Assembly (NCBI GenBank): GCA_023662725.1
Contig: JAMPIL010000001.1
Location: 949,618 to 1,013,617, forward strand
Length of the DNA stretch: 64,000 nucleotides
Direction of reading: 5' to 3'
Origin: Ruminococcus flavefaciens
GTDB taxonomy: Bacteria; Bacillota; Clostridia; Oscillospirales; Ruminococcaceae
Part shown: positions 1-64,000 of the stretch, one piece after another
How the letters are laid out: each line of letters opens with the position of its first letter
Numbering within the stretch: the first letter of the stretch is position 1
Notes under the pieces: model-generated
What the model was told of the DNA's origin: nothing
Databases searched by the model: none
What the model saw: the letters and a program-made list of their open reading frames with translations, nothing else
Translations under genes and position numbers: made by a program

Positions 1-142
1 GTGTCATGGAAAAAATATAAATGAAAAACAACCCCTTTGTCTTTCAATAATATTATTATAGAGCAGAATCTTCGGCTTGTCAAGAATATTTTAACAGTTT
101 CATCAAATTTTCATCATAAAGCGGTTTCTTTAGAGCATGTGT

Positions 143-418
143 TCACAGGTTCTTATTTTCATCTTCTATTTCGGTGATATATTTGCCAAGCTCTTCAATT
201 GAAATTCCTTTTGAATCAAATGATATGTCCTCATTTATTCGGAGAAGCTTTTCACGCAGATCGAGAAGTTTTTTTCGGCGTTCGTAGGCATCAGCATTCA
301 TAATGATAAGATCAGGCGAACCTTCTTTAACGAGTTTGATAGGTTCAGATGTAATTTCGCACAGCTTAGTGAATAAATCATAATTGCGGTTGAAATCTTC
401 ATGTTTAATAGATATCAT
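143..418 (-). CDS. Phd/YefM-like antitoxin, apparently orphan
   Basis: A 91-residue protein with the layout of Phd/YefM-type antitoxins: an N-terminal segment opening MISIKHEDFN, a central stretch ending LIIMNADAYE that matches the usual 'vlis...YE' strand of this fold, and a charged C-terminal tail that would normally wrap a toxin. Family members bind their own promoter and neutralise a RelE/YoeB or Doc toxin. No toxin ORF follows within the 142 bases left to the window edge, which hold no evident gene. A well-formed promoter lies upstream (476-504). The family call is by pattern only; a free-standing DNA-binding protein is the alternative. Confidence 0.6.
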   Translation of the reverse strand: MISIKHEDFNRNYDLFTKLCEITSEPIKLVKEGSPDLIIMNADAYERRKKLLDLREKLLRINEDISFDSKGISIEELGKYITEIEDENKNL

Positions 419-475
419 AAGCGTTGTTCTCCTTTTTATTGAAAATTTAACGATTTTAAATCTTTCTTTTAGATT

Positions 476-504
476 ATTTTAACTCAAATTATTTATATTG
501 TCAA
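476..504 (-). promoter_or_regulatory. Promoter of the Phd-like gene
   Basis: Read on the minus strand, TTGACA (499-504) and TAAAAT (476-481) are separated by exactly 17 bases, about 60 bases upstream of the start codon at 418. This is near consensus for the vegetative sigma factor. Confidence 0.65.
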
Positions 505-573
505 CAGGATTTTACAGAAAAATTACGGATTTTTCTGAGGCTGACTTTACTTGAATAAAACTTTGGCAAGCTA

Positions 574-602
574 TTGAAAAAACGCAGGAAATATGTTATA
601 AT
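574..602 (+). promoter_or_regulatory. Promoter of miaB
   Basis: TTGAAA (574-579) and TATAAT (597-602) with a 17-base spacer. It leaves a leader of about 130 bases before the miaB start at 740, in which I see no clear riboswitch or terminator. Apart from the two promoters, the stretch 419-739 shows nothing else recognisable. Confidence 0.65.
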
Positions 603-739
603 AATATATTACAAGATTATATAGCTTTGCTGGTCTTGTTGATTATTTTGATGTCTGAATTTGTCTTAAATCTGAAAAATTTTGATAATATCAACGCATA
701 CTGATTGGTAAAGCAGCATGAAAAAGCGGGGTATCTGTT

Positions 740-2107
740 TTGAACGATAATACATTTTATATAAATGAATTAAATAAACTTTTTTCCGGCAGTTCAAAAA
801 AAGCTTATGTCAGAAGCTTTGGCTGTCAGCTTAACGTTTCCGACGGAGAAAAGATAAAGGGTTTGCTTAAACAAATCGGTTATACATTCACTGAGAACGA
901 AAACGAAGCCGATCTTATTATTCTTAATACCTGCGCCGTGCGTGAATCAGCGGAAGACAGGGTTTTTGGAATTATTGGAAGCATGAAAAAGCTCAAGGAA
1001 CTCAATCCATCTCTTATCATAGGAGTTTCCGGATGTATGAGCGCTCAGGAGCATATTGCGGAAAAAATAAAAAAATCGTATCCGCAGGTTAGTTTTGTCC
1101 TCGGAACGTCGGCGATAAATTCTCTTCCGAAGCTTCTGCTTGAAAGCGTTCGTGGAACGAGATTTTCAGCCGATATAGCTGAATATGATGACTTTTCAGA
1201 AACGTTTGAACAGGTTCGTGAAAGCAAGTTCAAGGCATCTGTTCCGATAATGTTCGGATGCAATAATTTCTGTACATATTGTATAGTCCCATATGTTCGT
1301 GGACGTGAGCGAAGCCGTTCGGCTGAGGATATTATCAGTGAAGTGACACAACTGGTGCATGACGGTTACAAGGAGATTATGCTTCTCGGACAAAATGTGA
1401 ATTCTTACGGAAATGATCTCGGTGGCGGAATTTCTTTCCCGAAACTTCTGCGTGAACTTGATAAGATCGACGGAGATTTCATAATCCGATTTATGTCATC
1501 TCATCCGAAAGACGCTTCGATAGAGCTTATTGATACGATTTTTGATTGCAGTAAGGTTGCAAAATCGCTTCATCTGCCTGTTCAGAGCGGAAGCGACAGT
1601 GTTCTTGAAAGAATGAACAGACGTTATACTGCGGAAAAATATCTCGGAATAGTTGACTATATCAGAACCCGTGACAGTGATTTTTCTCTAACAACCGATC
1701 TTATCGTCGGGTTCCCTGATGAGAGCGACGAGGAATTTGAGGCTACTCTCGACCTTATAAGGTATGTTAAGTACGACAATATCTACTCCTTTATTTACTC
1801 GAAGAGAAGCGGAACTAAGGCAGCTGAAATGCCCGACAAAATTTCCGATGAGATTAAGAGCGAACGTATGAGAAAACTGCTGGAGGTTCAGCGAGAGATA
1901 TCCTCAGAACGCTATCAGCGGTTTATCGGTAAAAAAATGCGTGTGCTGGTTGACGGTATCTCGAAAAAAAGAAAAGGATTCATTTCGGGAAAGAGCAATG
2001 AATACATAATTGTCGAATTTGAGGGGGATTCTTCGCTTATAGGACAATTTGTTGACGTTGAAATTATTGAATCCATGAATTGGGCGGTTATAGGTAAAAA
2101 GATATAA
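740..2107 (+). CDS. miaB: tRNA-2-methylthio-N6-dimethylallyladenosine synthase MiaB
   Basis: This radical-SAM methylthiotransferase adds the 2-methylthio group to i6A37 of tRNAs reading UNN codons, downstream of MiaA (encoded at 11178). The N-terminal UPF0004 domain carries the three cluster cysteines (SFGCQLNVSD, NTCAVRESAEDR, GVSGCMSAQE). The radical-SAM motif CNNFCTYCIVPY sits near residue 175, and a TRAM RNA-binding domain closes the protein. At 455 residues it is full length. The start is TTG at 740; a GCGGGG stretch about 9 bases upstream is the only candidate ribosome site. In Bacillus miaB is followed by ymcA, cotE and mutS; here two lipoprotein genes and a ~160-bp palindrome intervene before the YlbF/YmcA-type gene. 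Confidence 0.95.
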   Translation: MNDNTFYINELNKLFSGSSKKAYVRSFGCQLNVSDGEKIKGLLKQIGYTFTENENEADLIILNTCAVRESAEDRVFGIIGSMKKLKELNPSLIIGVSGCMSAQEHIAEKIKKSYPQVSFVLGTSAINSLPKLLLESVRGTRFSADIAEYDDFSETFEQVRESKFKASVPIMFGCNNFCTYCIVPYVRGRERSRSAEDIISEVTQLVHDGYKEIMLLGQNVNSYGNDLGGGISFPKLLRELDKIDGDFIIRFMSSHPKDASIELIDTIFDCSKVAKSLHLPVQSGSDSVLERMNRRYTAEKYLGIVDYIRTRDSDFSLTTDLIVGFPDESDEEFEATLDLIRYVKYDNIYSFIYSKRSGTKAAEMPDKISDEIKSERMRKLLEVQREISSERYQRFIGKKMRVLVDGISKKRKGFISGKSNEYIIVEFEGDSSLIGQFVDVEIIESMNWAVIGKKI

Positions 2108-2269
2108 GAACTTGTTCTCATAGGATATTTCACGCATCTTTTCGGCAAATTTTACTGATTGCTGCGTTGAAAAAGTTCACCATACAACAGTATGCTTTCA
2201 CTTTTTCGCCTTGCCCTCAGCAAAATTATGCTCGAAAATATCCGCACAAATCCTATGAGAGCAAGTTCT
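2107..2269. repeat. Long imperfect palindrome, element 1 of 3
   Basis: Beginning at the miaB stop codon, this ~163-bp stretch can fold almost end to end. The outer arm AGAACTTGTTCTCATAGGAT (2107-2126) pairs with its near-exact complement ending at 2269, and inner segments pair in blocks (AAATTTTACTGA with the complement of TAATTTTGCTGA, and GAAAAAG with CTTTTTC). The tip is a 4-bp stem ATAC-AACA-GTAT. Size and tip match the elements at 12161 and 26110. No ORF fits. It could be a MITE-like element, a structured RNA or a processing/termination hairpin between miaB and the lipoprotein gene. Confidence 0.75.
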
Positions 2270-2296
2270 AAAACACAGAACAAAAAAGGTGATGAC

Positions 2297-4138
2297 ATGA
2301 AAAAAATAACGGCTGTATTCCTCGCAGCATTATTGCTTGCAGGATGTTCTTCCGATGATAAAAGTGAGGAATCTTCTGATATTTCGCTGGAAATTCAATC
2401 TGAAACAACTTCTGCTACAGCAGAAAGATCAATCGAGGAACTCACAACGGAAGCTTTGACGAATGAGACTCCTCCGACTGTGATGAACATCCATATCCAA
2501 GAACTTGACCTGAGTCTGCCTGAAAACAGCGCCTACTCTCAATACGATGAAGAAAATTTGAGTAAAAGCGAATTTGAAGTGCCTGATTTTGGAACACTTA
2601 TCTGTGAAAACGGCAATATTACTCTTTTATCTGCAACGAATGAGATTAATGGATTGATCGACCTTCCTGTGGAAAGCGAAACGGTGTATGTAACAATCGG
2701 CAGTATTATCGATAACAGCCGTTTCAGCTATACGATTCATCAGGAGGACGCTAATTTAGGCTGCGGAGTTTACGATCTGAAAACAGGGGAGGATTTCCGC
2801 ATTGAGCCTGCCGAAGGACATATCGGGTATTATCCAAAGTGCGTCTCGGGTGACTATCTGATCATGTCAAGAGTGCGGATTGCGGACTTTTACGGCTATT
2901 CAAGGCTGAATCTGAATACTTATGAGCTTGAGGATATTTCTGATTCACTTTTTAAGGATCGGAGATATACAGTTTGCGACGCTTTTTCTCCGGACGGAAA
3001 ATTTTTTGCGAATATTTTTGTTGACAGGTCTGGCAGCTTGGAGAATGTCTACACCGTTTCTTTGATTTCAATTGAAACCGGAGAATTGCTTGAAGAATAC
3101 ACTTTTTCAAGCGAAAACGACTATGTTAACTTCTCCATGAAATTTGTTTCCGAAAATGAGTTGTACGTTTATGCCGATCAATATCATCCTGCCGAGAAGA
3201 AATTTCTTTATATAATCGACTTGGAAAAAGACAACTTTGACAATTTAAACAAGAGAAAACCTGTTTTCTTCTCCGATTCCGGTTATTATTACTATTCATA
3301 TGTTGGAGGAAGAGACAGCGCAAACTTTGTTCTGAGCTTCGATAACGGCGGCGGAAATCCTGTTCCTGTTGAAAACGGCGAGGACTGTATATGGTACTAT
3401 AACAGCGGAGATACTTTTTATGGAACAAAGTGGAGCCTTGATGGGATAAGTTTTTGTAAATGTGAAAATAACGCTGTATCTGATATTTTTGCATATCCCC
3501 AATCGTACATCCACAAGAGCTATTTTACCGGCGATTACATTTACTATGTTGTTTCGGACGATAAAACTGCCGAAATTTGCAGGGCGGACTATAATGGTGG
3601 AAATCCTGAGACCGTTTTAACTCTTGATGAAGCCGATTATGCTCTTGATTTTCTGGTTTATGACAATAAAATTTACTATGATGCAAAGAAACACCATAAA
3701 TTAGGCATATACGATATCGAAACAGGAGTAAATACCGATATTCCGCAGGGCGGAGTTGGGCGGATTTATAATGATTATATGTATTACATAAATAACGATC
3801 ATGATCTCTGGCGGATGAAGCTTTCTGATTATTCTGTTGAACCGATTTGTGAAAAAGTGTTTAATTATGATTTCATCGGGAATGATATAGTTTATTCACC
3901 TTACGGCGAGAATGAGAGAGACGGTGATCTTTTTATACTTGAAAATGGTGTAAGCAGGAAGATTTTCAGCGCTCAGGAATTCTTCGGCAATGATTATTAC
4001 TATATGATTGATAAGCTTCAATATAAAGACGAACATATCTTTGTGGAAATTTCATCCGGACCGTTTTACTCCTATATTGCGGAGCTTGATACGGATGGTA
4101 ATTTGGTAAAGACATATTATGAAAATAAAAGCACATAA
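2297..4138 (+). CDS. Secreted lipoprotein with C-terminal beta-propeller-like repeats
   Basis: A 613-residue protein. The start at 2297 is preferred over the in-frame codon at 2192 because AAAGGTGATG precedes it and the protein then opens with a lipoprotein signal (MKKITAVFLAALLLAGC, Cys about residue 17); the longer reading would run through the palindrome. A Ser/Thr/Glu-rich linker of about 60 residues follows, then repeated Tyr/Asp/Gly-rich beta strands reminiscent of DUF5050 or propeller proteins (NGGNPETVLTL, then YDNKIYY). It probably sits on the outer face of the membrane. I cannot name a substrate. The lipoprotein at 4162 follows closely and is probably co-transcribed. Confidence 0.8.
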   Translation: MKKITAVFLAALLLAGCSSDDKSEESSDISLEIQSETTSATAERSIEELTTEALTNETPPTVMNIHIQELDLSLPENSAYSQYDEENLSKSEFEVPDFGTLICENGNITLLSATNEINGLIDLPVESETVYVTIGSIIDNSRFSYTIHQEDANLGCGVYDLKTGEDFRIEPAEGHIGYYPKCVSGDYLIMSRVRIADFYGYSRLNLNTYELEDISDSLFKDRRYTVCDAFSPDGKFFANIFVDRSGSLENVYTVSLISIETGELLEEYTFSSENDYVNFSMKFVSENELYVYADQYHPAEKKFLYIIDLEKDNFDNLNKRKPVFFSDSGYYYYSYVGGRDSANFVLSFDNGGGNPVPVENGEDCIWYYNSGDTFYGTKWSLDGISFCKCENNAVSDIFAYPQSYIHKSYFTGDYIYYVVSDDKTAEICRADYNGGNPETVLTLDEADYALDFLVYDNKIYYDAKKHHKLGIYDIETGVNTDIPQGGVGRIYNDYMYYINNDHDLWRMKLSDYSVEPICEKVFNYDFIGNDIVYSPYGENERDGDLFILENGVSRKIFSAQEFFGNDYYYMIDKLQYKDEHIFVEISSGPFYSYIAELDTDGNLVKTYYENKST

Positions 4139-4161
4139 ATTGGCTGGATGGAGAGAACAAA

Positions 4162-5043
4162 ATGAAAAAGATATTATTAATAGCAGGAGTAGCTTTTATG
4201 CTCACAGGATGTTCTTCAGCGGAAAATGAAAAAAGCAAAACTGATATAATAAATGAAACAACATCGTCGCATGAGGAATTCATCGAATCTACTACAGCAA
4301 CCATTGAATCTGCTGAAACTTCAACAGAAATTCTTACGGAAATCGCAGTTCAGCAGCCTACAGAAGCGGTTTCGTCAGTAAATTATGGAAAACAAACCTA
4401 TCGTGAGGTTCTGGAGAATATATATTATAACCGTAAGCTGCCGGGATTTTCAGAGAAGGATATATTGCTGGATGATTATGATATCGAGGAAAATGATTTT
4501 TTGATTTACGATATTGACAACGATGGAAGCGACGAACTTATATTCAGGCTGAAAAATTATTATACGGCAGGTCAGACGGGAAGAATATACGATCATGACT
4601 CTGAAGGGAAACTTGTATTGCAGTTTCGTGCATATTCGTCTTTTACTTTTTATGAAAACGGCGCAATAAAGGTGAAAGACTCTCATAATCAGGGAAATTC
4701 CGGAAGTTTCTGGCCATATAGTATGTACAGATACGACCGTGAAACGGATTCGTATGAACTTTTCGGTAGTGTAGAAGCTCTCGATCTTGAAATAGTTGAA
4801 ACGATAAATGCGGAGCGTGAAGAAATCGGCAGAACGGATATGATAGAGTATCCGTATGAAGTCGATATGAGCAATTCCGGATTTGTTTATTATATTCGCT
4901 ATGGTCAGAGCAATGATGAGATAGAACCTGTCGACGTTACCGAATATAACGAAATGGACAGAGAATTCACAGGCGGTACAGAACCGCTTGAACTGGAGTT
5001 TATTAAGCTTACAGAGGAAAATATTCAAAATGTAACCCAATAA
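4162..5043 (+). CDS. Lipoprotein with a calcium-loop-like motif
   Basis: This 293-residue protein opens with MKKILLIAGVAFMLTGCSSA, a lipobox with the acylated Cys near residue 17, followed by a Thr/Glu/Ser-rich tether. The globular part contains DIDNDGSDELIFRLKN, an Asp-rich loop of the kind seen in FG-GAP/VCBS repeats and dockerins. The start follows the preceding lipoprotein's stop by about 20 bases and has a GGAGAG site. The two lipoproteins share lipobox and linker style and look like a pair of surface proteins. No enzymatic motif is visible. Confidence 0.8.
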   Translation: MKKILLIAGVAFMLTGCSSAENEKSKTDIINETTSSHEEFIESTTATIESAETSTEILTEIAVQQPTEAVSSVNYGKQTYREVLENIYYNRKLPGFSEKDILLDDYDIEENDFLIYDIDNDGSDELIFRLKNYYTAGQTGRIYDHDSEGKLVLQFRAYSSFTFYENGAIKVKDSHNQGNSGSFWPYSMYRYDRETDSYELFGSVEALDLEIVETINAEREEIGRTDMIEYPYEVDMSNSGFVYYIRYGQSNDEIEPVDVTEYNEMDREFTGGTEPLELEFIKLTEENIQNVTQ

Positions 5044-5102
5044 AAGAATGGACAATTTGCAATTGTTCGTCTATATAAATAATTAATTAAGGAGAATCAA
5101 TC

Positions 5103-5507
5103 ATGGATGTAATTGAATTAACAAGAGAACTGGGAAAGGCAATTCAACAGGATGACCGCTATATCGCCTATAATCTCGCAAAGCAGGTGAACGATAACGA
5201 CAGTGAGCTTCAAGCCGATATAGAGCGTTTTTCTCAGCTTCGTGACGACCTAAACAAGGCTATGTGCGAGGAAAATAAAGACGGTGATAAGCTTCAGAAA
5301 ATCGACGAAGAACTTAAAGCTGTTTATCAGAAGATAATGAGCAATAAAAATATGCTCGTTTTCAATGCTGCACAGCAGGCTCTTGAAGGACTTATCAATA
5401 ACGTTAATCAGATAATTTCACTCTGTGCAAACGGTGAAGATCCTGATACCTGTCAGCCTTCTACAGGATGTACGGGAAGCTGTTCTACCTGTGGCGGATG
5501 CGGCTGA
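5103..5507 (+). CDS. YlbF/YmcA (RicA/RicF) family protein with Cys-rich tail
   Basis: A 134-residue, mostly helical protein of the Com_YlbF family. Relatives YmcA, YlbF and YaaT form the Ric complex in Bacillus, which carries Fe-S clusters and adjusts RNase Y cleavage, competence and biofilm formation. Helical heptads occupy about residues 1-105. The last 20 residues hold six cysteines (CQPSTGCTGSCSTCGGCG), a plausible metal or Fe-S site. Its place just before mutS and in the miaB neighbourhood matches B. subtilis ymcA, the main support for orthology. AAGGAG precedes the ATG. Confidence 0.75.
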   Translation: MDVIELTRELGKAIQQDDRYIAYNLAKQVNDNDSELQADIERFSQLRDDLNKAMCEENKDGDKLQKIDEELKAVYQKIMSNKNMLVFNAAQQALEGLINNVNQIISLCANGEDPDTCQPSTGCTGSCSTCGGCG

Positions 5508-5548
5508 TAGGCAGCAATATGTAAAAAATTCACAAAAGGAGCAACCAA

Positions 5549-8167
5549 ATGGAAATAGACAGAAGCAAAATTTCTCCTATGATGCAGCAATATCTGGAGA
5601 TCAAAGATAAGTACAAAGACTGCGTTTTATTTTTCCGTCTCGGCGATTTTTATGAGATGTTTTTCGACGACGCAATAGTCGTTTCAAAGACTCTGGAGCT
5701 TACTTTAACGGGCAGAGACTGCGGTCTTGAAGAACGTGCGCCGATGTGCGGCGTTCCCTATCATGCAGCGGATACTTATATAAAAGAGCTTATTGACAGG
5801 GGATTCAAAGTTGCCGTCTGCGAGCAGCTTACCGATCCGTCCGAATCAAAAGGAATAGTAGTTCGTGACGTTATAAGAGTTGTCACCCCAGGAACTCTGA
5901 TCGAAAGCAGTATGCTTGATGAAGGAAAAAATAACTACGTTTGCAGTATTTTCTACGATCAGACTGAGCAGACCTGTGGAGTTGCTTCTGCCGATATTTC
6001 CACCGGCGAGGCCTTTCTCAGTTTTTTTGAGGGGAAAGACATTGAAGCCGGTGTTATTAACGAGCTTTCACGCTGTCAGCCGGCGGAGATAATATTCCCT
6101 GAAAATTTTCTTTCGCTGAAAAATGTCACTGATTTTGTGAAACTTCGTATGAAGTGTCCCGTAACTCTTCGTGACAGCGTTTGCTTTTCTCCGGAAAAAA
6201 GACGAAGCGTTGTACTTGGTCTTTTTAAAGCAAAATCGTTCTCCGAGCTTGGCATAAGCGAGAGCGGTGCGGACTGCTGTGCAGTATGCGGACTTTTCGA
6301 CTATATCGACGATACGCAGAAAATCTCAGTTTCACGTTTTACGTCAATAGAAATCCTTAACAGTGATGCCTATATGGGACTTGATCTGAATGCAAGACGA
6401 AATCTTGAACTTACCGAAACTCTTCGTTCAAAAGACAGGAAAGGTTCGCTGCTATGGGTTCTTGATTCAACGAAAACCTCTATGGGACGGCGTATGCTTA
6501 AAAACTGGATCGAACAGCCGCTGAAAAGTCCGGCGAGAATCATTGAACGTCTTGACGCAGTTGAAGCTTTAACCAGAAAAAGCGTGATTCTTTCAGATAT
6601 ACAAATTCTTTTAGAGCAGGTCTACGATCTTGAGCGTCTGATGACAAAAGTTATGTATAAAAAGGCGAATCCCCGTGATCTGAAAGCGCTATCTGCTACA
6701 GCGATACAGCTTCCTCCTCTTAAAAAGGAGCTTGAAAAATTCAGCGATAATAAGCTGCTTTCCAAGTATAACAACGATATTTCAACTCTTGAAGAGATGG
6801 TTCGGCTTGTGGAAAATGCTGTTGTGGATGATCCTCCGATTGCAGTCAAGGACGGCGGAGTTATCAAAGACGGCTTCAATGAAGAACTTGATTCCTTGCG
6901 CCACATAATGAACCACGGAAAGGAAATGATCGAGGATATTGAACGCCGCGAACGTGAAGCCACCGGCATTAAAACGCTTAAAATCGGATTTAACCGGGTG
7001 TTCGGCTATTACATTGAAGTAACACGTTCTTATCAGGAACTCGTTCCGGAAGGTTATATCCGCAAGCAGACTCTTGCAAATGCTGAACGTTACATAACCG
7101 AGGAACTGAAAAATGCCGAAAACGCTATTCTTGGAGCTAAAGATAAGGCTCTTTCACTTGAAGCCGATATTTTTGCCGAAGTCAGAGATTTCCTTGCGAC
7201 CAAGCTTGAAATGGTTCAGAAGACGGCTTCTTCTGTTGCTTCTGTCGATGTTCTCTGCGCTTTTGCCGATACCGCACTGAAAAATCAGTATGTTAAGCCC
7301 GATATTTCCCTTGACGGAGCTGTCGATATCAAGGGCGGACGTCATCCTGTGGTCGAACTCATGCTTGACGGAGAAATGTTTGTGCCGAACGATGTTTATA
7401 TCGACAATAAATCAAACAGAATGTCGGTTATTACAGGACCGAATATGTCCGGTAAATCTACATATATGCGACAGACTGCGCTTATCGTTCTCATGGCTCA
7501 GATAGGAAGTTTCGTTCCGGCGGATTCTGCGAAAATTTCCGTAGTCGATAAAATTTTCACTCGTGTCGGAGCTTCCGACGATCTTACTGCCGGACAAAGT
7601 ACATTCATGGTCGAGATGAGCGAGGTTGCGGATATTCTGAAAAATGCCACTCACGACAGCCTCGTCATCCTCGACGAGGTAGGCAGAGGCACTTCTACAT
7701 TTGACGGAGTGAGCATTGCAAAGGCTGTTGCCGAGCATATATGCGGTTCAAAAAAGCTTGGCTGCAAGACTCTTTTTGCAACGCATTATCATGAGCTTAT
7801 CGGGCTTGAAAATGAACTTGAGGGCGTAAAAAATTACAGTATCGCTGTGAATAAGCATGGCGGAACCATTCGTTTTCTGCGAAAAATCGTCCGTGGAGGA
7901 GTTGACGAGAGTTACGGTGTTGACGTTGCGAAACTTGCCGGACTTCCTTCTAAGGTTATAAGCAGAGCGAGGGAGATCCTCGGGGAAATGGAAAATAGTC
8001 ATAAGAATAGTCTGCTCTTAGCAGAACAGGCTGAAACAGCGCAGATAAGCTTTGGAGCGATAAATCGTGAAAGCGCACTTGAAATGCTCGAAAAAACCAA
8101 TATAGATGAGCTTACCGACGCAGAATGCCGTGACTTGCTGAAAGATATGTCAGACTTGATACGATGA
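5549..8167 (+). CDS. mutS: DNA mismatch repair protein MutS
   Basis: MutS recognises base mismatches and small loops and recruits MutL in an ATP-dependent way. At 872 residues it is full length. The mismatch-binding N-terminus is intact (MMQQYLEIKDKYKDCVLFF, then GDFYEMFFDDA with the Phe-x-Glu contact). The ATPase core has Walker A GPNMSGKSTYM near residue 630, Walker B VILDEVGRGTSTFDG and the signature ATHYHEL. The start has AAAAGGAG eight bases upstream. It lies about 40 bases after the YlbF-type gene and is followed by two small genes and mutL, so a repair operon is likely. Confidence 0.97.
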   Translation: MEIDRSKISPMMQQYLEIKDKYKDCVLFFRLGDFYEMFFDDAIVVSKTLELTLTGRDCGLEERAPMCGVPYHAADTYIKELIDRGFKVAVCEQLTDPSESKGIVVRDVIRVVTPGTLIESSMLDEGKNNYVCSIFYDQTEQTCGVASADISTGEAFLSFFEGKDIEAGVINELSRCQPAEIIFPENFLSLKNVTDFVKLRMKCPVTLRDSVCFSPEKRRSVVLGLFKAKSFSELGISESGADCCAVCGLFDYIDDTQKISVSRFTSIEILNSDAYMGLDLNARRNLELTETLRSKDRKGSLLWVLDSTKTSMGRRMLKNWIEQPLKSPARIIERLDAVEALTRKSVILSDIQILLEQVYDLERLMTKVMYKKANPRDLKALSATAIQLPPLKKELEKFSDNKLLSKYNNDISTLEEMVRLVENAVVDDPPIAVKDGGVIKDGFNEELDSLRHIMNHGKEMIEDIERREREATGIKTLKIGFNRVFGYYIEVTRSYQELVPEGYIRKQTLANAERYITEELKNAENAILGAKDKALSLEADIFAEVRDFLATKLEMVQKTASSVASVDVLCAFADTALKNQYVKPDISLDGAVDIKGGRHPVVELMLDGEMFVPNDVYIDNKSNRMSVITGPNMSGKSTYMRQTALIVLMAQIGSFVPADSAKISVVDKIFTRVGASDDLTAGQSTFMVEMSEVADILKNATHDSLVILDEVGRGTSTFDGVSIAKAVAEHICGSKKLGCKTLFATHYHELIGLENELEGVKNYSIAVNKHGGTIRFLRKIVRGGVDESYGVDVAKLAGLPSKVISRAREILGEMENSHKNSLLLAEQAETAQISFGAINRESALEMLEKTNIDELTDAECRDLLKDMSDLIR

Positions 8168-8183
8168 GATATGGGGTGAAACC

Positions 8184-8609
8184 ATGGTAAAATTTAATTC
8201 GGAAAATATGACCGAAGCTCTCGAACGTTTTGGCAAACAATATAAATATCCGATTTATGCAAGTATAAGAAACATGACAGGTTTTTTCAGCCGTCCGAGT
8301 GATGTAATATCAGGCTATGCGGCGGTCACTGACGATAATTTTCTTATTCTTGTGCAGATACCCTTGTTTGGAACGATAAATGACGCTGAGTATTTTCAGC
8401 TTCCTGTGCTGGGGATAAAGCGCCTTAAAATCAAAAAGTCTCCTTTGATAAATATATACACTGTGGATATCAGAGGAATTGCCGACGGAAAAAAATACAG
8501 ATTCAAGATTACTATCGCAAGCAAAGTGGGCGGAAAAGGCTTTCCTGAGCAGACTTCAAATCACGCCGGATTTATTGAAAAGCTTAAAAAATGGTCCGAC
8601 GAAATATAG
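8184..8609 (+). CDS. Hypothetical protein between mutS and mutL
   Basis: A 141-residue soluble protein starting 17 bases after mutS with a GGGGTGAAACC ribosome site. It has no signal peptide or membrane segment. The pattern of alternating hydrophobic residues (YAAVTDDNFLILVQIPLFG, then KKYRFKITIAS) suggests a small beta-rich fold of the PH-like/YdjM type, but no catalytic motif is visible and I do not recognise the family. Its position makes it part of the mutS-mutL transcription unit; whether it acts in repair cannot be told. Confidence 0.65.
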   Translation: MVKFNSENMTEALERFGKQYKYPIYASIRNMTGFFSRPSDVISGYAAVTDDNFLILVQIPLFGTINDAEYFQLPVLGIKRLKIKKSPLINIYTVDIRGIADGKKYRFKITIASKVGGKGFPEQTSNHAGFIEKLKKWSDEI

Positions 8610-8631
8610 TATAAATTTAAGAGGAATAATA

Positions 8632-8952
8632 ATGAAATATTTTTATAAAATCAACGAGCTTCACGGAACAGACTGTCATGAATTCTTTAAAGGCAAGTGG
8701 AATGGTACATTCTGGAGCTATGATTCGATTTATATTTATGATGAAGACTTCAGCAGTTCAGGTCTTAAAAGAGCAATTTCCCGTGTTGTTACTGATTATT
8801 CGCCTTATGCTGATTCCGAGATAAATTCAGAAATGTGGGAGAAAATATGCTCCGAGGCGAAATTATCAGCTCTCGAAGCCGTTAAAGAAGCGTCATTCTG
8901 GGTTAAAGAAGCTCTGGATGAGCATGGGATTTTTACTATACTGGGAATCTGA
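8632..8952 (+). CDS. Hypothetical protein between mutS and mutL
   Basis: A 106-residue acidic protein. The ATG at 8632 follows AAGAGGAATAATA, a fair ribosome site, about 20 bases after the previous stop; an upstream start at 8479 in the same frame would overlap the previous gene by more than 120 bases and is rejected. The sequence is rich in aromatics (FFKGKWNGTFWSYDSIYIYD) with an amphipathic C-terminal half (AKLSALEAVKEASFWVKEAL). The family is not recognised. Co-directional spacing places it in the mutS-mutL unit. Confidence 0.65.
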   Translation: MKYFYKINELHGTDCHEFFKGKWNGTFWSYDSIYIYDEDFSSSGLKRAISRVVTDYSPYADSEINSEMWEKICSEAKLSALEAVKEASFWVKEALDEHGIFTILGI

Positions 8953-9000
8953 GCGTTATATGCGTAAATAAGAATCCTCAGCATAAGAAAGGAGAAACAT

Positions 9001-10977
9001 ATGCCGTCAATAAATCTTTTAAGTCAGGAAATATCCGAGCTTATAGCCGCCGGAGAGGTTATCGAACGTCCTTGTTCCGTTATAAAGGAACTTGTGGAAA
9101 ATTCGATAGATTCCGGAGCAAGGCATATTACTGTTGAAATCAAGAACGGCGGAACTACTTATATGAGAGTTACCGATGACGGCTGCGGAATGTCATTTGA
9201 CGATGTTCCGAAGGCATTTCTTCGTCATGCAACAAGCAAGATAAGCTCGAAAGAGGATCTTGACAACATTCTTACTCTTGGATTCAGAGGTGAAGCGCTT
9301 GCTTCGGTTGCAGCCGTTTCACGTGTTGAAGTGATGACCAAGCAGAAGGATGAAACCTATGGCACTCTTTACAACATCGAGGGAAGCGTTGAATCGTTCC
9401 ACGATAAGGGCGGATGTCCGGACGGAACTACAATTATAATCCGTGAACTTTTTTATAATGTTCCGGCGAGACGTAAATTTCTGAAAAAGGATATAACGGA
9501 ATCAAATGCGGTTAGCCAGATACTCCAGAAAATAACGATGTCGCATCCTGATATTGCTTTCAAATTCATCAGGGACAACCGTGTAGAGTTTAATTCAAGC
9601 GGTGACGAAGAGCTGTTTTCAGCGGTTTATGCTGTTTATGGACGTGATTTTGCCAGAGATCTGATCAATGTTGAATATGAGTACAGCGGGATACGAGTGA
9701 ACGGTTTTACCGTCAAGCCGCTTTACTCGAAAAATAACAGATCGTTCCAGAATTTTTTTGTAAACGGCAGATACGTTCGTTCAAAGCTTTGTTCCGCAGC
9801 TCTTGAAAATGCCTATGAAAATATGATAATGACCGGAAAATTTCCCGCTTGCATTATGATGATAGAGCTTCCTCCGGCTTCAATGGATGTTAATATACAT
9901 CCGACAAAAGCAGAAGTGCGGTTTACTGATGAAAAAACAGTTTCTGACGCAATTTTTTTCGCTGTTAAGAACGCTTTGATGAACGATGGTCTTATTTATG
10001 AATTTGAGCTGAAACCACGTCAGGATTGGCGGCAGCAGGTAATTGAACCGGAGGAAATGCAGCAGCAGGAATTCCTGTTTACCCCTGTTTCGGAAATCGA
10101 ACAGACTGAAAAAAAGCTTTTCGCTGATGAAAATAAAATATCGTCAGCTCCGGTGCAGATCAATTCCGTTACTAATGAAATTCCTGCTGAGAAACCGGAG
10201 ATTCCGCAGTATACAGGTAAAAATGAATTGCCTGAGACTGCTTTTGAACATAATGTGGAACGAAAGCCTGCTATTGAAATTAAACCTGAACCTGAGCCGG
10301 AAAACGTTGAGGGATTTCAGTATTTAAGTACAAAATCCTTTGAGGAGATAAAGCCCGAACCTCAACCGCAGGAGCTGGAGAAAAAACAATCGGAGTGGAC
10401 AGAAAAACCGAAGATCAAAGTTATTGGCGAAGCGTTCGGAGTTTACATAATTGCCGAAACAGAGGACAAAAATATGGTTATGATAGACAAACATGCTGCA
10501 CATGAGCGCATTATTTTTGAACGTCTGAAAAGCCGTAATTGCCGTCAATACAGTCAGATGCTCATGAATGGTATAAAAGTTCTTCTTACAGGCGATGAGT
10601 TCAGCGCTCTTGAAGCCAATACCGAACTTCTTGCGGATATGGGTTTTGTTTTTGACTTCTCGGAGCGTCCATGCGTTAAAGCAACTGCTGTGCCGACTTT
10701 TATTATGGAACTCGATATTGAGGAGATAATATCCGAAATAGCTGAAAATCTTCGTCTCCACCGTCATGATCCGCAGTCTCATACACTGGACGATATGCTT
10801 CATACAGTTGCTTGTAAATCGGCAATAAGGGGAAACGATAAGAATTCCGCAGCCGAACTTCAATCTCTTGCAGAGCAGGTTTATAACGATGAGAGGATCC
10901 GTCATTGTCCTCATGGCAGACCTGTTATGTTCACGATGACTAAATCCAACATAGAGCATCAGTTCGGACGTTCGTGA
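9001..10977 (+). CDS. mutL: DNA mismatch repair protein MutL
   Basis: MutL couples mismatch recognition by MutS to strand removal. The GHKL ATPase half carries ELIAAGEVIERP, VKELVENSIDSGA, DDGCGM and GFRGEALASVAAVS. A low-complexity Pro/Glu/Lys linker spans roughly residues 340-470. The C-terminal half carries the latent endonuclease signature: DKHAAHERIIFE near residue 498, ACKSAIRG, CPHGRPVMF and the terminal QFGR. The first motif has Lys where most families show Gln (DQHA). Length 658 fits endonuclease-type MutL of Firmicutes, which lack MutH. AAAGGAG precedes the ATG. Confidence 0.96.
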   Translation: MPSINLLSQEISELIAAGEVIERPCSVIKELVENSIDSGARHITVEIKNGGTTYMRVTDDGCGMSFDDVPKAFLRHATSKISSKEDLDNILTLGFRGEALASVAAVSRVEVMTKQKDETYGTLYNIEGSVESFHDKGGCPDGTTIIIRELFYNVPARRKFLKKDITESNAVSQILQKITMSHPDIAFKFIRDNRVEFNSSGDEELFSAVYAVYGRDFARDLINVEYEYSGIRVNGFTVKPLYSKNNRSFQNFFVNGRYVRSKLCSAALENAYENMIMTGKFPACIMMIELPPASMDVNIHPTKAEVRFTDEKTVSDAIFFAVKNALMNDGLIYEFELKPRQDWRQQVIEPEEMQQQEFLFTPVSEIEQTEKKLFADENKISSAPVQINSVTNEIPAEKPEIPQYTGKNELPETAFEHNVERKPAIEIKPEPEPENVEGFQYLSTKSFEEIKPEPQPQELEKKQSEWTEKPKIKVIGEAFGVYIIAETEDKNMVMIDKHAAHERIIFERLKSRNCRQYSQMLMNGIKVLLTGDEFSALEANTELLADMGFVFDFSERPCVKATAVPTFIMELDIEEIISEIAENLRLHRHDPQSHTLDDMLHTVACKSAIRGNDKNSAAELQSLAEQVYNDERIRHCPHGRPVMFTMTKSNIEHQFGRS

Positions 10978-10996
10978 ATGTAAAAAGGAGAATTTT

Positions 10997-11164
10997 ATGA
11001 ATCTTACATTGTTTTTGGCTAATCATTCAGTCGGAATTTTTGAGTTTGTGAAGGGTTCGTATATTTTGCTGGCAGGCGTTATGATGCGCGGATTTATTAT
11101 CTGCGCAGCGATTACATTTACTGCGTGTTTTATTCACAATAAGAAGATAAAGCGTGAACTGTAA
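10997..11164 (+). CDS. Small single-pass membrane protein
   Basis: A 55-residue ORF: it opens MNLTLFLANHSVGIFEF and has one hydrophobic segment (about residues 22-47, including GVMMRGFIICAAITFTACF), ending in the basic tail HNKKIKREL, which predicts a cytoplasmic C-terminus. AAAAAGGAG sits seven bases before the ATG and the ORF fills the gap between mutL and miaA, abutting the miaA ribosome site. This argues for translation. No family is recognised. Confidence 0.6.
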   Translation: MNLTLFLANHSVGIFEFVKGSYILLAGVMMRGFIICAAITFTACFIHNKKIKREL

Positions 11165-11177
11165 AAGGAGAGTGAAG

Positions 11178-12128
11178 ATGCTGAATCAAAGTAAACCACG
11201 TGTTCTTGCGGTTGCAGGACCTACGGCTTCCGGAAAGACATGGCTTGGAGTACAGCTTGCTAAAATATACGGCGGAGAAGTGATTTCTGCCGATTCTATG
11301 CAGATATATAAGGGAATGGATATAGCTTCCGCTAAGCCTACGAAGGAAGAAATGCAGGGTATTCCTCACCATCTTATTGATTTTCTTGATAGAGATATAA
11401 GCTTCAGCGCCGCAGATTACGTGCGGCTTGCAAATGAAAAAATAGCCGAAGTTTTAAGCCGTGGCAAACTTCCGATCATAGTCGGAGGTACGGGACTCTA
11501 TATTGATTCGCTGCTTGAAAATGTGAAGTTTTCCGACGGCGGAAGCGATGAAAAATATCGGAAAGAGCTTTATGATTTTGCAGGAAAAGCGGGGAATGAA
11601 GCCCTGTATGCGAGACTTGTAGAAGCCGATCCCGAAGCTGCGGAAACTATACATCCGAATAATCTTGTAAGAGTTGTCCGTGCGCTTGAGGTGATCCATG
11701 TTACCGGACGCAAATTCAGTGAACTGAAAAAAGAAAGCCGTCTTGTAGAAAGTCCTTACGATTCGCTGATTCTTGGGTTGAATTTTGAAAACCGTCAGAA
11801 TTTATATGACAGAATTGATCTCAGAGTGGATGAAATGATGAAAAACGGACTGCTTGAAGAGGCAGAGGAGCTTTGGCGACACGGTTCGATGAAAACCGCA
11901 GCAAACGCAATCGGATTCAAAGAGTTCATTCCTTTTTTTGAAAATATGATGTCGGTTGAGGCGTGTATCGACAAAATAAAACAGGAAACACGTCGTTACG
12001 CCAAGAGACAATTGACGTGGTTTAGGAAAAATCAACGTATTCAGTGGATTATTTTGGGCGAATTTGATAAAAAGAATGAAATTTTAGAAAAATCTAAAAA
12101 ATGTATAGCAAATTACTGGAATGTGTGA
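11178..12128 (+). CDS. miaA: tRNA dimethylallyltransferase MiaA
   Basis: MiaA transfers a dimethylallyl group to N6 of A37 in tRNAs reading UNN codons, giving the substrate of MiaB. Visible motifs are the P-loop GPTASGKTWLG, the substrate loop ISADSMQIYKGMDI, the downstream TAKPTKEE-like segment (SAKPTKEEMQGIPHHLID) and the tail RYAKRQLTWFRKN. The start is set at ATG 11178 (316 residues) because AAAGGAG lies seven bases upstream; an earlier in-frame GTG at 11154 would overlap the previous ORF. In many bacteria miaA and hfq are adjacent, as here. Confidence 0.95.
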   Translation: MLNQSKPRVLAVAGPTASGKTWLGVQLAKIYGGEVISADSMQIYKGMDIASAKPTKEEMQGIPHHLIDFLDRDISFSAADYVRLANEKIAEVLSRGKLPIIVGGTGLYIDSLLENVKFSDGGSDEKYRKELYDFAGKAGNEALYARLVEADPEAAETIHPNNLVRVVRALEVIHVTGRKFSELKKESRLVESPYDSLILGLNFENRQNLYDRIDLRVDEMMKNGLLEEAEELWRHGSMKTAANAIGFKEFIPFFENMMSVEACIDKIKQETRRYAKRQLTWFRKNQRIQWIILGEFDKKNEILEKSKKCIANYWNV

Positions 12129-12134
12129 TATAAT
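12106..12134 (+). promoter_or_regulatory. Candidate hfq promoter with extended -10
   Basis: At the end of miaA, TGATATAAT (extended -10, TATAAT at 12129-12134) is preceded at 17 bases by TAGCAA, a weak -35. Transcription would begin near 12141, so the following palindrome would form most of the hfq leader. Confidence 0.45.
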
Positions 12135-12160
12135 GTATTGTGTGTATTTCTATATGTTTT

Positions 12161-12317
12161 GGCGGTCTCTAAAAACCTGTTTGGTCAAGCAAAAATCAGA
12201 TAAGTGAGTCGGTTGTAAAAAGCCTTGCGAAGTTGTGCTGATGCACTGCTTGAGGTTTTTTTGCAGCAAATGATGCGAATTGCTGATTTTTGTCAGAAGA
12301 GGCTTTTAGAGACTGCC
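12161..12317. repeat. Long imperfect palindrome, element 2 of 3
   Basis: A 157-bp foldable element fills the miaA-hfq gap. The ends GGCGGTCTCTAAAAACCT and AGGCTTTTAGAGACTGCC are complementary with two exceptions. Inside, CAAAAATCAG (12190-12199) pairs with CTGATTTTTG, and AAAAAGCC with GGTTTTTTT. The tip is GTGC-TGAT-GCAC, read on the other strand as GTGC-ATCA-GCAC. Size, nesting and tip agree with the elements at 2107 and 26110, although the arms differ in sequence. There is no coding potential. Confidence 0.75.
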
Positions 12318-12359
12318 GATTAGAGATATCAGATATATAAATTAAATAAAGGAGAACGA

Positions 12360-12605
12360 ATGTGTATGAACAAAACAATTAATCTTCAGGATGTATTTCT
12401 TAATCAGTGCAGAAAAGACAAGATAATGGTAACCATTATTCTTACAAATGGATTTCAGTTTAAAGGCATGATAAGAGGATTTGACAGCTATGTTGCAATT
12501 TTTGACTGCGACGGCAAACAGCAGCTTGTGTTTAAGCACGCTATTTCTACAATTATTCCTGCAAGACAGGTTTCTATTCTTGATGCCTCTGAAAAAAGCG
12601 AATAA
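12360..12605 (+). CDS. hfq: RNA chaperone Hfq
   Basis: An 81-residue Sm-like protein that forms hexamers and helps small RNAs pair with mRNAs. The Sm1 region ([20 protein letters not shown], then [19 protein letters not shown]) and the Sm2 motif ([14 protein letters not shown], the family's YKHAIS) are intact; the C-terminal tail is short as in other Firmicutes. AAAGGAG lies five bases before the ATG at 12360; an in-frame ATG at 12366 is also possible. The long palindrome forms its leader. Confidence 0.96.
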
Positions 12606-12617
12606 GGTGTGATTTAA

Positions 12618-13886
12618 ATGCGCTTTGTTAAATCGGAGAGCAGTCCGCTGGTAAAGGTTCTGCGCAATGTTGTTCTTATAATGTTTATCGTTATTTTTAT
12701 AAGCATTGTTTATAACTTCCGCAACAGGGAAAGCGATACCGAAAGCGCTCTTATTGCAGAGGCAACGGCTTCAAGAGAATGCAAGGGAGTTTTTATAAGA
12801 GACGAACAAATCAAAACTTACAACGGCAGCGGAGTTTTAAGCTATAATGTTACTGATGGCGGAAAGCTTGGAAACGGCAGCGTTATAGCAGAGGTTTATC
12901 CCGATGAAAACCAGATAAGCATTAACAGAAAAATCGACAGCCTTACGAGAGAACTTGATATTCTGAAGAAAATTCAGAATCCCGGAACTCTTGAATCAGC
13001 ACAGCCGTCGAATATTTCTGCGGCTATCGAAGAGAATTACCGCAGTCTCATTTTATGCAGAGATATGAAGGATTATGATACTCTTGAAGTGGTTAAGGAT
13101 AACTTGCTTGTCAATATGAGTACATACCAGATAATAACCAATGAGGTAAGCGGTTTTGAACAGCAGATAACTGATATTAATAATGAGCTTGCTCAGCTTC
13201 GTCAGCAGTCGTCTAAACCGATTGAGACGATCACATCGGACGAGCCTGCATATTTTGTAAGCTACTGCGACGGCTATGAAAGCGAGCTTACTCCTGAAAA
13301 TCTGAGTTCGTTGACGGCTGCAAGAATCGCTGAGATAACCGATAACAGACTTACGGACAGCAATATCGTAGGAAAGCTTGTAAACGGCTATAACTGGTAT
13401 ATTGCAGGCGTTGTTGATAATTCTAGAAAAGAGTATAATATAGGAGCCGACGTTAAGGTGCGTCTCGATTCATCTGCGGAATATTTCAACGCTTCGATCT
13501 ATGATGTAAGAGATGAGGGAGATCCTTCAAAAAGCGTTATTATCCTTTTGTGCGAGAAGCTCAACCATGATATTGTTCAGCATAGAACAGAAACAGTGGA
13601 GATAATCACGGGAGATTACAGAGGGCTGAAAGTTCCGAGAGAAGCTATAAGATTCGTTCAGATGGATGAAGAAACAACCGATCCTGAAAGCGGCGAGGAT
13701 ATTGTTAAAAGCGTTTCATATAAGGGCGTTTACATTCTTAAAGGCGAACAGGTTGAATTCAAGAAAATCGATGTTGTTTACGAGGGAAGCGATTACGTTC
13801 TTTCTGAGATACATGAAGATGACCTGAGTTACCTTGCGCTTTATGACGATATTATGATTGAAGGTGTTGAGCAGAGTGGAAAATAA
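12618..13886 (+). CDS. HlyD-like membrane-anchored protein of the division cluster
   Basis: A 422-residue protein with one N-terminal transmembrane segment (LRNVVLIMFIVIFISIVY, about residues 15-32) and a large extracytoplasmic part. The layout is that of membrane-fusion proteins: a short beta/lipoyl half (GVLSYNVTDGGKLGNGSVIAE), a helical coiled-coil region (about residues 100-200) and a second beta half. It starts 12 bases after hfq and overlaps yggS by 11 bases. No transporter partner is adjacent, so a role in the cell envelope or division, rather than export, is a reasonable inference from context. Confidence 0.7.
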   Translation: MRFVKSESSPLVKVLRNVVLIMFIVIFISIVYNFRNRESDTESALIAEATASRECKGVFIRDEQIKTYNGSGVLSYNVTDGGKLGNGSVIAEVYPDENQISINRKIDSLTRELDILKKIQNPGTLESAQPSNISAAIEENYRSLILCRDMKDYDTLEVVKDNLLVNMSTYQIITNEVSGFEQQITDINNELAQLRQQSSKPIETITSDEPAYFVSYCDGYESELTPENLSSLTAARIAEITDNRLTDSNIVGKLVNGYNWYIAGVVDNSRKEYNIGADVKVRLDSSAEYFNASIYDVRDEGDPSKSVIILLCEKLNHDIVQHRTETVEIITGDYRGLKVPREAIRFVQMDEETTDPESGEDIVKSVSYKGVYILKGEQVEFKKIDVVYEGSDYVLSEIHEDDLSYLALYDDIMIEGVEQSGK

Positions 13887-14580
13887 TTACAGCTATGATG
13901 AAATTAAGGACAATCTAAGAATCATCCGCAGTAATATCGGCGAAGCTTATGATAAATACCGTAATGACGGAAGCAAAGTTGATATAATGGCTGTTACGAA
14001 AACTGTTCCGGCGGAAGTCGTGAATTATGTTTTCGATTTTGGACTCGATCTTCTGGGTGAGAACAGAGTTCAGGAATTTCAGTCTAAGGCTGAGAGCTAC
14101 GCTAAGGAGGCTAAGGTGCATTTTATCGGTCATTTGCAGACCAATAAGGTGAAATATATTATAAATTCAGTGGAAATGATACAGTCGGTTGACAGTATTA
14201 AGCTTGCTCAGGAAATAAATCGGCTTGCCGTTAATAACGGTAAAATCATGGACGTTCTCTGCGAAGTAAATATCGGTGGAGAGGATTCCAAAAGCGGAAT
14301 TTCTCCTGAAAGTTTAAGGGAACTTATCGAGCAGACTGCGGTTCTTGAAGGGGTTCGTGTAAGAGGGCTTATGACTATCCCTCCGCCCTGTGAAAGCGAT
14401 GTTTTCCTCGGCAGGATGCAGGAACTGTTCCATAAAATTTCCGATTACCATGTAAGCGGAGTTTCAATGGACATCCTTTCAATGGGAATGACCAATGATT
14501 ATGCAAGAGCTGTTAAATACGGTTCTACGCTTGTAAGAATTGGAACAGGTCTTTTCGGCGCAAGAAATTATAAAGTTTGA
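13876..14580 (+). CDS. yggS: YggS/YlmE family PLP-binding protein
   Basis: A 234-residue single-domain alanine-racemase-fold protein that binds pyridoxal phosphate and helps keep PLP and amino-acid pools balanced. The PLP lysine is in DIMAVTKTVP; LLGENRVQEFQSK, HFIGHLQTNKVKYI, CEVNIGGEDSKSG and the phosphate-binding LSMGMTNDYARAVKYGSTLVRIGTGLFG are all present. The start is taken as GTG 13876 with AAGGTG nine bases upstream; a TTG at 13858 in the same frame is less likely. The first bases overlap the preceding gene, implying coupled translation. Its place before sepF is as in Bacillus. Confidence 0.92.
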   Translation: MENNYSYDEIKDNLRIIRSNIGEAYDKYRNDGSKVDIMAVTKTVPAEVVNYVFDFGLDLLGENRVQEFQSKAESYAKEAKVHFIGHLQTNKVKYIINSVEMIQSVDSIKLAQEINRLAVNNGKIMDVLCEVNIGGEDSKSGISPESLRELIEQTAVLEGVRVRGLMTIPPPCESDVFLGRMQELFHKISDYHVSGVSMDILSMGMTNDYARAVKYGSTLVRIGTGLFGARNYKV

Positions 14581-14602
14581 TCAGCATCATAATATATAAG
14601 AA

Positions 14603-14635
14603 AGACACGGAAATATCCGCATTAATTTCGTGTCT
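14603..14635 (+). other. Stem-loop between yggS and sepF
   Basis: AGACACGGAAAT and ATTTCGTGTCT can pair (one unpaired base) around a 10-base loop. No T-tract follows, so it may be an RNA-processing or weak termination structure rather than a standard terminator. Confidence 0.4.
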
Positions 14636-14682
14636 GAAACCAAAATATAAATATAAATAATGCGGAGAAACGGAGTATTAAA

Positions 14683-15147
14683 ATGAAACTTTTTGAGAAC
14701 ATCAAGGAATTCTTCTTTGCCCCTGAAGACGAAGAGCTCGATCAGGCAGATGTTCCGGTTCGCCATACGAACCGCAGTGAGCGTTCAGGCTATCAGCCTT
14801 CTGAACAGGAGGAGGTTACTTCAGGCGAGACAAACAGAAGAAACAAGGTCGTAAATATTCAGACAACTGCTCAGCTTCAGGTAGTTCTCGTAAAACCTTC
14901 AGCTTTTACAGACGCAAAGCAGATCGCAGACCACCTTATTGCTAAGAAAACTGTTGTACTCAACCTTGAAACAGCTTCTCCGGATAACAAGAGAAGAATC
15001 ATCGACTTCTTGGTTGGCGTAGCATATGCTAACGGCGGAAGCCTGAAACCGGTTGCCAACCTGACATATATTATTACTCCTTATAACGTTGGCTTCATCG
15101 GCGAGGATCTTGTCGGAGAGCTTGAAAACAACGGCGTATTCATCTGA
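14683..15147 (+). CDS. sepF: Cell division protein SepF
   Basis: SepF bundles FtsZ filaments and ties the Z-ring to the membrane. The 154-residue protein has an N-terminal amphipathic helix (MKLFENIKEFFFAP) as membrane anchor, a variable charged linker to about residue 60, and the conserved core LVKPSAFTDAKQIADHL, VVLNLE, RRIIDFLVGVAYANGG and the tail TYIITPYNVGFIGED. GGAGAAACGGAG precedes the ATG. Its stop overlaps the ATG of ylmH by one base (TGATG). Confidence 0.95.
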   Translation: MKLFENIKEFFFAPEDEELDQADVPVRHTNRSERSGYQPSEQEEVTSGETNRRNKVVNIQTTAQLQVVLVKPSAFTDAKQIADHLIAKKTVVLNLETASPDNKRRIIDFLVGVAYANGGSLKPVANLTYIITPYNVGFIGEDLVGELENNGVFI

Positions 15148-15908
15148 TGAACGGCGATACAGAGGATAAGCTTTTTGCCGCAAGACTCAGCGACCTGATC
15201 AGCCGCTGTGAAAGAGACGGCGTATGCTGTTTTTCAAATTTTCTTGACGAACGGCAGTGCGCAGAAGCGGAACGCTGGTGTCTGAATAATTCAGGTGCTT
15301 TGACGTATACGCTCTATGGCGGCTTTTCTGAAGCCAAAAGACGTATTCTTGCGGTTTTCCCTGATTATTACCAGGATTACATCACAGATGAATTTCCAAT
15401 AAAATGCTTGACCTTTACTTTTCGTAAAGAGGACAGGCTGTCGCACAGAGATTTTCTTGGAAGCTTTATGGGAATGCGTTTAAAGCGTGATGTGATTGGC
15501 GATATTATTGTTGACGAGGGTATTGCTCAGGCTTTTGTCACTGATATCGCCGCAAGACTTATCTTATCAACGGTTTCCAAAATTGGAAAAACCGGAGTTA
15601 AGGTATACGACGACCGTCCGTTTCAGCTTGAAGTCAAGCAGGAATTTCGCAATATAAGCGGAACTGTGGCTTCTATGAGGTTGGACTGTGTTGTAAGTCT
15701 TGCTGCCGGAATAAGCAGAGAAAATGCAGCAAAGCTCATCCGATCTGAAAAGGTCGATATAAATCATTTTAAGGCTTCATCAATTTCGCAGGAGCTTCAT
15801 GCCGATGATGTTCTTTCGATACGAGGCTGCGGAAGATTTATCTTGTCGGATATAAACGGCTCTACCAAAAAGGGTCGGATACACATTAATCTTCGTAAAT
15901 TTATTTAG
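15147..15908 (+). CDS. ylmH: YlmH-like S4-domain RNA-binding protein
   Basis: A 253-residue protein with a typical YlmH N-terminal domain (FSNFLDERQCAEAERW, then RRILAVFPDYY) and a C-terminal S4 domain from about residue 180 (RLDCVVSLAAGISRENAAKLI, VDINHF, DVLSIRGCGRF). Homologues bind peptidyl-tRNA on split 50S subunits and act in ribosome-associated quality control and septum placement. It is translationally coupled to sepF and followed 12 bases later by divIVA, the usual Firmicutes order. Confidence 0.92.
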   Translation: MNGDTEDKLFAARLSDLISRCERDGVCCFSNFLDERQCAEAERWCLNNSGALTYTLYGGFSEAKRRILAVFPDYYQDYITDEFPIKCLTFTFRKEDRLSHRDFLGSFMGMRLKRDVIGDIIVDEGIAQAFVTDIAARLILSTVSKIGKTGVKVYDDRPFQLEVKQEFRNISGTVASMRLDCVVSLAAGISRENAAKLIRSEKVDINHFKASSISQELHADDVLSIRGCGRFILSDINGSTKKGRIHINLRKFI

Positions 15909-15919
15909 AGGTGAAAACA

Positions 15920-16471
15920 ATGATTACTTCAAAAGATGTAAGAAATAAAAGATTTGAAAAGGCTGCTTTTGGCTATAAACAGGAGGAAATTGACGAATTT
16001 TTCTCTCAGCTCGAAGCAGAGCTTGACGAAATGGAAAGAGAGCGAATCGAATCAAACAACAAGATCCAGGTTCTTGCTGATAAGGTTCGTGAATATATGA
16101 GAGATGAAGACGCTCTTAAAGACGCTCTTCTCGGCGCTCAGAAGCAGGGACATCAGGTTATCAACGAGGCAAATGATAAAGCAGAGCAGATAATTGCCGA
16201 GGCTAAGGCGAAGGCAGAAGCTCTTGAGGATGAGGCTGTTCGCCAGCACGCAGAGGCTATGGAGCGTAACCGTGAGGAGATCGCAAGAGAAAAAGAAGCT
16301 CTTATCGAAGCTCAGCAGCAGGTTGCAGATTTCAAGAAGAGCCTTTTCGATATGTATAAGAGTCACCTTGAGCTTATTTCTTCTATGCCGGAAACATTTG
16401 AGGAAGCAACAGGTCTTGAACCTCAGACTGCCGAAGAGATCGCTGCCGCAGTTGCATCAGAGGAACTTTAA
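15920..16471 (+). CDS. divIVA: Cell-pole/division protein DivIVA
   Basis: A 183-residue coiled-coil protein that senses membrane curvature and recruits partners to septum and poles. The conserved N-terminus (MITSKDVRNKRFEKAAFGYK, then EEIDEFFSQ) is followed by heptads to about residue 150, rich in Glu, Lys and Ala. The start is set at ATG 15920, seven bases after AGAGGTG; an upstream GTG at 15911 lies within that ribosome site. It closes the sepF-ylmH-divIVA block and precedes ileS, as in Bacillus. Confidence 0.93.
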   Translation: MITSKDVRNKRFEKAAFGYKQEEIDEFFSQLEAELDEMERERIESNNKIQVLADKVREYMRDEDALKDALLGAQKQGHQVINEANDKAEQIIAEAKAKAEALEDEAVRQHAEAMERNREEIAREKEALIEAQQQVADFKKSLFDMYKSHLELISSMPETFEEATGLEPQTAEEIAAAVASEEL

Positions 16472-16549
16472 TTTTATTTTTAATAAAATCGTATAAATTT
16501 GCTTGAAAGGAGGGTTCTTCCACAAATAAGTGCGAAGAATCAAGGAAAA

Positions 16550-19321
16550 ATGGCGCAGGATTATAATAACACCTTAAATTTACCGAAAACAGATTTTCCT
16601 ATGAGAGGAAATCTTCCCAAAAGAGAGCCTGAAACGCTCGAAAAATGGGAGAAAGAAAGACTTTACTACAAGATGATCGAGAAGAATAAGGGGAAGAAAA
16701 CCTATATTCTTCATGATGGACCTCCGTATGCTAACGGTGAAATTCATCTTGGAACAGCTCTTAACAAAACTTTAAAGGATTTTATTGTTAAATATAAGAA
16801 TATGAGCGGATTCTGCGCTCCTTATGTTCCGGGCTGGGATACGCACGGTCTTCCTATCGAGCTGAAGGCAATGAAGTCTATCGGCGTTGAAAACGGAGCA
16901 ATTCCGCCTGTAGAGCTTAGAAAGCATTGCCACGATTTTGCAATGATGCACGTTCAGAATCAGATGAAGCAGTTCAAGAGACTCGGAACTATCGGCGATT
17001 ACGATTATCCGTATCTCACGCTCCGTCCTGAATTTGAGGCAAGACAGGTCGAGGTATTCGGTGAAATGGCTAAACGAGGCTATATGTATAAGGGACTTAA
17101 GCCCGTTTACTGGTGTCCCGATTGTAACACAGCTCTTGCAGAAGCCGAGATTGAGTATTCAAACGATCCATGCTACTCTATCTATGTAAAGTTCAATGTT
17201 ACCGATGATAAGGGAATTTTCTCCGGTATGGGACTTGATACATCCAAGATCTATTTCGTTATCTGGACTACTACAACATGGACTATTCCCGGAAACCTTG
17301 CTATCTGTCTCGGTCCTGAGTATAACTACACTCTCGTTCACGTTGGCGATGAGTATTATGTTATGGCTGAAGAGCTTGTTAAAACAACAATGGAAACAGC
17401 CGGAATTACCGAATATACAACAGAGGGAATCTTCACAGGTGCAGAGCTTGAGGGAATGAAGACAATGCATCCGCTTTACGACCGTCCGTCGCCGATCATC
17501 GTCGGCGATCATGTAACGCTTGAAAGCGGTACGGGATGCGTTCATACTGCTCCCGGCTACGGTGTTGAGGACTTTGAGGTCTGCAAGAATTACGATGATA
17601 TCGGAATTATTGTCTGCGTTGACGCAAAAGGCAGACAGACCGCTGAAGCCGGCGAATTCGAGGGAATGGACACCGAGACTGCAAATAAGGCTATCGCCGC
17701 TAAGCTTACAGAAGTTGGAGCAATGCTCGCAACTCAGAAGATCGTCCATCAGTACCCACACTGCTGGAGATGTAACAGTCCTATCATCTATCGTGCAACA
17801 GAGCAGTGGTTCTGCTCCGTAAACGACTTCAAGGACGAAGCCATCAAGGCTATTGAAGAAGTTCAGTGGATTCCTGAATGGGGTGAGGACAGAATCAAGG
17901 GCATGGTTCGTGACAGAAGCGATTGGTGTATTTCACGTCAGAGAACATGGGGTGTTCCGATTCCGATCGTTTACTGCAAGGACTGTGGTAAGCCAATCGT
18001 TAACGACGAAACAATTTCCGCAATAGCCGATCTTTTCCGCAAAGAAGGTTCTGATGCATGGTGGACGAGAGAAGCTTCCGAATTCATTCCTGCAAGTGTT
18101 AAGTGCGAATGCGGATGCAGTGAATTTACAAAGGAATACGATATTATGGACGTATGGTTCGACAGCGGCGTTTCTCATACTGCCGTTATGGATGAATTCG
18201 ACAGCCTTTCATGGCCGGCAGATCTCTATCTTGAGGGTGCAGATCAGTACAGAGGCTGGTTCCAGTCGTCGCTTCTCACATCTGTTGTTTACAAGGGAAC
18301 AGCTCCTTATAAGGCTGTTTGTACTCATGGATGGGTCGTTGACGGCGAGGGCAAAACGATGCATAAGTCCCTTGGAAACGGAATTGATCCAAGCGAGATA
18401 ACCGACCAGTATGGTGCAGATATTCTTCGTTTGTGGGTAGCGTCATCCGATTATCATTCTGATATCAGAATTTCTAAAACCATCCTCAGCCAGCTTTCTG
18501 ACGCTTACAAGAAGATCAGAAATACTGCAAGATTCATCCTTGGAAATCTTGGCAACGGTAATGGATTTAATCCCGATACAGACAGCGTTTCTGACGATAA
18601 ACTCACAGAACTTGATAAATGGGCGCTCATGCGTCTTGACGCTCTCATTGATAAAGTAAACGAAGGCTATCAGGCTTTTGATTTCCATATCGCTTTCCAC
18701 GCAATCCATAACTTCTGTGTAATTGATATGTCGAATTTCTACCTCGATATTATCAAGGACAGACTTTACTGCGAAAAAGAAGATTCCGAGCTGCGTCGAG
18801 CTGCTCAGACCGCTATGTACCGTATTCTCAGCGCAGTTGCAAGACTTGCCGCTCCTATCATTTCCTTTACTGCTGAGGAGATATGGCAGTTTATGCCGCA
18901 TACTTCTGCGGACGATACTGAAAGCGTTTTCCTGAATCAGATGCCTGAAAAGTCCGGCATTGAGTTCAGTGATGAGTTTATTGATAAATGGAACTTCATC
19001 TATGCTGCACGTGAATCGGCTAATAAGGCTCTTGAGGATGCAAGAAACGAAAAGATCATCGGTAAATCTCTTGAGGCTAAAATTATCATTAAGAGCAGTG
19101 AGGCTGATTTTGAAAGATATTCTGATCTTGCAGAGCAGCTTACAGAAATTCTTATTGTTTCCGATGTTGAAATTGAAAAGAATGACGGCGAAACTGTATT
19201 TGAGGTTGCAAAGGCAGAGGGCGGAAAGTGCGAACGCTGCTGGTGCTATTCAAAGTATGTAGGCGAAAATCATGAGCATCCCACACTTTGTCAGAGATGT
19301 GCGATAGCAATTGAGGTGTAA
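16550..19321 (+). CDS. ileS: Isoleucyl-tRNA synthetase
   Basis: A class I aminoacyl-tRNA synthetase charging tRNA-Ile, 923 residues. The HIGH-type motif is GEIHLGTALNKTL near residue 70. The editing domain contains WTTTTWTIPGN. The KMSKS-type motif is GKTMHKSLGN near residue 610. The C-terminal zinc ribbon CERCWCYS...CQRC is complete, marking the bacterial form. The start is set at ATG 16550 after CAAGGAAAAA; an in-frame codon at 16499 lies before a strong AAAGGAGGG (16506-16514) that has no start at proper distance. No T-box leader was found in the 78 bases after divIVA. Confidence 0.96.
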   Translation: MAQDYNNTLNLPKTDFPMRGNLPKREPETLEKWEKERLYYKMIEKNKGKKTYILHDGPPYANGEIHLGTALNKTLKDFIVKYKNMSGFCAPYVPGWDTHGLPIELKAMKSIGVENGAIPPVELRKHCHDFAMMHVQNQMKQFKRLGTIGDYDYPYLTLRPEFEARQVEVFGEMAKRGYMYKGLKPVYWCPDCNTALAEAEIEYSNDPCYSIYVKFNVTDDKGIFSGMGLDTSKIYFVIWTTTTWTIPGNLAICLGPEYNYTLVHVGDEYYVMAEELVKTTMETAGITEYTTEGIFTGAELEGMKTMHPLYDRPSPIIVGDHVTLESGTGCVHTAPGYGVEDFEVCKNYDDIGIIVCVDAKGRQTAEAGEFEGMDTETANKAIAAKLTEVGAMLATQKIVHQYPHCWRCNSPIIYRATEQWFCSVNDFKDEAIKAIEEVQWIPEWGEDRIKGMVRDRSDWCISRQRTWGVPIPIVYCKDCGKPIVNDETISAIADLFRKEGSDAWWTREASEFIPASVKCECGCSEFTKEYDIMDVWFDSGVSHTAVMDEFDSLSWPADLYLEGADQYRGWFQSSLLTSVVYKGTAPYKAVCTHGWVVDGEGKTMHKSLGNGIDPSEITDQYGADILRLWVASSDYHSDIRISKTILSQLSDAYKKIRNTARFILGNLGNGNGFNPDTDSVSDDKLTELDKWALMRLDALIDKVNEGYQAFDFHIAFHAIHNFCVIDMSNFYLDIIKDRLYCEKEDSELRRAAQTAMYRILSAVARLAAPIISFTAEEIWQFMPHTSADDTESVFLNQMPEKSGIEFSDEFIDKWNFIYAARESANKALEDARNEKIIGKSLEAKIIIKSSEADFERYSDLAEQLTEILIVSDVEIEKNDGETVFEVAKAEGGKCERCWCYSKYVGENHEHPTLCQRCAIAIEV

Positions 19322-19334
19322 TTATAACAATATT

Positions 19335-19361
19335 GCCTGCTGTCAAGATATGGCGGCAGGC
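19335..19361 (+). terminator. Putative terminator after ileS
   Basis: GCCTGCTGTC and GGCGGCAGGC form a ten-pair stem (two G-U pairs) with a seven-base loop, followed by GTATTATTTA. The tail is only moderately T-rich, so it may be leaky into lspA. Confidence 0.4.
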
Positions 19362-19391
19362 GTATTATTTACTTGAAAGGACAAATTTTTA

Positions 19392-19913
19392 GTGGCTATT
19401 CTGCTTACGGCAATGGTAATTGCCCTTATCGGAATCGATCAGATAATCAAATACTGGGCGATTCATTCACTTCAGCCGAAGGGGAGTATTGACTTCATCC
19501 ACTTTGGAAAGATCGAAATTTTTGATTTGACTTATCTTGAAAACGACGGTGCGATTTTTGGAAGTATGTCCGGTCAGCGATGGTTTCTGATCGGTTTCAC
19601 GGCAATAGTTATCGCTGTCGGGATTGTGGCTATGTTCAAGTTCCTGAAACGCTCTAAACTGCTTAGCATAGCCGTTTCGCTCTTTGTTGCCGGAGGACTT
19701 GGAAACATTATCGACCGTATTCGGTTTGGCTATGTAGTTGATATGTTTGAGTTCAAGCTGTTCAAATTTGCGATCTTTAATTTTGCAGATATCTGTGTGA
19801 CGATCGCTTTTATTCTGCTTTTGATTTATGGAATTTTTATTGATCCTAAGATCGAGAAAAGACTCAAACAGGAGTCGGCAGCGATGAAAAAAGAGGCTGA
19901 TAAAAATGAGTGA
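19392..19913 (+). CDS. lspA: Lipoprotein signal peptidase
   Basis: LspA is a membrane aspartyl protease that removes signal peptides from diacylglyceryl-lipoproteins, such as those at 2297, 4162 and 42846. The 173-residue protein has four predicted membrane helices and both catalytic motifs: GGLGNIIDRIRFGYVVDMFE and FAIFNFADICVTI, plus YLENDGAIFGS. The GTG start at 19392 follows GAAAGGAC. The gene overlaps the next by eight bases. Confidence 0.95.
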   Translation: MAILLTAMVIALIGIDQIIKYWAIHSLQPKGSIDFIHFGKIEIFDLTYLENDGAIFGSMSGQRWFLIGFTAIVIAVGIVAMFKFLKRSKLLSIAVSLFVAGGLGNIIDRIRFGYVVDMFEFKLFKFAIFNFADICVTIAFILLLIYGIFIDPKIEKRLKQESAAMKKEADKNE

Positions 19914-20820
19914 GAAGCTTATTCTGACTGCTTCTGACGAAGAGTGCGGAAAAAGAATTGACAAATTTATTTCGGACAATATTGCTCAGCTTTCTCGGAG
20001 CGCAGTTCAAGGACTGATTTTAAATGGTTTAGTTCTTGTAGACGGAAAAAATTCGGGAAAAAATTATAAGATTCATGGCGCTGAACAAATTTCAGTTGAA
20101 ATTCCTGAACCCCAGCCAATGGATGCTCTGCCGGAGGATATTCCGCTTGATATTGTTTATGAGGACAGTGAACTTCTTGTTGTAAATAAACCGAAAGGAA
20201 TGGTCGTTCATCCTGCGCACGGAAATTATAACGGAACCCTGGTCAACGCTCTGCTTCATCACTGCGGAGATAGTCTTTCGGGGATAAATGGAGTTATCCG
20301 TCCAGGAATTGTCCACAGAATAGACAAAAATACCAGCGGATTGCTTATCGTTGCAAAAACGGATTCGGCTCATGTTAAATTGGCGGAGCAGATCAAGGAG
20401 CATAGTTTTACCCGTGAATACGAAGCGGTAGCCGCAGGTTACTTCAAGGAGTTTGAGGGAACTATCGACGCTCCGATAGGACGTCATAAGACCGACAGGA
20501 AGAAAATGTGCGTAATACAGGAAAATTCGAGGAATGCGGTCACTCATTACAGTGTTTTGAGGCAATATGGCGGATACGCTCACGTTCGTCTGAAACTTGA
20601 AACCGGCAGAACTCATCAGATAAGAGTTCATCTTGCCTATATCGGTCATCCGGTTTTGGGGGACGATGTTTATGGAAAGTCATATAAGGGAATTGACGGA
20701 CAGTGCCTTCATGCCCGAAAAATAGGGTTTATTCATCCGTCCAGCGGTGAATATATGGAATTTGTGAGCGAGCTTCCGGAGTATTTTTCTTCGATTTTGA
20801 ATAAGCTTGAAAAAATGTAG
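19906..20820 (+). CDS. RluD-type 23S rRNA pseudouridine synthase
   Basis: A 304-residue RluA-family enzyme. An N-terminal S4 domain (RIDKFISDNIAQLSRSAVQ, then LVLVDGK) precedes the catalytic domain with the Asp loop HRIDKNTSGLLIVAKTD and the conserved KPKGMVVHPAHGN, GRTHQIRVHLAYIGHPVLGD and LHARKIGFIHP. The lspA-rluD order is standard in Firmicutes. Whether it is RluD itself or a paralogue of the same family cannot be fixed by eye. Its start overlaps lspA, so the two are translated together. Confidence 0.92.
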   Translation: MSEKLILTASDEECGKRIDKFISDNIAQLSRSAVQGLILNGLVLVDGKNSGKNYKIHGAEQISVEIPEPQPMDALPEDIPLDIVYEDSELLVVNKPKGMVVHPAHGNYNGTLVNALLHHCGDSLSGINGVIRPGIVHRIDKNTSGLLIVAKTDSAHVKLAEQIKEHSFTREYEAVAAGYFKEFEGTIDAPIGRHKTDRKKMCVIQENSRNAVTHYSVLRQYGGYAHVRLKLETGRTHQIRVHLAYIGHPVLGDDVYGKSYKGIDGQCLHARKIGFIHPSSGEYMEFVSELPEYFSSILNKLEKM

Positions 20821-20823
20821 GCG

Positions 20824-21648
20824 GTGAGAAATTTGTTTGAAGATATATCTAAAATAGTGCTGCTTAGCGACATGGACGGAACGCTGCTTAATTCCAAAAA
20901 GCTTATTAATGAAGTTGACTTAGCTGCAATTCAGCGGTTTATTGACCTCGGAGGTCATTTCACAGTCGCTACAGGACGCACTTTACAGGCATTTGAGCAG
21001 TATCGTGCCGGCTTGGAACTGAATATGCCTGTGATAATGTATAACGGTGCAGCGATTTACGATTACGGTACCGGAAAGACGCTGTATACTCATCCTCTTC
21101 CTGACGAATGCCGAAATATAGCCAAAGAGCTCCTTGAAGCCATGCCAGATGCCGGGGGAGAGGTTTTAAAGCTGGATGGCACTTACGTTTTCCGCAACAA
21201 TGATTATCAGAAGCTTCACACAAAACTTTGCGGAATAACTCCGTTTTATTCCACTCTTGATGAAGTTCCGGAGGGCGGATGGCTTAAAGTTCTGTTCGCA
21301 ATGGCTCCGGATGATATGGAATACATAGAGATACTCGTCCGGCAGAAAAATTACGAAACTGTCAGCTTTGTGAAGTCGTCAGAGATGTTTTATGAGATGC
21401 TTCCTGTGGGAGTAAGCAAGGGTTCAGCTCTTTCAAATTACCGCAGGCTTAACGGAATGACGGATTTTAAATTCGTTGCTATCGGCGATTTCGATAACGA
21501 TATTGAAATGATTCGTGAAGCCGACTTGGGAGTGTGTCCTGCAAATGCCGAAGAATCGGTGAAAAAAGCGTCCGCTTTCGTTCTTGAGAGAACTAATAAC
21601 GAGGGCGCAGTTGCCGAGCTGATAAATCATATCATAAATAATTTGTAA
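20824..21648 (+). CDS. Cof-type HAD-superfamily phosphatase
   Basis: A 274-residue HAD hydrolase of the Cof (IIB) type, acting on sugar or nucleotide phosphates. Motif I is LLSDMDGTLLNS with the nucleophile Asp; motif II is TVATGRTLQ; motif III includes the Lys of SKGSAL; motif IV is AIGDFDNDIEMI. The cap domain lies at about residues 85-190. GTG 20824 is used; TTG 20833, with AGGCGGTGAG upstream, is an equally good start. The substrate cannot be inferred. Confidence 0.88.
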   Translation: MRNLFEDISKIVLLSDMDGTLLNSKKLINEVDLAAIQRFIDLGGHFTVATGRTLQAFEQYRAGLELNMPVIMYNGAAIYDYGTGKTLYTHPLPDECRNIAKELLEAMPDAGGEVLKLDGTYVFRNNDYQKLHTKLCGITPFYSTLDEVPEGGWLKVLFAMAPDDMEYIEILVRQKNYETVSFVKSSEMFYEMLPVGVSKGSALSNYRRLNGMTDFKFVAIGDFDNDIEMIREADLGVCPANAEESVKKASAFVLERTNNEGAVAELINHIINNL

Positions 21649-21666
21649 CTTTTTACGGAGATAAAT

Positions 21667-22128
21667 ATGAAGATTCAAAAGATTACAAAGGAATCGTTTG
21701 CCGTGATTGGAAAAGAGGGTTCTTCATCAGAAGGAAACGGATTTATTCAAAGATTATGGACTGAGGCGAATGCTCATGTCGGAGAAATTCAGCATTTGGC
21801 AAAAAAAGATGAAAATGGAAATATAGCCGGAATATGGGGAGCAATGTCAGATTTTTCACGCTCTTTCAAGCCGTGGGAAAACTTTAATGAAGGACTTTAT
21901 CTTGCCGGTATAGAGTGCAATAACGATTCAGAAGCGCCTGATGGATGGACAAAATGGATTATTCCGGGGTATGAGTATATCTGTGCTGAATGTGAAGAAG
22001 ACGACACCTTTTCGCAGGTTATTCAATATATGAGAGATAATGATATTGAATTAGCGGGCGCAGTTCATGATTTTACTTGTACACAGACAGGAAAAAATTA
22101 TATGTTTTTTCCGATAAAAAGACTTTGA
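21667..22128 (+). CDS. GyrI-like small-molecule-binding protein
   Basis: A 153-residue stand-alone effector-binding domain resembling GyrI/SbmC and the C-terminal domain of AraC-family regulators. Supporting features are the opening strand KIQKITKESFAVIGKEG, the helix FIQRLWTEANAHVGEI, the GIWGAMSDF strand and the closing FTCTQTGKNYMFFPIKR. There is no DNA-binding part. Such proteins bind hydrophobic or cationic compounds. It lies alone between the HAD gene and the transketolase pair, with CGGAG before the ATG. Confidence 0.7.
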   Translation: MKIQKITKESFAVIGKEGSSSEGNGFIQRLWTEANAHVGEIQHLAKKDENGNIAGIWGAMSDFSRSFKPWENFNEGLYLAGIECNNDSEAPDGWTKWIIPGYEYICAECEEDDTFSQVIQYMRDNDIELAGAVHDFTCTQTGKNYMFFPIKRL

Positions 22129-22181
22129 TCAGAATAAATAAAACCAGTTGCTATGCGGCTGAATTATATATGGAGGTTATT

Positions 22182-23021
22182 ATGGACGAATCTATCAAAA
22201 AGACTTTGCAGAAAACTGCCTGCAAAGTGAGAATGGGCGTTATCGAGGGTACTTATAACGCTAAATCGGGACATCCCGGCGGCTCGCTTTCAATAAGCGA
22301 TACCCTCACATATCTTTATTTTAATAAAATGAATGTTGACAGCAATGATCCGGAAAATCCTGAAAGAGACCGTCTTGTGCTTTCTAAGGGACATACTGCT
22401 CCGGCGCTTTACTCCGTTCTTGCTCAGAAAGGCTACTTTCCGGAGGAGGAGCTTAAATCACTTCGTCATATCGGCGCACTATTACAGGGACATCCGTGTA
22501 TTCATACTCCGGGAGTAGATATGTCCAGCGGCTCGCTCGGACAGGGAATTTCCGCTGCCTGTGGAATGGCTCTTGCGGGAAAGCTTGACAACAAATCATA
22601 TAAGGTCTATGCTATTCTGGGCGACGGTGAGATTGAGGAAGGACAGGTATGGGAAGCAGCAATGTTTGCGGCTCATTACGGTCTTGGAAATCTTGTTGCT
22701 ATTGTTGACAATAATGGACTGCAAATCGACGGTCCTATTACTGAAGTTTGTTCTCCCGAGCCTATTACAGATAAATTTGCAGCTTTCGGCTGGCACGTTA
22801 TAACAATGGACGGTCATGATTTTGATGATATCGACAGAGCCTTCACCGAAGCTGAAAAGATAACAGATAAGCCGGTTGCTATTATTCAGAAGAGTGTTAA
22901 GGGCAAGGGCGTTTCATTCATGGAAAATCAGGTAGGCTGGCATGGAACTGCTCCTAATAAAGAACAGTACGAACAGGCTATGAAAGAGCTTAATGCGCAG
23001 TTAAAGGAATTGGAGGACTAA
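22182..23021 (+). CDS. Transketolase, N-terminal (ThDP-binding) subunit
   Basis: The first half of a split transketolase, 279 residues. It binds thiamine diphosphate and Mg: the GDGEIEEGQVWEAAMFA motif and VDNNGLQIDGP are intact, as are GHPGGSLSISDTL and SKGHTAPALYSVL near the start. The ATG at 22182 follows TGGAGG; an earlier in-frame start at 22077 overlaps the previous gene and is rejected. Together with the next gene it interconverts pentose-phosphate sugars. A two-gene transketolase is common in Clostridia. Confidence 0.94.
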   Translation: MDESIKKTLQKTACKVRMGVIEGTYNAKSGHPGGSLSISDTLTYLYFNKMNVDSNDPENPERDRLVLSKGHTAPALYSVLAQKGYFPEEELKSLRHIGALLQGHPCIHTPGVDMSSGSLGQGISAACGMALAGKLDNKSYKVYAILGDGEIEEGQVWEAAMFAAHYGLGNLVAIVDNNGLQIDGPITEVCSPEPITDKFAAFGWHVITMDGHDFDDIDRAFTEAEKITDKPVAIIQKSVKGKGVSFMENQVGWHGTAPNKEQYEQAMKELNAQLKELED

Positions 23022-23025
23022 GACA

Positions 23026-23973
23026 ATGGCAGAAGTTATGAAAAAAGCTACCAGAGAAAGCTACGGCGAAACGCTGAAAGAGCTTGCCGAGGAGTATAAA
23101 GATCTTGTTGTTCTCGATGCCGATCTGGCGGCTGCAACCAAGACCGGAATCTTTAAAAAAGCCTATCCTGAGCGCTTTTTCGACTGTGGAATTGCAGAGG
23201 CTAACATGATGGGGGTTGCAGCAGGACTTGCAGCCTGCGGAAAAATTCCGTTTGCAAGTACATTTGCTATGTTCGCTGCCGGAAGAGCTTACGAAATAGT
23301 AAGAAATTCTATCGGCTATCCTCATCTTAATGTTAAAATAGGTGCAACTCATGCGGGAATTTCAGTCGGTGAGGATGGTGCAACTCACCAGTGCAACGAG
23401 GATATTGCTTTAATGAGAACTATTCCCGGAATGACTATAATCAATCCCTGCGACGATGTTGAAGCTCGTGCCGCAATAAGAGCGGCTCTTGATTTTAATG
23501 GACCTGTATATATGCGTTTCGGACGTCTGGCAGTTCCGGTTGTAAATGATAGAGAAACTTACAAATTCGAACTTGGCAAGGGCGTTGTTATGAAGGACGG
23601 AAGCGATGTTACTATCGTTGCAACCGGACTTATGGTAAACGAAGCTCTTGAAGCTGCCGTTGTACTTGAAAATGACGGTATATCGGCAAGAGTTGTTAAT
23701 ATCCATACAATCAAGCCGCTTGATAAGGAACTTATCTGCAAGTGTGCAAAGGAAACGGGAGTTATCGTGACGGCTGAGGAACACAGTGTTATCGGCGGAC
23801 TTGGTTCTGCTGTTGCAGAAGCTGTAACGGAGTGCTGCCCTGTCCCTGTTGTAAAGATCGGCGTTAATGATGAGTTCGGACACTCCGGTCCGGCTGTAGA
23901 TCTTCTGAAGGAATTCGGACTTTCTGCTGAAAACATCGTTGCAAAGGTTAAGGAAGCTGTAAAACTTAAATAA
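23026..23973 (+). CDS. Transketolase, C-terminal subunit
   Basis: The second half of the split transketolase, 315 residues, starting four bases after the first. It contains the pyrimidine-binding domain (VVLDADLAAATKTGIFKK, CGIAEANMMGVAAGLA with the catalytic Glu, FASTFAMFAAGRAYE, HAGISVGEDGATHQ) and the C-terminal domain (VIVTAEEHSVIGGLGSAVAE). It completes the active site with the partner at 22182. A bidirectional terminator follows at 23987. Confidence 0.94.
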   Translation: MAEVMKKATRESYGETLKELAEEYKDLVVLDADLAAATKTGIFKKAYPERFFDCGIAEANMMGVAAGLAACGKIPFASTFAMFAAGRAYEIVRNSIGYPHLNVKIGATHAGISVGEDGATHQCNEDIALMRTIPGMTIINPCDDVEARAAIRAALDFNGPVYMRFGRLAVPVVNDRETYKFELGKGVVMKDGSDVTIVATGLMVNEALEAAVVLENDGISARVVNIHTIKPLDKELICKCAKETGVIVTAEEHSVIGGLGSAVAEAVTECCPVPVVKIGVNDEFGHSGPAVDLLKEFGLSAENIVAKVKEAVKLK

Positions 23974-23986
23974 TTTAAGATAAAAG

Positions 23987-24006
23987 GAGCTTACAAATGT
24001 AAGCTC
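23987..24006. terminator. Bidirectional terminator between transketolase and recQ
   Basis: GAGCTTACA-AA-TGTAAGCTC is a perfect nine-pair stem. TATTTTT follows on the plus strand, and CTTTTAT follows on the minus strand after the recQ stop at 24012. Confidence 0.7.
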
Positions 24007-24011
24007 TATTT

Positions 24012-26081
24012 TTATGCCAGAATACCAATTTTTCGTAATCTGGAACGTATCGCACCGTTGGTGCGTTTGTGAATTCGTGCGATTTCAGTAATACATTTAC
24101 CGGAATTAAATTCCTCGGCAAGCTGACTTTCTTCGCTTTCGGTCCACGGTTTGGGTTTTGGAAGAGCAGTTGTGCCGACAGCGTGTTCACGGAAACTTGC
24201 AAGCTGACTTTCAAGATAGCTCACCTCGCCATCGGGAGCTTTCTCCGCATCGGGATTGTTTTTTATGTATTCGGAGATCACTTCGCAGAAAGCGTCGCTG
24301 TACTTATCGGCCTTGCTTCTTCCGACTCCTGAAACATTGAGAAACTGCTCTCTTGAAGTCGGGAGCTTTCTGCACATATCACGAAGCGCAGCGTCACCAA
24401 AAACTATATAAGCCGGAACGTTTTCCTCATTCGCAAGTTTACTGCGAAGCGAACGAAGTTCTGCAAAAAGAGGATCATTGGCATAGAATTTGTCATCAGC
24501 TTTACGCTTGTCCTTTTGAGATTTTTCAATGGGGAGCTTCATGCTTACAGGAATTTTTTCTTTAAGGATTTTTACTGATTTAGAAGAAAGACAAAGCTGA
24601 GGGAAGTCGGAATCAGTGAGCATAAGGTAGCCGTTCATGACGAGATAGTCAATTTCAGATCGTATCTTTGAAGCCGAAACATCTGCCATTATGCCGTATG
24701 TTGAAAGTTTATCAAAACCGAGTGAAAGTAGTTTTTCATTACGGCTTCCACGAAGAATATCAACGATCATGCTCTTGCCGTAATCCCAGCCTTTTTGGTG
24801 AACACGATAGACGCAGGAAATGATTTTCTGTGAATCTATGGTTATATCCACAGTTTCAAATCCGTTTACACAGCTTGAACAATTTCCACAGTAGTTTGGT
24901 GAATTTTCCCCGAAATATCGCAAAATGTATTCTCTCAGGCATCCTGTTGTGGTACAGTAGTACGTCATGGCTTTAAGACGTTCCTTATCCTTTTCGAGAA
25001 TTAGTTCACGCTCCTTTTGTGAGAGTTCCGAGTTTTCCTCATAGCTTTTTTCAATCATGAATGTGTTGGTACGAACATCGGTGCCACTATAGAGAAGCGT
25101 ACATTCAGCCGGTTCACCGTCACGTCCGGCACGTCCGGCTTCCTGATAATAGCTCTCAATATTCTTTGGCATATTATAATGAATTACAAATGAAACGTCC
25201 GATTTGTCGATACCCATACCGAAAGCGTTGGTTGCTACCATGATCCTCTTGCGGTCATAGATAAAATCATCCTGATTTTGCTGTCTTTCAGAATCGGAAA
25301 GACCTGCATGATAGCGGGTTGCAGAGAAGCCTTCCTGATTGAGACGCTCACAGACTTCCTCAACATTTTTCCTTGAAAGACAGTAAACGATACCGCATTT
25401 TTCTCCGTATCCGGAAATAAGACTGCGGAGCGTATCGTATTTCCTCGTAGGCTGAATAACGGCGAAATATAGGTTTTTTCTGTTGAATCCGGTGGTTATA
25501 GAAAATGGATCTTCAAGCCGGAGAATTTTTATAATGTCATCACGGACATCTGTGGTCGCTGTAGCTGTGAAAGCGCTTACAATCGGACGTGAGGGAAGTT
25601 TACTTATGAAATCGATGATACGGAGGTAACTCGGTCGGAAATCCTGTCCCCACTGAGAAACGCAGTGAGCTTCGTCTACAGTTATCATTGAGATTTTGAT
25701 GTGAGCGGCGAGACGCAGAAAATCTTCGGAATCCAGTCTTTCCGGAGCAGCATAGATGATTTTATACGCTCCGTTATAAGCGTTTCGGAAAACAGCAGAA
25801 TATTCCTCCATAGATAGAGAACTGTTAATGCAGGCTGCATTGAATCCGGCAGAAATAAGAGCGCTTACCTGATCTTTCATGAGCGAGATAAGAGGTGAAA
25901 CTACAATAGTCATGCCGTCAAGGAGCATTGCCGGAACTTGATAGCAGATAGACTTTCCTGCGCCTGTCGGCATTATACCGAGAGTATCACGTCCGGACAA
26001 AATGCTGTCTATAATTTCTTCTTGACCGTTACGGAAGCTGTCATGACCGAAATATTCTTTTAAAATATCGTATTTATTCAT
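24012..26081 (-). CDS. recQ: ATP-dependent DNA helicase RecQ
   Basis: A 3'-5' superfamily 2 helicase of recombinational repair, 689 residues. Visible are the Q-motif region (FGHDSFRNGQEEII), Walker A MPTGAGKSICYQ, DEAH box TVDEAHCVSQWGQDFRPSY, and motif VI YYQEAGRAGRDGEPAEC. A zinc module (CLREYILRYFGE, then CGNCSSC) and winged helix follow. An HRDC domain spans about residues 535-615 (FGDAALRDMCRKLPTSREQ). The last ~50 residues add a helix-turn-helix-like segment (WTESEESQLAEEFNSGKCIT, then RTNGAIRSRLRKIG), a C-terminal extension often seen in clostridial RecQ. The leader contains palindrome element 3. Confidence 0.95.
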   Translation of the reverse strand: MNKYDILKEYFGHDSFRNGQEEIIDSILSGRDTLGIMPTGAGKSICYQVPAMLLDGMTIVVSPLISLMKDQVSALISAGFNAACINSSLSMEEYSAVFRNAYNGAYKIIYAAPERLDSEDFLRLAAHIKISMITVDEAHCVSQWGQDFRPSYLRIIDFISKLPSRPIVSAFTATATTDVRDDIIKILRLEDPFSITTGFNRKNLYFAVIQPTRKYDTLRSLISGYGEKCGIVYCLSRKNVEEVCERLNQEGFSATRYHAGLSDSERQQNQDDFIYDRKRIMVATNAFGMGIDKSDVSFVIHYNMPKNIESYYQEAGRAGRDGEPAECTLLYSGTDVRTNTFMIEKSYEENSELSQKERELILEKDKERLKAMTYYCTTTGCLREYILRYFGENSPNYCGNCSSCVNGFETVDITIDSQKIISCVYRVHQKGWDYGKSMIVDILRGSRNEKLLSLGFDKLSTYGIMADVSASKIRSEIDYLVMNGYLMLTDSDFPQLCLSSKSVKILKEKIPVSMKLPIEKSQKDKRKADDKFYANDPLFAELRSLRSKLANEENVPAYIVFGDAALRDMCRKLPTSREQFLNVSGVGRSKADKYSDAFCEVISEYIKNNPDAEKAPDGEVSYLESQLASFREHAVGTTALPKPKPWTESEESQLAEEFNSGKCITEIARIHKRTNGAIRSRLRKIGILA

Positions 26082-26109
26082 AAGTCACCAATTTCATTAA
26101 GAATTTATT

Positions 26110-26270
26110 AGACCTCCTCGGCAGCTGAAAAGTACTGTATGGCGCAGGATTTTTTGCGTTTTGCAAAGTCAGGTTTTCGCAGGGATACTGTATGTATTGC
26201 AAGGAAAGCTGACGAAGAAAAACACAAAAAAGACAAGTCAGACAGTGCGTTTCAGTTTCCGAGGAGGGCT
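26110..26270. repeat. Long imperfect palindrome, element 3 of 3 (recQ leader)
   Basis: A 161-bp element. The ends AGACCTCCTCGGCAGCTGAA and TTCAGTTTCCGAGGAGGGCT are complementary with three exceptions, and ACTGT/ACAGT and T/A-rich blocks pair inside. The tip read on the minus strand is ATAC-ATACA-GTAT, the same 4-bp stem as element 1. It lies immediately downstream of the predicted recQ promoter, so it would form nearly all of the recQ 5' leader. There is no coding potential. Confidence 0.75.
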
Positions 26271-26275
26271 ATTAT

Positions 26276-26304
26276 ATTATACAATATTTGAGAAATAAAA
26301 TCAA
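26276..26304 (-). promoter_or_regulatory. recQ promoter
   Basis: On the minus strand TTGATT (26299-26304) and TATAAT (26276-26281) are 17 bases apart. Initiation near 26269 would fall at the edge of palindrome element 3, giving a ~190-base structured leader for recQ. Confidence 0.6.
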
Positions 26305-26310
26305 GCATTA

Positions 26311-26345
26311 AAAAGCCGTACCTGAACCCAACAAGTACGGCTTTA
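26311..26345 (-). terminator. Terminator of the pectate lyase gene
   Basis: AAAGCCGTAC and GTACGGCTTT form a ten-pair stem with a 13-base loop; on the minus strand the stem ends in a T-tract (GGCTTTTTAATG). It lies about 130 bases after the lyase stop; the bases between (26346-26473) show no gene. Confidence 0.75.
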
Positions 26346-26473
26346 TCCATGATTTGTCCCTTTTGGCTGTTTTTGCAATGCCTATACTGCAAGACAGCAG
26401 TTGAATACTATTTGCTCTTCAAAATATATTTAAAGAGTGTTAAACAGCAGGAAAAGTGCAGATTATCCGCCGT

Positions 26474-29038
26474 TTATAAACTTTTGATAAGCGCTTTTCT
26501 GATAAGGACTTCATCGAATGCGTCAATGATTTTGTCGCCGTCCATATCAGCGGACTCTGATTGCTCGGCTGTGAGCGGAGCAATGCCCAGAAGATGTTTC
26601 TGAATGAGGACGATATCGGAGATTCCGACTTTTCCGTCTTTATTGATATCACCCTTTATTGTAAAGGATGAAGCAGGAACAGCGAAGACGGTGAAGTTAA
26701 CGCATTGATATGACTGCCCATTGCTTCCCAGAACGATTTTTTCTCCGGTTTTAACGGTCTTTTTATATGGTATAAACGTAAGATCGTTTGATGTAGTAAA
26801 AACAAAGTCTGAAGATGTGAAATCCTGTGACTTATCACACATTTTCTTATAGCTTTCAAGCCAATCAGGAGTATTTTCCACTCGGCTGTCGAGAGCGACA
26901 TAGAGATCTATATCCTCAGCAGCAGTAAATTCGGCTGTATCTCCTGTTGTTCCCTTTGCGTCACATGAGGTCATAAGAATTTCTGCGTCCTTCAAAGCTT
27001 CAGGAAGAGAAGCGATAGTGAATGTTCTGTCCCCGAATATAAGTGAACCAACGTTTCCATTTTGTCCGATGTTCCAGCTTTGCGGATTGGCATTATCGCT
27101 TATTTTGACATTTTTGATAAGTTTACCGTTAAGAACGACAGCTTCTCTGCCGAAAACAAAGCTGTCAGCATTAAGAAGGTAACCCTCTCCGCCGGTAAAT
27201 TTGAGGTAAAGGCTGTGAACTCCTGTTATAGTTGGGATAGTATATTCAAGCTCCTGATAGTCAGAAAAACCGTTTGTTCCGCTGAATGCTATCTTAGCGG
27301 CAGGAGTTCCCTCCATTTTATCGAGATAAAGCTCGATTCCGGCAGCATTGCCTGAAATATTGAGCTTAATGCTTTTGGCTCCGTCTTCAAAATCAACTTT
27401 TCGGAACATTATCCAGTCACCGTTTTCGACGAATCCGATATTTTGCCCGCCGGAATCAAGATCCTCGACACGCACACCTTCCTGCGAGTCATAAGCTTCC
27501 GCCTGAATTGTTTCAAAAGCTGAAATCGGTTCAACAGAATTTTCGGGAGAAAGCTCGACAACGCCTTCGGGGAAAGAATCAACAGTAAGATCGTTGATGT
27601 AGTATTCAATATTTGTATAGCCGAGACCGCAGTAATCGCCGTTTGTATCGCCTGCGTCGTTAGGATCAAGACCTCTTGCAAGCTCCCAGTCATCGGGCAT
27701 ACCGTCATTATCGCTGTCTATAATTTCTTTTTTCAGAACTGCGGACGGATAATTATATGTTACTCCGCATTGAATTTTGTATTTATCAAGGTCGGTTTTG
27801 GTTGAATCGTATTCAGCAGTACCGCTGCAAGAGCCAGTTCCGTTTTTGGTTTCCTCAGCGCATTGCTTATCAATATCGGTTCTTTTATCGGGAGAAATAC
27901 CGTTTCCGGCAAAGCTTATAACGTGTTCGTAGGAATCTGCGGCGCTTTCAACTTCTGAAACAGATGAAACGTTCTCACCGTTAACAATTGTTTCAAACGG
28001 AGAATTGGAAACGAGATCGTTTTTAGTTATACCGATAGATGTTTTAACATCAACTCCTGCCCAGTTATCATTGGTGGGAGTCTCATAAACGGAGTTGTCC
28101 TTGTTGAGGATTCTGTTTCCGGTGATGTAAACCTTAAAATTCTGCGGTTTAGTACTGCTGTCAACATTCATGTAATGCTTTCCTCCGGTGGTACTGTTTC
28201 CCATTTTCAGAGTATTATTTACATAATTAAGGTGACCGATAGTACCGTAAGCCGTCTGATATCCCCAATCATAGATGATATTGTTTGTGAAATCGGCAGT
28301 TTCCTGACCTTCGACCTTTCCACGGAAATTTCTTGAAACATTGTGGATAATAAGGTTGTGATCGAATGTGAGATAGCCCTTTCCCATCATAAGACCGAAG
28401 CCGTGTAGTCCTTTCTTATGACCTCCCCATGAGTCGGCAGGACCAATAACGGAATATTGAACTGTATAGTATTCGTTGTTGGAGTAAAGTCCCCATTGCT
28501 CGTCGGTAGTCCATCCCATAGAGCAGTGGTCTATGATCGAATGTGAGCCTTTAGCGCCGCCCCATGCGTCATTTCCGGAGCTTGTTGAAGCGTATGGTCC
28601 GGGACGAGAGCTTATATAGCGGCAGATTATATTATCTCCTGCCATGCCGAGCTTATAGTTTTTCAATGTTATGCCTGAGCCTCCGGGAGCAGTTTGTCCG
28701 GCTATAGTAATATTGCTCTGGCAGAGAATATTGCTTTTAAGCTCAATAGTTCCGCTTACATCGAAAACTACGATACGGTTTGATTTGCTTACAGCGTCAC
28801 GGAATGAACCTGTTCCGCTGTCGTTAAGATTTGTAACATGGTAAACCTCGCCGCCTCTTCCTCCTGTAGCATATTTGCCGCCGCCGACAGCTCCCGGAAA
28901 GGCCGGAACGTTTGAAGAAGCGGCAGAAGCTGAAATCTCATGTACATCCGATTTATCAGGAGCAATTCCCGAAATACATGAAAAAGCCGTTACCATTCCC
29001 GCAAGAAGAGCGGTGATTTTTTTAAACTTTTTCTTCAT
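26474..29038 (-). CDS. Secreted pectate lyase with CBM6-like module and C-terminal dockerin
   Basis: An 854-residue modular enzyme likely docked to a cellulosome. The start at 29038 is chosen because AGGAGG precedes it and a signal peptide follows (MKKKFKKITALLAGMVTAFS); an in-frame start 54 bases upstream is unlikely. Modules in order: a parallel beta-helix lyase of the PL1-like kind (about 38-350; FPGAVGGGKYATGGRGGEVY, FDVSGTIELKSNI), a Ca-binding loop DSDNDGMPDDWE near 441, a CBM6-like domain (about 505-625; FETIQAEAYDSQEG to LNADSFVFG), an unrecognised beta domain, and a dockerin in the last 60 residues (GDINKDGKVGISDIVLIQKH, MDGDKIIDAFDEVLIRK). It would cleave pectin backbones in plant cell walls. 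Confidence 0.88.
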   Translation of the reverse strand: MKKKFKKITALLAGMVTAFSCISGIAPDKSDVHEISASAASSNVPAFPGAVGGGKYATGGRGGEVYHVTNLNDSGTGSFRDAVSKSNRIVVFDVSGTIELKSNILCQSNITIAGQTAPGGSGITLKNYKLGMAGDNIICRYISSRPGPYASTSSGNDAWGGAKGSHSIIDHCSMGWTTDEQWGLYSNNEYYTVQYSVIGPADSWGGHKKGLHGFGLMMGKGYLTFDHNLIIHNVSRNFRGKVEGQETADFTNNIIYDWGYQTAYGTIGHLNYVNNTLKMGNSTTGGKHYMNVDSSTKPQNFKVYITGNRILNKDNSVYETPTNDNWAGVDVKTSIGITKNDLVSNSPFETIVNGENVSSVSEVESAADSYEHVISFAGNGISPDKRTDIDKQCAEETKNGTGSCSGTAEYDSTKTDLDKYKIQCGVTYNYPSAVLKKEIIDSDNDGMPDDWELARGLDPNDAGDTNGDYCGLGYTNIEYYINDLTVDSFPEGVVELSPENSVEPISAFETIQAEAYDSQEGVRVEDLDSGGQNIGFVENGDWIMFRKVDFEDGAKSIKLNISGNAAGIELYLDKMEGTPAAKIAFSGTNGFSDYQELEYTIPTITGVHSLYLKFTGGEGYLLNADSFVFGREAVVLNGKLIKNVKISDNANPQSWNIGQNGNVGSLIFGDRTFTIASLPEALKDAEILMTSCDAKGTTGDTAEFTAAEDIDLYVALDSRVENTPDWLESYKKMCDKSQDFTSSDFVFTTSNDLTFIPYKKTVKTGEKIVLGSNGQSYQCVNFTVFAVPASSFTIKGDINKDGKVGISDIVLIQKHLLGIAPLTAEQSESADMDGDKIIDAFDEVLIRKALIKSL

Positions 29039-29083
29039 ATAGTATAGCCTCCTATAAAAGCAGTAAAAATTCTTGTTGATAAT

Positions 29084-29112
29084 ATTATACATTATTTTTA
29101 GAAAAAATACAA
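29084..29112 (-). promoter_or_regulatory. Weak candidate promoter of the pectate lyase gene
   Basis: On the minus strand TATAAT (29084-29089) lies about 45 bases upstream of the start. Seventeen bases further up is TTGTAT, a poor -35, so an activator may be needed. Confidence 0.35.
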
Positions 29113-29267
29113 TAAAAAATAGTATCTTTTTATATTGGTTTAAATCTTAATTATTCTAAAGGAGTTAATATACTATTGAAAATAATCTTCTATCTGAAAT
29201 GATATAAGATATTATTATACAGTTTATTGTTTGAATATAAAATGTTTCCTTAAATTTGAAAAAGATG

Positions 29268-29296
29268 TTGAATTGTCAGCGAATGTATGATATAAT
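29268..29296 (+). promoter_or_regulatory. Promoter of the 29361 gene
   Basis: TTGAAT (29268-29273) and TATAAT (29291-29296) with a 17-base spacer and TG before the -10. The rest of 29039-29360 is very AT-rich and shows nothing else. Confidence 0.6.
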
Positions 29297-29360
29297 ATAA
29301 TGTATATGTTCAGAATTAATTTTAAAAGTACGCTTTAACAGCGTCGGATAGGAGTTTGTT

Positions 29361-29780
29361 ATGAATTTTTCAGATATGATCACTACTCTTTCTCAGCAGA
29401 CTGAGATGGTTAAGCCGGAGCTTTTTCCGTTTCCCTTTAAAAGTCATCTTATTTTCTGCTGTATCGGCTTTATTTTTCTTGCGTATCGCTTCTATACTCA
29501 GCGAAGACCGCATCAGATCATAATGGCATTTGCGCTTCCGATCTCGCTTATGGTGTGGCTTTCGGAAAAGAAATCAGTTTACTATACGATGGGAATTATA
29601 GAGCTTGTTCTGATAGTTGCAGCAATCGCAGCCACGGTAGTTTATAATGTTCATAATTCCAAAAAGAAAAATGGAAAAGACGCTGCGGAAGAAGCATCGG
29701 ATGAAAACGGAGCTGCTGAAGAAAACGATGCCGATGAAAATGAAGATTCCTCAGATGATGAAAGCGGCAAGGAGGAATAA
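29361..29780 (+). CDS. Small membrane protein with acidic tail
   Basis: A 139-residue protein with three predicted membrane helices (HLIFCCIGFIFLAYRFYT, IIMAFALPISLMVWLS, GIIELVLIVAAIAATVVYNV) and a strongly acidic C-terminal tail of about 40 residues, mostly Glu, Asp, Ala and Ser. AGGAG precedes the ATG. No family is recognised. It directly precedes the dehydrogenase gene (three bases apart), so both are likely on one transcript. Confidence 0.7.
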   Translation: MNFSDMITTLSQQTEMVKPELFPFPFKSHLIFCCIGFIFLAYRFYTQRRPHQIIMAFALPISLMVWLSEKKSVYYTMGIIELVLIVAAIAATVVYNVHNSKKKNGKDAAEEASDENGAAEENDADENEDSSDDESGKEE

Positions 29781-29783
29781 TCC

Positions 29784-30734
29784 TTGAAAATAGCTGTTCT
29801 TGATTGGTATACGGTGAACATAAACGGAGATATTTCGACATCGGCTCTTGAAGAGCTTGGCGATGTGAAAATTATTCCAATGACAAAGCCGGAGGAAACT
29901 GCGAAGAATATTGGTGATGCTGATATTGTTCTCTGCAATAAGGTTCTTATCACAAAAGAGATAATGGATGCTTGTCCGAATATCAAGTATATAGGACTTT
30001 TTGCAACCGGATTCAATAATATTGACATAAAATATGCCGCTGAAAAGGGGATAACAGTCTGCAATGCTGGACAGTATTCAACAAACGCAGTTGCACAGCA
30101 GACTTTTGCATACATACTCGATCATTTCAGCCGTATAAGAGATTACGATATTGCCGTTAAGAACGGCGAATGGGAACGTTTTCCGTCGTTTTCTTATTTC
30201 CCTATACCGATATCAGAGCTTGCCGGAAGAAATCTTTCCATCGTAGGCTTTGGCTCTATTGGACGAAAAACTGCAGAGATCGGCAGAGCTTTCGGCATGA
30301 ATATAATTGTTGCTACAAGAACTGTTCCCGAAAATTGCCAATATGAGGTTACCGATATTCAGACTGCTGCTGAAAAGGCGGATGTTCTGACGTTTCATTG
30401 TCCTCTTAACGAGCAGACAAGAGGAATCTTAAATAGCTGCTTGCTTTCAAAAATGAAGAAAACAGCGGTGCTTATCAATACTTCAAGAGGCGGAGTTATC
30501 TGCGAGAGCGATCTTGCTGAAGCTCTTAACAGCGGAAAAATTGCCGCAGCTTACCTGGATGTTCTCGAAAAAGAACCTATGTCGCCGGATACTCCGCTGA
30601 AAAACGCAAAGAACTGCGTTATAACTCCTCATACTGCATGGGCGGCTCTTGAAACAAGACAGCGGCTTGTGGATATTGTATGCGAAAATATAAGAGCTTG
30701 GCAAAACGGCTCGGTTAAAAATAAGGTTAATTGA
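29784..30734 (+). CDS. D-2-hydroxyacid dehydrogenase
   Basis: A 316-residue NAD-dependent enzyme of the D-isomer-specific family that includes glycerate and phosphoglycerate dehydrogenases. The Rossmann motif GFGSIGRKTAEIGRAFGM is near residue 150. The catalytic Arg is in LINTSRGGVICESDLAEAL, the Glu is near VLEKEPMSPDTPL, and the His is in ITPHTAWAALETRQRL. The TTG start at 29784 has GGAGG nine bases upstream within the end of the previous gene. The substrate is probably glycerate/hydroxypyruvate, but this is by resemblance only. Confidence 0.88.
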   Translation: MKIAVLDWYTVNINGDISTSALEELGDVKIIPMTKPEETAKNIGDADIVLCNKVLITKEIMDACPNIKYIGLFATGFNNIDIKYAAEKGITVCNAGQYSTNAVAQQTFAYILDHFSRIRDYDIAVKNGEWERFPSFSYFPIPISELAGRNLSIVGFGSIGRKTAEIGRAFGMNIIVATRTVPENCQYEVTDIQTAAEKADVLTFHCPLNEQTRGILNSCLLSKMKKTAVLINTSRGGVICESDLAEALNSGKIAAAYLDVLEKEPMSPDTPLKNAKNCVITPHTAWAALETRQRLVDIVCENIRAWQNGSVKNKVN

Positions 30735-30749
30735 ATCAGGGAGATTTTT

Positions 30750-31550
30750 ATGAGAAATATTTCCGAAAAAAAACGTATCGTTATAAAACTTGGAACTTCT
30801 ACTCTTGCTCATAAAACCGGCAAGCTGAATATAAGAAGAATGAATAATTTAGTTCGTGTTATATCCGATCTGCACAATTCCGGAAAAGAAATCATTATGG
30901 TTTCATCAGGCGCTGTCGGACTCGGAGCAGGAAAGCTCGGACTTGCAGAAAGACCTCGTGAAACACGGTTCAAACAGGCTGTCGCCGCTATCGGACAGTG
31001 CGAGCTGATGCACGTTTACGATGATATGTTTGCAAAATACAGCGTCACAGTCGCTCAGATACTTCTTACAAAAACTATAATAAATAATCCGAATCACTGT
31101 GAAAATTTCAAAAATACTGTCGAAAGTCTTGTCGAAATGGGAGTTATTCCTATCGTCAACGAAAATGACACTATTGCTATTGACGAGCTGGAATTGGAAA
31201 TAGGAGAGAACGATTCGCTTTCAGCTCTTGTTGCAAGTCTTTCCGGAGCAGATCTGCTGCTGATACTTTCTGATATAGACGGACTTTACGATGATGATCC
31301 GAGATCAAATCCCGATGCAAAGCCAATTACTGTGGTTGAGGAGATAACTCCGGAAATAGAAAGCGTTGCAGGCGGAGCGGGAACAAATCTTGGAACAGGC
31401 GGAATGTCCACAAAGATAAATGCTGCCAAAATCGCTGTAGAAGCAGGAATTGACATGGTAATTATGAACGGAAACGATCCTGAACTTTTGTACGATTTAT
31501 TTGAAAATAAAGAAATCGGTACTATTTTTAAGGCAAATAAGCACATATAA
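30750..31550 (+). CDS. proB: Glutamate 5-kinase
   Basis: ProB phosphorylates glutamate in the first step of proline synthesis. Motifs: IVIKLGTSTLAHKTGKLN at the start, SSGAVGLGAGKLGL, NENDTIAIDELEL and LLILSDIDGLYDDDPR. At 266 residues it is the short, kinase-only form and lacks the C-terminal PUA domain of the E. coli enzyme. It starts 15 bases after the dehydrogenase and precedes proA by 21 bases. Confidence 0.95.
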   Translation: MRNISEKKRIVIKLGTSTLAHKTGKLNIRRMNNLVRVISDLHNSGKEIIMVSSGAVGLGAGKLGLAERPRETRFKQAVAAIGQCELMHVYDDMFAKYSVTVAQILLTKTIINNPNHCENFKNTVESLVEMGVIPIVNENDTIAIDELELEIGENDSLSALVASLSGADLLLILSDIDGLYDDDPRSNPDAKPITVVEEITPEIESVAGGAGTNLGTGGMSTKINAAKIAVEAGIDMVIMNGNDPELLYDLFENKEIGTIFKANKHI

Positions 31551-31571
31551 ATTATTTAAGGAGAAATATTT

Positions 31572-32819
31572 ATGAGCTATACAGAAGAACTCGGAATTAA
31601 GGCCAAAGCCGCTGAAACTGCTATTGCTTCGGCGGGAACAATGCTTAAAAATAAGGCTCTTGCGGCTATTTCAAAGGCTCTTATTGAAAATCAGGAACTT
31701 ATTATGGCTGAAAACGCTAAGGATATAGCTGCGGCAAAGGCAAACGGAATGTCCGAAGCTATGCAGGACAGATTAAAACTTGACGAAAAGCGTATTGCAG
31801 GTATGGCAAAAGGTGTTGACGAGCTTATTGTGCTGAACGATCCTATCGGAGAGGTTATTGAAGGTTTTGTGCGTCCGAACGGTATTAAAATAGCAAAAAC
31901 GAGAGTACCGCTGGGAATTATCGGAATTATTTTTGAATCACGTCCGAATGTTACCGTAGACGCAGCCGCTCTTTGTCTCAAAACCGGAAATGCTGTTATC
32001 CTTAAAGGCGGAAAAGAGGCTATAAATTCAAATATATGCCTCGGTTCTATAATGAGAAATGCTATTGCCGAAGCCGGACTTCCGGCGGACGTTATTCAGG
32101 TTGTTGAAAGCACATCCCGTGAAACAACGAATGAACTTATGAAGCTGAATCAATATCTTGACGTTCTTATTCCAAGAGGAAGCGGCAGACTTATTCAGGC
32201 TGTTGTAAATACTGCGACTGTTCCTGTTATAGAAACCGGTACGGGAAATTGTCATGTATACGTTGATTCTTCGGCTGATGCAGAAATGGCTGTAGATATT
32301 GTCGATAACGGAAAAACTCAGCGTCCGTCGGTCTGCAACGCTGTTGAAAGCCTTCTCATTCATAAAGATTGTGCGGAGAAGATACTTCCCATGATAGCTG
32401 AACGCCTTGATAAACATAATGTTAAGTTCTATGGGTGCAGCAGAACTGCGGAAATTCTTGGCGATCGTGTTGAACATGCAACAGATGAAGAATATGCAAC
32501 TGAATTTCTCGATTACGTTATATCAGTTAAGGTAGTTGAAGATATTGACGAGGCTATAGCTCATATCGGACGTTTTGGAACAAAGCATTCTGAATGCATT
32601 GTAACCAAATCGCTTGAAAATGCTGAAAAGTTCCAGAAAATGGTCGATGCGGCAGCGGTTTATGTAAACGCTTCGACTCGGTTTACAGACGGAGGAGAGT
32701 TCGGATTCGGCGCCGAGATCGGCATTTCTACTCAGAAACTTCACGCAAGAGGTCCGATGGGACTTAAAGAACTGACAACTGTTAAATATCTTATCAATGG
32801 AAACGGTCAGATAAGATAA
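31572..32819 (+). CDS. proA: Gamma-glutamyl phosphate reductase
   Basis: ProA reduces glutamyl-5-phosphate to glutamate semialdehyde, using NADPH; with ProB it feeds proline synthesis. The 415-residue protein has the aldehyde-dehydrogenase-like NAD-binding core (RVPLGIIGIIFESRPNVTVD, LKGGKEAINSN) and the catalytic Cys in QRPSVCNAVESLLIH. The signature VYVNASTRFTDGGEFGFGAE is complete. AAGGAG precedes the ATG. Confidence 0.96.
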   Translation: MSYTEELGIKAKAAETAIASAGTMLKNKALAAISKALIENQELIMAENAKDIAAAKANGMSEAMQDRLKLDEKRIAGMAKGVDELIVLNDPIGEVIEGFVRPNGIKIAKTRVPLGIIGIIFESRPNVTVDAAALCLKTGNAVILKGGKEAINSNICLGSIMRNAIAEAGLPADVIQVVESTSRETTNELMKLNQYLDVLIPRGSGRLIQAVVNTATVPVIETGTGNCHVYVDSSADAEMAVDIVDNGKTQRPSVCNAVESLLIHKDCAEKILPMIAERLDKHNVKFYGCSRTAEILGDRVEHATDEEYATEFLDYVISVKVVEDIDEAIAHIGRFGTKHSECIVTKSLENAEKFQKMVDAAAVYVNASTRFTDGGEFGFGAEIGISTQKLHARGPMGLKELTTVKYLINGNGQIR

Positions 32820-32893
32820 TTATAAGATTGAGATGATGAATTTTCAAGTGTACCCTAAATAAAAATAATTTTATTTAATTTATGGAGGTCGGA

Positions 32894-34759
32894 ATGGCTA
32901 TCAGAAAAGATTTGGACGATATGCTCAATAATCTGAAAAAGGGCGGAGAAACAGGAAGAAATGCCCCGAATGAGCAAAACGTTCTTAAAAGAAAAAGCAT
33001 TTACGACGATATGTCAGTTGACGATTTGCTGAATGCGCTGACAGAAGAAAAGAAGCCAAGTCTTGCAGAAAATATTATTAACGAACTTGAAGAAAAAAAC
33101 AATAAAACAGAGGAAATTCAGCCGCAAAAAATATCTGAGCCGGGGATTCTGCCGGAACAGTCTGAAACAAAAAAGAAGAAAATAGTTATAACAGGCGAAC
33201 TTCCTGATTATGAAGCTATTCGCCGTCAGGAAATGGAGAGGATGCGTCTTGAACATGAGCGTGCAGGATTTCCTGTTCAGCCTGATGAGGAAACAGGAGA
33301 GATTAACGAAGTTCAAGAAGAAATTATTCCCGAAGCAGATATAAAAAATGCGGGAGAAACTGTTGAAACTTATGAAGCGGCTGAAATAATGTCGATAGAA
33401 ATTTCTGACGAACCGGAAATTGAAACTGAGCCTGTAGAAGGGCCGAAGCCTGAAAAAAAGGTTAAAAAAGGTCTTTTCTCAAAACGTAAAAAGAAGCGTG
33501 ATTCTGAAGATATTGCGGAGAAATCGGAAAGAAAATCTGCTGAAGAGTCGGTTTCTGATGAATATGCGATCAAAATTGACGATATTTTCGACAGTGAATC
33601 AGAGGATGAAAATGCAGTATCTGAACCGGAAAATGTTCCTGTTCAGGATGAAGTAACGGCAGAAGAAAAAATACACGAAGAGTTTATTAATGAAGAGGAA
33701 GGCTCCGCAGTCGAGCTTATAGACGCTGCACTCGCAGCTATAAATAGTTCGGCAGGTGAAACGGAAACCGCTGTAGAAGAAGTAGGGGATGAATCTGAAA
33801 ATATTTCCGAAACTGTTGAAGAGACCGAAGAAAACGAGATCCGAGTAAGCAGTCTTATTGACGGAATAAGAGAAAATGCCGCCAGCGCTATTGCTGAACT
33901 TGATAAGCCGAAAGAGGAAACCGTCGAGTTTCCTGCCGAGCCTGTTATTAAGAAAGCTTCCGAAGAAAAAACGAATAATCCTATTGAAACGAAAAAGGGA
34001 AGAATAACATCAGCTTTAACAAAGATTCTTGATGAAGATACTGACGCTCTTCTCAACGAAAAAAGTGAGAAAACTGAATCTGATGAAGTTTCTGAAAGGA
34101 AAGGCAAGAAAAAGTTCAGGAAGAGATTATATGCAATTATGGGAGTAGTTTTTGCGTTTTTTGCAGTTATAGGAATTATCACTTCCGTTGGAAAGGGTAT
34201 AGGTCTTATAAAGAACTTTACATCGGGTGAAGTCAAGAAAGATGGATTTACAGAGGTGATATATCCGGCAGTGATAATGGATATCGAATCTTTCAATAAC
34301 GCATCAGAGCTGACTTCCGAGCAGATAATCACGGCTTCTATCTGGTCTATAATTATGAATGATGAGAAGATATCGAAGTATTCGCTTAATGCCGGAGGAG
34401 ATACGGTTTCTATCTCGGCATATGATGTTGAAGCGCAGGCTGTTGAGCTTTTTGGACAGGATCTCCCTGAATTTGTTCATACCACATTAGGACCTGTTGA
34501 ATCGAGATTTTACTTTGACGTCGACAGAGGAGCGTATAATGTTAAGGTAAAGCCAATCATCTTTACATATCATCCGGAAATCAAATCAATCGTGAAAAGC
34601 GGAAGCGATTACACCGTTACTGTTGATTACGTTGATGAACGTCCTGCTTGGATGGAAAAGAGCGTCTCAAAATCGGTCGAGTTTAATATTACTGAAAAAG
34701 ACGACGGAACATACCGGATAAATTCGATGAAAATACTTTACATGAAAACCTCTAACTGA
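32894..34759 (+). CDS. Glu-rich single-pass membrane protein
   Basis: A 621-residue protein in three parts: a long disordered cytoplasmic N-terminus very rich in Glu, Pro and Ala (about 1-400, with a Lys-rich patch KKGLFSKRKKKRD), one membrane helix (LYAIMGVVFAFFAVIGIITS, near 410-432) and an extracytoplasmic domain of about 185 residues (from FTEVIYPAVIMDI onwards, with FGQDLPEFVHTTLGP). ATG 32894 with GGAGGT is preferred to ATG 32882. The layout, charged interior plus small outer domain, suggests an envelope or division scaffold, but no family is recognised. A terminator follows. Confidence 0.7.
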   Translation: MAIRKDLDDMLNNLKKGGETGRNAPNEQNVLKRKSIYDDMSVDDLLNALTEEKKPSLAENIINELEEKNNKTEEIQPQKISEPGILPEQSETKKKKIVITGELPDYEAIRRQEMERMRLEHERAGFPVQPDEETGEINEVQEEIIPEADIKNAGETVETYEAAEIMSIEISDEPEIETEPVEGPKPEKKVKKGLFSKRKKKRDSEDIAEKSERKSAEESVSDEYAIKIDDIFDSESEDENAVSEPENVPVQDEVTAEEKIHEEFINEEEGSAVELIDAALAAINSSAGETETAVEEVGDESENISETVEETEENEIRVSSLIDGIRENAASAIAELDKPKEETVEFPAEPVIKKASEEKTNNPIETKKGRITSALTKILDEDTDALLNEKSEKTESDEVSERKGKKKFRKRLYAIMGVVFAFFAVIGIITSVGKGIGLIKNFTSGEVKKDGFTEVIYPAVIMDIESFNNASELTSEQIITASIWSIIMNDEKISKYSLNAGGDTVSISAYDVEAQAVELFGQDLPEFVHTTLGPVESRFYFDVDRGAYNVKVKPIIFTYHPEIKSIVKSGSDYTVTVDYVDERPAWMEKSVSKSVEFNITEKDDGTYRINSMKILYMKTSN

Positions 34760-34762
34760 ATT

Positions 34763-34796
34763 AAAATGACGAACCAAAAACGGTTCGTCATTTTTT
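34763..34796. terminator. Bidirectional terminator
   Basis: AAAATGACGAACC and GGTTCGTCATTTT pair with a short A-rich loop; TTTTTTG follows on the plus strand. It separates the convergent Glu-rich gene and GH25 gene. Confidence 0.8.
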
Positions 34797-34797
34797 G

Positions 34798-35775
34798 TCA
34801 GTTTTCAGCAGTACTGTAATCTTTGAAGCTGATATTCATGTCAACCTCGCCGTTTATTCCCGGAACTTTGCCCGTTGAGGAATACTGCCACATCTGATAA
34901 TCGTAGTAATATGTAGGCTTGTCACCGTATTCAGCGAGCCAGAAATCGTAACCCTGAAGCTTAGGCAGATCAAGCTTAAACATGGTTGTGTTTTTATTCT
35001 GATAGATCATTGGAGTATATCCGGCGGATTTGACACGCTCACAGAAGGAAATACAGGCATCTGCAAGATTATCGACCGTCATAGCATCAGTTCTTGCGGA
35101 GTCTCCGGTTATAAGTTCCCAGTCGAAAATAACCGGATACGTTATATTATACGGACGGATAGCGTCAATAACAGCGTCCGCTTCTTCGATAGCTTCTTCG
35201 GGATCAATAGCCTGAGAGAAGAAATAGACTCCTGTTTTGATTCCGGCAGCGTCGGCATTACGGAGATTTTGCTCAAATGTTGTATCAAGAACTATCTCGC
35301 CACCGCCGTATGTTCGATAGCCTATACGGATAATAGCAAATTCAATTCCCGCATTTTTTACGGCATTCCAGTCTATATCTCCCTGATGCTCTGAAACGTC
35401 TATTCCGGCGATAGAAGTTATCTCTTCGTTTTCCTTATAAAAAGCATAGCCGTTTCGTGTTACGAGAGAGTTCATATCAAGCGAACAGGCAGGAACGTCT
35501 GCAAAAACCGGCATAAAAACTTCTCCGTAAACGCTGTTTTGCATAAGTATCTTTTTTCCGTCGAGCTGATAGAAAGTTTCCTCTTTTTCGATAACAGGAC
35601 GTGTTCTCACTTCGCTGACTGAACCTCCGTTGACAGGAACAGCTTCGCCGTTTTCATCAAATTTTTCTTTAAGAAAGGAATTCCAGATAAGACCTCCCGA
35701 AAGAGCAGCAATTATCAGTGTTTCAATAATGCAAAGGGCTTTGAATTTATTACGTTTTGGTTTATTTTCAGACAT
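34798..35775 (-). CDS. Membrane-anchored GH25 muramidase
   Basis: A 325-residue protein with an N-terminal membrane anchor (FKALCIIETLIIAALSGG), a spacer and a C-terminal GH25 lysozyme domain (about 125-325) that cleaves the MurNAc-GlcNAc bond of peptidoglycan. GH25 motifs are GIDVSEHQGDIDW, EFAIIRIGYRTY and the catalytic VIFDWELI; YDFWLAEYG and MWQYSSTGKVPGI follow. The start at 35775 is chosen because GGAGG lies six bases upstream; an earlier codon at 35808 precedes it in frame. It probably acts in wall growth rather than as a phage lysin. The second GH25 at 46068 lacks an anchor. Confidence 0.88.
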   Translation of the reverse strand: MSENKPKRNKFKALCIIETLIIAALSGGLIWNSFLKEKFDENGEAVPVNGGSVSEVRTRPVIEKEETFYQLDGKKILMQNSVYGEVFMPVFADVPACSLDMNSLVTRNGYAFYKENEEITSIAGIDVSEHQGDIDWNAVKNAGIEFAIIRIGYRTYGGGEIVLDTTFEQNLRNADAAGIKTGVYFFSQAIDPEEAIEEADAVIDAIRPYNITYPVIFDWELITGDSARTDAMTVDNLADACISFCERVKSAGYTPMIYQNKNTTMFKLDLPKLQGYDFWLAEYGDKPTYYYDYQMWQYSSTGKVPGINGEVDMNISFKDYSTAEN

Positions 35776-35882
35776 TTTTTCCTCCGATTCGTTATTAGTG
35801 AGTATCATATTATTAATGATACCACATTTTCAGACTCTTGTAAACAGTTTTTGCAATATATTTGCATGATACCAAGAAAAAG

Positions 35883-35918
35883 GGACTGCTGTAATTATAT
35901 GCAGCAGTCCTTTTTTTA
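35883..35918. terminator. Bidirectional terminator after pheT
   Basis: GGACTGCTG and CAGCAGTCC form a nine-pair stem with a nine-base loop; TTTTTTT follows on the plus strand and CCCTTTTTCTT on the minus strand, the latter ending the pheS-pheT unit. Confidence 0.75.
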
Positions 35919-36040
35919 TAATATACTTAATTTTCTTTTTATTCTTTTCCCTGATACTTTGAATAAGCATAATAAACGTAATCAAAAGATAAAGAAATAT
36001 TTAATATTTCAAAGTTCTTGAGAGTCTTGGCTTTATCCGA

Positions 36041-38497
36041 TTATCCTCTTAATTCAGCTCCGATAGCAGACAGAGCTTTCAGTACACGCTTCATTGCGCC
36101 GTCAGCCTGTTCGTCCGTGAGAGTACCATCGTGAGAACGCATGGAGATAGAGTAAGAAACGCTCTTTTTACCAGCCTCGATCTGTTTTCCCTTATAAACG
36201 TCAAAGAGAGTAACTTTTTCCAGAATCTTACCCACAGCTCCCTTTATAGCCTTTTCAAGCTCAGCAACAGGAGTTTCGTCATCGCAGATAATGCTGAGAT
36301 CACGGGTTGTAGCAGGGAATTTCGGGAGAGGCTGATATGTTATCTTTTCAGCGGCACAGTTCATCATTTCAGCGATATTGAGCTTTGCGACGTAAGTTTT
36401 CACACCGATCTCATATGTTTCCTGAACTTCAGGATGAATTTCTCCCATGATTCCGATATGAATGCCGTCTTTGAGAATAACTGCGCTTCTTCCCGGATGA
36501 AGAGCGTATTTTTCATCGAAAACTTCGCAGTCTCCGGCACGGACATATTCAACTCCGCTGATATTCATTTCGTCAAGAAGCTGTTCAACGATACCCTTGA
36601 GAGTGTAGAAATCAGCGTCTCCGCCGTACATTCCGATAGTGATATTCTGCGGCTCATCGGGAAGAGAATATTCGTATTTATGCTTCTCCCTGCCATTGCT
36701 TGCAAGAATTTCACCGTTAATATAAGGCTTTTCTTCCTGCGCCGGCAGATATTCCTTAGCAATTTCAAAGAGACAAGCTTTTTCGTTTCTGTTATTGTAG
36801 TTGAAAGAAAGAACATCGAGCATCGAGGGGATAGTAGAGGTTCTCATAACGCTGGTATCTTCTCCGAGCGGATTAACGATTTTAACAGTTCTGCGGAGCT
36901 TGCTGTCTTGAGGAAGCTTTATCTTATCGAAATATTTAGGAGAAACGAACGAGTATGTTGCAATTTCGTATCCTCCGAGAGCAACTGCTGCGTTTCTGAG
37001 AGTGCGGATAAATTTCTGCTCATCAGTGTATTCAGCCTTGGCAACACCTCTGAAATCGGTTGACGGAATATTGTTGTAACCGTAAATTCTTGCAACTTCT
37101 TCCGCAATATCGGCTTTGCATTCGATATCGATTCTGAATGACGGAGCAATAACTTTGCCGTTTTCAACCTTGAAATCAAGGCGGCTGAGATACTCGATCA
37201 TGTCTGTTTCTGGAATATCAGTTCCGAGGAAGCTGTTTATCCAGTCTGCGCTGAAATCAACGGAAGCAGGAGTTTTATCCGTATAATCGCAGTCGATAAC
37301 GGTATTAACTACCTCTCCTGCGCCAAGAAGTTCTACAAGCTCAAAAGCTCTTTTAAGACAGGTCATGGAGACAAGACGATCAACTCCCTTTTCATAGCGT
37401 GAAGAAGCGTCTGATTTAAGACCAAGCTTTTTGGAAGTGCGGCGAACCTGTGAAGGCTCGAAGTAAGCGGATTCAAATACAACAATTGTAGTATCGTCCA
37501 TAATACCGCTGTATTCTCCGCCCATGATTCCGGCAACAGCAACAGGCTTTTTCTCGTCAGCGATAACGAGCATATCGTCGGAAAGTTCACGCTCAACACC
37601 GTCAAGAGTCATGATTTTTTCACCGTTTACAGCGTTGCGGACGTTGATATGCGAACCCTCGACATAACGAAGATCGAAAGCGTGCATAGGCTGACCGTAT
37701 TCGAGCATTACATAGTTTGTGATATCGACAAAATTGTTGATAGGACGTACTCCGCTTGCACGAAGTCTTTCTCTCATCCAGCGTGGAGACGGTTCTATTT
37801 TAACATTTTTAACGATACCGGCACAATAACGCTGACACTTTTCGGTGTTGATGATATCGACCTTGAGGAAATCGTTCACATCGCCGTCAACGCCCTTGAA
37901 TTCCGGAGCTTTAACATTCAGCGGAAGATTGTAAGTTGCAGCGGTTTCTCTTGCAAGACCGATAACGCTCAGGCAGTCCGGACGGTTTGAAGTAATCTCG
38001 AATTCGACTGAAGTATCGTCAAGACCTATGGCCGATCTGATATCCTGACCGATCTGGCAGTCTTCCTGCATGATGAAGATACCGTCCTCGATAGCGTAAG
38101 GGAAATCACGCTTATCAAGACCAAGTTCACCAAGCGAGCAGAGCATTCCGTTTGATTCAACTCCACGAAGCTTGCCCTTTTTGATCTTGATTCCGCCGGG
38201 AAGAGTCGATCCGTCAAGAGCAACGGGAACTATATCTCCGGCATTAACGTTTGAAGCTCCCGTAACGATCTGGATAGGAGCTTCCTTGCCGACCTCTACC
38301 TGACAAACAACAAGGTGGTCGGAATTTTCGTGGGGAACGACCGAGAGGAGCTTTCCCACAACAACGTTGGAAATTTCTTTTCCCTCGATCTCATAGCACT
38401 CAACCTTAGAGCCGCTCATAGTAAGAGCATGGCAGTAATCTTTTATCGGCATATCGGCTTTAACGTAATCGTTAAGCCATTTCATAGATAAATTCAT
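36041..38497 (-). CDS. pheT: Phenylalanyl-tRNA synthetase beta subunit
   Basis: The beta subunit of the alpha2-beta2 class II enzyme, 818 residues. The N-terminal EMAP/OB-type tRNA-binding domain contains HLVVCQVEVGKEAPIQIVTG. B3/4 editing (PINNFVDITNYVMLEYGQP), B5 (KAPEFKG upstream, DIECKADIAEEVARIYGYNN) and the C-terminal anticodon-binding FDX-ACB domain (PLPKFPATTRDLSIICD) are all present. AAAGGA precedes the ATG. It is separated from pheS by an unrelated membrane protein gene, which is unusual. Confidence 0.95.
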   Translation of the reverse strand: MNLSMKWLNDYVKADMPIKDYCHALTMSGSKVECYEIEGKEISNVVVGKLLSVVPHENSDHLVVCQVEVGKEAPIQIVTGASNVNAGDIVPVALDGSTLPGGIKIKKGKLRGVESNGMLCSLGELGLDKRDFPYAIEDGIFIMQEDCQIGQDIRSAIGLDDTSVEFEITSNRPDCLSVIGLARETAATYNLPLNVKAPEFKGVDGDVNDFLKVDIINTEKCQRYCAGIVKNVKIEPSPRWMRERLRASGVRPINNFVDITNYVMLEYGQPMHAFDLRYVEGSHINVRNAVNGEKIMTLDGVERELSDDMLVIADEKKPVAVAGIMGGEYSGIMDDTTIVVFESAYFEPSQVRRTSKKLGLKSDASSRYEKGVDRLVSMTCLKRAFELVELLGAGEVVNTVIDCDYTDKTPASVDFSADWINSFLGTDIPETDMIEYLSRLDFKVENGKVIAPSFRIDIECKADIAEEVARIYGYNNIPSTDFRGVAKAEYTDEQKFIRTLRNAAVALGGYEIATYSFVSPKYFDKIKLPQDSKLRRTVKIVNPLGEDTSVMRTSTIPSMLDVLSFNYNNRNEKACLFEIAKEYLPAQEEKPYINGEILASNGREKHKYEYSLPDEPQNITIGMYGGDADFYTLKGIVEQLLDEMNISGVEYVRAGDCEVFDEKYALHPGRSAVILKDGIHIGIMGEIHPEVQETYEIGVKTYVAKLNIAEMMNCAAEKITYQPLPKFPATTRDLSIICDDETPVAELEKAIKGAVGKILEKVTLFDVYKGKQIEAGKKSVSYSISMRSHDGTLTDEQADGAMKRVLKALSAIGAELRG

Positions 38498-38515
38498 AAC
38501 TTTTTCCTTTCTATT

Positions 38516-39073
38516 TTATGGTTCGTTATAAACGTTGATATTATTATTTTTTTTCGTAAAACGCTTTATTACGCTTCGGCATAGTCTTTCGCTGTCACCG
38601 ACAGGTATTACCGTGCTTCTGAATCCATAGCTTACCCTTATTAAATAGCAGCCGTATAACGGAATGAGCGTACCTCGTCTGATCGGATAGAACGCCTTTC
38701 TTCCTATACCGACAGAAGCGGTCTGAACGCTGATTGAACTGATTTTTTCATACGGAACTTTTCTTAATTTTCTCAGATCGAAAAAATAATCCGAAAACCA
38801 GTAAAATCTGTCCTTCATTTTATAGGAGCTTTTTCGGAAGTAGTGCTCCGGCTCTTCGGGAAGTTCGGCGAGAAATTTTCTCAGGCGGAGAATGTATATG
38901 CTCTGCCATAAAACCGCAGTCACGAACGGCAATGCAATGACCATACATACGATCAGAACGTTTTTGACAGAAGTTCTGCCGGCATTTGAAAAAATGATCA
39001 TCAGCGCAGCTAAAGCGTCAATAATGAGAAAAACAACTGAAAATGTTATTATATTCCTGCTTCGCTTAAACAT
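38516..39073 (-). CDS. Two-helix membrane protein between pheS and pheT
   Basis: A 185-residue protein with two N-terminal membrane helices (ITFSVVFLIIDALAALMIIF and VLIVCMVIALPFVTAVLW) and a basic cytoplasmic part that reads like a PH-domain fold (VPYEKISSISVQTASVGIGR, TLIPLYGCYLIRVSYG). Its ATG overlaps the pheS stop by one base (TGATG), so it is translated with the synthetase. It probably reflects gene insertion into the operon. No function is assignable. Confidence 0.65.
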   Translation of the reverse strand: MFKRSRNIITFSVVFLIIDALAALMIIFSNAGRTSVKNVLIVCMVIALPFVTAVLWQSIYILRLRKFLAELPEEPEHYFRKSSYKMKDRFYWFSDYFFDLRKLRKVPYEKISSISVQTASVGIGRKAFYPIRRGTLIPLYGCYLIRVSYGFRSTVIPVGDSERLCRSVIKRFTKKNNNINVYNEP

Positions 39074-40101
39074 CAGAACTGTTCTAAGAATCTTACATCG
39101 TTCTCATAAAGCAGACGGAGATCGTTTATATTATAACGTCCCATAACCATACGTTCAAGACCCATACCGAATGCGAATCCGGAGTAAACATTGCTGTCGA
39201 TACCGCAGTTTTCGAGAACCTTCGGATGAACCATACCTGCGCCAAGAAGCTCGATATATCCCTCGTCCTTACACATAGAGCAGCCTTCGCCGCCGCAGTT
39301 GAAGCAGCTTATATCAACTTCGCAGCTTGGCTCTGTGAACGGGAAGTGATGCGGACGGAAACGGAGCTTGCAGTCGTTGCCGTAGAGCTTTTTCATGAGC
39401 ATTTCAAGAGTTCCCTTTAAATCGGACATTGTGATGCCCTTATCAACAACGAGTCCCTCTATCTGGTGGAAAAGCGGGGAGTGAGTAGCGTCTACAGCGT
39501 CCGAACGGAAAACTCTTCCGGGAGAAATAATGCGGATAGGCGGCTTCTGATTTTCCATAACGTGAACCTGAACCGATGATGTCTGAGTACGGAGGAGTAC
39601 GGTTTCATCTGTTCCGTCAATATAGAAAGTATCCTGAGTGTCTCTTGCCGGATGATCGGGCGGAAGATTAAGAGCCTCGAAAACATGGTAATCGTCGTCT
39701 ATTTCCGGACCGTCAGCAATTTCAAATCCAAGTCCAAGGAAAATTTCACGAATTTCGTTTTCAACCTTTGTAAGCGGATGAAGCTTACCGAATGGAGCGT
39801 ATTTTCCGGGAAGCGTAATGTCGATGGATTCTTCCTTGATCTTAGCGGCCTGAGCGTCTGCTTTAAGGGAATCGAGCTTGCTTTTCAGAGCGTCCTCGAT
39901 ATCGGCTCTAACCTTGTTTGCAAGCTGACCGATAACCGGTCTTTCTTCTGCCGAAAGCTTACCCATTTGTTTGAGGATAGCGGTAAGTTCTCCTTTTTTT
40001 CCGAGATATTTGATTCTCAGATCGTCCAGAGCCTTGATCTCAGTGCAGGAATCAAGCTCCTGTTTAGCCAGCGATTCAATTTTTTCAAGCTGTTCTTTCA
40101 A
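39073..40101 (-). CDS. pheS: Phenylalanyl-tRNA synthetase alpha subunit
   Basis: The catalytic subunit attaching Phe to tRNA-Phe, 342 residues. An N-terminal coiled coil (IKALDDLRIKYLGKKGELT) is followed by the class II core: motif 2 RIISPGRVFRSDAVDATHSP, the FHQIEGLVVDKG loop, and motif 3 AFGMGLERMVMGRYNINDLR. The start is set at TTG 40101, nine bases after CAGGAG; another in-frame TTG at 40110 lies too close. Expression is probably controlled by the T-box leader upstream. Confidence 0.95.
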   Translation of the reverse strand: MKEQLEKIESLAKQELDSCTEIKALDDLRIKYLGKKGELTAILKQMGKLSAEERPVIGQLANKVRADIEDALKSKLDSLKADAQAAKIKEESIDITLPGKYAPFGKLHPLTKVENEIREIFLGLGFEIADGPEIDDDYHVFEALNLPPDHPARDTQDTFYIDGTDETVLLRTQTSSVQVHVMENQKPPIRIISPGRVFRSDAVDATHSPLFHQIEGLVVDKGITMSDLKGTLEMLMKKLYGNDCKLRFRPHHFPFTEPSCEVDISCFNCGGEGCSMCKDEGYIELLGAGMVHPKVLENCGIDSNVYSGFAFGMGLERMVMGRYNINDLRLLYENDVRFLEQF

Positions 40102-40141
40102 AATAATCAACTCCTGAATATAATATTTTATGTGCAGGCAA

Positions 40142-40385
40142 ATAAAAAGATCCTGTCCAACAGGACAAGATCTGAATCTTGCTTATAACCACCTATTGCC
40201 ACAGGAGAGCCGACACTCTCTTGTCTTTAACGCAGACCTACGTCGGGATCTAATGAGCCGCAAGACCGTTCAAAACCGCCCCTCGTGAGTGAACTTCAAT
40301 TTGTTCTGCGCCAAAGCGTTTCCACCAATCCGCTTCTCTCTGAATACGACTTTACAAACTTACTCTCTCAGTCATCGGGTTACTA
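40142..40385 (-). promoter_or_regulatory. T-box leader (phenylalanine)
   Basis: The minus-strand leader of pheS has the parts of a T-box riboswitch in order: AGAGAGAAGCGG and GGTGGAAACGC (stem I side), a TTC triplet at 40291-40293 that fits a Phe specifier codon, the antiterminator box AATAGGTGGTTATAAGC (40181-40197), and a terminator stem AGATCTTGTCC/GGACAGGATCT (40148-40173) followed by TTTTTATTT. Uncharged tRNA-Phe would bind and allow readthrough into pheS. The match is by eye. Confidence 0.85.
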
Positions 40386-40391
40386 AATAAT

Positions 40392-40420
40392 ATTATAAAC
40401 GCAAAATTAAAAAAAATCAA
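40392..40420 (-). promoter_or_regulatory. Promoter of the pheS T-box unit
   Basis: TTGATT (40415-40420) and TATAAT (40392-40397) on the minus strand, 17 bases apart, directly upstream of the T-box leader. Confidence 0.7.
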
Positions 40421-40429
40421 GTACTTTTA

Positions 40430-40458
40430 TTGAATTTTGAGGAAATTTATGATATTAT
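40430..40458 (+). promoter_or_regulatory. Promoter of the 40500 gene
   Basis: TTGAAT (40430-40435) and TATTAT (40453-40458) with a 17-base spacer. It lies back to back with the pheS promoter, ten bases apart. Confidence 0.55.
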
Positions 40459-40499
40459 ATAAAGTAGTAAAGATTTTTTAATTCAGGAGTGTTGAAACT

Positions 40500-41024
40500 A
40501 TGGATAATTTTGCAGAACAGCTTGTTAAACGAAACGAAACCAAATCAGACAAAACAAGAAGGATAGCCACAATAATAACCGGCAGTCTTTTTACATTGTG
40601 TATCGTACTTTTTGCTTTTTTGCAGATCGGGCAGCCGCTTCTTGCTCTTATGGGATTCGTTCTCGCCGTTGCAGCCGGATACGGAACATATTTCCTCGTT
40701 CAAGGCTCTTACGTTGAGTATGAATACACATTCACAAACGGAGAGCTTGATGTGGACAAGATAATTGCAAGAAAAAAGAGAACCGCTTTGCTCAGCGTTC
40801 CGGTAAGAACCTTCACCGCTTTCGGAAAATATACCGAAGATATGGAGGAAACCGAGGATATGACCGTTGTTATTGCATCAGATAATATTATTTCCCGTGA
40901 ATATTATGCTGATTTTGAGCATACGGAATACGGAAAAACAAGACTTATTTTTGTTCCGGATGAGAGAATGCTTGAAAACATAAAAAAGACTCTTCCTGCA
41001 AAAATTCGCAGCGAGCTGAAATGA
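40500..41024 (+). CDS. Small membrane protein, possibly DUF6106-like
   Basis: A 174-residue protein: a basic cytoplasmic N-terminus, two adjacent hydrophobic segments (ATIITGSLFTLCIVLFAFLQ, LLALMGFVLAVAAGYGTYFL) and a C-terminal beta-rich domain (YEYTFTNGELDVDKIIARKK, RLIFVPDERMLENIKKTLP). This resembles the DUF6106 proteins of Ruminococcaceae and the PH-like bPH_2 group, though I cannot verify it. It may share a transcript with the NAD(P)HX repair gene 51 bases downstream. Confidence 0.65.
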   Translation: MDNFAEQLVKRNETKSDKTRRIATIITGSLFTLCIVLFAFLQIGQPLLALMGFVLAVAAGYGTYFLVQGSYVEYEYTFTNGELDVDKIIARKKRTALLSVPVRTFTAFGKYTEDMEETEDMTVVIASDNIISREYYADFEHTEYGKTRLIFVPDERMLENIKKTLPAKIRSELK

Positions 41025-41075
41025 TATGATACCCTTAGCACGAAAATGTAGTTATTATAAAGGAGGATAGTTTTT

Positions 41076-42785
41076 ATGAGAATCGTTACCCCAAAACAAA
41101 TGAGCGAAATTGAGGATAATTCTGAAAAGCTAGGCGTTTCAAAGAAAAAATTAATGGAAAATGCCGGAAAGGTTCTTGCAGAGCATATTGATAATTACTG
41201 CCGTCAGAACAACGATATTCCGACGGAAGAAAAATCAATAGTTTTTCTTGCAGGAAAGGGAAACAACGGCGGAGACTGTTTTGCGGCGGCTAATATTCTT
41301 GTTTACAGGGGATATAAAGTCACCGTTATAAACGTCGGCGCACCTCCGTCGACAGAACTTTCAAAGGAAATGTTTGCCGGACTTCCGGATGATCATATTG
41401 AATTTATTGAGGGATACCGCAGTGAAAACGTAAGTGCGGCTATCGAAGCGGCAGAACTTGATTACATGACCATTCCTGCCGTTAAGGATATTAATGTTTC
41501 CGACGGAAAAAGCGGCAAAAATCCTCTCGAAAATATTCTTATGCAGGAAAAACGCCGTATGAGTCTTATAAAAAGCGCTGTTTTATGCGCATATGTGATT
41601 GTTGACGGAGTTTACGGAACAGGTTTCAGAGATCATCTTGATAAGAATATCGCCGGAATTTTCGCTATCAGTTCAAGTGCATACAGGATCGCCGTGGATG
41701 TTCCGAGCGGAGGAAACAGCGTTACCGGAGCAGTTTCTTTCGGCTCTTTCGAGGCGGACGAAACAATCACTTTCGGATTTCTTAAAACAGGTATGACGCA
41801 GTATCCTCTTAAGAAATACTGCGGAAAGATAACGGTTGCCGATATCGGACTGCCGAAAAAATCTGTTGATATTCTTGACGGCGAAAGAAAATATTACCGA
41901 ATTGAAAGAAATTACCTCGCAAGTTTTCCTCCGAAACGTGAAAAAGATGCTCACAAGGGAACTTTCGGAACAGTTCTCGTTATCGCAGGTTCTTCTTCAA
42001 TGAGAGGTGCGGCGGCTTTTGCGGCTTTGGGAGCTTTAAGAAGCGGAGCAGGTCTTGTTCGTGTAGCTTCTGTCGAAAAATGTATAGATACCGTCGCCGC
42101 ACTTGTTCCGGAGGCTACATACCTTGAGCTTGAATGCGATGATTACGGATATATGCTCTATGACAGCAGCGTTTCTCAACTTCTTGACGCAATGACCGGT
42201 GCTGACGCTGTTGTTATTGGATGCGGAATGGGAGTTACTCCCGATACTATAGCCTTAATGAAGTTTGTTGTCAAAAATGCAAAATGTCCCATAATTATTG
42301 ACGCAGATGGAATAAATTGCATTGCTTCGGACATAGATATTTTACTGGGAAAGAAATCGGACATAGTTCTAACTCCTCATGTCGGAGAAATGGCAAGACT
42401 TCTTAACTGCGATAATGCAATGATTTCAGCTAACCGTATTGCAGTTGTGGAAAAATATGCCGAAAAATACGGAATAACCGTTGTGCTGAAGGGAGCAGGT
42501 ACTCTTGTTGCCAACGGAAGAGCAACGGCGGTAAATCATACCGGAAATCCCGGAATGAGCGTTGGCGGAAGCGGAGATGTTCTTGCAGGAGTTATAGCTT
42601 CCATTGCTGCTCAGGGATGCTCGGTTTTCGACAGTGCCTGCGCCGGAGTTTATATACACGGTCTTGCAGGGGATGCTGCGTCTGAAAAATTTGGTATGGA
42701 AGCTATGCTGCCGAGAGATATAATCTCCTGTTTGTCCGATTCATTCAGGATGCTTAAAGAAAAACAAGGAAAAAAATCAAAGTAA
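41076..42785 (+). CDS. nnr: Bifunctional NAD(P)H-hydrate epimerase / ADP-dependent dehydratase
   Basis: A 569-residue fusion that repairs damaged NAD(P)H: the N-terminal YjeF_N domain epimerises S/R-NAD(P)HX and the C-terminal ribokinase-like domain dehydrates it using ADP. Motifs include LAGKGNNGGDCFAAANIL near residue 62, VDVPSGGNSVTG, and in the dehydratase KGTFGTVLVIAGSSSMRGAA, TPHVGEMARLL and the catalytic GMSVGGSGDVLAGVIAS. AGGAGG precedes the ATG. The fused form is standard in bacteria. Confidence 0.93.
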   Translation: MRIVTPKQMSEIEDNSEKLGVSKKKLMENAGKVLAEHIDNYCRQNNDIPTEEKSIVFLAGKGNNGGDCFAAANILVYRGYKVTVINVGAPPSTELSKEMFAGLPDDHIEFIEGYRSENVSAAIEAAELDYMTIPAVKDINVSDGKSGKNPLENILMQEKRRMSLIKSAVLCAYVIVDGVYGTGFRDHLDKNIAGIFAISSSAYRIAVDVPSGGNSVTGAVSFGSFEADETITFGFLKTGMTQYPLKKYCGKITVADIGLPKKSVDILDGERKYYRIERNYLASFPPKREKDAHKGTFGTVLVIAGSSSMRGAAAFAALGALRSGAGLVRVASVEKCIDTVAALVPEATYLELECDDYGYMLYDSSVSQLLDAMTGADAVVIGCGMGVTPDTIALMKFVVKNAKCPIIIDADGINCIASDIDILLGKKSDIVLTPHVGEMARLLNCDNAMISANRIAVVEKYAEKYGITVVLKGAGTLVANGRATAVNHTGNPGMSVGGSGDVLAGVIASIAAQGCSVFDSACAGVYIHGLAGDAASEKFGMEAMLPRDIISCLSDSFRMLKEKQGKKSK

Positions 42786-42845
42786 ATTGATTCAACAGAA
42801 CGGATGTATAATTTTTTAATATTTAAAATGAATGGAGAAGATATT

Positions 42846-43472
42846 ATGAAAAGAATTATTACATTCGCTCTGACTGTTTTAACGGTATTATGTTTCGTAT
42901 CTTGTTCAATGCCGCTGAAAAGCTCTGTTTCGAGGAAAAATGGTCTTGACTGTGCGTTTCAGGCAGAGGTGAGCATTTCCCTTGATCGGCTTCAGGCGGA
43001 GGGAATCGTGAAGCGTTTTGGTTCGGGAGCATGGGAAATCGAATTTTCCTCACCCAATACTTTAAGCGGAGTCAAGCTTGAATTCAGTGAGGGAAACACT
43101 TCGGCGTCGTATAAGGGACTTAGTTTTTCCGTACCGCAGTCGGCTGTGCCTGTTCGTGCAATGATGCTCAATCTCATCAAGGCCGTTGACGAGAATGCAA
43201 AGCTGGAGGAGCTTAAGGGCGAAGAAAGGGACGATTCTCTTGAAATAAGCGGAGAGCTTGAGGGCGGAAAATATCTGCTTATCGTTGACAAAGACGGAAG
43301 ATTGATCGGTTTTGAAATGGACAATAATAAGCTTAAAATGACCTTTACAGAGCTTACTCTTATTGACGAAAAAGCTCCGTCATCTTCTGAAACAACAACG
43401 GAAAGTTCGGAGGAATCAACAGAAGAGGCAACGGACGAGACAACAACAGAAACAACAACTGCTTCTGAATAA
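42846..43472 (+). CDS. Lipoprotein of unknown function
   Basis: A 208-residue protein with a lipobox signal (MKRIITFALTVLTVLCFVSC) and a beta-rich body containing SGAWEIEFSSPNTLSGVKLE and LLIVDKDGRLIGFEMD, ending in a Ser/Thr/Glu tail. ATG 42846 follows TGGAGAAG; a start at 42804 in the same frame lacks a site. The body reads like the outer-leaflet lipid-localisation type (LolA/LolB-like) of small beta proteins, which is weak inference. A terminator follows. Confidence 0.7.
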   Translation: MKRIITFALTVLTVLCFVSCSMPLKSSVSRKNGLDCAFQAEVSISLDRLQAEGIVKRFGSGAWEIEFSSPNTLSGVKLEFSEGNTSASYKGLSFSVPQSAVPVRAMMLNLIKAVDENAKLEELKGEERDDSLEISGELEGGKYLLIVDKDGRLIGFEMDNNKLKMTFTELTLIDEKAPSSSETTTESSEESTEEATDETTTETTTASE

Positions 43473-43483
43473 TGATCGTATGA

Positions 43484-43515
43484 ATAAGGACGAACTCATA
43501 ATAAGTTCGTCCTTA
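43484..43515. terminator. Bidirectional terminator
   Basis: ATAAGGACGAACT and AGTTCGTCCTTAT form a 13-pair stem with a short loop, with T-rich tails on both sides, between the convergent lipoprotein and metallopeptidase-like genes. Confidence 0.8.
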
Positions 43516-43517
43516 TC

Positions 43518-44624
43518 TTATTCTATTGGAAAGTAGTAATCCAGAAGAAGATTTACCATTTTTGAATATGTATCTATGCCTTCTTCACGTCCGTTCATTT
43601 TTATATTTGTATCTATGGCAGTATCTGAAATAACGCTTACTGTTTCGGTAGAAATTATCTCTTTTTTCTTGTTTTCTTCCCAGTAATTATCGGGCATGAA
43701 TCTGAACCAGTCACGGCGGACATTATCGGAAATATTGTCGGAAAGGTAATATGCTTCCGTAATTTTAGAGTTGTATATTTCGTTGTGAACGTATTCAAGA
43801 GCGCTTAGACAGCCTGAGTAGCGGAATTCTACATTATCGCTTCCGGTAGTTGCGATATAGGAGATAAAATTCGCTTCGTCCTCCTGAATTATGCCTTTAA
43901 GATGAGCATATTCGTGACAGATAGTATCCGGAAGATTAGTTTTTACCATGTCGTCATTGTAATTCGCTTCAAGAGAAAACGGGAAATAGATTCCGGAAAG
44001 ATGAGATTGACTCATAAAATAAGAGAATAAAATCGATTTCGCTTTGGGATAATATCCGGAGAGCTGAGGAAACTGTTCTGCGGCTTTTTTCATAGCTCTT
44101 CGAGCTTCTTCATCAACGTCTGCGGTAACATAAAAACGGTCGTCTTTATCACGTGGAACCTGAACAGAAAGTTCATTTGCTTTGTCTATAAGTGCAGAAT
44201 AAAGCTGAATAAGTTCGCTTCGTGTATGTTCGCCTGCGGTCAGATAACGTTCCGAAAACGGCGTGCATTGGTACATTATAAAGCAGTTCAAGGTTTCGGC
44301 AGCCGTGATGAATGCAAGTATCCAGAGCGAAACAACCGAGAATATCCCTGCCGTTTTTCGTCGTATTTTTCCGGCGAAAATAATCAGAACGACAGTCAGC
44401 GGAACTCCTATGAATATAAGAAGTATGGCAATGATTATCATAATTTCCCCGACCGAAAACGGAAATAGTCCGCTTATAAACGAGAGGGGATTTGTTATAA
44501 ACGGGAAAATTTTTAAAACATAAAAATCAGAAAAGCTACGGCTTGTTCTTGCTGCAATGTTGAGAATTACCATCAGAAGAATGACAGCTAATGGGATTAT
44601 ATATCGTTTTTTCGGTTTAGTCAA
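43518..44624 (-). CDS. DUF3810-like membrane metallopeptidase
   Basis: A 368-residue protein with three predicted N-terminal membrane helices (IIPLAVILLMVILNIAA; IMIIIAILLIFIGVPLTVVLII; FSVVSLWILAFITAAETLN), then an extracytoplasmic domain with the zinc motif HEYAHLKGIIQEDEANF (HExxH near residue 235) followed by a distal Glu. This fits the DUF3810 family. The start is set at TTG 44624, preceded by AAAGGAG; the ORF reading further upstream has that site inside it. The substrate is unknown. Confidence 0.75.
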   Translation of the reverse strand: MTKPKKRYIIPLAVILLMVILNIAARTSRSFSDFYVLKIFPFITNPLSFISGLFPFSVGEIMIIIAILLIFIGVPLTVVLIIFAGKIRRKTAGIFSVVSLWILAFITAAETLNCFIMYQCTPFSERYLTAGEHTRSELIQLYSALIDKANELSVQVPRDKDDRFYVTADVDEEARRAMKKAAEQFPQLSGYYPKAKSILFSYFMSQSHLSGIYFPFSLEANYNDDMVKTNLPDTICHEYAHLKGIIQEDEANFISYIATTGSDNVEFRYSGCLSALEYVHNEIYNSKITEAYYLSDNISDNVRRDWFRFMPDNYWEENKKKEIISTETVSVISDTAIDTNIKMNGREEGIDTYSKMVNLLLDYYFPIE

Positions 44625-44659
44625 GCTTTTAACTCCTTTCAAAAATTATTATCATTATT

Positions 44660-44688
44660 ATTGTATCATATTATGGATTATATTGCAA
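44660..44688 (-). promoter_or_regulatory. Promoter of the DUF3810-like gene
   Basis: TTGCAA (44683-44688) and TACAAT (44660-44665) on the minus strand with a 17-base spacer. Confidence 0.5.
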
Positions 44689-44746
44689 ATGAAAATTCTG
44701 GTTTGCAAAAATTACTGAATACTACATTTTTTTCTCATCTTAACTA

Positions 44747-44775
44747 TAGACAAATTCCACAAAATATGATATAAT
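44747..44775 (+). promoter_or_regulatory. Promoter of the Nudix/AraC genes
   Basis: TAGACA (44747-44752) and TATAAT (44770-44775) with a 17-base spacer and TGA before the -10. It faces away from the DUF3810 promoter. Confidence 0.6.
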
Positions 44776-44851
44776 ATTTGTGAAACAACATGAATCAGCC
44801 GAAAGGCAGATTCTTACTTATGCCGGTTTTTCCGGCAGGAAAGGAGCGTTT

Positions 44852-45265
44852 ATGCTTCACGAGAAATCTTGCGGCGCTATCGTTTACCGCAAATTCCACG
44901 GAAATACTGAAATTCTTTTGATAAAACATATCAACAGTGGGCATTGGTCGTTTCCGAAAGGTCATGTTGAAGCCGGTGAGACCGAGGTTCAGACCGCACA
45001 TCGTGAAATACTGGAAGAAACTTCTATTGATGTTATTATCGATCCGACTTTCCGTGAAACCGTTACTTATTCTCCGAAAAAAGATACCATAAAGGTTGTC
45101 GTATATTTCCTTGCGAAAGCCAAAAATGTAGATTTTGTTCCGCAGGAGGATGAAATTTCAGAAATACGCTGGGTTGATATTTCTTATGCCGGAAACATTC
45201 TTTCATACGAAAACGACCGCGCGATCGTTGCAAAAGCCAAAAATGCAATAAAAGATACCTACTGA
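44852..45265 (+). CDS. Nudix hydrolase
   Basis: A 137-residue Nudix pyrophosphohydrolase. The Nudix box GHVEAGETEVQTAHREILEE (with TSIDV after it) holds all Glu residues for metal binding; the protein opens SCGAIVYRKFHGNTEILLIK, as in the Ap4A hydrolase (bis(5'-nucleosyl)tetraphosphatase) group. ATG 44852 follows GGAAAGGAG; an in-frame start at 44780 is not used. It lies 25 bases before the AraC-type regulator and is probably co-transcribed. Confidence 0.9.
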   Translation: MLHEKSCGAIVYRKFHGNTEILLIKHINSGHWSFPKGHVEAGETEVQTAHREILEETSIDVIIDPTFRETVTYSPKKDTIKVVVYFLAKAKNVDFVPQEDEISEIRWVDISYAGNILSYENDRAIVAKAKNAIKDTY

Positions 45266-45290
45266 ATTCCGCCGAAAACAGGAGATTTTT

Positions 45291-46034
45291 ATGAACAGCA
45301 ATCGTGACCTGAATTATCGTTTGTATCTTCAGAGAGAGCATGACTTCAAGAGAACTGATTTTTCGAGCGAATTTGAGACGTATTCTCTCATTCGTGACGG
45401 CGAGGAAGATAAAGTCAGAGAAAGATTCAAAAAGATAAGCAAGGATTTCCAGAACGGAAAGGGCGAGCTTTCTGATAATCCTCTCCGCAATAATATTTAT
45501 CACCTTGTAGTTGCTGCCGGAGTTATCGCCCGTATCTGCACAGAGGGCGGAATGCAGCATAATATTGCTTATACTCTTAGCGACGTCTACATAAGAAAAG
45601 CCGATAAATGTACAGTTCCCGAGGATGTGATCGACCTTATAGGCGAAATGCAGATAGATTTTGCACAGCGAATGAGAGAGATAAGACAGAATAAGGTCTA
45701 TTCTATCCACGTCCGCCGTTGTTTGAATTATATTTACGATCATCTTCACGAACAGGTAACACTTGAAAAGCTTGCTGAGGTAGAAAAACTCAGCTGTTGT
45801 TATTTGTCAAAAATATTTTCTAAAGAAACCGGTGTTCCCGTTAAGAGGTTCATTGTTACAGCTAAGGTGAATACGGCGAAAAATATGCTCATTTATTCGG
45901 ATTTTACGCTTTCTGAAATTGCAATGTCTCTGGGATTCTCCTCGCAGAGCGCACTTTCTGCGGCTTTTAAAAAGGTTACCGGACAAACTCCGGCGAAATT
46001 CCGTAATATGTATCGGGAAAAGGCTGAAGAGTGA
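45291..46034 (+). CDS. AraC-family transcriptional regulator
   Basis: A 247-residue regulator. The C-terminal half has both AraC helix-turn-helices (VTLEKLAEVEKLSCCYLSKI; SDFTLSEIAMSLGFSSQSAL, with FKKVTGQTPAKFRNMY). The N-terminal ~150 residues are helical and are not an AraC-type cupin; they resemble the YesN-like or 'DUF6' all-helical sensors seen in Clostridia. The inducer is unknown. Target genes may include the Nudix partner or the GH25 gene next to it. Confidence 0.85.
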   Translation: MNSNRDLNYRLYLQREHDFKRTDFSSEFETYSLIRDGEEDKVRERFKKISKDFQNGKGELSDNPLRNNIYHLVVAAGVIARICTEGGMQHNIAYTLSDVYIRKADKCTVPEDVIDLIGEMQIDFAQRMREIRQNKVYSIHVRRCLNYIYDHLHEQVTLEKLAEVEKLSCCYLSKIFSKETGVPVKRFIVTAKVNTAKNMLIYSDFTLSEIAMSLGFSSQSALSAAFKKVTGQTPAKFRNMYREKAEE

Positions 46035-46067
46035 GAATTTGCGTTCTCGGTATTCAGCCCGTTGGTT

Positions 46068-46757
46068 TTATTTTTCCTTCAGCTTTCCCGTATATGTTTT
46101 TTCGCCTATGGTAAGCGTTACTTCCTCTTCATCTTTGTTATTTTTCTGATAACCATTAAGTCCTGCTGACCTCATTTCGTTAGGATAATCAATGTAGCAT
46201 TCGTTAAGATCAACATTTCCGGATATGCCGGATGAGCTTCCTGTCGAGCTTTTCTGCCATATGCTGTAGCTTCCGCCGTATGAAGGTTTGCTTACTCCGT
46301 AATGAGCTACCCAGATCGAATAGCGTTTCCGTATATCTTCATCAGTGTAAGCTGTCAGCAGACTGCTTGACATATAAAGTCCTGCCCAGTAACCGGCTTT
46401 TTCCAGAGTATCAAGAAATGCACGGATTATAGCTGAAACGGCTGCTTTTCCAAGATCAAGCTGACGTTTTTCTTCAATATCCACGAAAATCGGATATTCA
46501 AATTTCTTGCCTTTTATAACCTGTAGGAATACGTTTGCCTCTTTAATAGCTTCTTCGGGAGTGACCGCATACGAGTACCAATAAGCTCCGCATGGAATAT
46601 TCCTCGATTTACAGCCGTTATAGTTGGCTTCAAATTTTTTGTCTTTCTGAGATATCTCTCTGCCGTATCCGGCACGAATGATGCAGAAATCAGTATTGAT
46701 ACTGCTCCAGTTTATGTCTCCCTGCCATTCTGAAACATCGATGCCATTTTTTGTCAT
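46068..46757 (-). CDS. GH25 lysozyme, cytoplasmic or phage-like form
   Basis: A 229-residue GH25 muramidase without a signal peptide. The core has NGIDVSEWQGDINW, IIRAGYGREISQKDKKFE, the catalytic YPIFVDIEEKRQ and NVDLNECYI. About 40 C-terminal residues form a short extra segment (EVTLTIGEKTYTGKLKEK), possibly a wall- or lipid-binding strand. The lack of an export signal is typical of phage endolysins, but no phage genes surround it. GGAGG precedes the ATG by seven bases. Confidence 0.88.
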   Translation of the reverse strand: MTKNGIDVSEWQGDINWSSINTDFCIIRAGYGREISQKDKKFEANYNGCKSRNIPCGAYWYSYAVTPEEAIKEANVFLQVIKGKKFEYPIFVDIEEKRQLDLGKAAVSAIIRAFLDTLEKAGYWAGLYMSSSLLTAYTDEDIRKRYSIWVAHYGVSKPSYGGSYSIWQKSSTGSSSGISGNVDLNECYIDYPNEMRSAGLNGYQKNNKDEEEVTLTIGEKTYTGKLKEK

Positions 46758-46939
46758 ATAAAAACCTCCTAAAACGAAGTGTTGTTTGTCTTACATTATT
46801 ATAATATTCAAATAAAAGTATGCACGTTACAGCAAAATTCTGCATATAATATAAAGCAGTGCTGCATTGTAAAAAGATTACGGTGTACAGCTGAAATACC
46901 GCAGACAGCGGCGTTTTTCTTTTTGAAAGGAGATTTATT

Positions 46940-48772
46940 ATGTGCGGAATCGCAGGAGCAATAAGCTTTGCCGAGGATATGCGGAGCGATATGAAAATCT
47001 ACGAGAAAATGCAGAAAGCTCTTCTTAGAAGGGGGCCTGATCAGCGTGGAATAGTTCTCACCAAAGAAGCCGCTCTTATTCATACCCGTCTTGCCGTTAT
47101 TGATATATCAGGCGGACGTCAGCCAATGTCATTTACATCCGAAGAGGGAACGTTTACGATCGTCTATAACGGCGAGCTTTATAATACCTCGGAGCTTCGC
47201 AGAGAGCTTGAAAAGGATTTCGATTTTGAAACAAAATCTGATACGGAAGTTGTTCTTAAAAGCTATATCAAATGGAAAGAAGCCTGTTTAGATCGGTTTA
47301 ACGGTATTTTTGCATTTGCTGTATATGAAGAGGAAAAACATCGTGTGTTCCTTGCACGTGACAGAATAGGAGTAAAGCCGCTTTTTTATTATCTTGGCGA
47401 GAACAAGCTGATTTTTGCGTCCGAAATTCCGGCTCTTCTGGAACATCCGGAAGTTCCTCATGAAATTGATGAGAAAGGAGCGGCGGAACTTCTTCTTATT
47501 GCTCCCGGAAGAACTCCCGGATGCGGAGTTATAAAGAATATCTGCGAGATAAAACCGGGATGCTGCGGATTCTATTCCGAGAAAAACGGACTTGAAACAT
47601 GGGAGTACTGGCGGCTCAGAGCATATGAACTTAATGAAACTTTTGAACAGACTGTTGAACACGTCCGTGAACTTGTCCTTGATTCAATAAGACGTCAGCT
47701 TGTTTCGGATGTTCCGGTATGCACATTTCTCTCAGGAGGACTTGATTCAAGCCTTATCTCATCCGTTGCGGCAGCGGAGATGAAAAAACAAGGGAAAATA
47801 CTTGATACGTTTTCGGTCGATTATCGTGATAACGACAAATATTTTCAGAAGAGTCACTTTCAGCCAAACAGCGATCCCGAATTTATAACCTGCATGGCGG
47901 AGTATCTTGGAACAAATCATCATTGGACTGTGGTTGATACGCCGGAGCTTGCAGACGCTCTGACAGACGCTGTCGAGGCAAGAGGACTTCCCGGAATGGC
48001 GGATGTGGACTCTTCGCTGCTGATTTTCTGCCGTGAGATAAAGAAATATGGTACGGTTGCTCTTTCAGGAGAGTGCGCTGATGAACTCTTCGGAGGTTAT
48101 CCGTGGTACCGTGATAAGGATATACGCATGACGGACGGTTTCCCGTGGGCGCAGAGTACGTCATACCGCAAGCGTTTTCTGTGTAATGATTATGCGGAGA
48201 AAATCAACGCTGAGGAATATGTCTACAGCGCATATCGTAAAACTGCTGATTATGCCGATAAACTGCCGTCTGATAACGAGACTGAATATAGAATGCGGGA
48301 AATGACTCAGCTTAATTTCAATTGGTTTATGCAGACTTTACTTGACAGAAAAGACAGAATGAGTATGTACAGCGGACTTGAGGTGAGAGTTCCGTTCTGC
48401 GATTACCGCATTGCCGAGTATATGTACAACGTTAAATGGGAGTATAAGGACTGGCAGGGCAGGGAAAAGGGACTGCTTCGTGAGGCGATGAAGGATTGGC
48501 TTCCGGAAAAAGTTCTGTGGCGAAAAAAGAGTCCTTATCCGAAAACTCATAATCCAGCTTTTCTTGATGAAGTAAGCAGACGTTTGAGAGCCATACTCGA
48601 TGATTCTCCTGATGTGCTTACAGAACTTGTAAAACGTGAGGAACTTGAAAAACTGCTTGAACATGGCGATCATGTTCAGTGGTATGGACAATTGATGAAT
48701 CTTCCGCAGACTATTGCATTTTTCATACAATTAGACCATTGGCTTAAAAAATATAGAATTAAATTAGTTTGA
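46940..48772 (+). CDS. asnB: Asparagine synthetase (glutamine-hydrolysing)
   Basis: AsnB makes Asn from Asp, Gln and ATP. The 610-residue protein begins MCGIAGAISF, so Cys2 is the glutaminase nucleophile once Met is removed. The ATP-PPase domain has FLSGGLDSSLISSVAA near residue 260 and LSGECADELFGGYPWY; the C-terminal tail contains LEVRVPFCDYRIAEYM and LWRKKSPYPKTHNP. GAAAGGAG precedes the ATG. It forms its own unit ended by the structure at 48831. Confidence 0.95.
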   Translation: MCGIAGAISFAEDMRSDMKIYEKMQKALLRRGPDQRGIVLTKEAALIHTRLAVIDISGGRQPMSFTSEEGTFTIVYNGELYNTSELRRELEKDFDFETKSDTEVVLKSYIKWKEACLDRFNGIFAFAVYEEEKHRVFLARDRIGVKPLFYYLGENKLIFASEIPALLEHPEVPHEIDEKGAAELLLIAPGRTPGCGVIKNICEIKPGCCGFYSEKNGLETWEYWRLRAYELNETFEQTVEHVRELVLDSIRRQLVSDVPVCTFLSGGLDSSLISSVAAAEMKKQGKILDTFSVDYRDNDKYFQKSHFQPNSDPEFITCMAEYLGTNHHWTVVDTPELADALTDAVEARGLPGMADVDSSLLIFCREIKKYGTVALSGECADELFGGYPWYRDKDIRMTDGFPWAQSTSYRKRFLCNDYAEKINAEEYVYSAYRKTADYADKLPSDNETEYRMREMTQLNFNWFMQTLLDRKDRMSMYSGLEVRVPFCDYRIAEYMYNVKWEYKDWQGREKGLLREAMKDWLPEKVLWRKKSPYPKTHNPAFLDEVSRRLRAILDDSPDVLTELVKREELEKLLEHGDHVQWYGQLMNLPQTIAFFIQLDHWLKKYRIKLV

Positions 48773-48778
48773 TTTAGT

Positions 48779-48822
48779 GTGGCTGGTAATGTTTTCAATA
48801 GGAAATCATTATCAGCCGACTG
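48779..48822 (+). other. Stem-loop after asnB
   Basis: GGCTGGTAATG and CATTATCAGCC pair around a 15-base loop directly after the asnB stop. No T-tract follows; together with the next hairpin it may form a 3' end structure. Confidence 0.45.
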
Positions 48823-48830
48823 TGTTTACA

Positions 48831-48860
48831 CAATTGTTAGTTTAAGATAACAATTTTTGA
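48831..48860 (+). terminator. Putative asnB terminator
   Basis: CAATTGTTA and TAACAATTT (seven or eight pairs, 8-base loop) followed by TTTTG form an AT-rich terminator 60 bases after asnB. Confidence 0.5.
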
Positions 48861-48885
48861 AATTTTTTTTGAAAAAGTTCGTCTT
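48858..48885 (+). promoter_or_regulatory. Candidate ECF-type autoregulatory promoter
   Basis: TGAAAT (48858-48863), 16 bases, then CGTCTT (48880-48885) resembles the ECF sigma consensus TGAAAC-N16-CGTC. It stands 76 bases before the sigma gene and would let the factor drive its own expression. It has not been compared with other targets. Confidence 0.4.
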
Positions 48886-48960
48886 TTTTGTCTTCTAAAA
48901 TCACTTATATATGAAAGCTTTCATAATATCAAAAAAATCTACCGAAAAGGAGTGAAATCT

Positions 48961-49557
48961 ATGATTGCCGAAACTAATTTAACCGCCGGAGGTGACAGTA
49001 AAATTTTAGCCGCTTTTTATAATAACGAACTCACTATTGATTCAGATTCTGATAACATAAATGATCTGATAGTATCCTGCGCTGTTTCTAAAGACAGTCT
49101 TTGCAAACTTTATGAAATGTTCAAGGGAAGCGTTTTTGCTGTTGCATTCGGTATAACAGCCGATTATCATCTTTCTGAAGACTGTGTTGCCGAAACATTC
49201 GTCCGGCTTACGCAGATAAAGGGATTTTCAGCGTCTAAAGGCGACGGCAAGGGTTTCATCCTGAAAATGGCACGCAACGTTGCATTAGAGCTTCGCCGCA
49301 GATATAAGCGTGAGGTCAAGGATTTTATTATCCAGAGCTACGGCGACGCTGAACAGACTGTCGAGGACAGTATTTACATAAATCAGCTTCTTAAATTTCT
49401 TAACGACAAGCAAAGACAGATAGTGATATTGAAATGCTGCGCAGAAATGACGTTCAAGGAAATCGCAAGGGTGATGAAGTGTCCCGAAACGACCGTGAAA
49501 TCACGTTATAAAAGGGCTATGAATATTTTACAGGAAAAGGCAGGTGCTGATAAATGA
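48961..49557 (+). CDS. ECF-type RNA polymerase sigma factor
   Basis: A 198-residue sigma-70-family protein. Region 2 is recognisable (LYEMFKGSVFAVAFGITADY, DCVAETFVRLTQIKGF), and region 4 ends the protein with a helix-turn-helix (LNDKQRQIVILKCCAEMTFK, then EIARVMKCPETTVKSRYKRA). An N-terminal extension of about 40 residues is unusual. ATG 48961 follows AAAAGGAG; the in-frame codon at 48952 lies inside that site. It overlaps the next gene, a membrane protein, by four bases (ATGA), the usual arrangement for a sigma and its anti-sigma. Confidence 0.85.
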   Translation: MIAETNLTAGGDSKILAAFYNNELTIDSDSDNINDLIVSCAVSKDSLCKLYEMFKGSVFAVAFGITADYHLSEDCVAETFVRLTQIKGFSASKGDGKGFILKMARNVALELRRRYKREVKDFIIQSYGDAEQTVEDSIYINQLLKFLNDKQRQIVILKCCAEMTFKEIARVMKCPETTVKSRYKRAMNILQEKAGADK

Positions 49558-51218
49558 AGAAGAATGATTTATACGGAAATCAGGAAATTGAAAAAATTCT
49601 GAAAGAAAAGATGAATGGTCTTTCATCCTCGATCGATTGTTTCGATAAGATTTCCGCAAGAGCTTTTCCTGAGAAAAATCCGGATTTTTCCGATTGCGAG
49701 CTAACCGTGACCGATCTTGAAAACGTTACCGGAAAGCGGCGTCCTGTTCCTGTTTTGAAATGGGTGTCAGCCGCCGCAGCCATTGTTATCTGCGTAGGAG
49801 TTCTTCCAAAAACTGCTCTCATGAACAATCTGAGAAACAGCCTTGTGAAAAAATCCGATAAAAAAAGTTACGGCGCAATTATTTGTGAAATAAAGAAAGA
49901 AACTGCTGAAAATGATTATATGATCTATGACATTCCGCTGGATTACTACAGCAAAAATGATGTTCTTGTCACACCGTTTTTCAGCTGTCCATTTGAAAAC
50001 AAAGCTGATTCGGATGAAAGAGTAAGAATTTTTGTTAAAACCTGCGGAGGAATTCAGACCAATCAGGTTTATGCCGTTGAATACAGCGGAGAATATGATG
50101 AAGCTAATTTCAAGGCTGCCGCCGAATCAAAGGCTAAATTTACCGGAGAAGAAACAAAGCAGCTTGAATTATCCGGCGATATTATGAATTTGCTTAATTA
50201 CGATTGTGCGGCAGATGCGCAGTATGCTTTTGGTACTGATGAAGAAGGTAATCTGACTGATAAAAACGGAGAAAACATCTCGGCAGCAAGTTTCAGCACT
50301 GTATCTTACTTTAAAGACGACGAAAATCGTATCAATTCTGTTACAAGCGATATTCTTTATTATCACCTCGGAACAACCGTATATGCTTCTGGATATTTTT
50401 ATGATATAAATTCTTCATATCTTGACGGAACGGAAATAAAGAATTTGGATATTCCGGAAAATTTATGGAAAGAATCTGTTTATTCAAATGGAGTATCGGC
50501 TTTTCCGAGTGAAAAAGATAGTGACGAGAATGACGGCGGTTTTACTAAAACACGGCTTTTTCTTGATTATGACGAGAGATACGGTATTGAAGAGTCAACG
50601 CTTTATTATATGAATCCAGCGCTATCATTCGTTCCTGATGAAACTGCCGCAGATGAAAAAATTACTGAAACGATAACGGTTTCTCTGGAAAATATATATC
50701 AGGCTGAAGTAGTCGGCAAGGATGAAATAGCTTGTATCGCTGCGCCTTATAATGAACTGGTGAGAAATACCATGGCCGTTTATATTCCTTATGACAGAAT
50801 TTCGAATAACAATTACAGCGCATTATCGCTCGAATCTTCAGTAGATGTAGGAAACCGCAATTATATTTATCTTAGTTCAAGCGGCGATTCATTAAAAACA
50901 GTTGATATGAATTATGAGGAAAGAGAATATGAATTGCAGCTTAATTCTGAAAATTTTGAACAGACAGTTTTAAGTATTGAAGAGAAAATCGAATCCGGTG
51001 GACTTAGTGAATCTGAGCTTGAAAAACTTAATATTGAGATGGAAAACTTGAATCAGCAGATAGCTGCTTTACAGAATTATCAGATCGCTTTAGAGGATAA
51101 AAGGAATATGGAAGAGGCTCAGAATGCAGAAAAAATGAGGAAATCAGAAGAAGAACTTAATGCGCAGAAGGATGCTATGCAGCGTTCAACAACAAATGCC
51201 GTAACATATGGCGAATAA
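49554..51218 (+). CDS. Membrane protein, putative anti-sigma partner
   Basis: A 554-residue protein with an N-terminal cytoplasmic segment of about 65 residues, one membrane helix (VLKWVSAAAAIVICVGVLP, near 68-87), a large beta-rich outer domain and a C-terminal coiled coil of about 80 residues (VLSIEEKIESGGLSESELEK, then LNIEMENLNQQIAALQNYQI). Position and four-base overlap with the sigma gene argue for an anti-sigma, but there is no ZAS zinc motif in the cytoplasmic part and the outer domain is larger than usual. A sensing role for the outer domain is inference. Confidence 0.65.
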   Translation: MKKNDLYGNQEIEKILKEKMNGLSSSIDCFDKISARAFPEKNPDFSDCELTVTDLENVTGKRRPVPVLKWVSAAAAIVICVGVLPKTALMNNLRNSLVKKSDKKSYGAIICEIKKETAENDYMIYDIPLDYYSKNDVLVTPFFSCPFENKADSDERVRIFVKTCGGIQTNQVYAVEYSGEYDEANFKAAAESKAKFTGEETKQLELSGDIMNLLNYDCAADAQYAFGTDEEGNLTDKNGENISAASFSTVSYFKDDENRINSVTSDILYYHLGTTVYASGYFYDINSSYLDGTEIKNLDIPENLWKESVYSNGVSAFPSEKDSDENDGGFTKTRLFLDYDERYGIEESTLYYMNPALSFVPDETAADEKITETITVSLENIYQAEVVGKDEIACIAAPYNELVRNTMAVYIPYDRISNNNYSALSLESSVDVGNRNYIYLSSSGDSLKTVDMNYEEREYELQLNSENFEQTVLSIEEKIESGGLSESELEKLNIEMENLNQQIAALQNYQIALEDKRNMEEAQNAEKMRKSEEELNAQKDAMQRSTTNAVTYGE

Positions 51219-51264
51219 CGGTTGCTCGCACGATAATACAAAAGGAAGTTCATAAATAATCATA

Positions 51265-51297
51265 GGGACTGTTTCACAAGCGGAAACAGTCCCTTTT
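51265..51297. terminator. Bidirectional terminator
   Basis: GGGACTGTTTC and GAAACAGTCCC form an 11-pair stem; TTTTGTC follows on the plus strand. It separates the convergent anti-sigma and metal ATPase genes. Confidence 0.75.
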
Positions 51298-51305
51298 GTC
51301 ATAAC

Positions 51306-53504
51306 TTATAATTTGTATTTTTTAGTATTGAGTATTCTTATAGAATTAAGAATGAGGAGCATTGCCGTTCCGGAATCGGCAAAAACAGCAAACCACATAT
51401 TCGGATGTCCTACAAGTCCGAGAACCAGAACTGCCAACTTTACTGCAAGCGCAAAAATTATATTCTGGTACGAGATTCTAAGCGCTTTATCAGCTATTTT
51501 CTTTGCCTTTACAATAGCTTCGGGTTCGGAATTCATGAAAACTACGTCCGAGGCTTCAAGAGCAAGATCGGAGCCGGTCTGCATAGCGCCGCCGACATCG
51601 GCTCCGGCAATAACAGGACCATCGTTTATACCGTCTCCGATGAACATTACTGCTCCGGATTGACTGCGTATATTATTTATCTCTTCAAGCTTACCGTCGG
51701 GAAGAAGTCCGCCCCTGACATGGTCGATACCAAGCTGATTTCCCAGTATTTCAGCATTTTCGGGTTTATCTCCTGTAAGCATAGCAGTTTTTATTCCCAT
51801 TGCTTTAAGTGAAGATATTGTTTTGGAAGATGACTTTTTTACTGTATCGGAAACAACTATTCTTCCCTGCATTTCACCGTTTACAGCAACATAGACTACA
51901 CTTCCGATTGTTTTTTTCTCATTCATCTTCAATTTGACTCCATTTTCGTTCATCAGCCGTTCATTGCCGCAGATGATATTCATGCCGTCAAATTTGGCTG
52001 AAACACCTCTTCCTGCAAGCTCGGAAGCATTTTCAGGAGATGAAAGTGCAAGAGATTTGCTGCGGCAGTAATCTGCAATGCTTTCGGCAACTGGATGAGA
52101 TGAGATCTGCTCGCAGCTTCCGCAAAGGCGGATAAGTTCATTTTCACTGAGAGAACCGCAGGTTTTTACGTCTGTAACAGTGAAACTTCCGTTGGTGAGA
52201 GTACCTGTTTTATCGAACGCAATGGCTTTTACTTTGCCAAGAGCTTCAACCGAATTTCCGCCCTTGAAGAGTATTCCGAGTTTTGAAGCTGCTCCGATTC
52301 CTGAAAAATAGGCGAGGGGAACGCTTAAAACAAGTGCGCATGGACAACTTATAACAAGGAATGTCAGTGCAGAGTAAACCCATTTGCTCCAATCACCGGT
52401 TATCAGCGATGGAATAATAGCCGTAGCCGCTGCAATTGCTATTACGATAGGAGTGTAAATTTTTGCAAAACGAGTTATAAAGCGGTCGATTTTCGGTTTT
52501 TCGGCAGAAGCGTTTTCAACTGCCTGAGCTATTTTTGATATCATTGAATCTTCAGGAGCGGCAGTTACACGAAGCGTAAATGTTTCAGAAAGATTAATAC
52601 ATCCCGACAAAATTGATTCGCCATTATGCATCGTTACGGGAACAGGCTCGCCGTTTACAGCGGATGTATCAATTTTGGGCGAGCCGCTTTCTACAATTCC
52701 GTCTGCGGCAATTCGTTCGCCGGCTTTAATTCGAAGTATATCTCCGATTTTGATTTCATCGGCAGGGATACGCTGATACTCTCCGTTACGCAGAACGTCA
52801 GCTTCATCAACACGAAGTTCTGCGATATCGGTTATAGCCTTGCGGCTTCGGGAAACAGCATAATCCTCAAACATTTCGCCAATTTTAAAGAAGAGAACTA
52901 CTCCAACAGCTTCTGAATATTCTCCGAGAGCAAAAGCTCCCAAAGTTGCGACTGTCATAAGAGTGTTTTCATCAAAGAAATTTTTCATGCGTATATTTTT
53001 AAATGTTGCAAGAAGTATTTTGTAGCCGAGAATAAGATAAGCTCCGGTATAAAGAATAAGTGTCAGTGGTTTTATATCGAGTACTTTTCCGGAAATAACC
53101 GCTGCTGCAAAAATAGTTACTCCTATGATAAAAGAAATAATTTCACTGAAATGATTTTCGTTTTTGCAGTGAGATTGTGAATGAGCGTGTTCAGGCTCAT
53201 GAGAGTGTTCATGTTCATGGCATTGACCGCAGCAGCATTCGCTGTGCTCATGATTATGCTTGTGTTCGTGCTGAACAGCTGAAGTTTTATCTTTTGGAAC
53301 TATTTTAACTCCAGATTCAATTTTTCCAGCGGTTTTATTGATTATCTCAAGTGTATCGCCGGATATATTTCCCTTTATTTTCAAGGTTTTCATCGGAAAG
53401 TTAAGAACGACAGATTCAATTCCATCAAGTTTATTTATTGCCTCTTCTATTTTTGAACCGCAGTGTGCGCAGTCCAGACCAATAATAGTATATGTTTTTT
53501 CCAT
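51306..53504 (-). CDS. Heavy-metal-exporting P1B-type ATPase (Zn/Cd/Co class)
   Basis: A 732-residue pump for soft divalent metals. The N-terminal HMA domain has GLDCAHCGSKIEEA (CxxC); a His/Cys-rich linker follows (about 72-115, with repeated HEHKHNHEH and CCCGQCHEHEH). The core has the metal-selective helix VISCPCALVLSVP, the phosphorylation motif DKTGTLTNG, HPVAE (the HP motif) and GDGINDGPVIAGADVG. CPC with DKTGT fits class IB-2 (ZntA/CadA). ATG 53504 is preferred over GTG 53513, which would be only three bases from AAAGGA. An ArsR/SmtB-like operator and strong promoter lie upstream; no ArsR regulator is adjacent. Confidence 0.92.
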   Translation of the reverse strand: MEKTYTIIGLDCAHCGSKIEEAINKLDGIESVVLNFPMKTLKIKGNISGDTLEIINKTAGKIESGVKIVPKDKTSAVQHEHKHNHEHSECCCGQCHEHEHSHEPEHAHSQSHCKNENHFSEIISFIIGVTIFAAAVISGKVLDIKPLTLILYTGAYLILGYKILLATFKNIRMKNFFDENTLMTVATLGAFALGEYSEAVGVVLFFKIGEMFEDYAVSRSRKAITDIAELRVDEADVLRNGEYQRIPADEIKIGDILRIKAGERIAADGIVESGSPKIDTSAVNGEPVPVTMHNGESILSGCINLSETFTLRVTAAPEDSMISKIAQAVENASAEKPKIDRFITRFAKIYTPIVIAIAAATAIIPSLITGDWSKWVYSALTFLVISCPCALVLSVPLAYFSGIGAASKLGILFKGGNSVEALGKVKAIAFDKTGTLTNGSFTVTDVKTCGSLSENELIRLCGSCEQISSHPVAESIADYCRSKSLALSSPENASELAGRGVSAKFDGMNIICGNERLMNENGVKLKMNEKKTIGSVVYVAVNGEMQGRIVVSDTVKKSSSKTISSLKAMGIKTAMLTGDKPENAEILGNQLGIDHVRGGLLPDGKLEEINNIRSQSGAVMFIGDGINDGPVIAGADVGGAMQTGSDLALEASDVVFMNSEPEAIVKAKKIADKALRISYQNIIFALAVKLAVLVLGLVGHPNMWFAVFADSGTAMLLILNSIRILNTKKYKL

Positions 53505-53524
53505 AGTGACCACTGTCCTTTCAT

Positions 53525-53544
53525 ATATGAATAATTGTTCATGT
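53525..53544 (-). promoter_or_regulatory. ArsR/SmtB-type operator
   Basis: ATATGAATAATTGTTCATGT is an inverted repeat of the TGAAYA-N2-TGTTCA kind bound by SmtB/CzrA/CadC metal sensors. It overlaps the expected transcription start of the metal ATPase (-10 at 53549). Metal binding to the sensor would release it and turn on export. The sensor is not in the window. Confidence 0.7.
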
Positions 53545-53548
53545 GTTT

Positions 53549-53577
53549 ATTTTATCATACAATTTGGACGTTGTCAA
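53549..53577 (-). promoter_or_regulatory. Metal ATPase promoter
   Basis: TTGACA (53572-53577) and TAAAAT (53549-53554) on the minus strand, 17 bases apart, placed directly before the operator. Confidence 0.7.
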
Positions 53578-53607
53578 GTGTTTTATTGAAAAATTTTCGT
53601 GAGTCTG

Positions 53608-53724
53608 GGAATGCTCGTTAATAAAATTCTGATTCATTAGGAGTATGATAAGAGCCTTGGCATCAAATTTGATTTGAATGGGTATTATCAAGTACACCTA
53701 TTTCAGTGGAAATCAGTTAAAAAA
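53608..53724 (+). pseudogene. Decayed C-terminal fragment of a serine recombinase
   Basis: Read in frame, LVNKILIH-stop-EYDKSLGIKFDLNGYY parallels LVNKILIHQNGDKNLDIKFE of the better copy at 58893. The fragment is out of frame with any upstream coding sequence. The recombinase family is large serine type, by comparison with the downstream copy. Confidence 0.65.
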
Positions 53725-53734
53725 CGTATAAATT

Positions 53735-53765
53735 ATAGGCTGTAAGTAATTAAATACTTACAGCC
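53735..53765. terminator. Hairpin of repeat copy A
   Basis: GGCTGTAAGTA and TACTTACAGCC pair perfectly around a short AT loop; TTTTG follows. The equivalent at 59031 has the same position and different paired bases. Confidence 0.6.
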
Positions 53766-53778
53766 TTTTGCTTGTTTG

Positions 53779-53833
53779 TGCAAATAACAGGAGTTTAACC
53801 TGCACCGAGTTGCCCCCCCGACTGGCACTTGAG
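53779..53833 (-). pseudogene. tRNA-Leu 3' fragment
   Basis: On the minus strand this matches bases from the end of the anticodon arm through variable loop, T-arm and acceptor of the tRNA-Leu at 59072, with a run of seven Gs in the variable arm and T-loop and acceptor changes. The 5' half is missing. It is an att-like scar, not a working tRNA. The 160 bases after it (53834-53995) hold nothing I can recognise. Confidence 0.7.
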
Positions 53834-53995
53834 GGTAAACGTTATGTTAGTGAATTTATAGAAAACAACCAAATATTAAGATTTTGACTATTTAAGTAAA
53901 ATGATGTAATAATGTGGATTTCTGTATAAAGTCCGAAAATTAATGTTGTTTACTATAAATCTTATATATTATCATTTTATTGTGCAGATAGAGAG

Positions 53996-55261
53996 TTATT
54001 TCTTTTCAATAAGAAGTTTTCTGAGCATAACTATATCAAACGCATCAATCTGATCGTCATCACATATATCTGCAAGTTGCCAGCAGCCAAGATCATCGTC
54101 GTGTCCAAGAATCCATTTCTGGAGTATAACAAGGTCTGCAATATTGACCTTGCCATCTTTATTCACATCTCCCTTGAACACTTCATTTATATTACCGTTT
54201 TCATCAGAAATATACGTGCCTAGGATTTCAGGATAATAACGTTTATCGTATATTTCAAGATAAGAATCAGGCGACATTTCAAAGCAGGAAATTATATACT
54301 CACCATGATATTCATCTTTGTATTTTCTTAATGAAACAGGAACTTTGACGTCGGATTTTTCTGAGATACATATCCTGTCACTTCTGGTTGAATCAGCGCC
54401 GCTGATATATATTATAGAACATATCATATCATCTTTTACGACCGTTGTAGTGCCTACCATGCCTACAGATACTGCGCCGTTTTCATCCATAAACGCCGAC
54501 GCTTCCTCTGTATTTTTCGGAAGCCAGTCGGGAAGCAACTTTTGAGTGGGTTCAAGCTTTTCTTCAAACTTAACAAAGTCATCAGAAAGACGTTCGATTT
54601 CTATTTCACCGTCTTTGCAGATAATTTCCGCTATGCTCTCTTCGGGTTCAAGCTCGAAATGCACCTTATCTTCGTAATTCGTCAATTCGGCTTTGCAAAT
54701 AGTTAGAGTATTGTTTTCTGACCTAAAAACCAGTTCGCTGTCAGGGCATATATAATCTCCGAAATAATGTACATCTGATGTTTTGGTGTCGAAATATCCG
54801 GCTTGCGAGCAATACGTATCAGAATTCCACGAATAGGTAAAGTATATTTCATACGCACCATCATCATTAAGATCTCCGAGAGCCAATGATGTTACTCCCA
54901 AACCACCGTCATCTCCGATAAAACGTACCACTTTCTCATCAACTGATAAATGCGTTGCACCTGTATTTGAATCCTTATATAAATACATCCAAAGATCTTC
55001 GATGCTTGCATCATGGGAATCGTCGGGAATAGTACGAAGCCAATAGCAGTTCTTTTCATCGTTTAAAAGGGCACGGTCAAAGTCTGTTTCATAGTCCATC
55101 CACATATAAAATCCGTCTACAGAATCTTTGGTAGGCACTAGTGAATAAACAGCAATTTCGTCCGTTCCTTCTGCTATCGCAAAGTTATTCCCTGTAGCAG
55201 AATATGGGAAACATAAATTTGCCACAAGCAATGCTATCGTTATCTTAGCAATTTTTTTCAT
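53996..55261 (-). CDS. Secreted dockerin protein with FG-GAP-like region
   Basis: A 421-residue protein with a signal peptide (MKKIAKITIALLVANLCFPY), a middle part containing an Asp-rich loop LALGDLNDDGAYEIYFTYSW as in FG-GAP/VCBS repeats, and a C-terminal dockerin of about 60 residues (GDVNKDGKVNIADLVILQKW, then CDDDQIDAFDIVMLRKLLIE). It likely attaches to a cellulosome scaffoldin. No catalytic motif is visible in the middle. AAAGGAGG precedes the ATG. It is the only intact sizeable gene of the accessory stretch except the MarR-type one. Confidence 0.8.
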   Translation of the reverse strand: MKKIAKITIALLVANLCFPYSATGNNFAIAEGTDEIAVYSLVPTKDSVDGFYMWMDYETDFDRALLNDEKNCYWLRTIPDDSHDASIEDLWMYLYKDSNTGATHLSVDEKVVRFIGDDGGLGVTSLALGDLNDDGAYEIYFTYSWNSDTYCSQAGYFDTKTSDVHYFGDYICPDSELVFRSENNTLTICKAELTNYEDKVHFELEPEESIAEIICKDGEIEIERLSDDFVKFEEKLEPTQKLLPDWLPKNTEEASAFMDENGAVSVGMVGTTTVVKDDMICSIIYISGADSTRSDRICISEKSDVKVPVSLRKYKDEYHGEYIISCFEMSPDSYLEIYDKRYYPEILGTYISDENGNINEVFKGDVNKDGKVNIADLVILQKWILGHDDDLGCWQLADICDDDQIDAFDIVMLRKLLIEKK

Positions 55262-55294
55262 ACCTGATAACCTCCTTTAGGCAGTCAATATCCT

Positions 55295-55935
55295 CTAACT
55301 TTGTATTAATTTATATGAGTCAGAATTCAACGTTGAATTTATAAATGTCTTCATATTTGTCTCGTATGATGGTGCAATATAAACTTCTTTTTCAACTGTT
55401 AAACATTTTTGTAAAGAATCTTTATCTAAAATGTTTGATTTATTTGTTCCTGAAACTTTATATATTCGTGCAACTTCGCCATAAATACTTTGATTTCCGA
55501 ATTGGTCACTTGATAATGAATCAATATCATGCAAAAACGTTCTCGAGTGCCGAGCTTACTCTCCCATGCATATCCATGAACATTATTTCCATTTTCAACT
55601 TCGTTGTCAGCCTTAAACATTATCCCTGTATCCCAGCACCGTTCATTCATGATAGAGCTTCTCCATACGTCAGTGACAAGTGGTGTAATGTCGAAAGAAT
55701 ATGTATGAAGAGGAGTTAAAGATGCACCATTTGAATGACATATTACATTAGAACTTAAAACTTCCGGTGAATAGTATTGAATTTTAGATTCAGAAAGTTT
55801 ACTCCTTTTTAAATCACTTTCACTAAACCAACGTTTATTAAACTTATGACAGTTAACGTTAATTGCATTAACATCAGACTGATAACCAATATCTCGAATA
55901 TAAACATTTGCACCTGTGATTAATGTTCTATCCAT
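55295..55935 (-). pseudogene. Frameshifted DNRLRE-like gene
   Basis: Two overlapping minus-strand ORFs (55426-55935 and 55295-55534) read as one protein broken by a frameshift near 55530. The first part has YIRDIGYQSDVNAINVNCHK, SFDITPLVTDVW and GIMFKADNEVENGN, the pattern of DNRLRE domains of YD-repeat/Rhs-type surface proteins; the second continues QFGNQSIYGEVARIYKVSG. It is probably a fragment of a larger surface protein. The family call is tentative. Confidence 0.55.
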
Positions 55936-56079
55936 TTGAAAAAGATTAACTAAATAGATTAGCCTGGAAAATTCGATACAAACGATTTAGAACTTTTATC
56001 ATTGACAAGTAAAGAAGTTTTATCATGTACAGCATCGTTATCGTCATAATATTTAACAGGATAGTTGAAATAATGCTTT

Positions 56080-56285
56080 CTGTTTCACAATGATCTCTGC
56101 TGTTTTCTTCTGACAATTCAGGGCATCTGCAACTATAATATTTCCTTTGATATTCAGTTCTTTCAGAAGCTCCTGTACTGCGGGTATTTAATTACTCTTA
56201 TCATCTGTACAACGCCGTGCAAGCGTCAGTTCCATTTCACAAGCCTGGGAATTGATGATGTGCAGAGGACTTTCTATATTCTCCA
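56080..56285 (-). pseudogene. ISAs1-family transposase remnant
   Basis: Minus-strand translation gives LHIINSQACEMELTLARRCT, then DDKSN, a stop, and VQELLKELNIKGNIIVADAL followed by NCQKKTAEIIVKQ. This matches the ISAs1/H-repeat core (LDLKG-IVTIDAMGCQ-EIA type) with the catalytic Asp region DALNCQ. Both ends are lost and a stop interrupts it. Around it, 55936-56079 and 56286-56470 hold no recognisable gene. Confidence 0.65.
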
Positions 56286-56470
56286 TTTTTCGTTGAGCAT
56301 ATCGTTTTTCCGTCAAGAGAAATTGTCAAATTCTTTGGTTTTTCAGGCATAAACATACACCCAATCCGCAAAACAGCAGTTGAATGATTCTGGCGTGATA
56401 AGGTGTAAAAGACATAATATCCAATAATAGCACGGCACGTGGCTGATTCCGGCTTTGTACTTCGGTCATA

Positions 56471-57889
56471 TTACCCCTCCCGTACCTCTTGCGGCACGGC
56501 AGTGTCATTTGCGTCCGAAGCCACAGTTTTTATTGCTTTGAATTCATATATCATAAACGCCACCGCCATAATAAATGCAATTTCGTCCGTAGCTGGACCC
56601 GCCCACAAAGCGGCTTCCACACCGCCTATGGCAGCAAATATCAAAATAGCGGGACACTGACATATAACCTGTCGTGCCAAAGTTAAAATTGATGATTTAA
56701 CAGGCTTGCCGATAGACTGAATGAATATGCCCGAAACATTTGCAATTGCAACGGAAATTACCAGCATAAGACAAATTCTGAACGCCTTGCAGGCAAAGTT
56801 TGTGTACAATTCGCCCTCGTTGCCGAAAATTCCCGAGATATATTCGGGTATAATCTGGAAACAGAAAAAAGCTATCGCGCTGACGATTATTGCTGCGATA
56901 ACGCAGGTCTTATAGGTTTCTTTTACTCTGCCGTACTGTTTTGCTCCGTAATTGAAGCTGATGATAGGCTGTCCGCCGATAGCGATACCCGCAATAATAT
57001 TTGTCAGCACCGAATTTACTTTCATTGCAATACCAATTGTCGTCATAGGGATATCCTCGCCGTAAACAGACTGCGCACTGTATTTAACAAGGACGTTGTT
57101 CATAACAATTGTAAGAATAACTATCTCCGCCTGTGTAATAAAGCTTGACACACCTATTCCGCAGACGCGTCCGATAGTGGAGCTTTTCATTTTAAAGCAA
57201 TTTTTCGTGAGATGAACATTTTTAAGCTTGAAAATGCAAGCCAATGAAATAATAAAGGAAATTCCCTGACCGATAATTGTTGCCCATGCTGCGCCTTTTA
57301 TGCCAAGTTCAAGACCGTACATAAACCATGCGTCAAGTCCAACGTTTATGACTGCATCCGACAGCATGGATATCATAGCCATTTTGGGATTTCCGTCCGA
57401 CCGTATAATTTGATCCAGACCCTAGTACATAATGACAAAGGGAAAGCCTGCAATTATAATACATCCGTATTCGACAGCAAGAAGCTTGTTTGCGGTGGTT
57501 GCCCCGAAAATATTCAGCAGTGGTGAAATAAAAATCTCGTACAGTATCGGCAGAATTACCGCAAGCATCACAAGTGACACTATGGTGTTGCCAACGCCTT
57601 TTTTAGCTTCCTTGTGTTCACCCTTGCCCATATTAAGGTTCATGTACGCCGCGCATCCGCAGCCCAGCAGCATTGAAAGTTCGTGAGCAAGTGCAGTTAT
57701 GGGAAAAACAACATTTGTGGCGCCGTTTCCGAGATAACCTATTTTGTTGCCTATAAAGATTTGATTCACAATATTGTAGATCGCAGTGACCGTAAGGGAA
57801 ATAACGCTTGGGATCGCAAATTTTGCTACCAGCTTGCCAATAGGATTTACGGCAAGCTCATTTTCAGCAATTTTTTCTTTGTTTGATAT
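56471..57889 (-). pseudogene. MATE-family multidrug exporter, decayed
   Basis: A complete MATE-like reading frame (VNQIFIGNKIGYLGNGATNV, SPLLNIFGATTANKLL, AGIAIGGQPIISFNYGAKQY) is broken once by an in-frame TAG at 57422, inside a segment that should read FVIMYxGLDQIIRSDGNPKM. At the expected start, eight bases after GGAGG, the codon is ATA (57887-57889) in front of SNKEKIAENE, where MATE proteins have Met. Both lesions would abolish the product; the rest is intact, so decay is recent. About 473 codons in total. The MarR-type gene upstream is its likely regulator. Confidence 0.85.
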
Positions 57890-57907
57890 AATCTACCTCC
57901 ATTGATT

Positions 57908-57922
57908 ATAAGTTGTAAGCGA
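57908..57922 (+). promoter_or_regulatory. Candidate MarR operator 1
   Basis: ATAAGTTGTAAGCGA, 19 bases upstream of the MATE start. The same 15 bases, with one change, occur inverted at 58403-58417 upstream of the MarR gene. A perfect palindrome GTAAGCTTAC (57950-57959) between the genes repeats the GTAAGC half-site. Confidence 0.5.
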
Positions 57923-57969
57923 CCTATATGTTTATTTATAAGGGCAGCCGTAAGCTTACCCTATTATAG

Positions 57970-58371
57970 CTATGAAATATTACCTATCATTTTCTTTACC
58001 AATGATGATAGGATATCCTCCTGTTCGGGAGTAATATTTTCAAATGTCTGTTTTTTTATCTTGCCTATAGTATCGTGAATACATTCCGAAAGACTGATAG
58101 CTTCTTCCGTAGGAATGATTTTTTTGTACCTGCGATCCGTAGGCAGCGTTTCTGTAACGATTAATCCTCCCTCTTCCATCCGGCTTAGTATACTGCTTAC
58201 GGTTGGGTGGGTCAGACCGAGGCTATATTCAATATCCTTTTGACATATATCTCTGCCAGAATTTTGCTTCAGATAGCCGATAACGGTAGCCTGCGTATAA
58301 GTCAGACCGATATTTGCCAGCTCGCTGTTTAAAATACGTTCGATCGCGGTATTTAATATTTTGAATTGCAA
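57970..58371 (-). CDS. MarR-family regulator, start uncertain
   Basis: A winged-helix regulator of about 133 residues: ANIGLTYTQATVIGYLKQNS, DIEYSLGLTHPTVSSILSRM and the wing EEGGLIVTETLPTDRRYKK. It is placed upstream of the MATE gene on the same strand, as for many self-regulated efflux pairs. Coding similarity seems to continue upstream (DVLERERTEWS) to a stop without ATG or GTG; the TTG at 58371 lacks a well-spaced ribosome site, so the gene may have lost its start like its partner. Confidence 0.65.
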   Translation of the reverse strand: MQFKILNTAIERILNSELANIGLTYTQATVIGYLKQNSGRDICQKDIEYSLGLTHPTVSSILSRMEEGGLIVTETLPTDRRYKKIIPTEEAISLSECIHDTIGKIKKQTFENITPEQEDILSSLVKKMIGNIS

Positions 58372-58402
58372 GCTCCATTCAGTACGCTCTCTTTCAAGTA
58401 CA

Positions 58403-58417
58403 TCGCTTACGACTTAT
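58403..58417 (-). promoter_or_regulatory. Candidate MarR operator 2
   Basis: On the minus strand this reads ATAAGTCGTAAGCGA, a 14/15 match to 57908-57922, placed at the promoter side of the MarR gene. Confidence 0.5.
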
Positions 58418-58585
58418 TATAGCATCGTTTGTTTGATTTGTAAATAGTTTCTGAAAAAAACGTTTTTTATAACGCATAATAATCAACAAATGCCATAATA
58501 TGGTGTTATTTATAATAAAACAGCGGTCTGTTTGGAGCAGGGGAATGTCTGTTTATAGGCATTTGACTTATTTTGTATTTTTAGA

Positions 58586-59026
58586 AATGAATTGTATGCT
58601 AAGGATATCAGCAAAAAGGTTAAGGCTGGAATGCGTCAAAAGTAAAAAGTGAAGGTCTGGTTCTCACGTTGCCGCTTGGTTACTGCCTTGACCGCAACAC
58701 TAACGAAGTGAAAAGCGGCGAGGATACGGCATGGATAGTACGTGAAGTGTTCAGGCTTTATGTTGATGGTTACGGACTTACTACAATTGCCAAAAAGATG
58801 AATGCTGACGGTATTCGTTCGACTGATTACTATTTCAATCGAAAACTTGCCGACTGTGAAACATATAAGGAAAAATTTCAGATGTGAATCTCAGGAGGCT
58901 TGTTAATAAAATACTGATTCATCAGAACGGGGATAAGAATCTTGATATCAAATTCGAGATGAACGGCGACTTTAATATCGCATCAAGCACACCGATTTTA
59001 TCGGCAAATCAATTGGAAATTGCATA
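58586..59026 (+). pseudogene. Large serine recombinase, broken and internally deleted
   Basis: Three pieces in order: NELYAKDISKKVKAGMRQK ending in a stop (58586-58645), the recombinase domain PLGYCLDRNTNEVKSGEDTA, then WIVREVFRLYVDGYGLTTIA (58669-58887, another frame), and a C-terminal end LVNKILIHQNGDKNLDIKFE finishing ...NQLEIA (58899-59026). The catalytic N-terminus and the coiled-coil middle are missing. This is the integrase type of ICEs and phages; its stop is 45 bases from the tRNA 3' end. Confidence 0.75.
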
Positions 59027-59126
59027 AATTAAAGGCTATAAGCAACAATTGCTTATAGCCCTGTTTGTCGTTGGTGCGGATAACAGGAGTTGAACCTGCA
59101 CCGAGTTGCCTCGACTGGCACCTGAA
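58893..59126 (+). repeat. Direct repeat copy B
   Basis: The better-preserved partner of 53608-53833: recombinase tail, hairpin and tRNA-Leu 3' half. The identity continues into the tRNA anticodon arm and stops there. Confidence 0.75.
59031..59060. terminator. Hairpin between recombinase and tRNA-Leu
   Basis: GGCTATAAGC and GCTTATAGCC form a ten-pair stem with a seven-base loop. Compared with the 53735 copy, the bases differ in a pair-preserving way (A-T here for G-C there). It could end transcripts from both sides. Confidence 0.65.
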
Positions 59127-59158
59127 GCCAGCGCGTCTGCCTATTCCGCCATATCCGC
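59072..59158 (-). tRNA. tRNA-Leu (anticodon CAG)
   Basis: On the minus strand: acceptor GCGGATA/TATCCGC, D-arm TGGCGGAATAGGCAGACGC, anticodon stem CTGGC/GCCAG with loop TTCAGGT (anticodon CAG), a long variable arm (GTCGAGGCAACTCGG) as in class II tRNAs, T-arm GCAGGTTCAACTCCTGT, discriminator A and an encoded CCA. All arms pair. It reads CUG codons. Its 3' half is the likely attachment site of the adjacent element. Confidence 0.95.
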
Positions 59159-59229
59159 ACATTACATTGTTTATTATATCACCTTTTTGGGAATATGTCA
59201 ATAGGCATTATTGAAATTTAAAATAATTA

Positions 59230-59775
59230 TCAAAATCCAAAATCATCATAATCTTCTTTGATGAAGCGATGATAGGTTATGTGATAGCTACCGTCGATTT
59301 CTTCGTCGATAGTAAGACAATACCTATAATCGTCCGGAGTATTATCGGTAAAATAGATAAGATATTGAAATTCATCGCTTTTTATTTCGTTAACTGAAAC
59401 ATTATCGGAAAACTTATGGAAAACGTTCAAAATTTCATTCAGAGAACTTCTTCTTCGGATTGCTTCAATGAATTCAGAAATAAATTCTCCGCCGCTATAA
59501 TCTTTATGAACAAATTGAGTCCCTTTAACCGGAATGACAGCACAGAAGCCATTTTTAATAGTTCTGAATTCAACTGAACCAAGTTCCGGTTCAGCATAGC
59601 GTGAAAAATCACCAAGAGCTTTTTTCATTTGATCTTGATCAAGATTCGTTCCAATAAGGTGATTAAGGGAATTAAGAGTATAATTAAGACTCATGGGTCT
59701 TCCTTCATATCCGAGTTTTATCTGAGCTTCAAAAATATTGTCACAAATATTTTTTTTAAGACGTTCAAAGTTCAT
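59230..59775 (-). CDS. DUF3877-like protein
   Basis: A 181-residue acidic soluble protein. The opening FERLKKNICDNIFEAQIKLG and the segment YTLNSLNHLIGTNLDQDQMK resemble the DUF3877 family of clostridial proteins, and the C-terminal DGSYHITYHRFIKEDYDDFGF supports a complete gene. No catalytic motif is visible. GGAGG precedes the ATG. Confidence 0.65.
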   Translation of the reverse strand: MNFERLKKNICDNIFEAQIKLGYEGRPMSLNYTLNSLNHLIGTNLDQDQMKKALGDFSRYAEPELGSVEFRTIKNGFCAVIPVKGTQFVHKDYSGGEFISEFIEAIRRRSSLNEILNVFHKFSDNVSVNEIKSDEFQYLIYFTDNTPDDYRYCLTIDEEIDGSYHITYHRFIKEDYDDFGF

Positions 59776-59810
59776 TTTAGAACCTCCGATTTAATTGATT
59801 TTGTCTTTCA

Positions 59811-59853
59811 TATCAGATATGATCTCTTAATTTTTAAGCTGTCATATCTGATA
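59811..59853. other. Inverted repeat between uppP and the DUF3877-like gene
   Basis: TATCAGATATGA (59811-59822) and TCATATCTGATA (59842-59853) are perfectly complementary with 19 bases between, which themselves contain CTTAA/TTAAG. It lies after uppP and before the next start; no T-tract follows. It could be an operator or a 3' end hairpin. Confidence 0.5.
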
Positions 59854-59886
59854 TAAGCGAGGCATGGGATTATTTGCAATGATGTT

Positions 59887-60765
59887 TTAAACTGCCTTTG
59901 AAATAATTCCGAAGTAAAGCAAAACAAGTGCGCCGAGGATAATTCTGTACCAACCAAATACCTTGAAATCATGTTTCTTGATATAGTCCATGAGGAATTT
60001 TATAACTGCAACAGATACTGTGAATGATACTATCATTCCAACTGCGAGAACACCAATTTCAGTTCCGGTAAAATCGGTTCCGAAACTCATAAGTTCGAGC
60101 AGACTTGCTCCGAACATGACCGGAATAGCAAGATAGAATGTGAATTCAGCAGCAACAGGTCTTGCAACGCCGATAAGGAGCGCACCGACTATTGTTGCGC
60201 CTGAACGTGAAGTTCCGGGAAAAAGTGCAGCAATAAGCTGGAAAATACCTATAATGAAAGCGGCTTTATATGTAAGCTCGTCTATTGTGTTTACTTTAGA
60301 TGTTCTTGTTTTGTTTCCGTTTTCGATAATGATAAATGCGATACCAAATATAATAAGCGCAGCAGCGATAACAAAAGGATTATAGAAATGTTCTTTTATC
60401 CAGTCATTGAATAAAGCTCCGACGACGGCAGCGGGAATACAGGCGGCAACAACTTTGAACCACATCTGGAAAATGTCGGTTTTAACATAGGCACCGAATC
60501 CATTTTCTGAAAGAGGATGCTGATTGTTTTTCTTTCCGAAAGGAAACAGCTTTTTCCAGAAAATAACGACGACGGCGAAAATCGCTCCAAGCTGGATAAC
60601 AACGTCGAACATATCAAGAAAAGCCTGATTTCTTTCAGGATCATCGCTTACATTGAGGTTTAAAAATTCATTTACAAGAAGGAGATGTCCCGTGCTGCTT
60701 ATAGGCAGCCATTCTGTTATTCCTTCGACTATGCCGAGGAATATTGATTTTAAAATTTCTATCAT
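59887..60765 (-). CDS. uppP: Undecaprenyl-diphosphatase
   Basis: UppP/BacA recycles undecaprenyl pyrophosphate to the monophosphate carrier for wall synthesis, and its overproduction gives bacitracin resistance. The 292-residue membrane protein has the signature GIVEGITEWLPISSTGHLLL and the second motif FPGTSRSGATIVGALLIGV; about eight membrane helices are visible. GAAAGGA precedes the ATG. Confidence 0.95.
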   Translation of the reverse strand: MIEILKSIFLGIVEGITEWLPISSTGHLLLVNEFLNLNVSDDPERNQAFLDMFDVVIQLGAIFAVVVIFWKKLFPFGKKNNQHPLSENGFGAYVKTDIFQMWFKVVAACIPAAVVGALFNDWIKEHFYNPFVIAAALIIFGIAFIIIENGNKTRTSKVNTIDELTYKAAFIIGIFQLIAALFPGTSRSGATIVGALLIGVARPVAAEFTFYLAIPVMFGASLLELMSFGTDFTGTEIGVLAVGMIVSFTVSVAVIKFLMDYIKKHDFKVFGWYRIILGALVLLYFGIISKAV

Positions 60766-60799
60766 GGTGTATTATTGTTCCTTTCTTTGAATTATGATA

Positions 60800-60828
60800 A
60801 TTATAACATACATTAATGTGTATGTCAA
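60800..60828 (-). promoter_or_regulatory. uppP promoter with dyad in spacer
   Basis: TTGACA (60823-60828) and TATAAT (60800-60805), both perfect, with a 17-base spacer that contains an inverted repeat (ACATAC...GTATGT around ATTAAT). The dyad could be an operator. Confidence 0.75.
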
Positions 60829-60879
60829 ATTACAGAGCAGATATGTATGATAATAATTTTTGAAAATTTGGAATTAGTA

Positions 60880-60908
60880 TTGAATAATTATTTTATATAT
60901 GTTATAAT
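60880..60908 (+). promoter_or_regulatory. Promoter of the GT-C gene
   Basis: TTGAAT (60880-60885) and TATAAT (60903-60908), 17 bases apart, facing away from the uppP promoter. Confidence 0.6.
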
Positions 60909-60966
60909 TTGTATAAAAGTTAAGGTGGATCATTATGTGAAAAAAATTTATTAAGGGGTTATTTAT

Positions 60967-62571
60967 ATGAATTCAAAAATCAAATGGCTCAGATGTAATT
61001 TAATTGGTATTATTGTCTGGGCAGCGTCGACGCTTCTTGTACTTATCGGAATGTATTATCATGAACCGTGGTTTGATGAGGCTCAGGCTTATTTGATCGC
61101 ACGAGACGCTTCTTTGCACGATATATTATTCGTAATTCCTCATTACGAGGGACATCCGCCTTTCTGGCATCTTATTATCAGATGTGCGGTTCAGCTTGGA
61201 TTGTCATCGGATCTTACTCTTAAAGTTGTACAATTTATCTTTTTTGAAGCGGCGATAATAACGCTTGAATTTCGCTCGCCATTCGGAAATACAGCTAAAG
61301 CGGTTCTTCCGCTAAGCTATTTTGTTCTTTATCAATATTCTGTTGTTTCAAGACCGTATGCGATGTTTATGTTAGCAGTTTTGCTTTGCGCGTCATTTTA
61401 CAATGAACGTGATCAAAAACCGATAAGATTTACACTTTCGCTTCTTTTTATGTGTTTGTGTCATTCATATGGAATAGCATTTGCCGGAGGAATTGTGGCT
61501 GCGGATATATTGGGAAGATTTCTGTCGGAACAAAAAAGTCTTAAAAGAACTATTGTTAATTTTAATAAAACGCTTCTTGCATTGTATGGACTTCTGTTCA
61601 TAAGCGTGGTTTTACTTATCATTGAGATCTTGCCTGCCGGAGACGCATATGCTGTGAACGGAGAAAAAAATTATGGATATATTTTTTCGTTCCTGCTTTG
61701 CTGGATATTTATTCCTTCAGAAACGCTTATAACAGCTTTTTCGAGGGATAATCATTGTATGCAGGAGAGTATTATTCCGATTTCAGATATAATCATCGCT
61801 TTTATTGTTTCCTCAGCTATATGGTGTTTTCTGATTATAATATGCAAAAGAAGAAAAATTATTAAAGAAATGTTTGTTCCGTATTTGTTTGTTTCAATAA
61901 TTATGGCATTGTATGTATCACCGCATCACTATGGACTTTTTTATATTTATTTTATTTTCATTTTATGGATAGCGTCTTATAAAGAACAGATAAAATTTAA
62001 TGAATTCAGCAGTATATTAATCAGGAAGAATTTTTCAGAAAAGTTTTGTAAGAGATTTGCGTACGTTATTACAGGGTTTACTGTAGGAATGAACTTATAT
62101 TGGGGCATTTCAAGTTATATATGCGATATAAAATATTCTTACGATCAGGGAAAAAGTGTTGCCGAATGGATAGATTCAAATAATCTTTCAGATAAAAATA
62201 TTCTTGCTGCATGGAGCGAAGAGAATACAAATATAATGACTGTGGGAGTTATAACAACTAATTTTTATTTTGACAAAAATATCTTTTTTAATACCGATCA
62301 GGGAAAAACTTATCTTACCCACCGTGTAGCAGACGATAAAGAGTGTCTGGATGATATTGCTGAGTGGAAAGATTACGGAGAGCCGGATCTGATACTTTCG
62401 ACTTCGGTTATTATAACTCCGGAAAAACAAGCGCTTGGAATAGAATCAAAGTATGAAATGGTTTATCTCGGTCAGAGCCGCAGATCTTTTAAAAATGATC
62501 AGATAACCGTAAATATTATTATTTATGCGAGAAAAGATCTGGCTGAGAGCATAGAAAAGAATGTATATTAG
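60967..62571 (+). CDS. GT-C-fold membrane glycosyltransferase-like protein
   Basis: A 534-residue polytopic protein of the dolichol/undecaprenyl-phosphate-sugar-dependent type (PMT/ArnT-like). The first outer loop holds the acidic motif EPWFDEAQAYLIARDAS near residue 36-52 and GHPPFWHLIIRCA, both typical of GT-C enzymes. About 10-11 membrane helices follow, with a C-terminal soluble domain of about 130 residues. AAGGGG precedes the ATG. The sugar and acceptor are unknown. Being divergent from uppP, a lipid-carrier gene, fits but does not prove a wall role. Confidence 0.75.
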   Translation: MNSKIKWLRCNLIGIIVWAASTLLVLIGMYYHEPWFDEAQAYLIARDASLHDILFVIPHYEGHPPFWHLIIRCAVQLGLSSDLTLKVVQFIFFEAAIITLEFRSPFGNTAKAVLPLSYFVLYQYSVVSRPYAMFMLAVLLCASFYNERDQKPIRFTLSLLFMCLCHSYGIAFAGGIVAADILGRFLSEQKSLKRTIVNFNKTLLALYGLLFISVVLLIIEILPAGDAYAVNGEKNYGYIFSFLLCWIFIPSETLITAFSRDNHCMQESIIPISDIIIAFIVSSAIWCFLIIICKRRKIIKEMFVPYLFVSIIMALYVSPHHYGLFYIYFIFILWIASYKEQIKFNEFSSILIRKNFSEKFCKRFAYVITGFTVGMNLYWGISSYICDIKYSYDQGKSVAEWIDSNNLSDKNILAAWSEENTNIMTVGVITTNFYFDKNIFFNTDQGKTYLTHRVADDKECLDDIAEWKDYGEPDLILSTSVIITPEKQALGIESKYEMVYLGQSRRSFKNDQITVNIIIYARKDLAESIEKNVY

Positions 62572-62623
62572 AACAATTTTATAGAATATATCGTCGGTGA
62601 TTGATGAAAATTCTGTGTACTCT

Positions 62624-62652
62624 ATTGACAAAATAAGACTGATAAAGTATAA
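62624..62652 (+). promoter_or_regulatory. Promoter of the 62689 gene
   Basis: TTGACA (62624-62629) and TATAAT (62647-62652), both perfect, 17-base spacer. Confidence 0.7.
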
Positions 62653-62688
62653 TATTGATAATGAATTATGATACAGGGGGATATTAAA

Positions 62689-63144
62689 TTGGCAAACTCA
62701 AAGGAAGATAAAGAGCTTGAAAAGATGTACCGTGAGCTTCGCGATTTGCGTGAGACTCGTGACAGCATGAAAGACGACCGTAACGATCTGCTTCTGTTTT
62801 TTGTAGGACTTCTTATGCTTGCAGGCGGACTTTTTATGATTTTCAACAATCTTTCCGTTACAAGCAGCTGGGGAGGAAGCTTCTGGCACATCGGTTCGTT
62901 CAGTTTTCCGAACGGAATGGTAATGTTTCCGCTTATCGTCGGAATAGCTATGCTTTTTCTTATGAAAAGAAAAATTTTCGGATGGATCGTTTTGGCAGTA
63001 GGAGTTGTGATAATTCTGCTGAGCGTTCTGCTTTCAACACGAATATACTGGAAAACTACATCAGCTTACATTTTTATTATTATGTTCGGATTAACTGCTG
63101 CCGGAGCAGGACTTGTTTTAAGAGAGCTTTTTAAGAAAAGATAA
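62689..63144 (+). CDS. Small four-helix membrane protein
   Basis: A 151-residue protein: a charged N-terminus of about 35 residues (KEDKELEKMYRELRDLRETR) then four membrane helices (LLLFFVGLLMLAGGLFMIF; MVMFPLIVGIAMLFLM; GWIVLAVGVVIILLSVLL; AYIFIIMFGLTAAGAGLVL). TTG 62689 is preferred, six bases after AGGGGGA; the ATG at 62668 has no ribosome site. No family is recognised. Confidence 0.7.
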   Translation: MANSKEDKELEKMYRELRDLRETRDSMKDDRNDLLLFFVGLLMLAGGLFMIFNNLSVTSSWGGSFWHIGSFSFPNGMVMFPLIVGIAMLFLMKRKIFGWIVLAVGVVIILLSVLLSTRIYWKTTSAYIFIIMFGLTAAGAGLVLRELFKKR

Positions 63145-63160
63145 TGACGTTATTTTAATG

Positions 63161-63201
63161 AAAAAAGAGCTGTCGTACTTTATGTGCGGCAGCTCTTTTT
63201 T
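63161..63201. terminator. Bidirectional terminator
   Basis: AAAAAAGAGCTGTCG and TGCGGCAGCTCTTTTTT form a long A/T-capped stem, serving both the plus-strand membrane gene and the minus-strand metY. Confidence 0.8.
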
Positions 63202-63214
63202 ACAGAACTTATTT

Positions 63215-64000
63215 TTATATAGCGGTAAATGCCTGTTTAAGATCGTCAAGGATATCGTCGATATTTTCAAGTCCGACAGAAAGACGTATCATACCTCCGT
63301 TTATGCCGGCAGCAGCAAGCTGTTCGTCGGTAAGCTGACGGTGAGTTGCGCTGGCAGGATGAAGCACGCAGGTTCTTATATCGGCAACGTGGACTTCGTT
63401 TGACGCAAGTTTGAGCGAATCCATAAACTTAACGGCAGTGTTTCTTCCTCCCTTGATAACGAATGAGATAACGCCGCTGCATCCGTCCGGCAGATATTTT
63501 TCAGCGAGGGCATGACATTTGTTGCTTTTAAGTCCGGGATAGCATACAGATTCGACTTTATCGTTTGATTCGAGGAATTCTGAAACGATTCTTGCGTTTT
63601 CGCAGTATTGTTTCATGCGGATAGGCAGGGTTTCAAGTCCAAGATTGAGATAAAATGCCGACTGCGCTGCCGGATAGCATCCAAAATCACGCATGAGCTG
63701 CATTCTCGCTTTAACGATATATGCTGCATTTCCGTAAGCCTCAGTGTAAACGATTCCGTGGTAGCTGTCATCAGGTTCGGTAAATTCGGGGAATTTTCCG
63801 TTTGCCCAGTTGAATTTACCGGAATCAACGATAACTCCGCCGACCTGAATTGCGTGACCGTCCATATATTTGGAAGTTGAATGGATAACGATATCTGCGC
63901 CGTGTTCGATAGGTCTGCAAAGAACCGGGGTAGGGAATGTGTTGTCCACGATGAGCGGAACGTTGTTTTCATGAGCAATTTTTGCGAATTTTTCTATATC
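63215..64000 (-). CDS. metY: O-acetylhomoserine aminocarboxypropyltransferase (partial)
   Basis: The 3' part (261 residues) of a PLP enzyme that makes homocysteine from O-acetylhomoserine and sulfide. The frame opens DIEKFAKIAHENNVPLIVDN at the window edge. The PLP lysine lies in IHSTSKYMDGHAIQVGGVIV, followed by TEPDDSYHGIVYTEA (the insert typical of the MetY branch), and the C-terminus has CVLHPASATHRQLTDEQLAA and IRLSVGLENIDDILDDL. The N-terminus lies beyond base 64000. MetY is favoured over cystathionine synthases because of the insert. Confidence 0.9.
   Translation of the reverse strand, partial: DIEKFAKIAHENNVPLIVDNTFPTPVLCRPIEHGADIVIHSTSKYMDGHAIQVGGVIVDSGKFNWANGKFPEFTEPDDSYHGIVYTEAYGNAAYIVKARMQLMRDFGCYPAAQSAFYLNLGLETLPIRMKQYCENARIVSEFLESNDKVESVCYPGLKSNKCHALAEKYLPDGCSGVISFVIKGGRNTAVKFMDSLKLASNEVHVADIRTCVLHPASATHRQLTDEQLAAAGINGGMIRLSVGLENIDDILDDLKQAFTAI

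Follow-up and report, generated by a model that had tools for sequence, protein, structure and literature searches.

MITEs are usually regarded as dead-end deletion products of one insertion sequence (IS). Other small palindromic intergenic repeats are ERIC, RUP, SPRITE and the Correia repeats; REP/RAYT hairpins are imperfect and seem to be important on one strand, and the BOX elements of pneumococcus are modular small mobile repeats in which the middle module varies. The elements described here are likewise small palindromic intergenic repeats with imperfect, strand-dependent hairpins. They resemble the IS5-related MITEs of bacteria in being short, non-coding, multi-copy and mostly intergenic, with the ends of autonomous IS and target duplications, but their interior is common to elements with different ends and was not found in the four IS carrying such ends, and their fold is biased towards one strand. 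They differ from REP/RAYT by their inverted ends, by DDE-type target duplications and by the lack of a Y1 transposase match in half of the tip-bearing genomes searched. Like BOX they are modular, small and mobile; here, however, it is the ends that vary around a conserved middle. A link to ERIC, RUP and SPRITE (named in PMC10969869) and to the Correia repeats was probed through Rfam only, which gave no match above gathering at the elements. No such elements were among the matches listed in a literature search of titles and abstract openings outside subscription journals and preprints.

The window (the whole stretch analysed, 64,000 nucleotides of Ruminococcus flavefaciens) contains three of these palindromes, E1, E2 and E3:

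2105..2107, plus strand: left target duplication TAA of E1 (from the sequence and the TNA flanks of copies)
2108..2268, plus strand, that of the CCTTG-type tip: E1, a MITE-like palindrome with end GAACTTGYTCTCATAGGA (from copies in the same genome)
2166..2208, plus strand: conserved core and tip of E1 (family covariation; match to the tip model R1, which is not independent because E1 is one of its training rows)
2269..2271, plus strand: right target duplication TAA of E1 (from the sequence)
12161..12317, minus strand: E2, which lies between miaA and hfq and is a degenerate MITE-like palindrome akin to the GGGCACCTCTAAAAACC end type
12235..12246, minus strand: E2 tip, GTGC-ATCA-GCAC (aligned with relatives)
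26110..26270, minus strand: E3, a MITE-like palindrome (fold energies; relatives with other arms)
26185..26197, minus strand: E3 tip, ATAC-ATACA-GTAT (shared with relatives)

The sequence-only reading had proposed three palindromes of about 160 bp folding end to end at these places, and comparison with shuffled sequences confirms them. With 20-nt flanks, the fold z-scores were -7.6 (E1), -4.0 (E2) and -8.5 (E3) on the first strand tried and -10.0, -8.1 and -6.6 on the opposite strands, and in each of the six tests none of 200 dinucleotide shuffles was as stable as the real element. E1 folds better on the minus strand, i.e., the complement of its CCTTG-type tip strand (-71.7 vs -59.6 kcal/mol), and E3 on the plus strand of the window (-75.6 vs -54.7 kcal/mol). 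The tip letters had been given correctly for all three elements, without mention that the third tip lies on the complement strand; in E1 the tip hairpin is CATAC-AACA-GTATG (2181-2194). The TAA at 2105-2107 doubles as the stop codon of miaB (MiaB was identified with NCBIfam), and neither E2 nor E3 has a recognisable target duplication. The three elements show no BLAST cross-match at E ≤ 0.01. In Rfam, only a tRNA of the window reaches gathering; twelve element loci gave three matches, none of which reaches gathering (E 0.46-0.92); one of these (ATPC, L082 1462-1512) overlaps an element. The outcomes named beforehand as refuting the shared-family reading did not arise: the tips covary, Rfam assigns none of the elements above gathering, and all three join a single family.

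Their kinship emerges from relatives. The genome carries about 20 full or partial E1-type copies, E1 included (21 R1 matches at E ≤ 1); E1, the only one of the three compared with plasmids and phages, had no match in the former and a single weak partial match in the latter. No second copy of the E3 arm type was found in the genome; the E3 tip recurs under different arms in L027, L029 and L032, with a near variant in L033. E2 has relatives in the same genome (L021-L023) and in G018, G010 and G020. The model R1, built from E1-type tips only, recovers E3-type tips at five of nine loci (E 6e-8 to 5e-5) and misses the others (one at E 0.97) as well as E3 itself. R2, a model without E2 rows, recovers E2-type tips at 22 of 26 loci (E ≤ 0.001), 20 of which are near-identical in one genome (G020) and therefore leave about three independent cases; it misses L059 and L021-L023 (L022 only at E 1.7). 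The window E2 is a degenerate copy without an R2 match, and its family link comes from alignment with better-kept copies: its tip aligns with GTGC-GTCA-GCAC and GTGC-GAAA-GCAC of relatives, both recognised by R2. Kinship is proven by these relatives and not by the three small hairpins alone, and the grouping of E1, E2 and E3 in one family is supported. The covariation seen in the three tips was borne out in 73 sequences (pair score 0.439 vs 0.124 +/- 0.011 for shuffles; slid controls at most 0.141). A further count of pair types in alignment A1, which took 16 of the 21 E1 rows and left out L012, L014, L016, L017 and L018 as truncated, misaligned or divergent, was not above shuffles (304 of 500 equally high).

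The shared centre, approximately CCTTG-NN-ATAC-GNNA-GTAT-N-CCTGCG, is present in 51 of the 391 Clostridia genomes sampled (32 of 223 genera), within palindromes close to 160 bp long (medians of 158-171 per class). The terminal inverted repeats (TIRs) are of several kinds and form seven motif groups that are in part related to one another, with 90 of 212 elements left outside the end classes. Core alignments across groups number 2120 and cover 19 of the 21 possible pairs of end groups. In L095/L096 the core is 79% identical over 107 nt under ends alike at 5 of 22 positions on each side, and in L090/L337 it is 84% identical over 83 nt under ends alike at 5 and 7 of 22, the chance likeness being 5.9 +/- 2.1 of 22. 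Since such similar cores stand under ends alike only at chance, the elements are best described as MITE-like, their core being conserved and their ends replaceable. The arms had been read as free-running: this holds for the terminal 20-30 bp, which differ most, and not for the inner 100 bp or so, which are largely conserved between elements. We rejected the one pair that comes from a single MAG (L099/L121; core 92% over 116 nt, ends alike at 14 and 11 of 22) as proof of end exchange because both of its ends are themselves related; it may reflect fast end divergence rather than exchange. End groups C and E have a mean likeness of 13.0 of 22, and L129/L197 likewise fall within one end group. End matches are numerous in G454 and G020 (137 and 122). 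T-shaped forms with two tips also occur, the favoured strands of the two tips lying on opposite DNA strands.

The elements show the marks of MITEs: they are short, lack a transposase, are multi-copy, share TIRs with IS and have target duplications. The 3-bp duplications of class a (E1-type, TNA) are identical in seven of the 11 copies readable on both sides (the count drew on 12 of 21 aligned copies), and 4-bp duplications of E2-type elements were recognised by eye in G020. IS5-family IS with E1-type ends occur in the genus (L216, L226 and L218, the last being 742 bp with a single transposase piece only), and the IS L213 has GAGCCTG-type ends; the transposase pieces of this set match NF033580, PF13340 and PF01609. 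For the other end types, those of E2 and E3 among them, no IS was found. Copies, duplications, IS partners and covariation together support the earlier suggestion of a non-autonomous mobile element. An R2 scan of the four IS revealed no tip; as the interior was not found in them, the elements are not simple internal deletions of these IS. PF01609 and PF13586 have no match in the R. flavefaciens genome, so its copies may be relics. Other candidate partners were discarded: in L203 an IS has inserted into a palindrome, and the pairs of ends at IS-like spacing in L036, L200, L109, L112 and L163 were read as palindromes on either side of host genes, the intervening frames, judged by eye, being unlike transposases.

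The two strands of the palindromes are not equivalent. In 59 of 64 clusters the more stable fold is that of the complement of the CCTTG strand; folding energies average -63.5 kcal/mol on the complement and -46.6 on the CCTTG strand. On the CCTTG strand, A.C mismatches exceed G.U 40 to 5 in strict context and 74 to 15 in unique contexts along the arms, and the tip alignment A1 alone lacks this bias (5 A.C, 8 G.U). Of the mismatches that families have fixed, 19 vs 1 allow wobble pairing on the complement of the CCTTG strand, whereas those private to a copy are symmetric (18:22; Fisher p 1.6e-4). This comparison was devised after the bias had been noticed and draws on seven families, some of shared ancestry, with 20 A.C/G.U changes that are fixed and 40 that are private. 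The symmetry of private mismatches leads us to reject a mutational strand bias. The pattern suggests that, while the elements propagate, selection acts on one strand in a folded single-stranded form, as RNA or ssDNA, in line with the selection for shape suggested from the letters.

We consider it somewhat likelier than even that these palindromes form one Clostridia superfamily of non-autonomous elements whose transposase-matched ends are exchanged and whose interior is kept by one folding strand. Such an element would consist of two modules: terminal repeats matching the surrounding DDE (IS5-type) transposases, which presumably recognise them, and, inside them, a hairpin of roughly 100 nt whose internal loops are conserved and whose small apical loop often reads UGNC on the folding strand. 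The ends would be replaced, and the interior would persist because one defined strand, RNA or ssDNA, must fold at some step of the element's own multiplication. A common factor, independent of the transposase, would probably bind this strand. RNA is mildly preferred over ssDNA as the folded form; as the favoured strands of double-tip forms are opposite, one transcript would hold a single favoured hairpin, which weakens a simple RNA model. Tentatively, and with a chance well short of even, the elements could be parasites hopping between transposases, with an inherited folded core that takes the ends of various IS, a stage at which one particular strand is single (ssDNA, or RNA that is copied back) and a common binder supplied by the host or a helper; the T-shaped forms would then be dimers of the core unit.

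It is rather unlikely that these are ordinary MITEs whose arms are corrected by template switching, with the core a hitchhiking relic and its covariation a functionless by-product. The MITE hallmarks are present, resident copies mutate symmetrically as though unconstrained, and template switching at quasipalindromes yields paired changes without selection; but this account does not predict that a core is conserved under several unrelated ends and across 32 of the 223 genera sampled, or that fixed mismatches have a one-sided wobble bias.

More doubtful is a host-level cis-acting RNA that MITEs would carry, such as a terminator, an insulator or an mRNA stabiliser, and that would be selected at the insertion site. 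The elements do prefer intergenic positions: of 170 usable sites, 15 fall within an ORF of 110 aa or more. They also show a weak orientation bias over 170 of 225 sites: at the 110 aa setting, the upstream gene lies on the CCTTG strand in 93 cases vs 61 (pooled p 0.012) and tandem pairs are split 65 vs 37 (pooled p 0.007). When the three site sets are taken singly, p 0.05 is reached in set A alone for the upstream gene and in none of them for tandem pairs. Yet the strand with the favoured fold runs antisense to its neighbours more often than not, and the wobble bias is missing from private mutations. It is also equal in ++ and -- gene contexts (Fisher p 0.78), and on this ground we reject a transcription-linked bias.

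Hairpins moved as ssDNA by a Y1 (HUH) transposase, as in REP/RAYT, are very improbable: the hairpins are imperfect and strand-specific, and Y1_Tnp matches nine of 18 tip-bearing genomes searched (at two places in the R. flavefaciens genome), but the other nine, all counts being from draft assemblies, give no match and include the many-copy G190, G263, G144, G176 and G020, which makes a required Y1 partner unlikely, and DDE transposases are indicated by the target duplications together with the IS5-type ends. That three unrelated MITE families have tips alike by chance is hardly credible: the window copies share just a 4-bp hairpin, and neither R1 nor R2 finds E2, but cross-family model matches and intermediates speak against it. 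For E1 and E3 their relatives refute this reading; for E2 the case against it comes from better-kept relatives.

In these elements a single structured core seems to have endured across a bacterial class while the ends around it differ. Should the core be needed for spreading, these would be bacterial DNA elements with an unrecognised single-stranded step. Comparing fixed with private mismatches by strand would then be a simple means of detecting similar steps in further families of repeats.

The window holds three palindromes, each intergenic in position:

2108-2268, plus strand: E1, between miaB and a next gene in which no family was found
12161-12317, minus strand: E2, in the 12161-12360 region of the miaA-hfq gap, directly upstream of hfq
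26110-26270, minus strand: E3, flanked by recQ and by a gene that matches pectate lyase partially and below cut-off

On either strand, each of the three folds far more stably than shuffled DNA. In the sequence, the TAA stop codon of miaB is one copy of the E1 target duplication, with the second TAA on the other side. At 60792-60916, the window also contains a weaker inverted repeat (AT-rich arms of 25 nt each, spacing 75 nt).

The elements share a central hairpin, the tip, whose reach exceeds that of any one type. A model trained on 16 tips of E1 type only (R1) matches the tip in 5/9 E3-type loci (E 6e-8 to 5e-5); its hits at E<=1 in the own genome cover 21 places. A broader model of 73 tips (R2), whose training rows include the window's E1 and E3 (their scores thus carry no proof) and no E2 rows, recovers 22/26 loci of E2 type (E<=0.001), of which 20 belong to the genus member G020. 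Across the Clostridia, R2 matches at E<=1e-4 occur in 51/391 genomes and 32/223 genera (strict filters, own genome counted). A scan of named genomes with the tip pattern matched at least 120 stretches; among the matches listed, 76/80 are labelled Ruminococcus, Gemmiger, Ruminococcaceae, Oscillospiraceae, Clostridia or Clostridiales. Two tips lie on contigs labelled Bacteroides and Alphaproteobacteria MAG (L095, L100), possibly by mis-binning or transfer. When the pattern prescribed the stem and left the loop free, 76/118 tips had GNNA loops, 65 of them GNCA (UGNC on the complement, the strand opposite the one reading CCTTG), and 22/118 had five-base ANNNA loops. By eye, a second internal loop (CTGCGT vs CTTG) resembles the first with the strands swapped.

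The sequence-only reading held that the tip covaries with pairing kept, and the alignments bear this out. In the E1-type alignment, 93.3% of cells pair and the covariation score is 0.417 (0.185 when shuffled), with further pair types not above shuffles; in the broad alignment of 73 sequences, the values are 88.2% and 0.439 (0.124 when shuffled; at most 0.141 in slid controls). Because kinship alone can beat shuffles without structure, more weight falls on the slid controls and on the stem types, which change on both sides together (ATAC/GTAT, AAGC/GCTT, GTGC/GCAC, GGAATCC/GGATTCC, GGAAGGC/GCCTTCC).

The ends follow a different pattern from the cores. Seven motif groups accommodate 122/212 elements (90 are unassigned, some being cut by contig ends). 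Groups C (GGCAAYACCGCACAA) and E (GGAANCRCTGAAYAAAT, GTAAACGCTGATTAAAT) are alike at a mean of 13.0 of 22 terminal nucleotides (chance 5.9 +/- 2.1), likeness is slight for C-D (9.5), E-K (9.4), A-K (8.5) and D-E (8.4), and the other pairs have means of 4.1-7.8; group A, comprising the E1-type ends together with the GAGCCTG ones, differs from C (4.2/22) and E (5.8/22). Core alignments at E<=1e-4 nevertheless join 19/21 group pairs, some spanning just 27-29 nt of tip. Unrelated ends surround cores that are 79% identical over 107 nt (L095/L096; 5 and 5 of 22 end positions alike), 84% over 83 nt (L090/L337; 5 and 7) and 82% over 88 nt (L087/L112; 7 and 7), and related ends (14 and 11 of 22) a core 92% identical over 116 nt in one MAG (L099/L121). 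Within each of two genomes, G263 and G190, two end types occur around one core motif.

Copy numbers vary between types. E1 has 26 matches in the own genome at E<=0.001, which include single places hit on both strands or in two pieces and amount to 22 places by our count; aligned copies have common ends GARCNTGTTC flanked by TNA. Three of the own-genome E1-type copies (L011, L016, L019) carry an insertion of ~60 bp directly 3' of the tip hairpin. For E2, the own genome supplies three relatives, and G018 and G010 one each; G020 yields 21 matches, with ends GGGCACCTCTAAAAACC and 4-bp duplications, identical in at least 12/21 as read by eye. No second E3 match was found in the own genome; its centre is also present in G018, G017 and G002, mostly within palindromes with other ends or arms, and one locus carrying it (L026) has no end-to-end fold in the stretch shown.

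The helices are asymmetric between strands. On the CCTTG strand, A.C mismatches outnumber G.U by 309 to 110 (105 elements), by 40 to 5 in strict context (64 elements after deduplication), by 74 to 15 in unique contexts and by 28 to 10 at distances above 50 nt from the tip. The bias is seen in the broad tip alignment (34 vs 15) and not in the E1-type tip alignment alone (5 vs 8). A.C on this strand is a G.U wobble on the complement. The complement folds better in 59/64 clusters with RNA parameters, in 63/64 with DNA parameters and in E1, E2 and E3. Local transcription is ruled out as the cause, because the bias is equal in ++ (152 vs 41) and -- (88 vs 26) gene contexts. In seven families, consensus-fixed mismatches are 19 A.C vs 1 G.U, whereas private ones, found in one or few copies, are 18 vs 22 (Fisher p 1.6e-4; an earlier version with another pairing rule gave 43 vs 47 private). 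It follows that mutation is roughly symmetric and that the bias originates between insertions, not within them. Most simply, this is read as selection on the complement strand to fold during propagation.

As the folded strand, RNA and single-stranded DNA both fit. Six elements in five genomes (L243, L244, L246, L259, L260, L286) have two tips of opposite polarity ~120 nt apart, the weaker with R2 E-values of 0.008 to 7e-8, and all except L246, cut by a contig end, adopt a T-shaped fold. A single-transcript account is harder for these, because each hairpin keeps its own polarity (A.C 15 vs G.U 4 in 12 hairpins). Inverted end motifs also occur 46-51 bp apart (coordinates only: G454 C70:12405-12450; G020 C57:22317-22367 and C114:21111-21161), possibly mini-palindromes of two ends alone.

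Candidate transposase partners carry matching ends: E1-type ends bound insertion sequences at L216, L218 and L226 (742-807 bp), and GAGCCTG ends one at L213 (882 bp). Pieces from these four match NF033580 (1/7 above cut-off, the remainder being half proteins), PF13340, PF01609 and PF13586, the last with 28 matches in 19 of 100 genus genomes, these four loci among them; none of the four loci has an R2 tip. IS1031-group elements produce TNA duplications. At L203 (863-2447), an insertion sequence with ends CCACTATCCACAACTTAA sits within a GAGCCTG-type palindrome. Composite-like layouts, with inverted ends of the same type around a host gene, occur at L036 (624-1653; TspO-like frame, by eye) and L200 (311-1546; RnpA-like frame, by eye).

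No Rfam family scored above gathering at the elements of the window and 12 loci, and a literature search found no element of this kind. Among known kinds, the bacterial MITE comes closest; the elements share its features except for origin by deletion from an insertion sequence with the same ends. Insertion sites are mostly intergenic with weak orientation bias. Because private changes are symmetric, a role in the element's own spread is more likely than a host function where the element has inserted.
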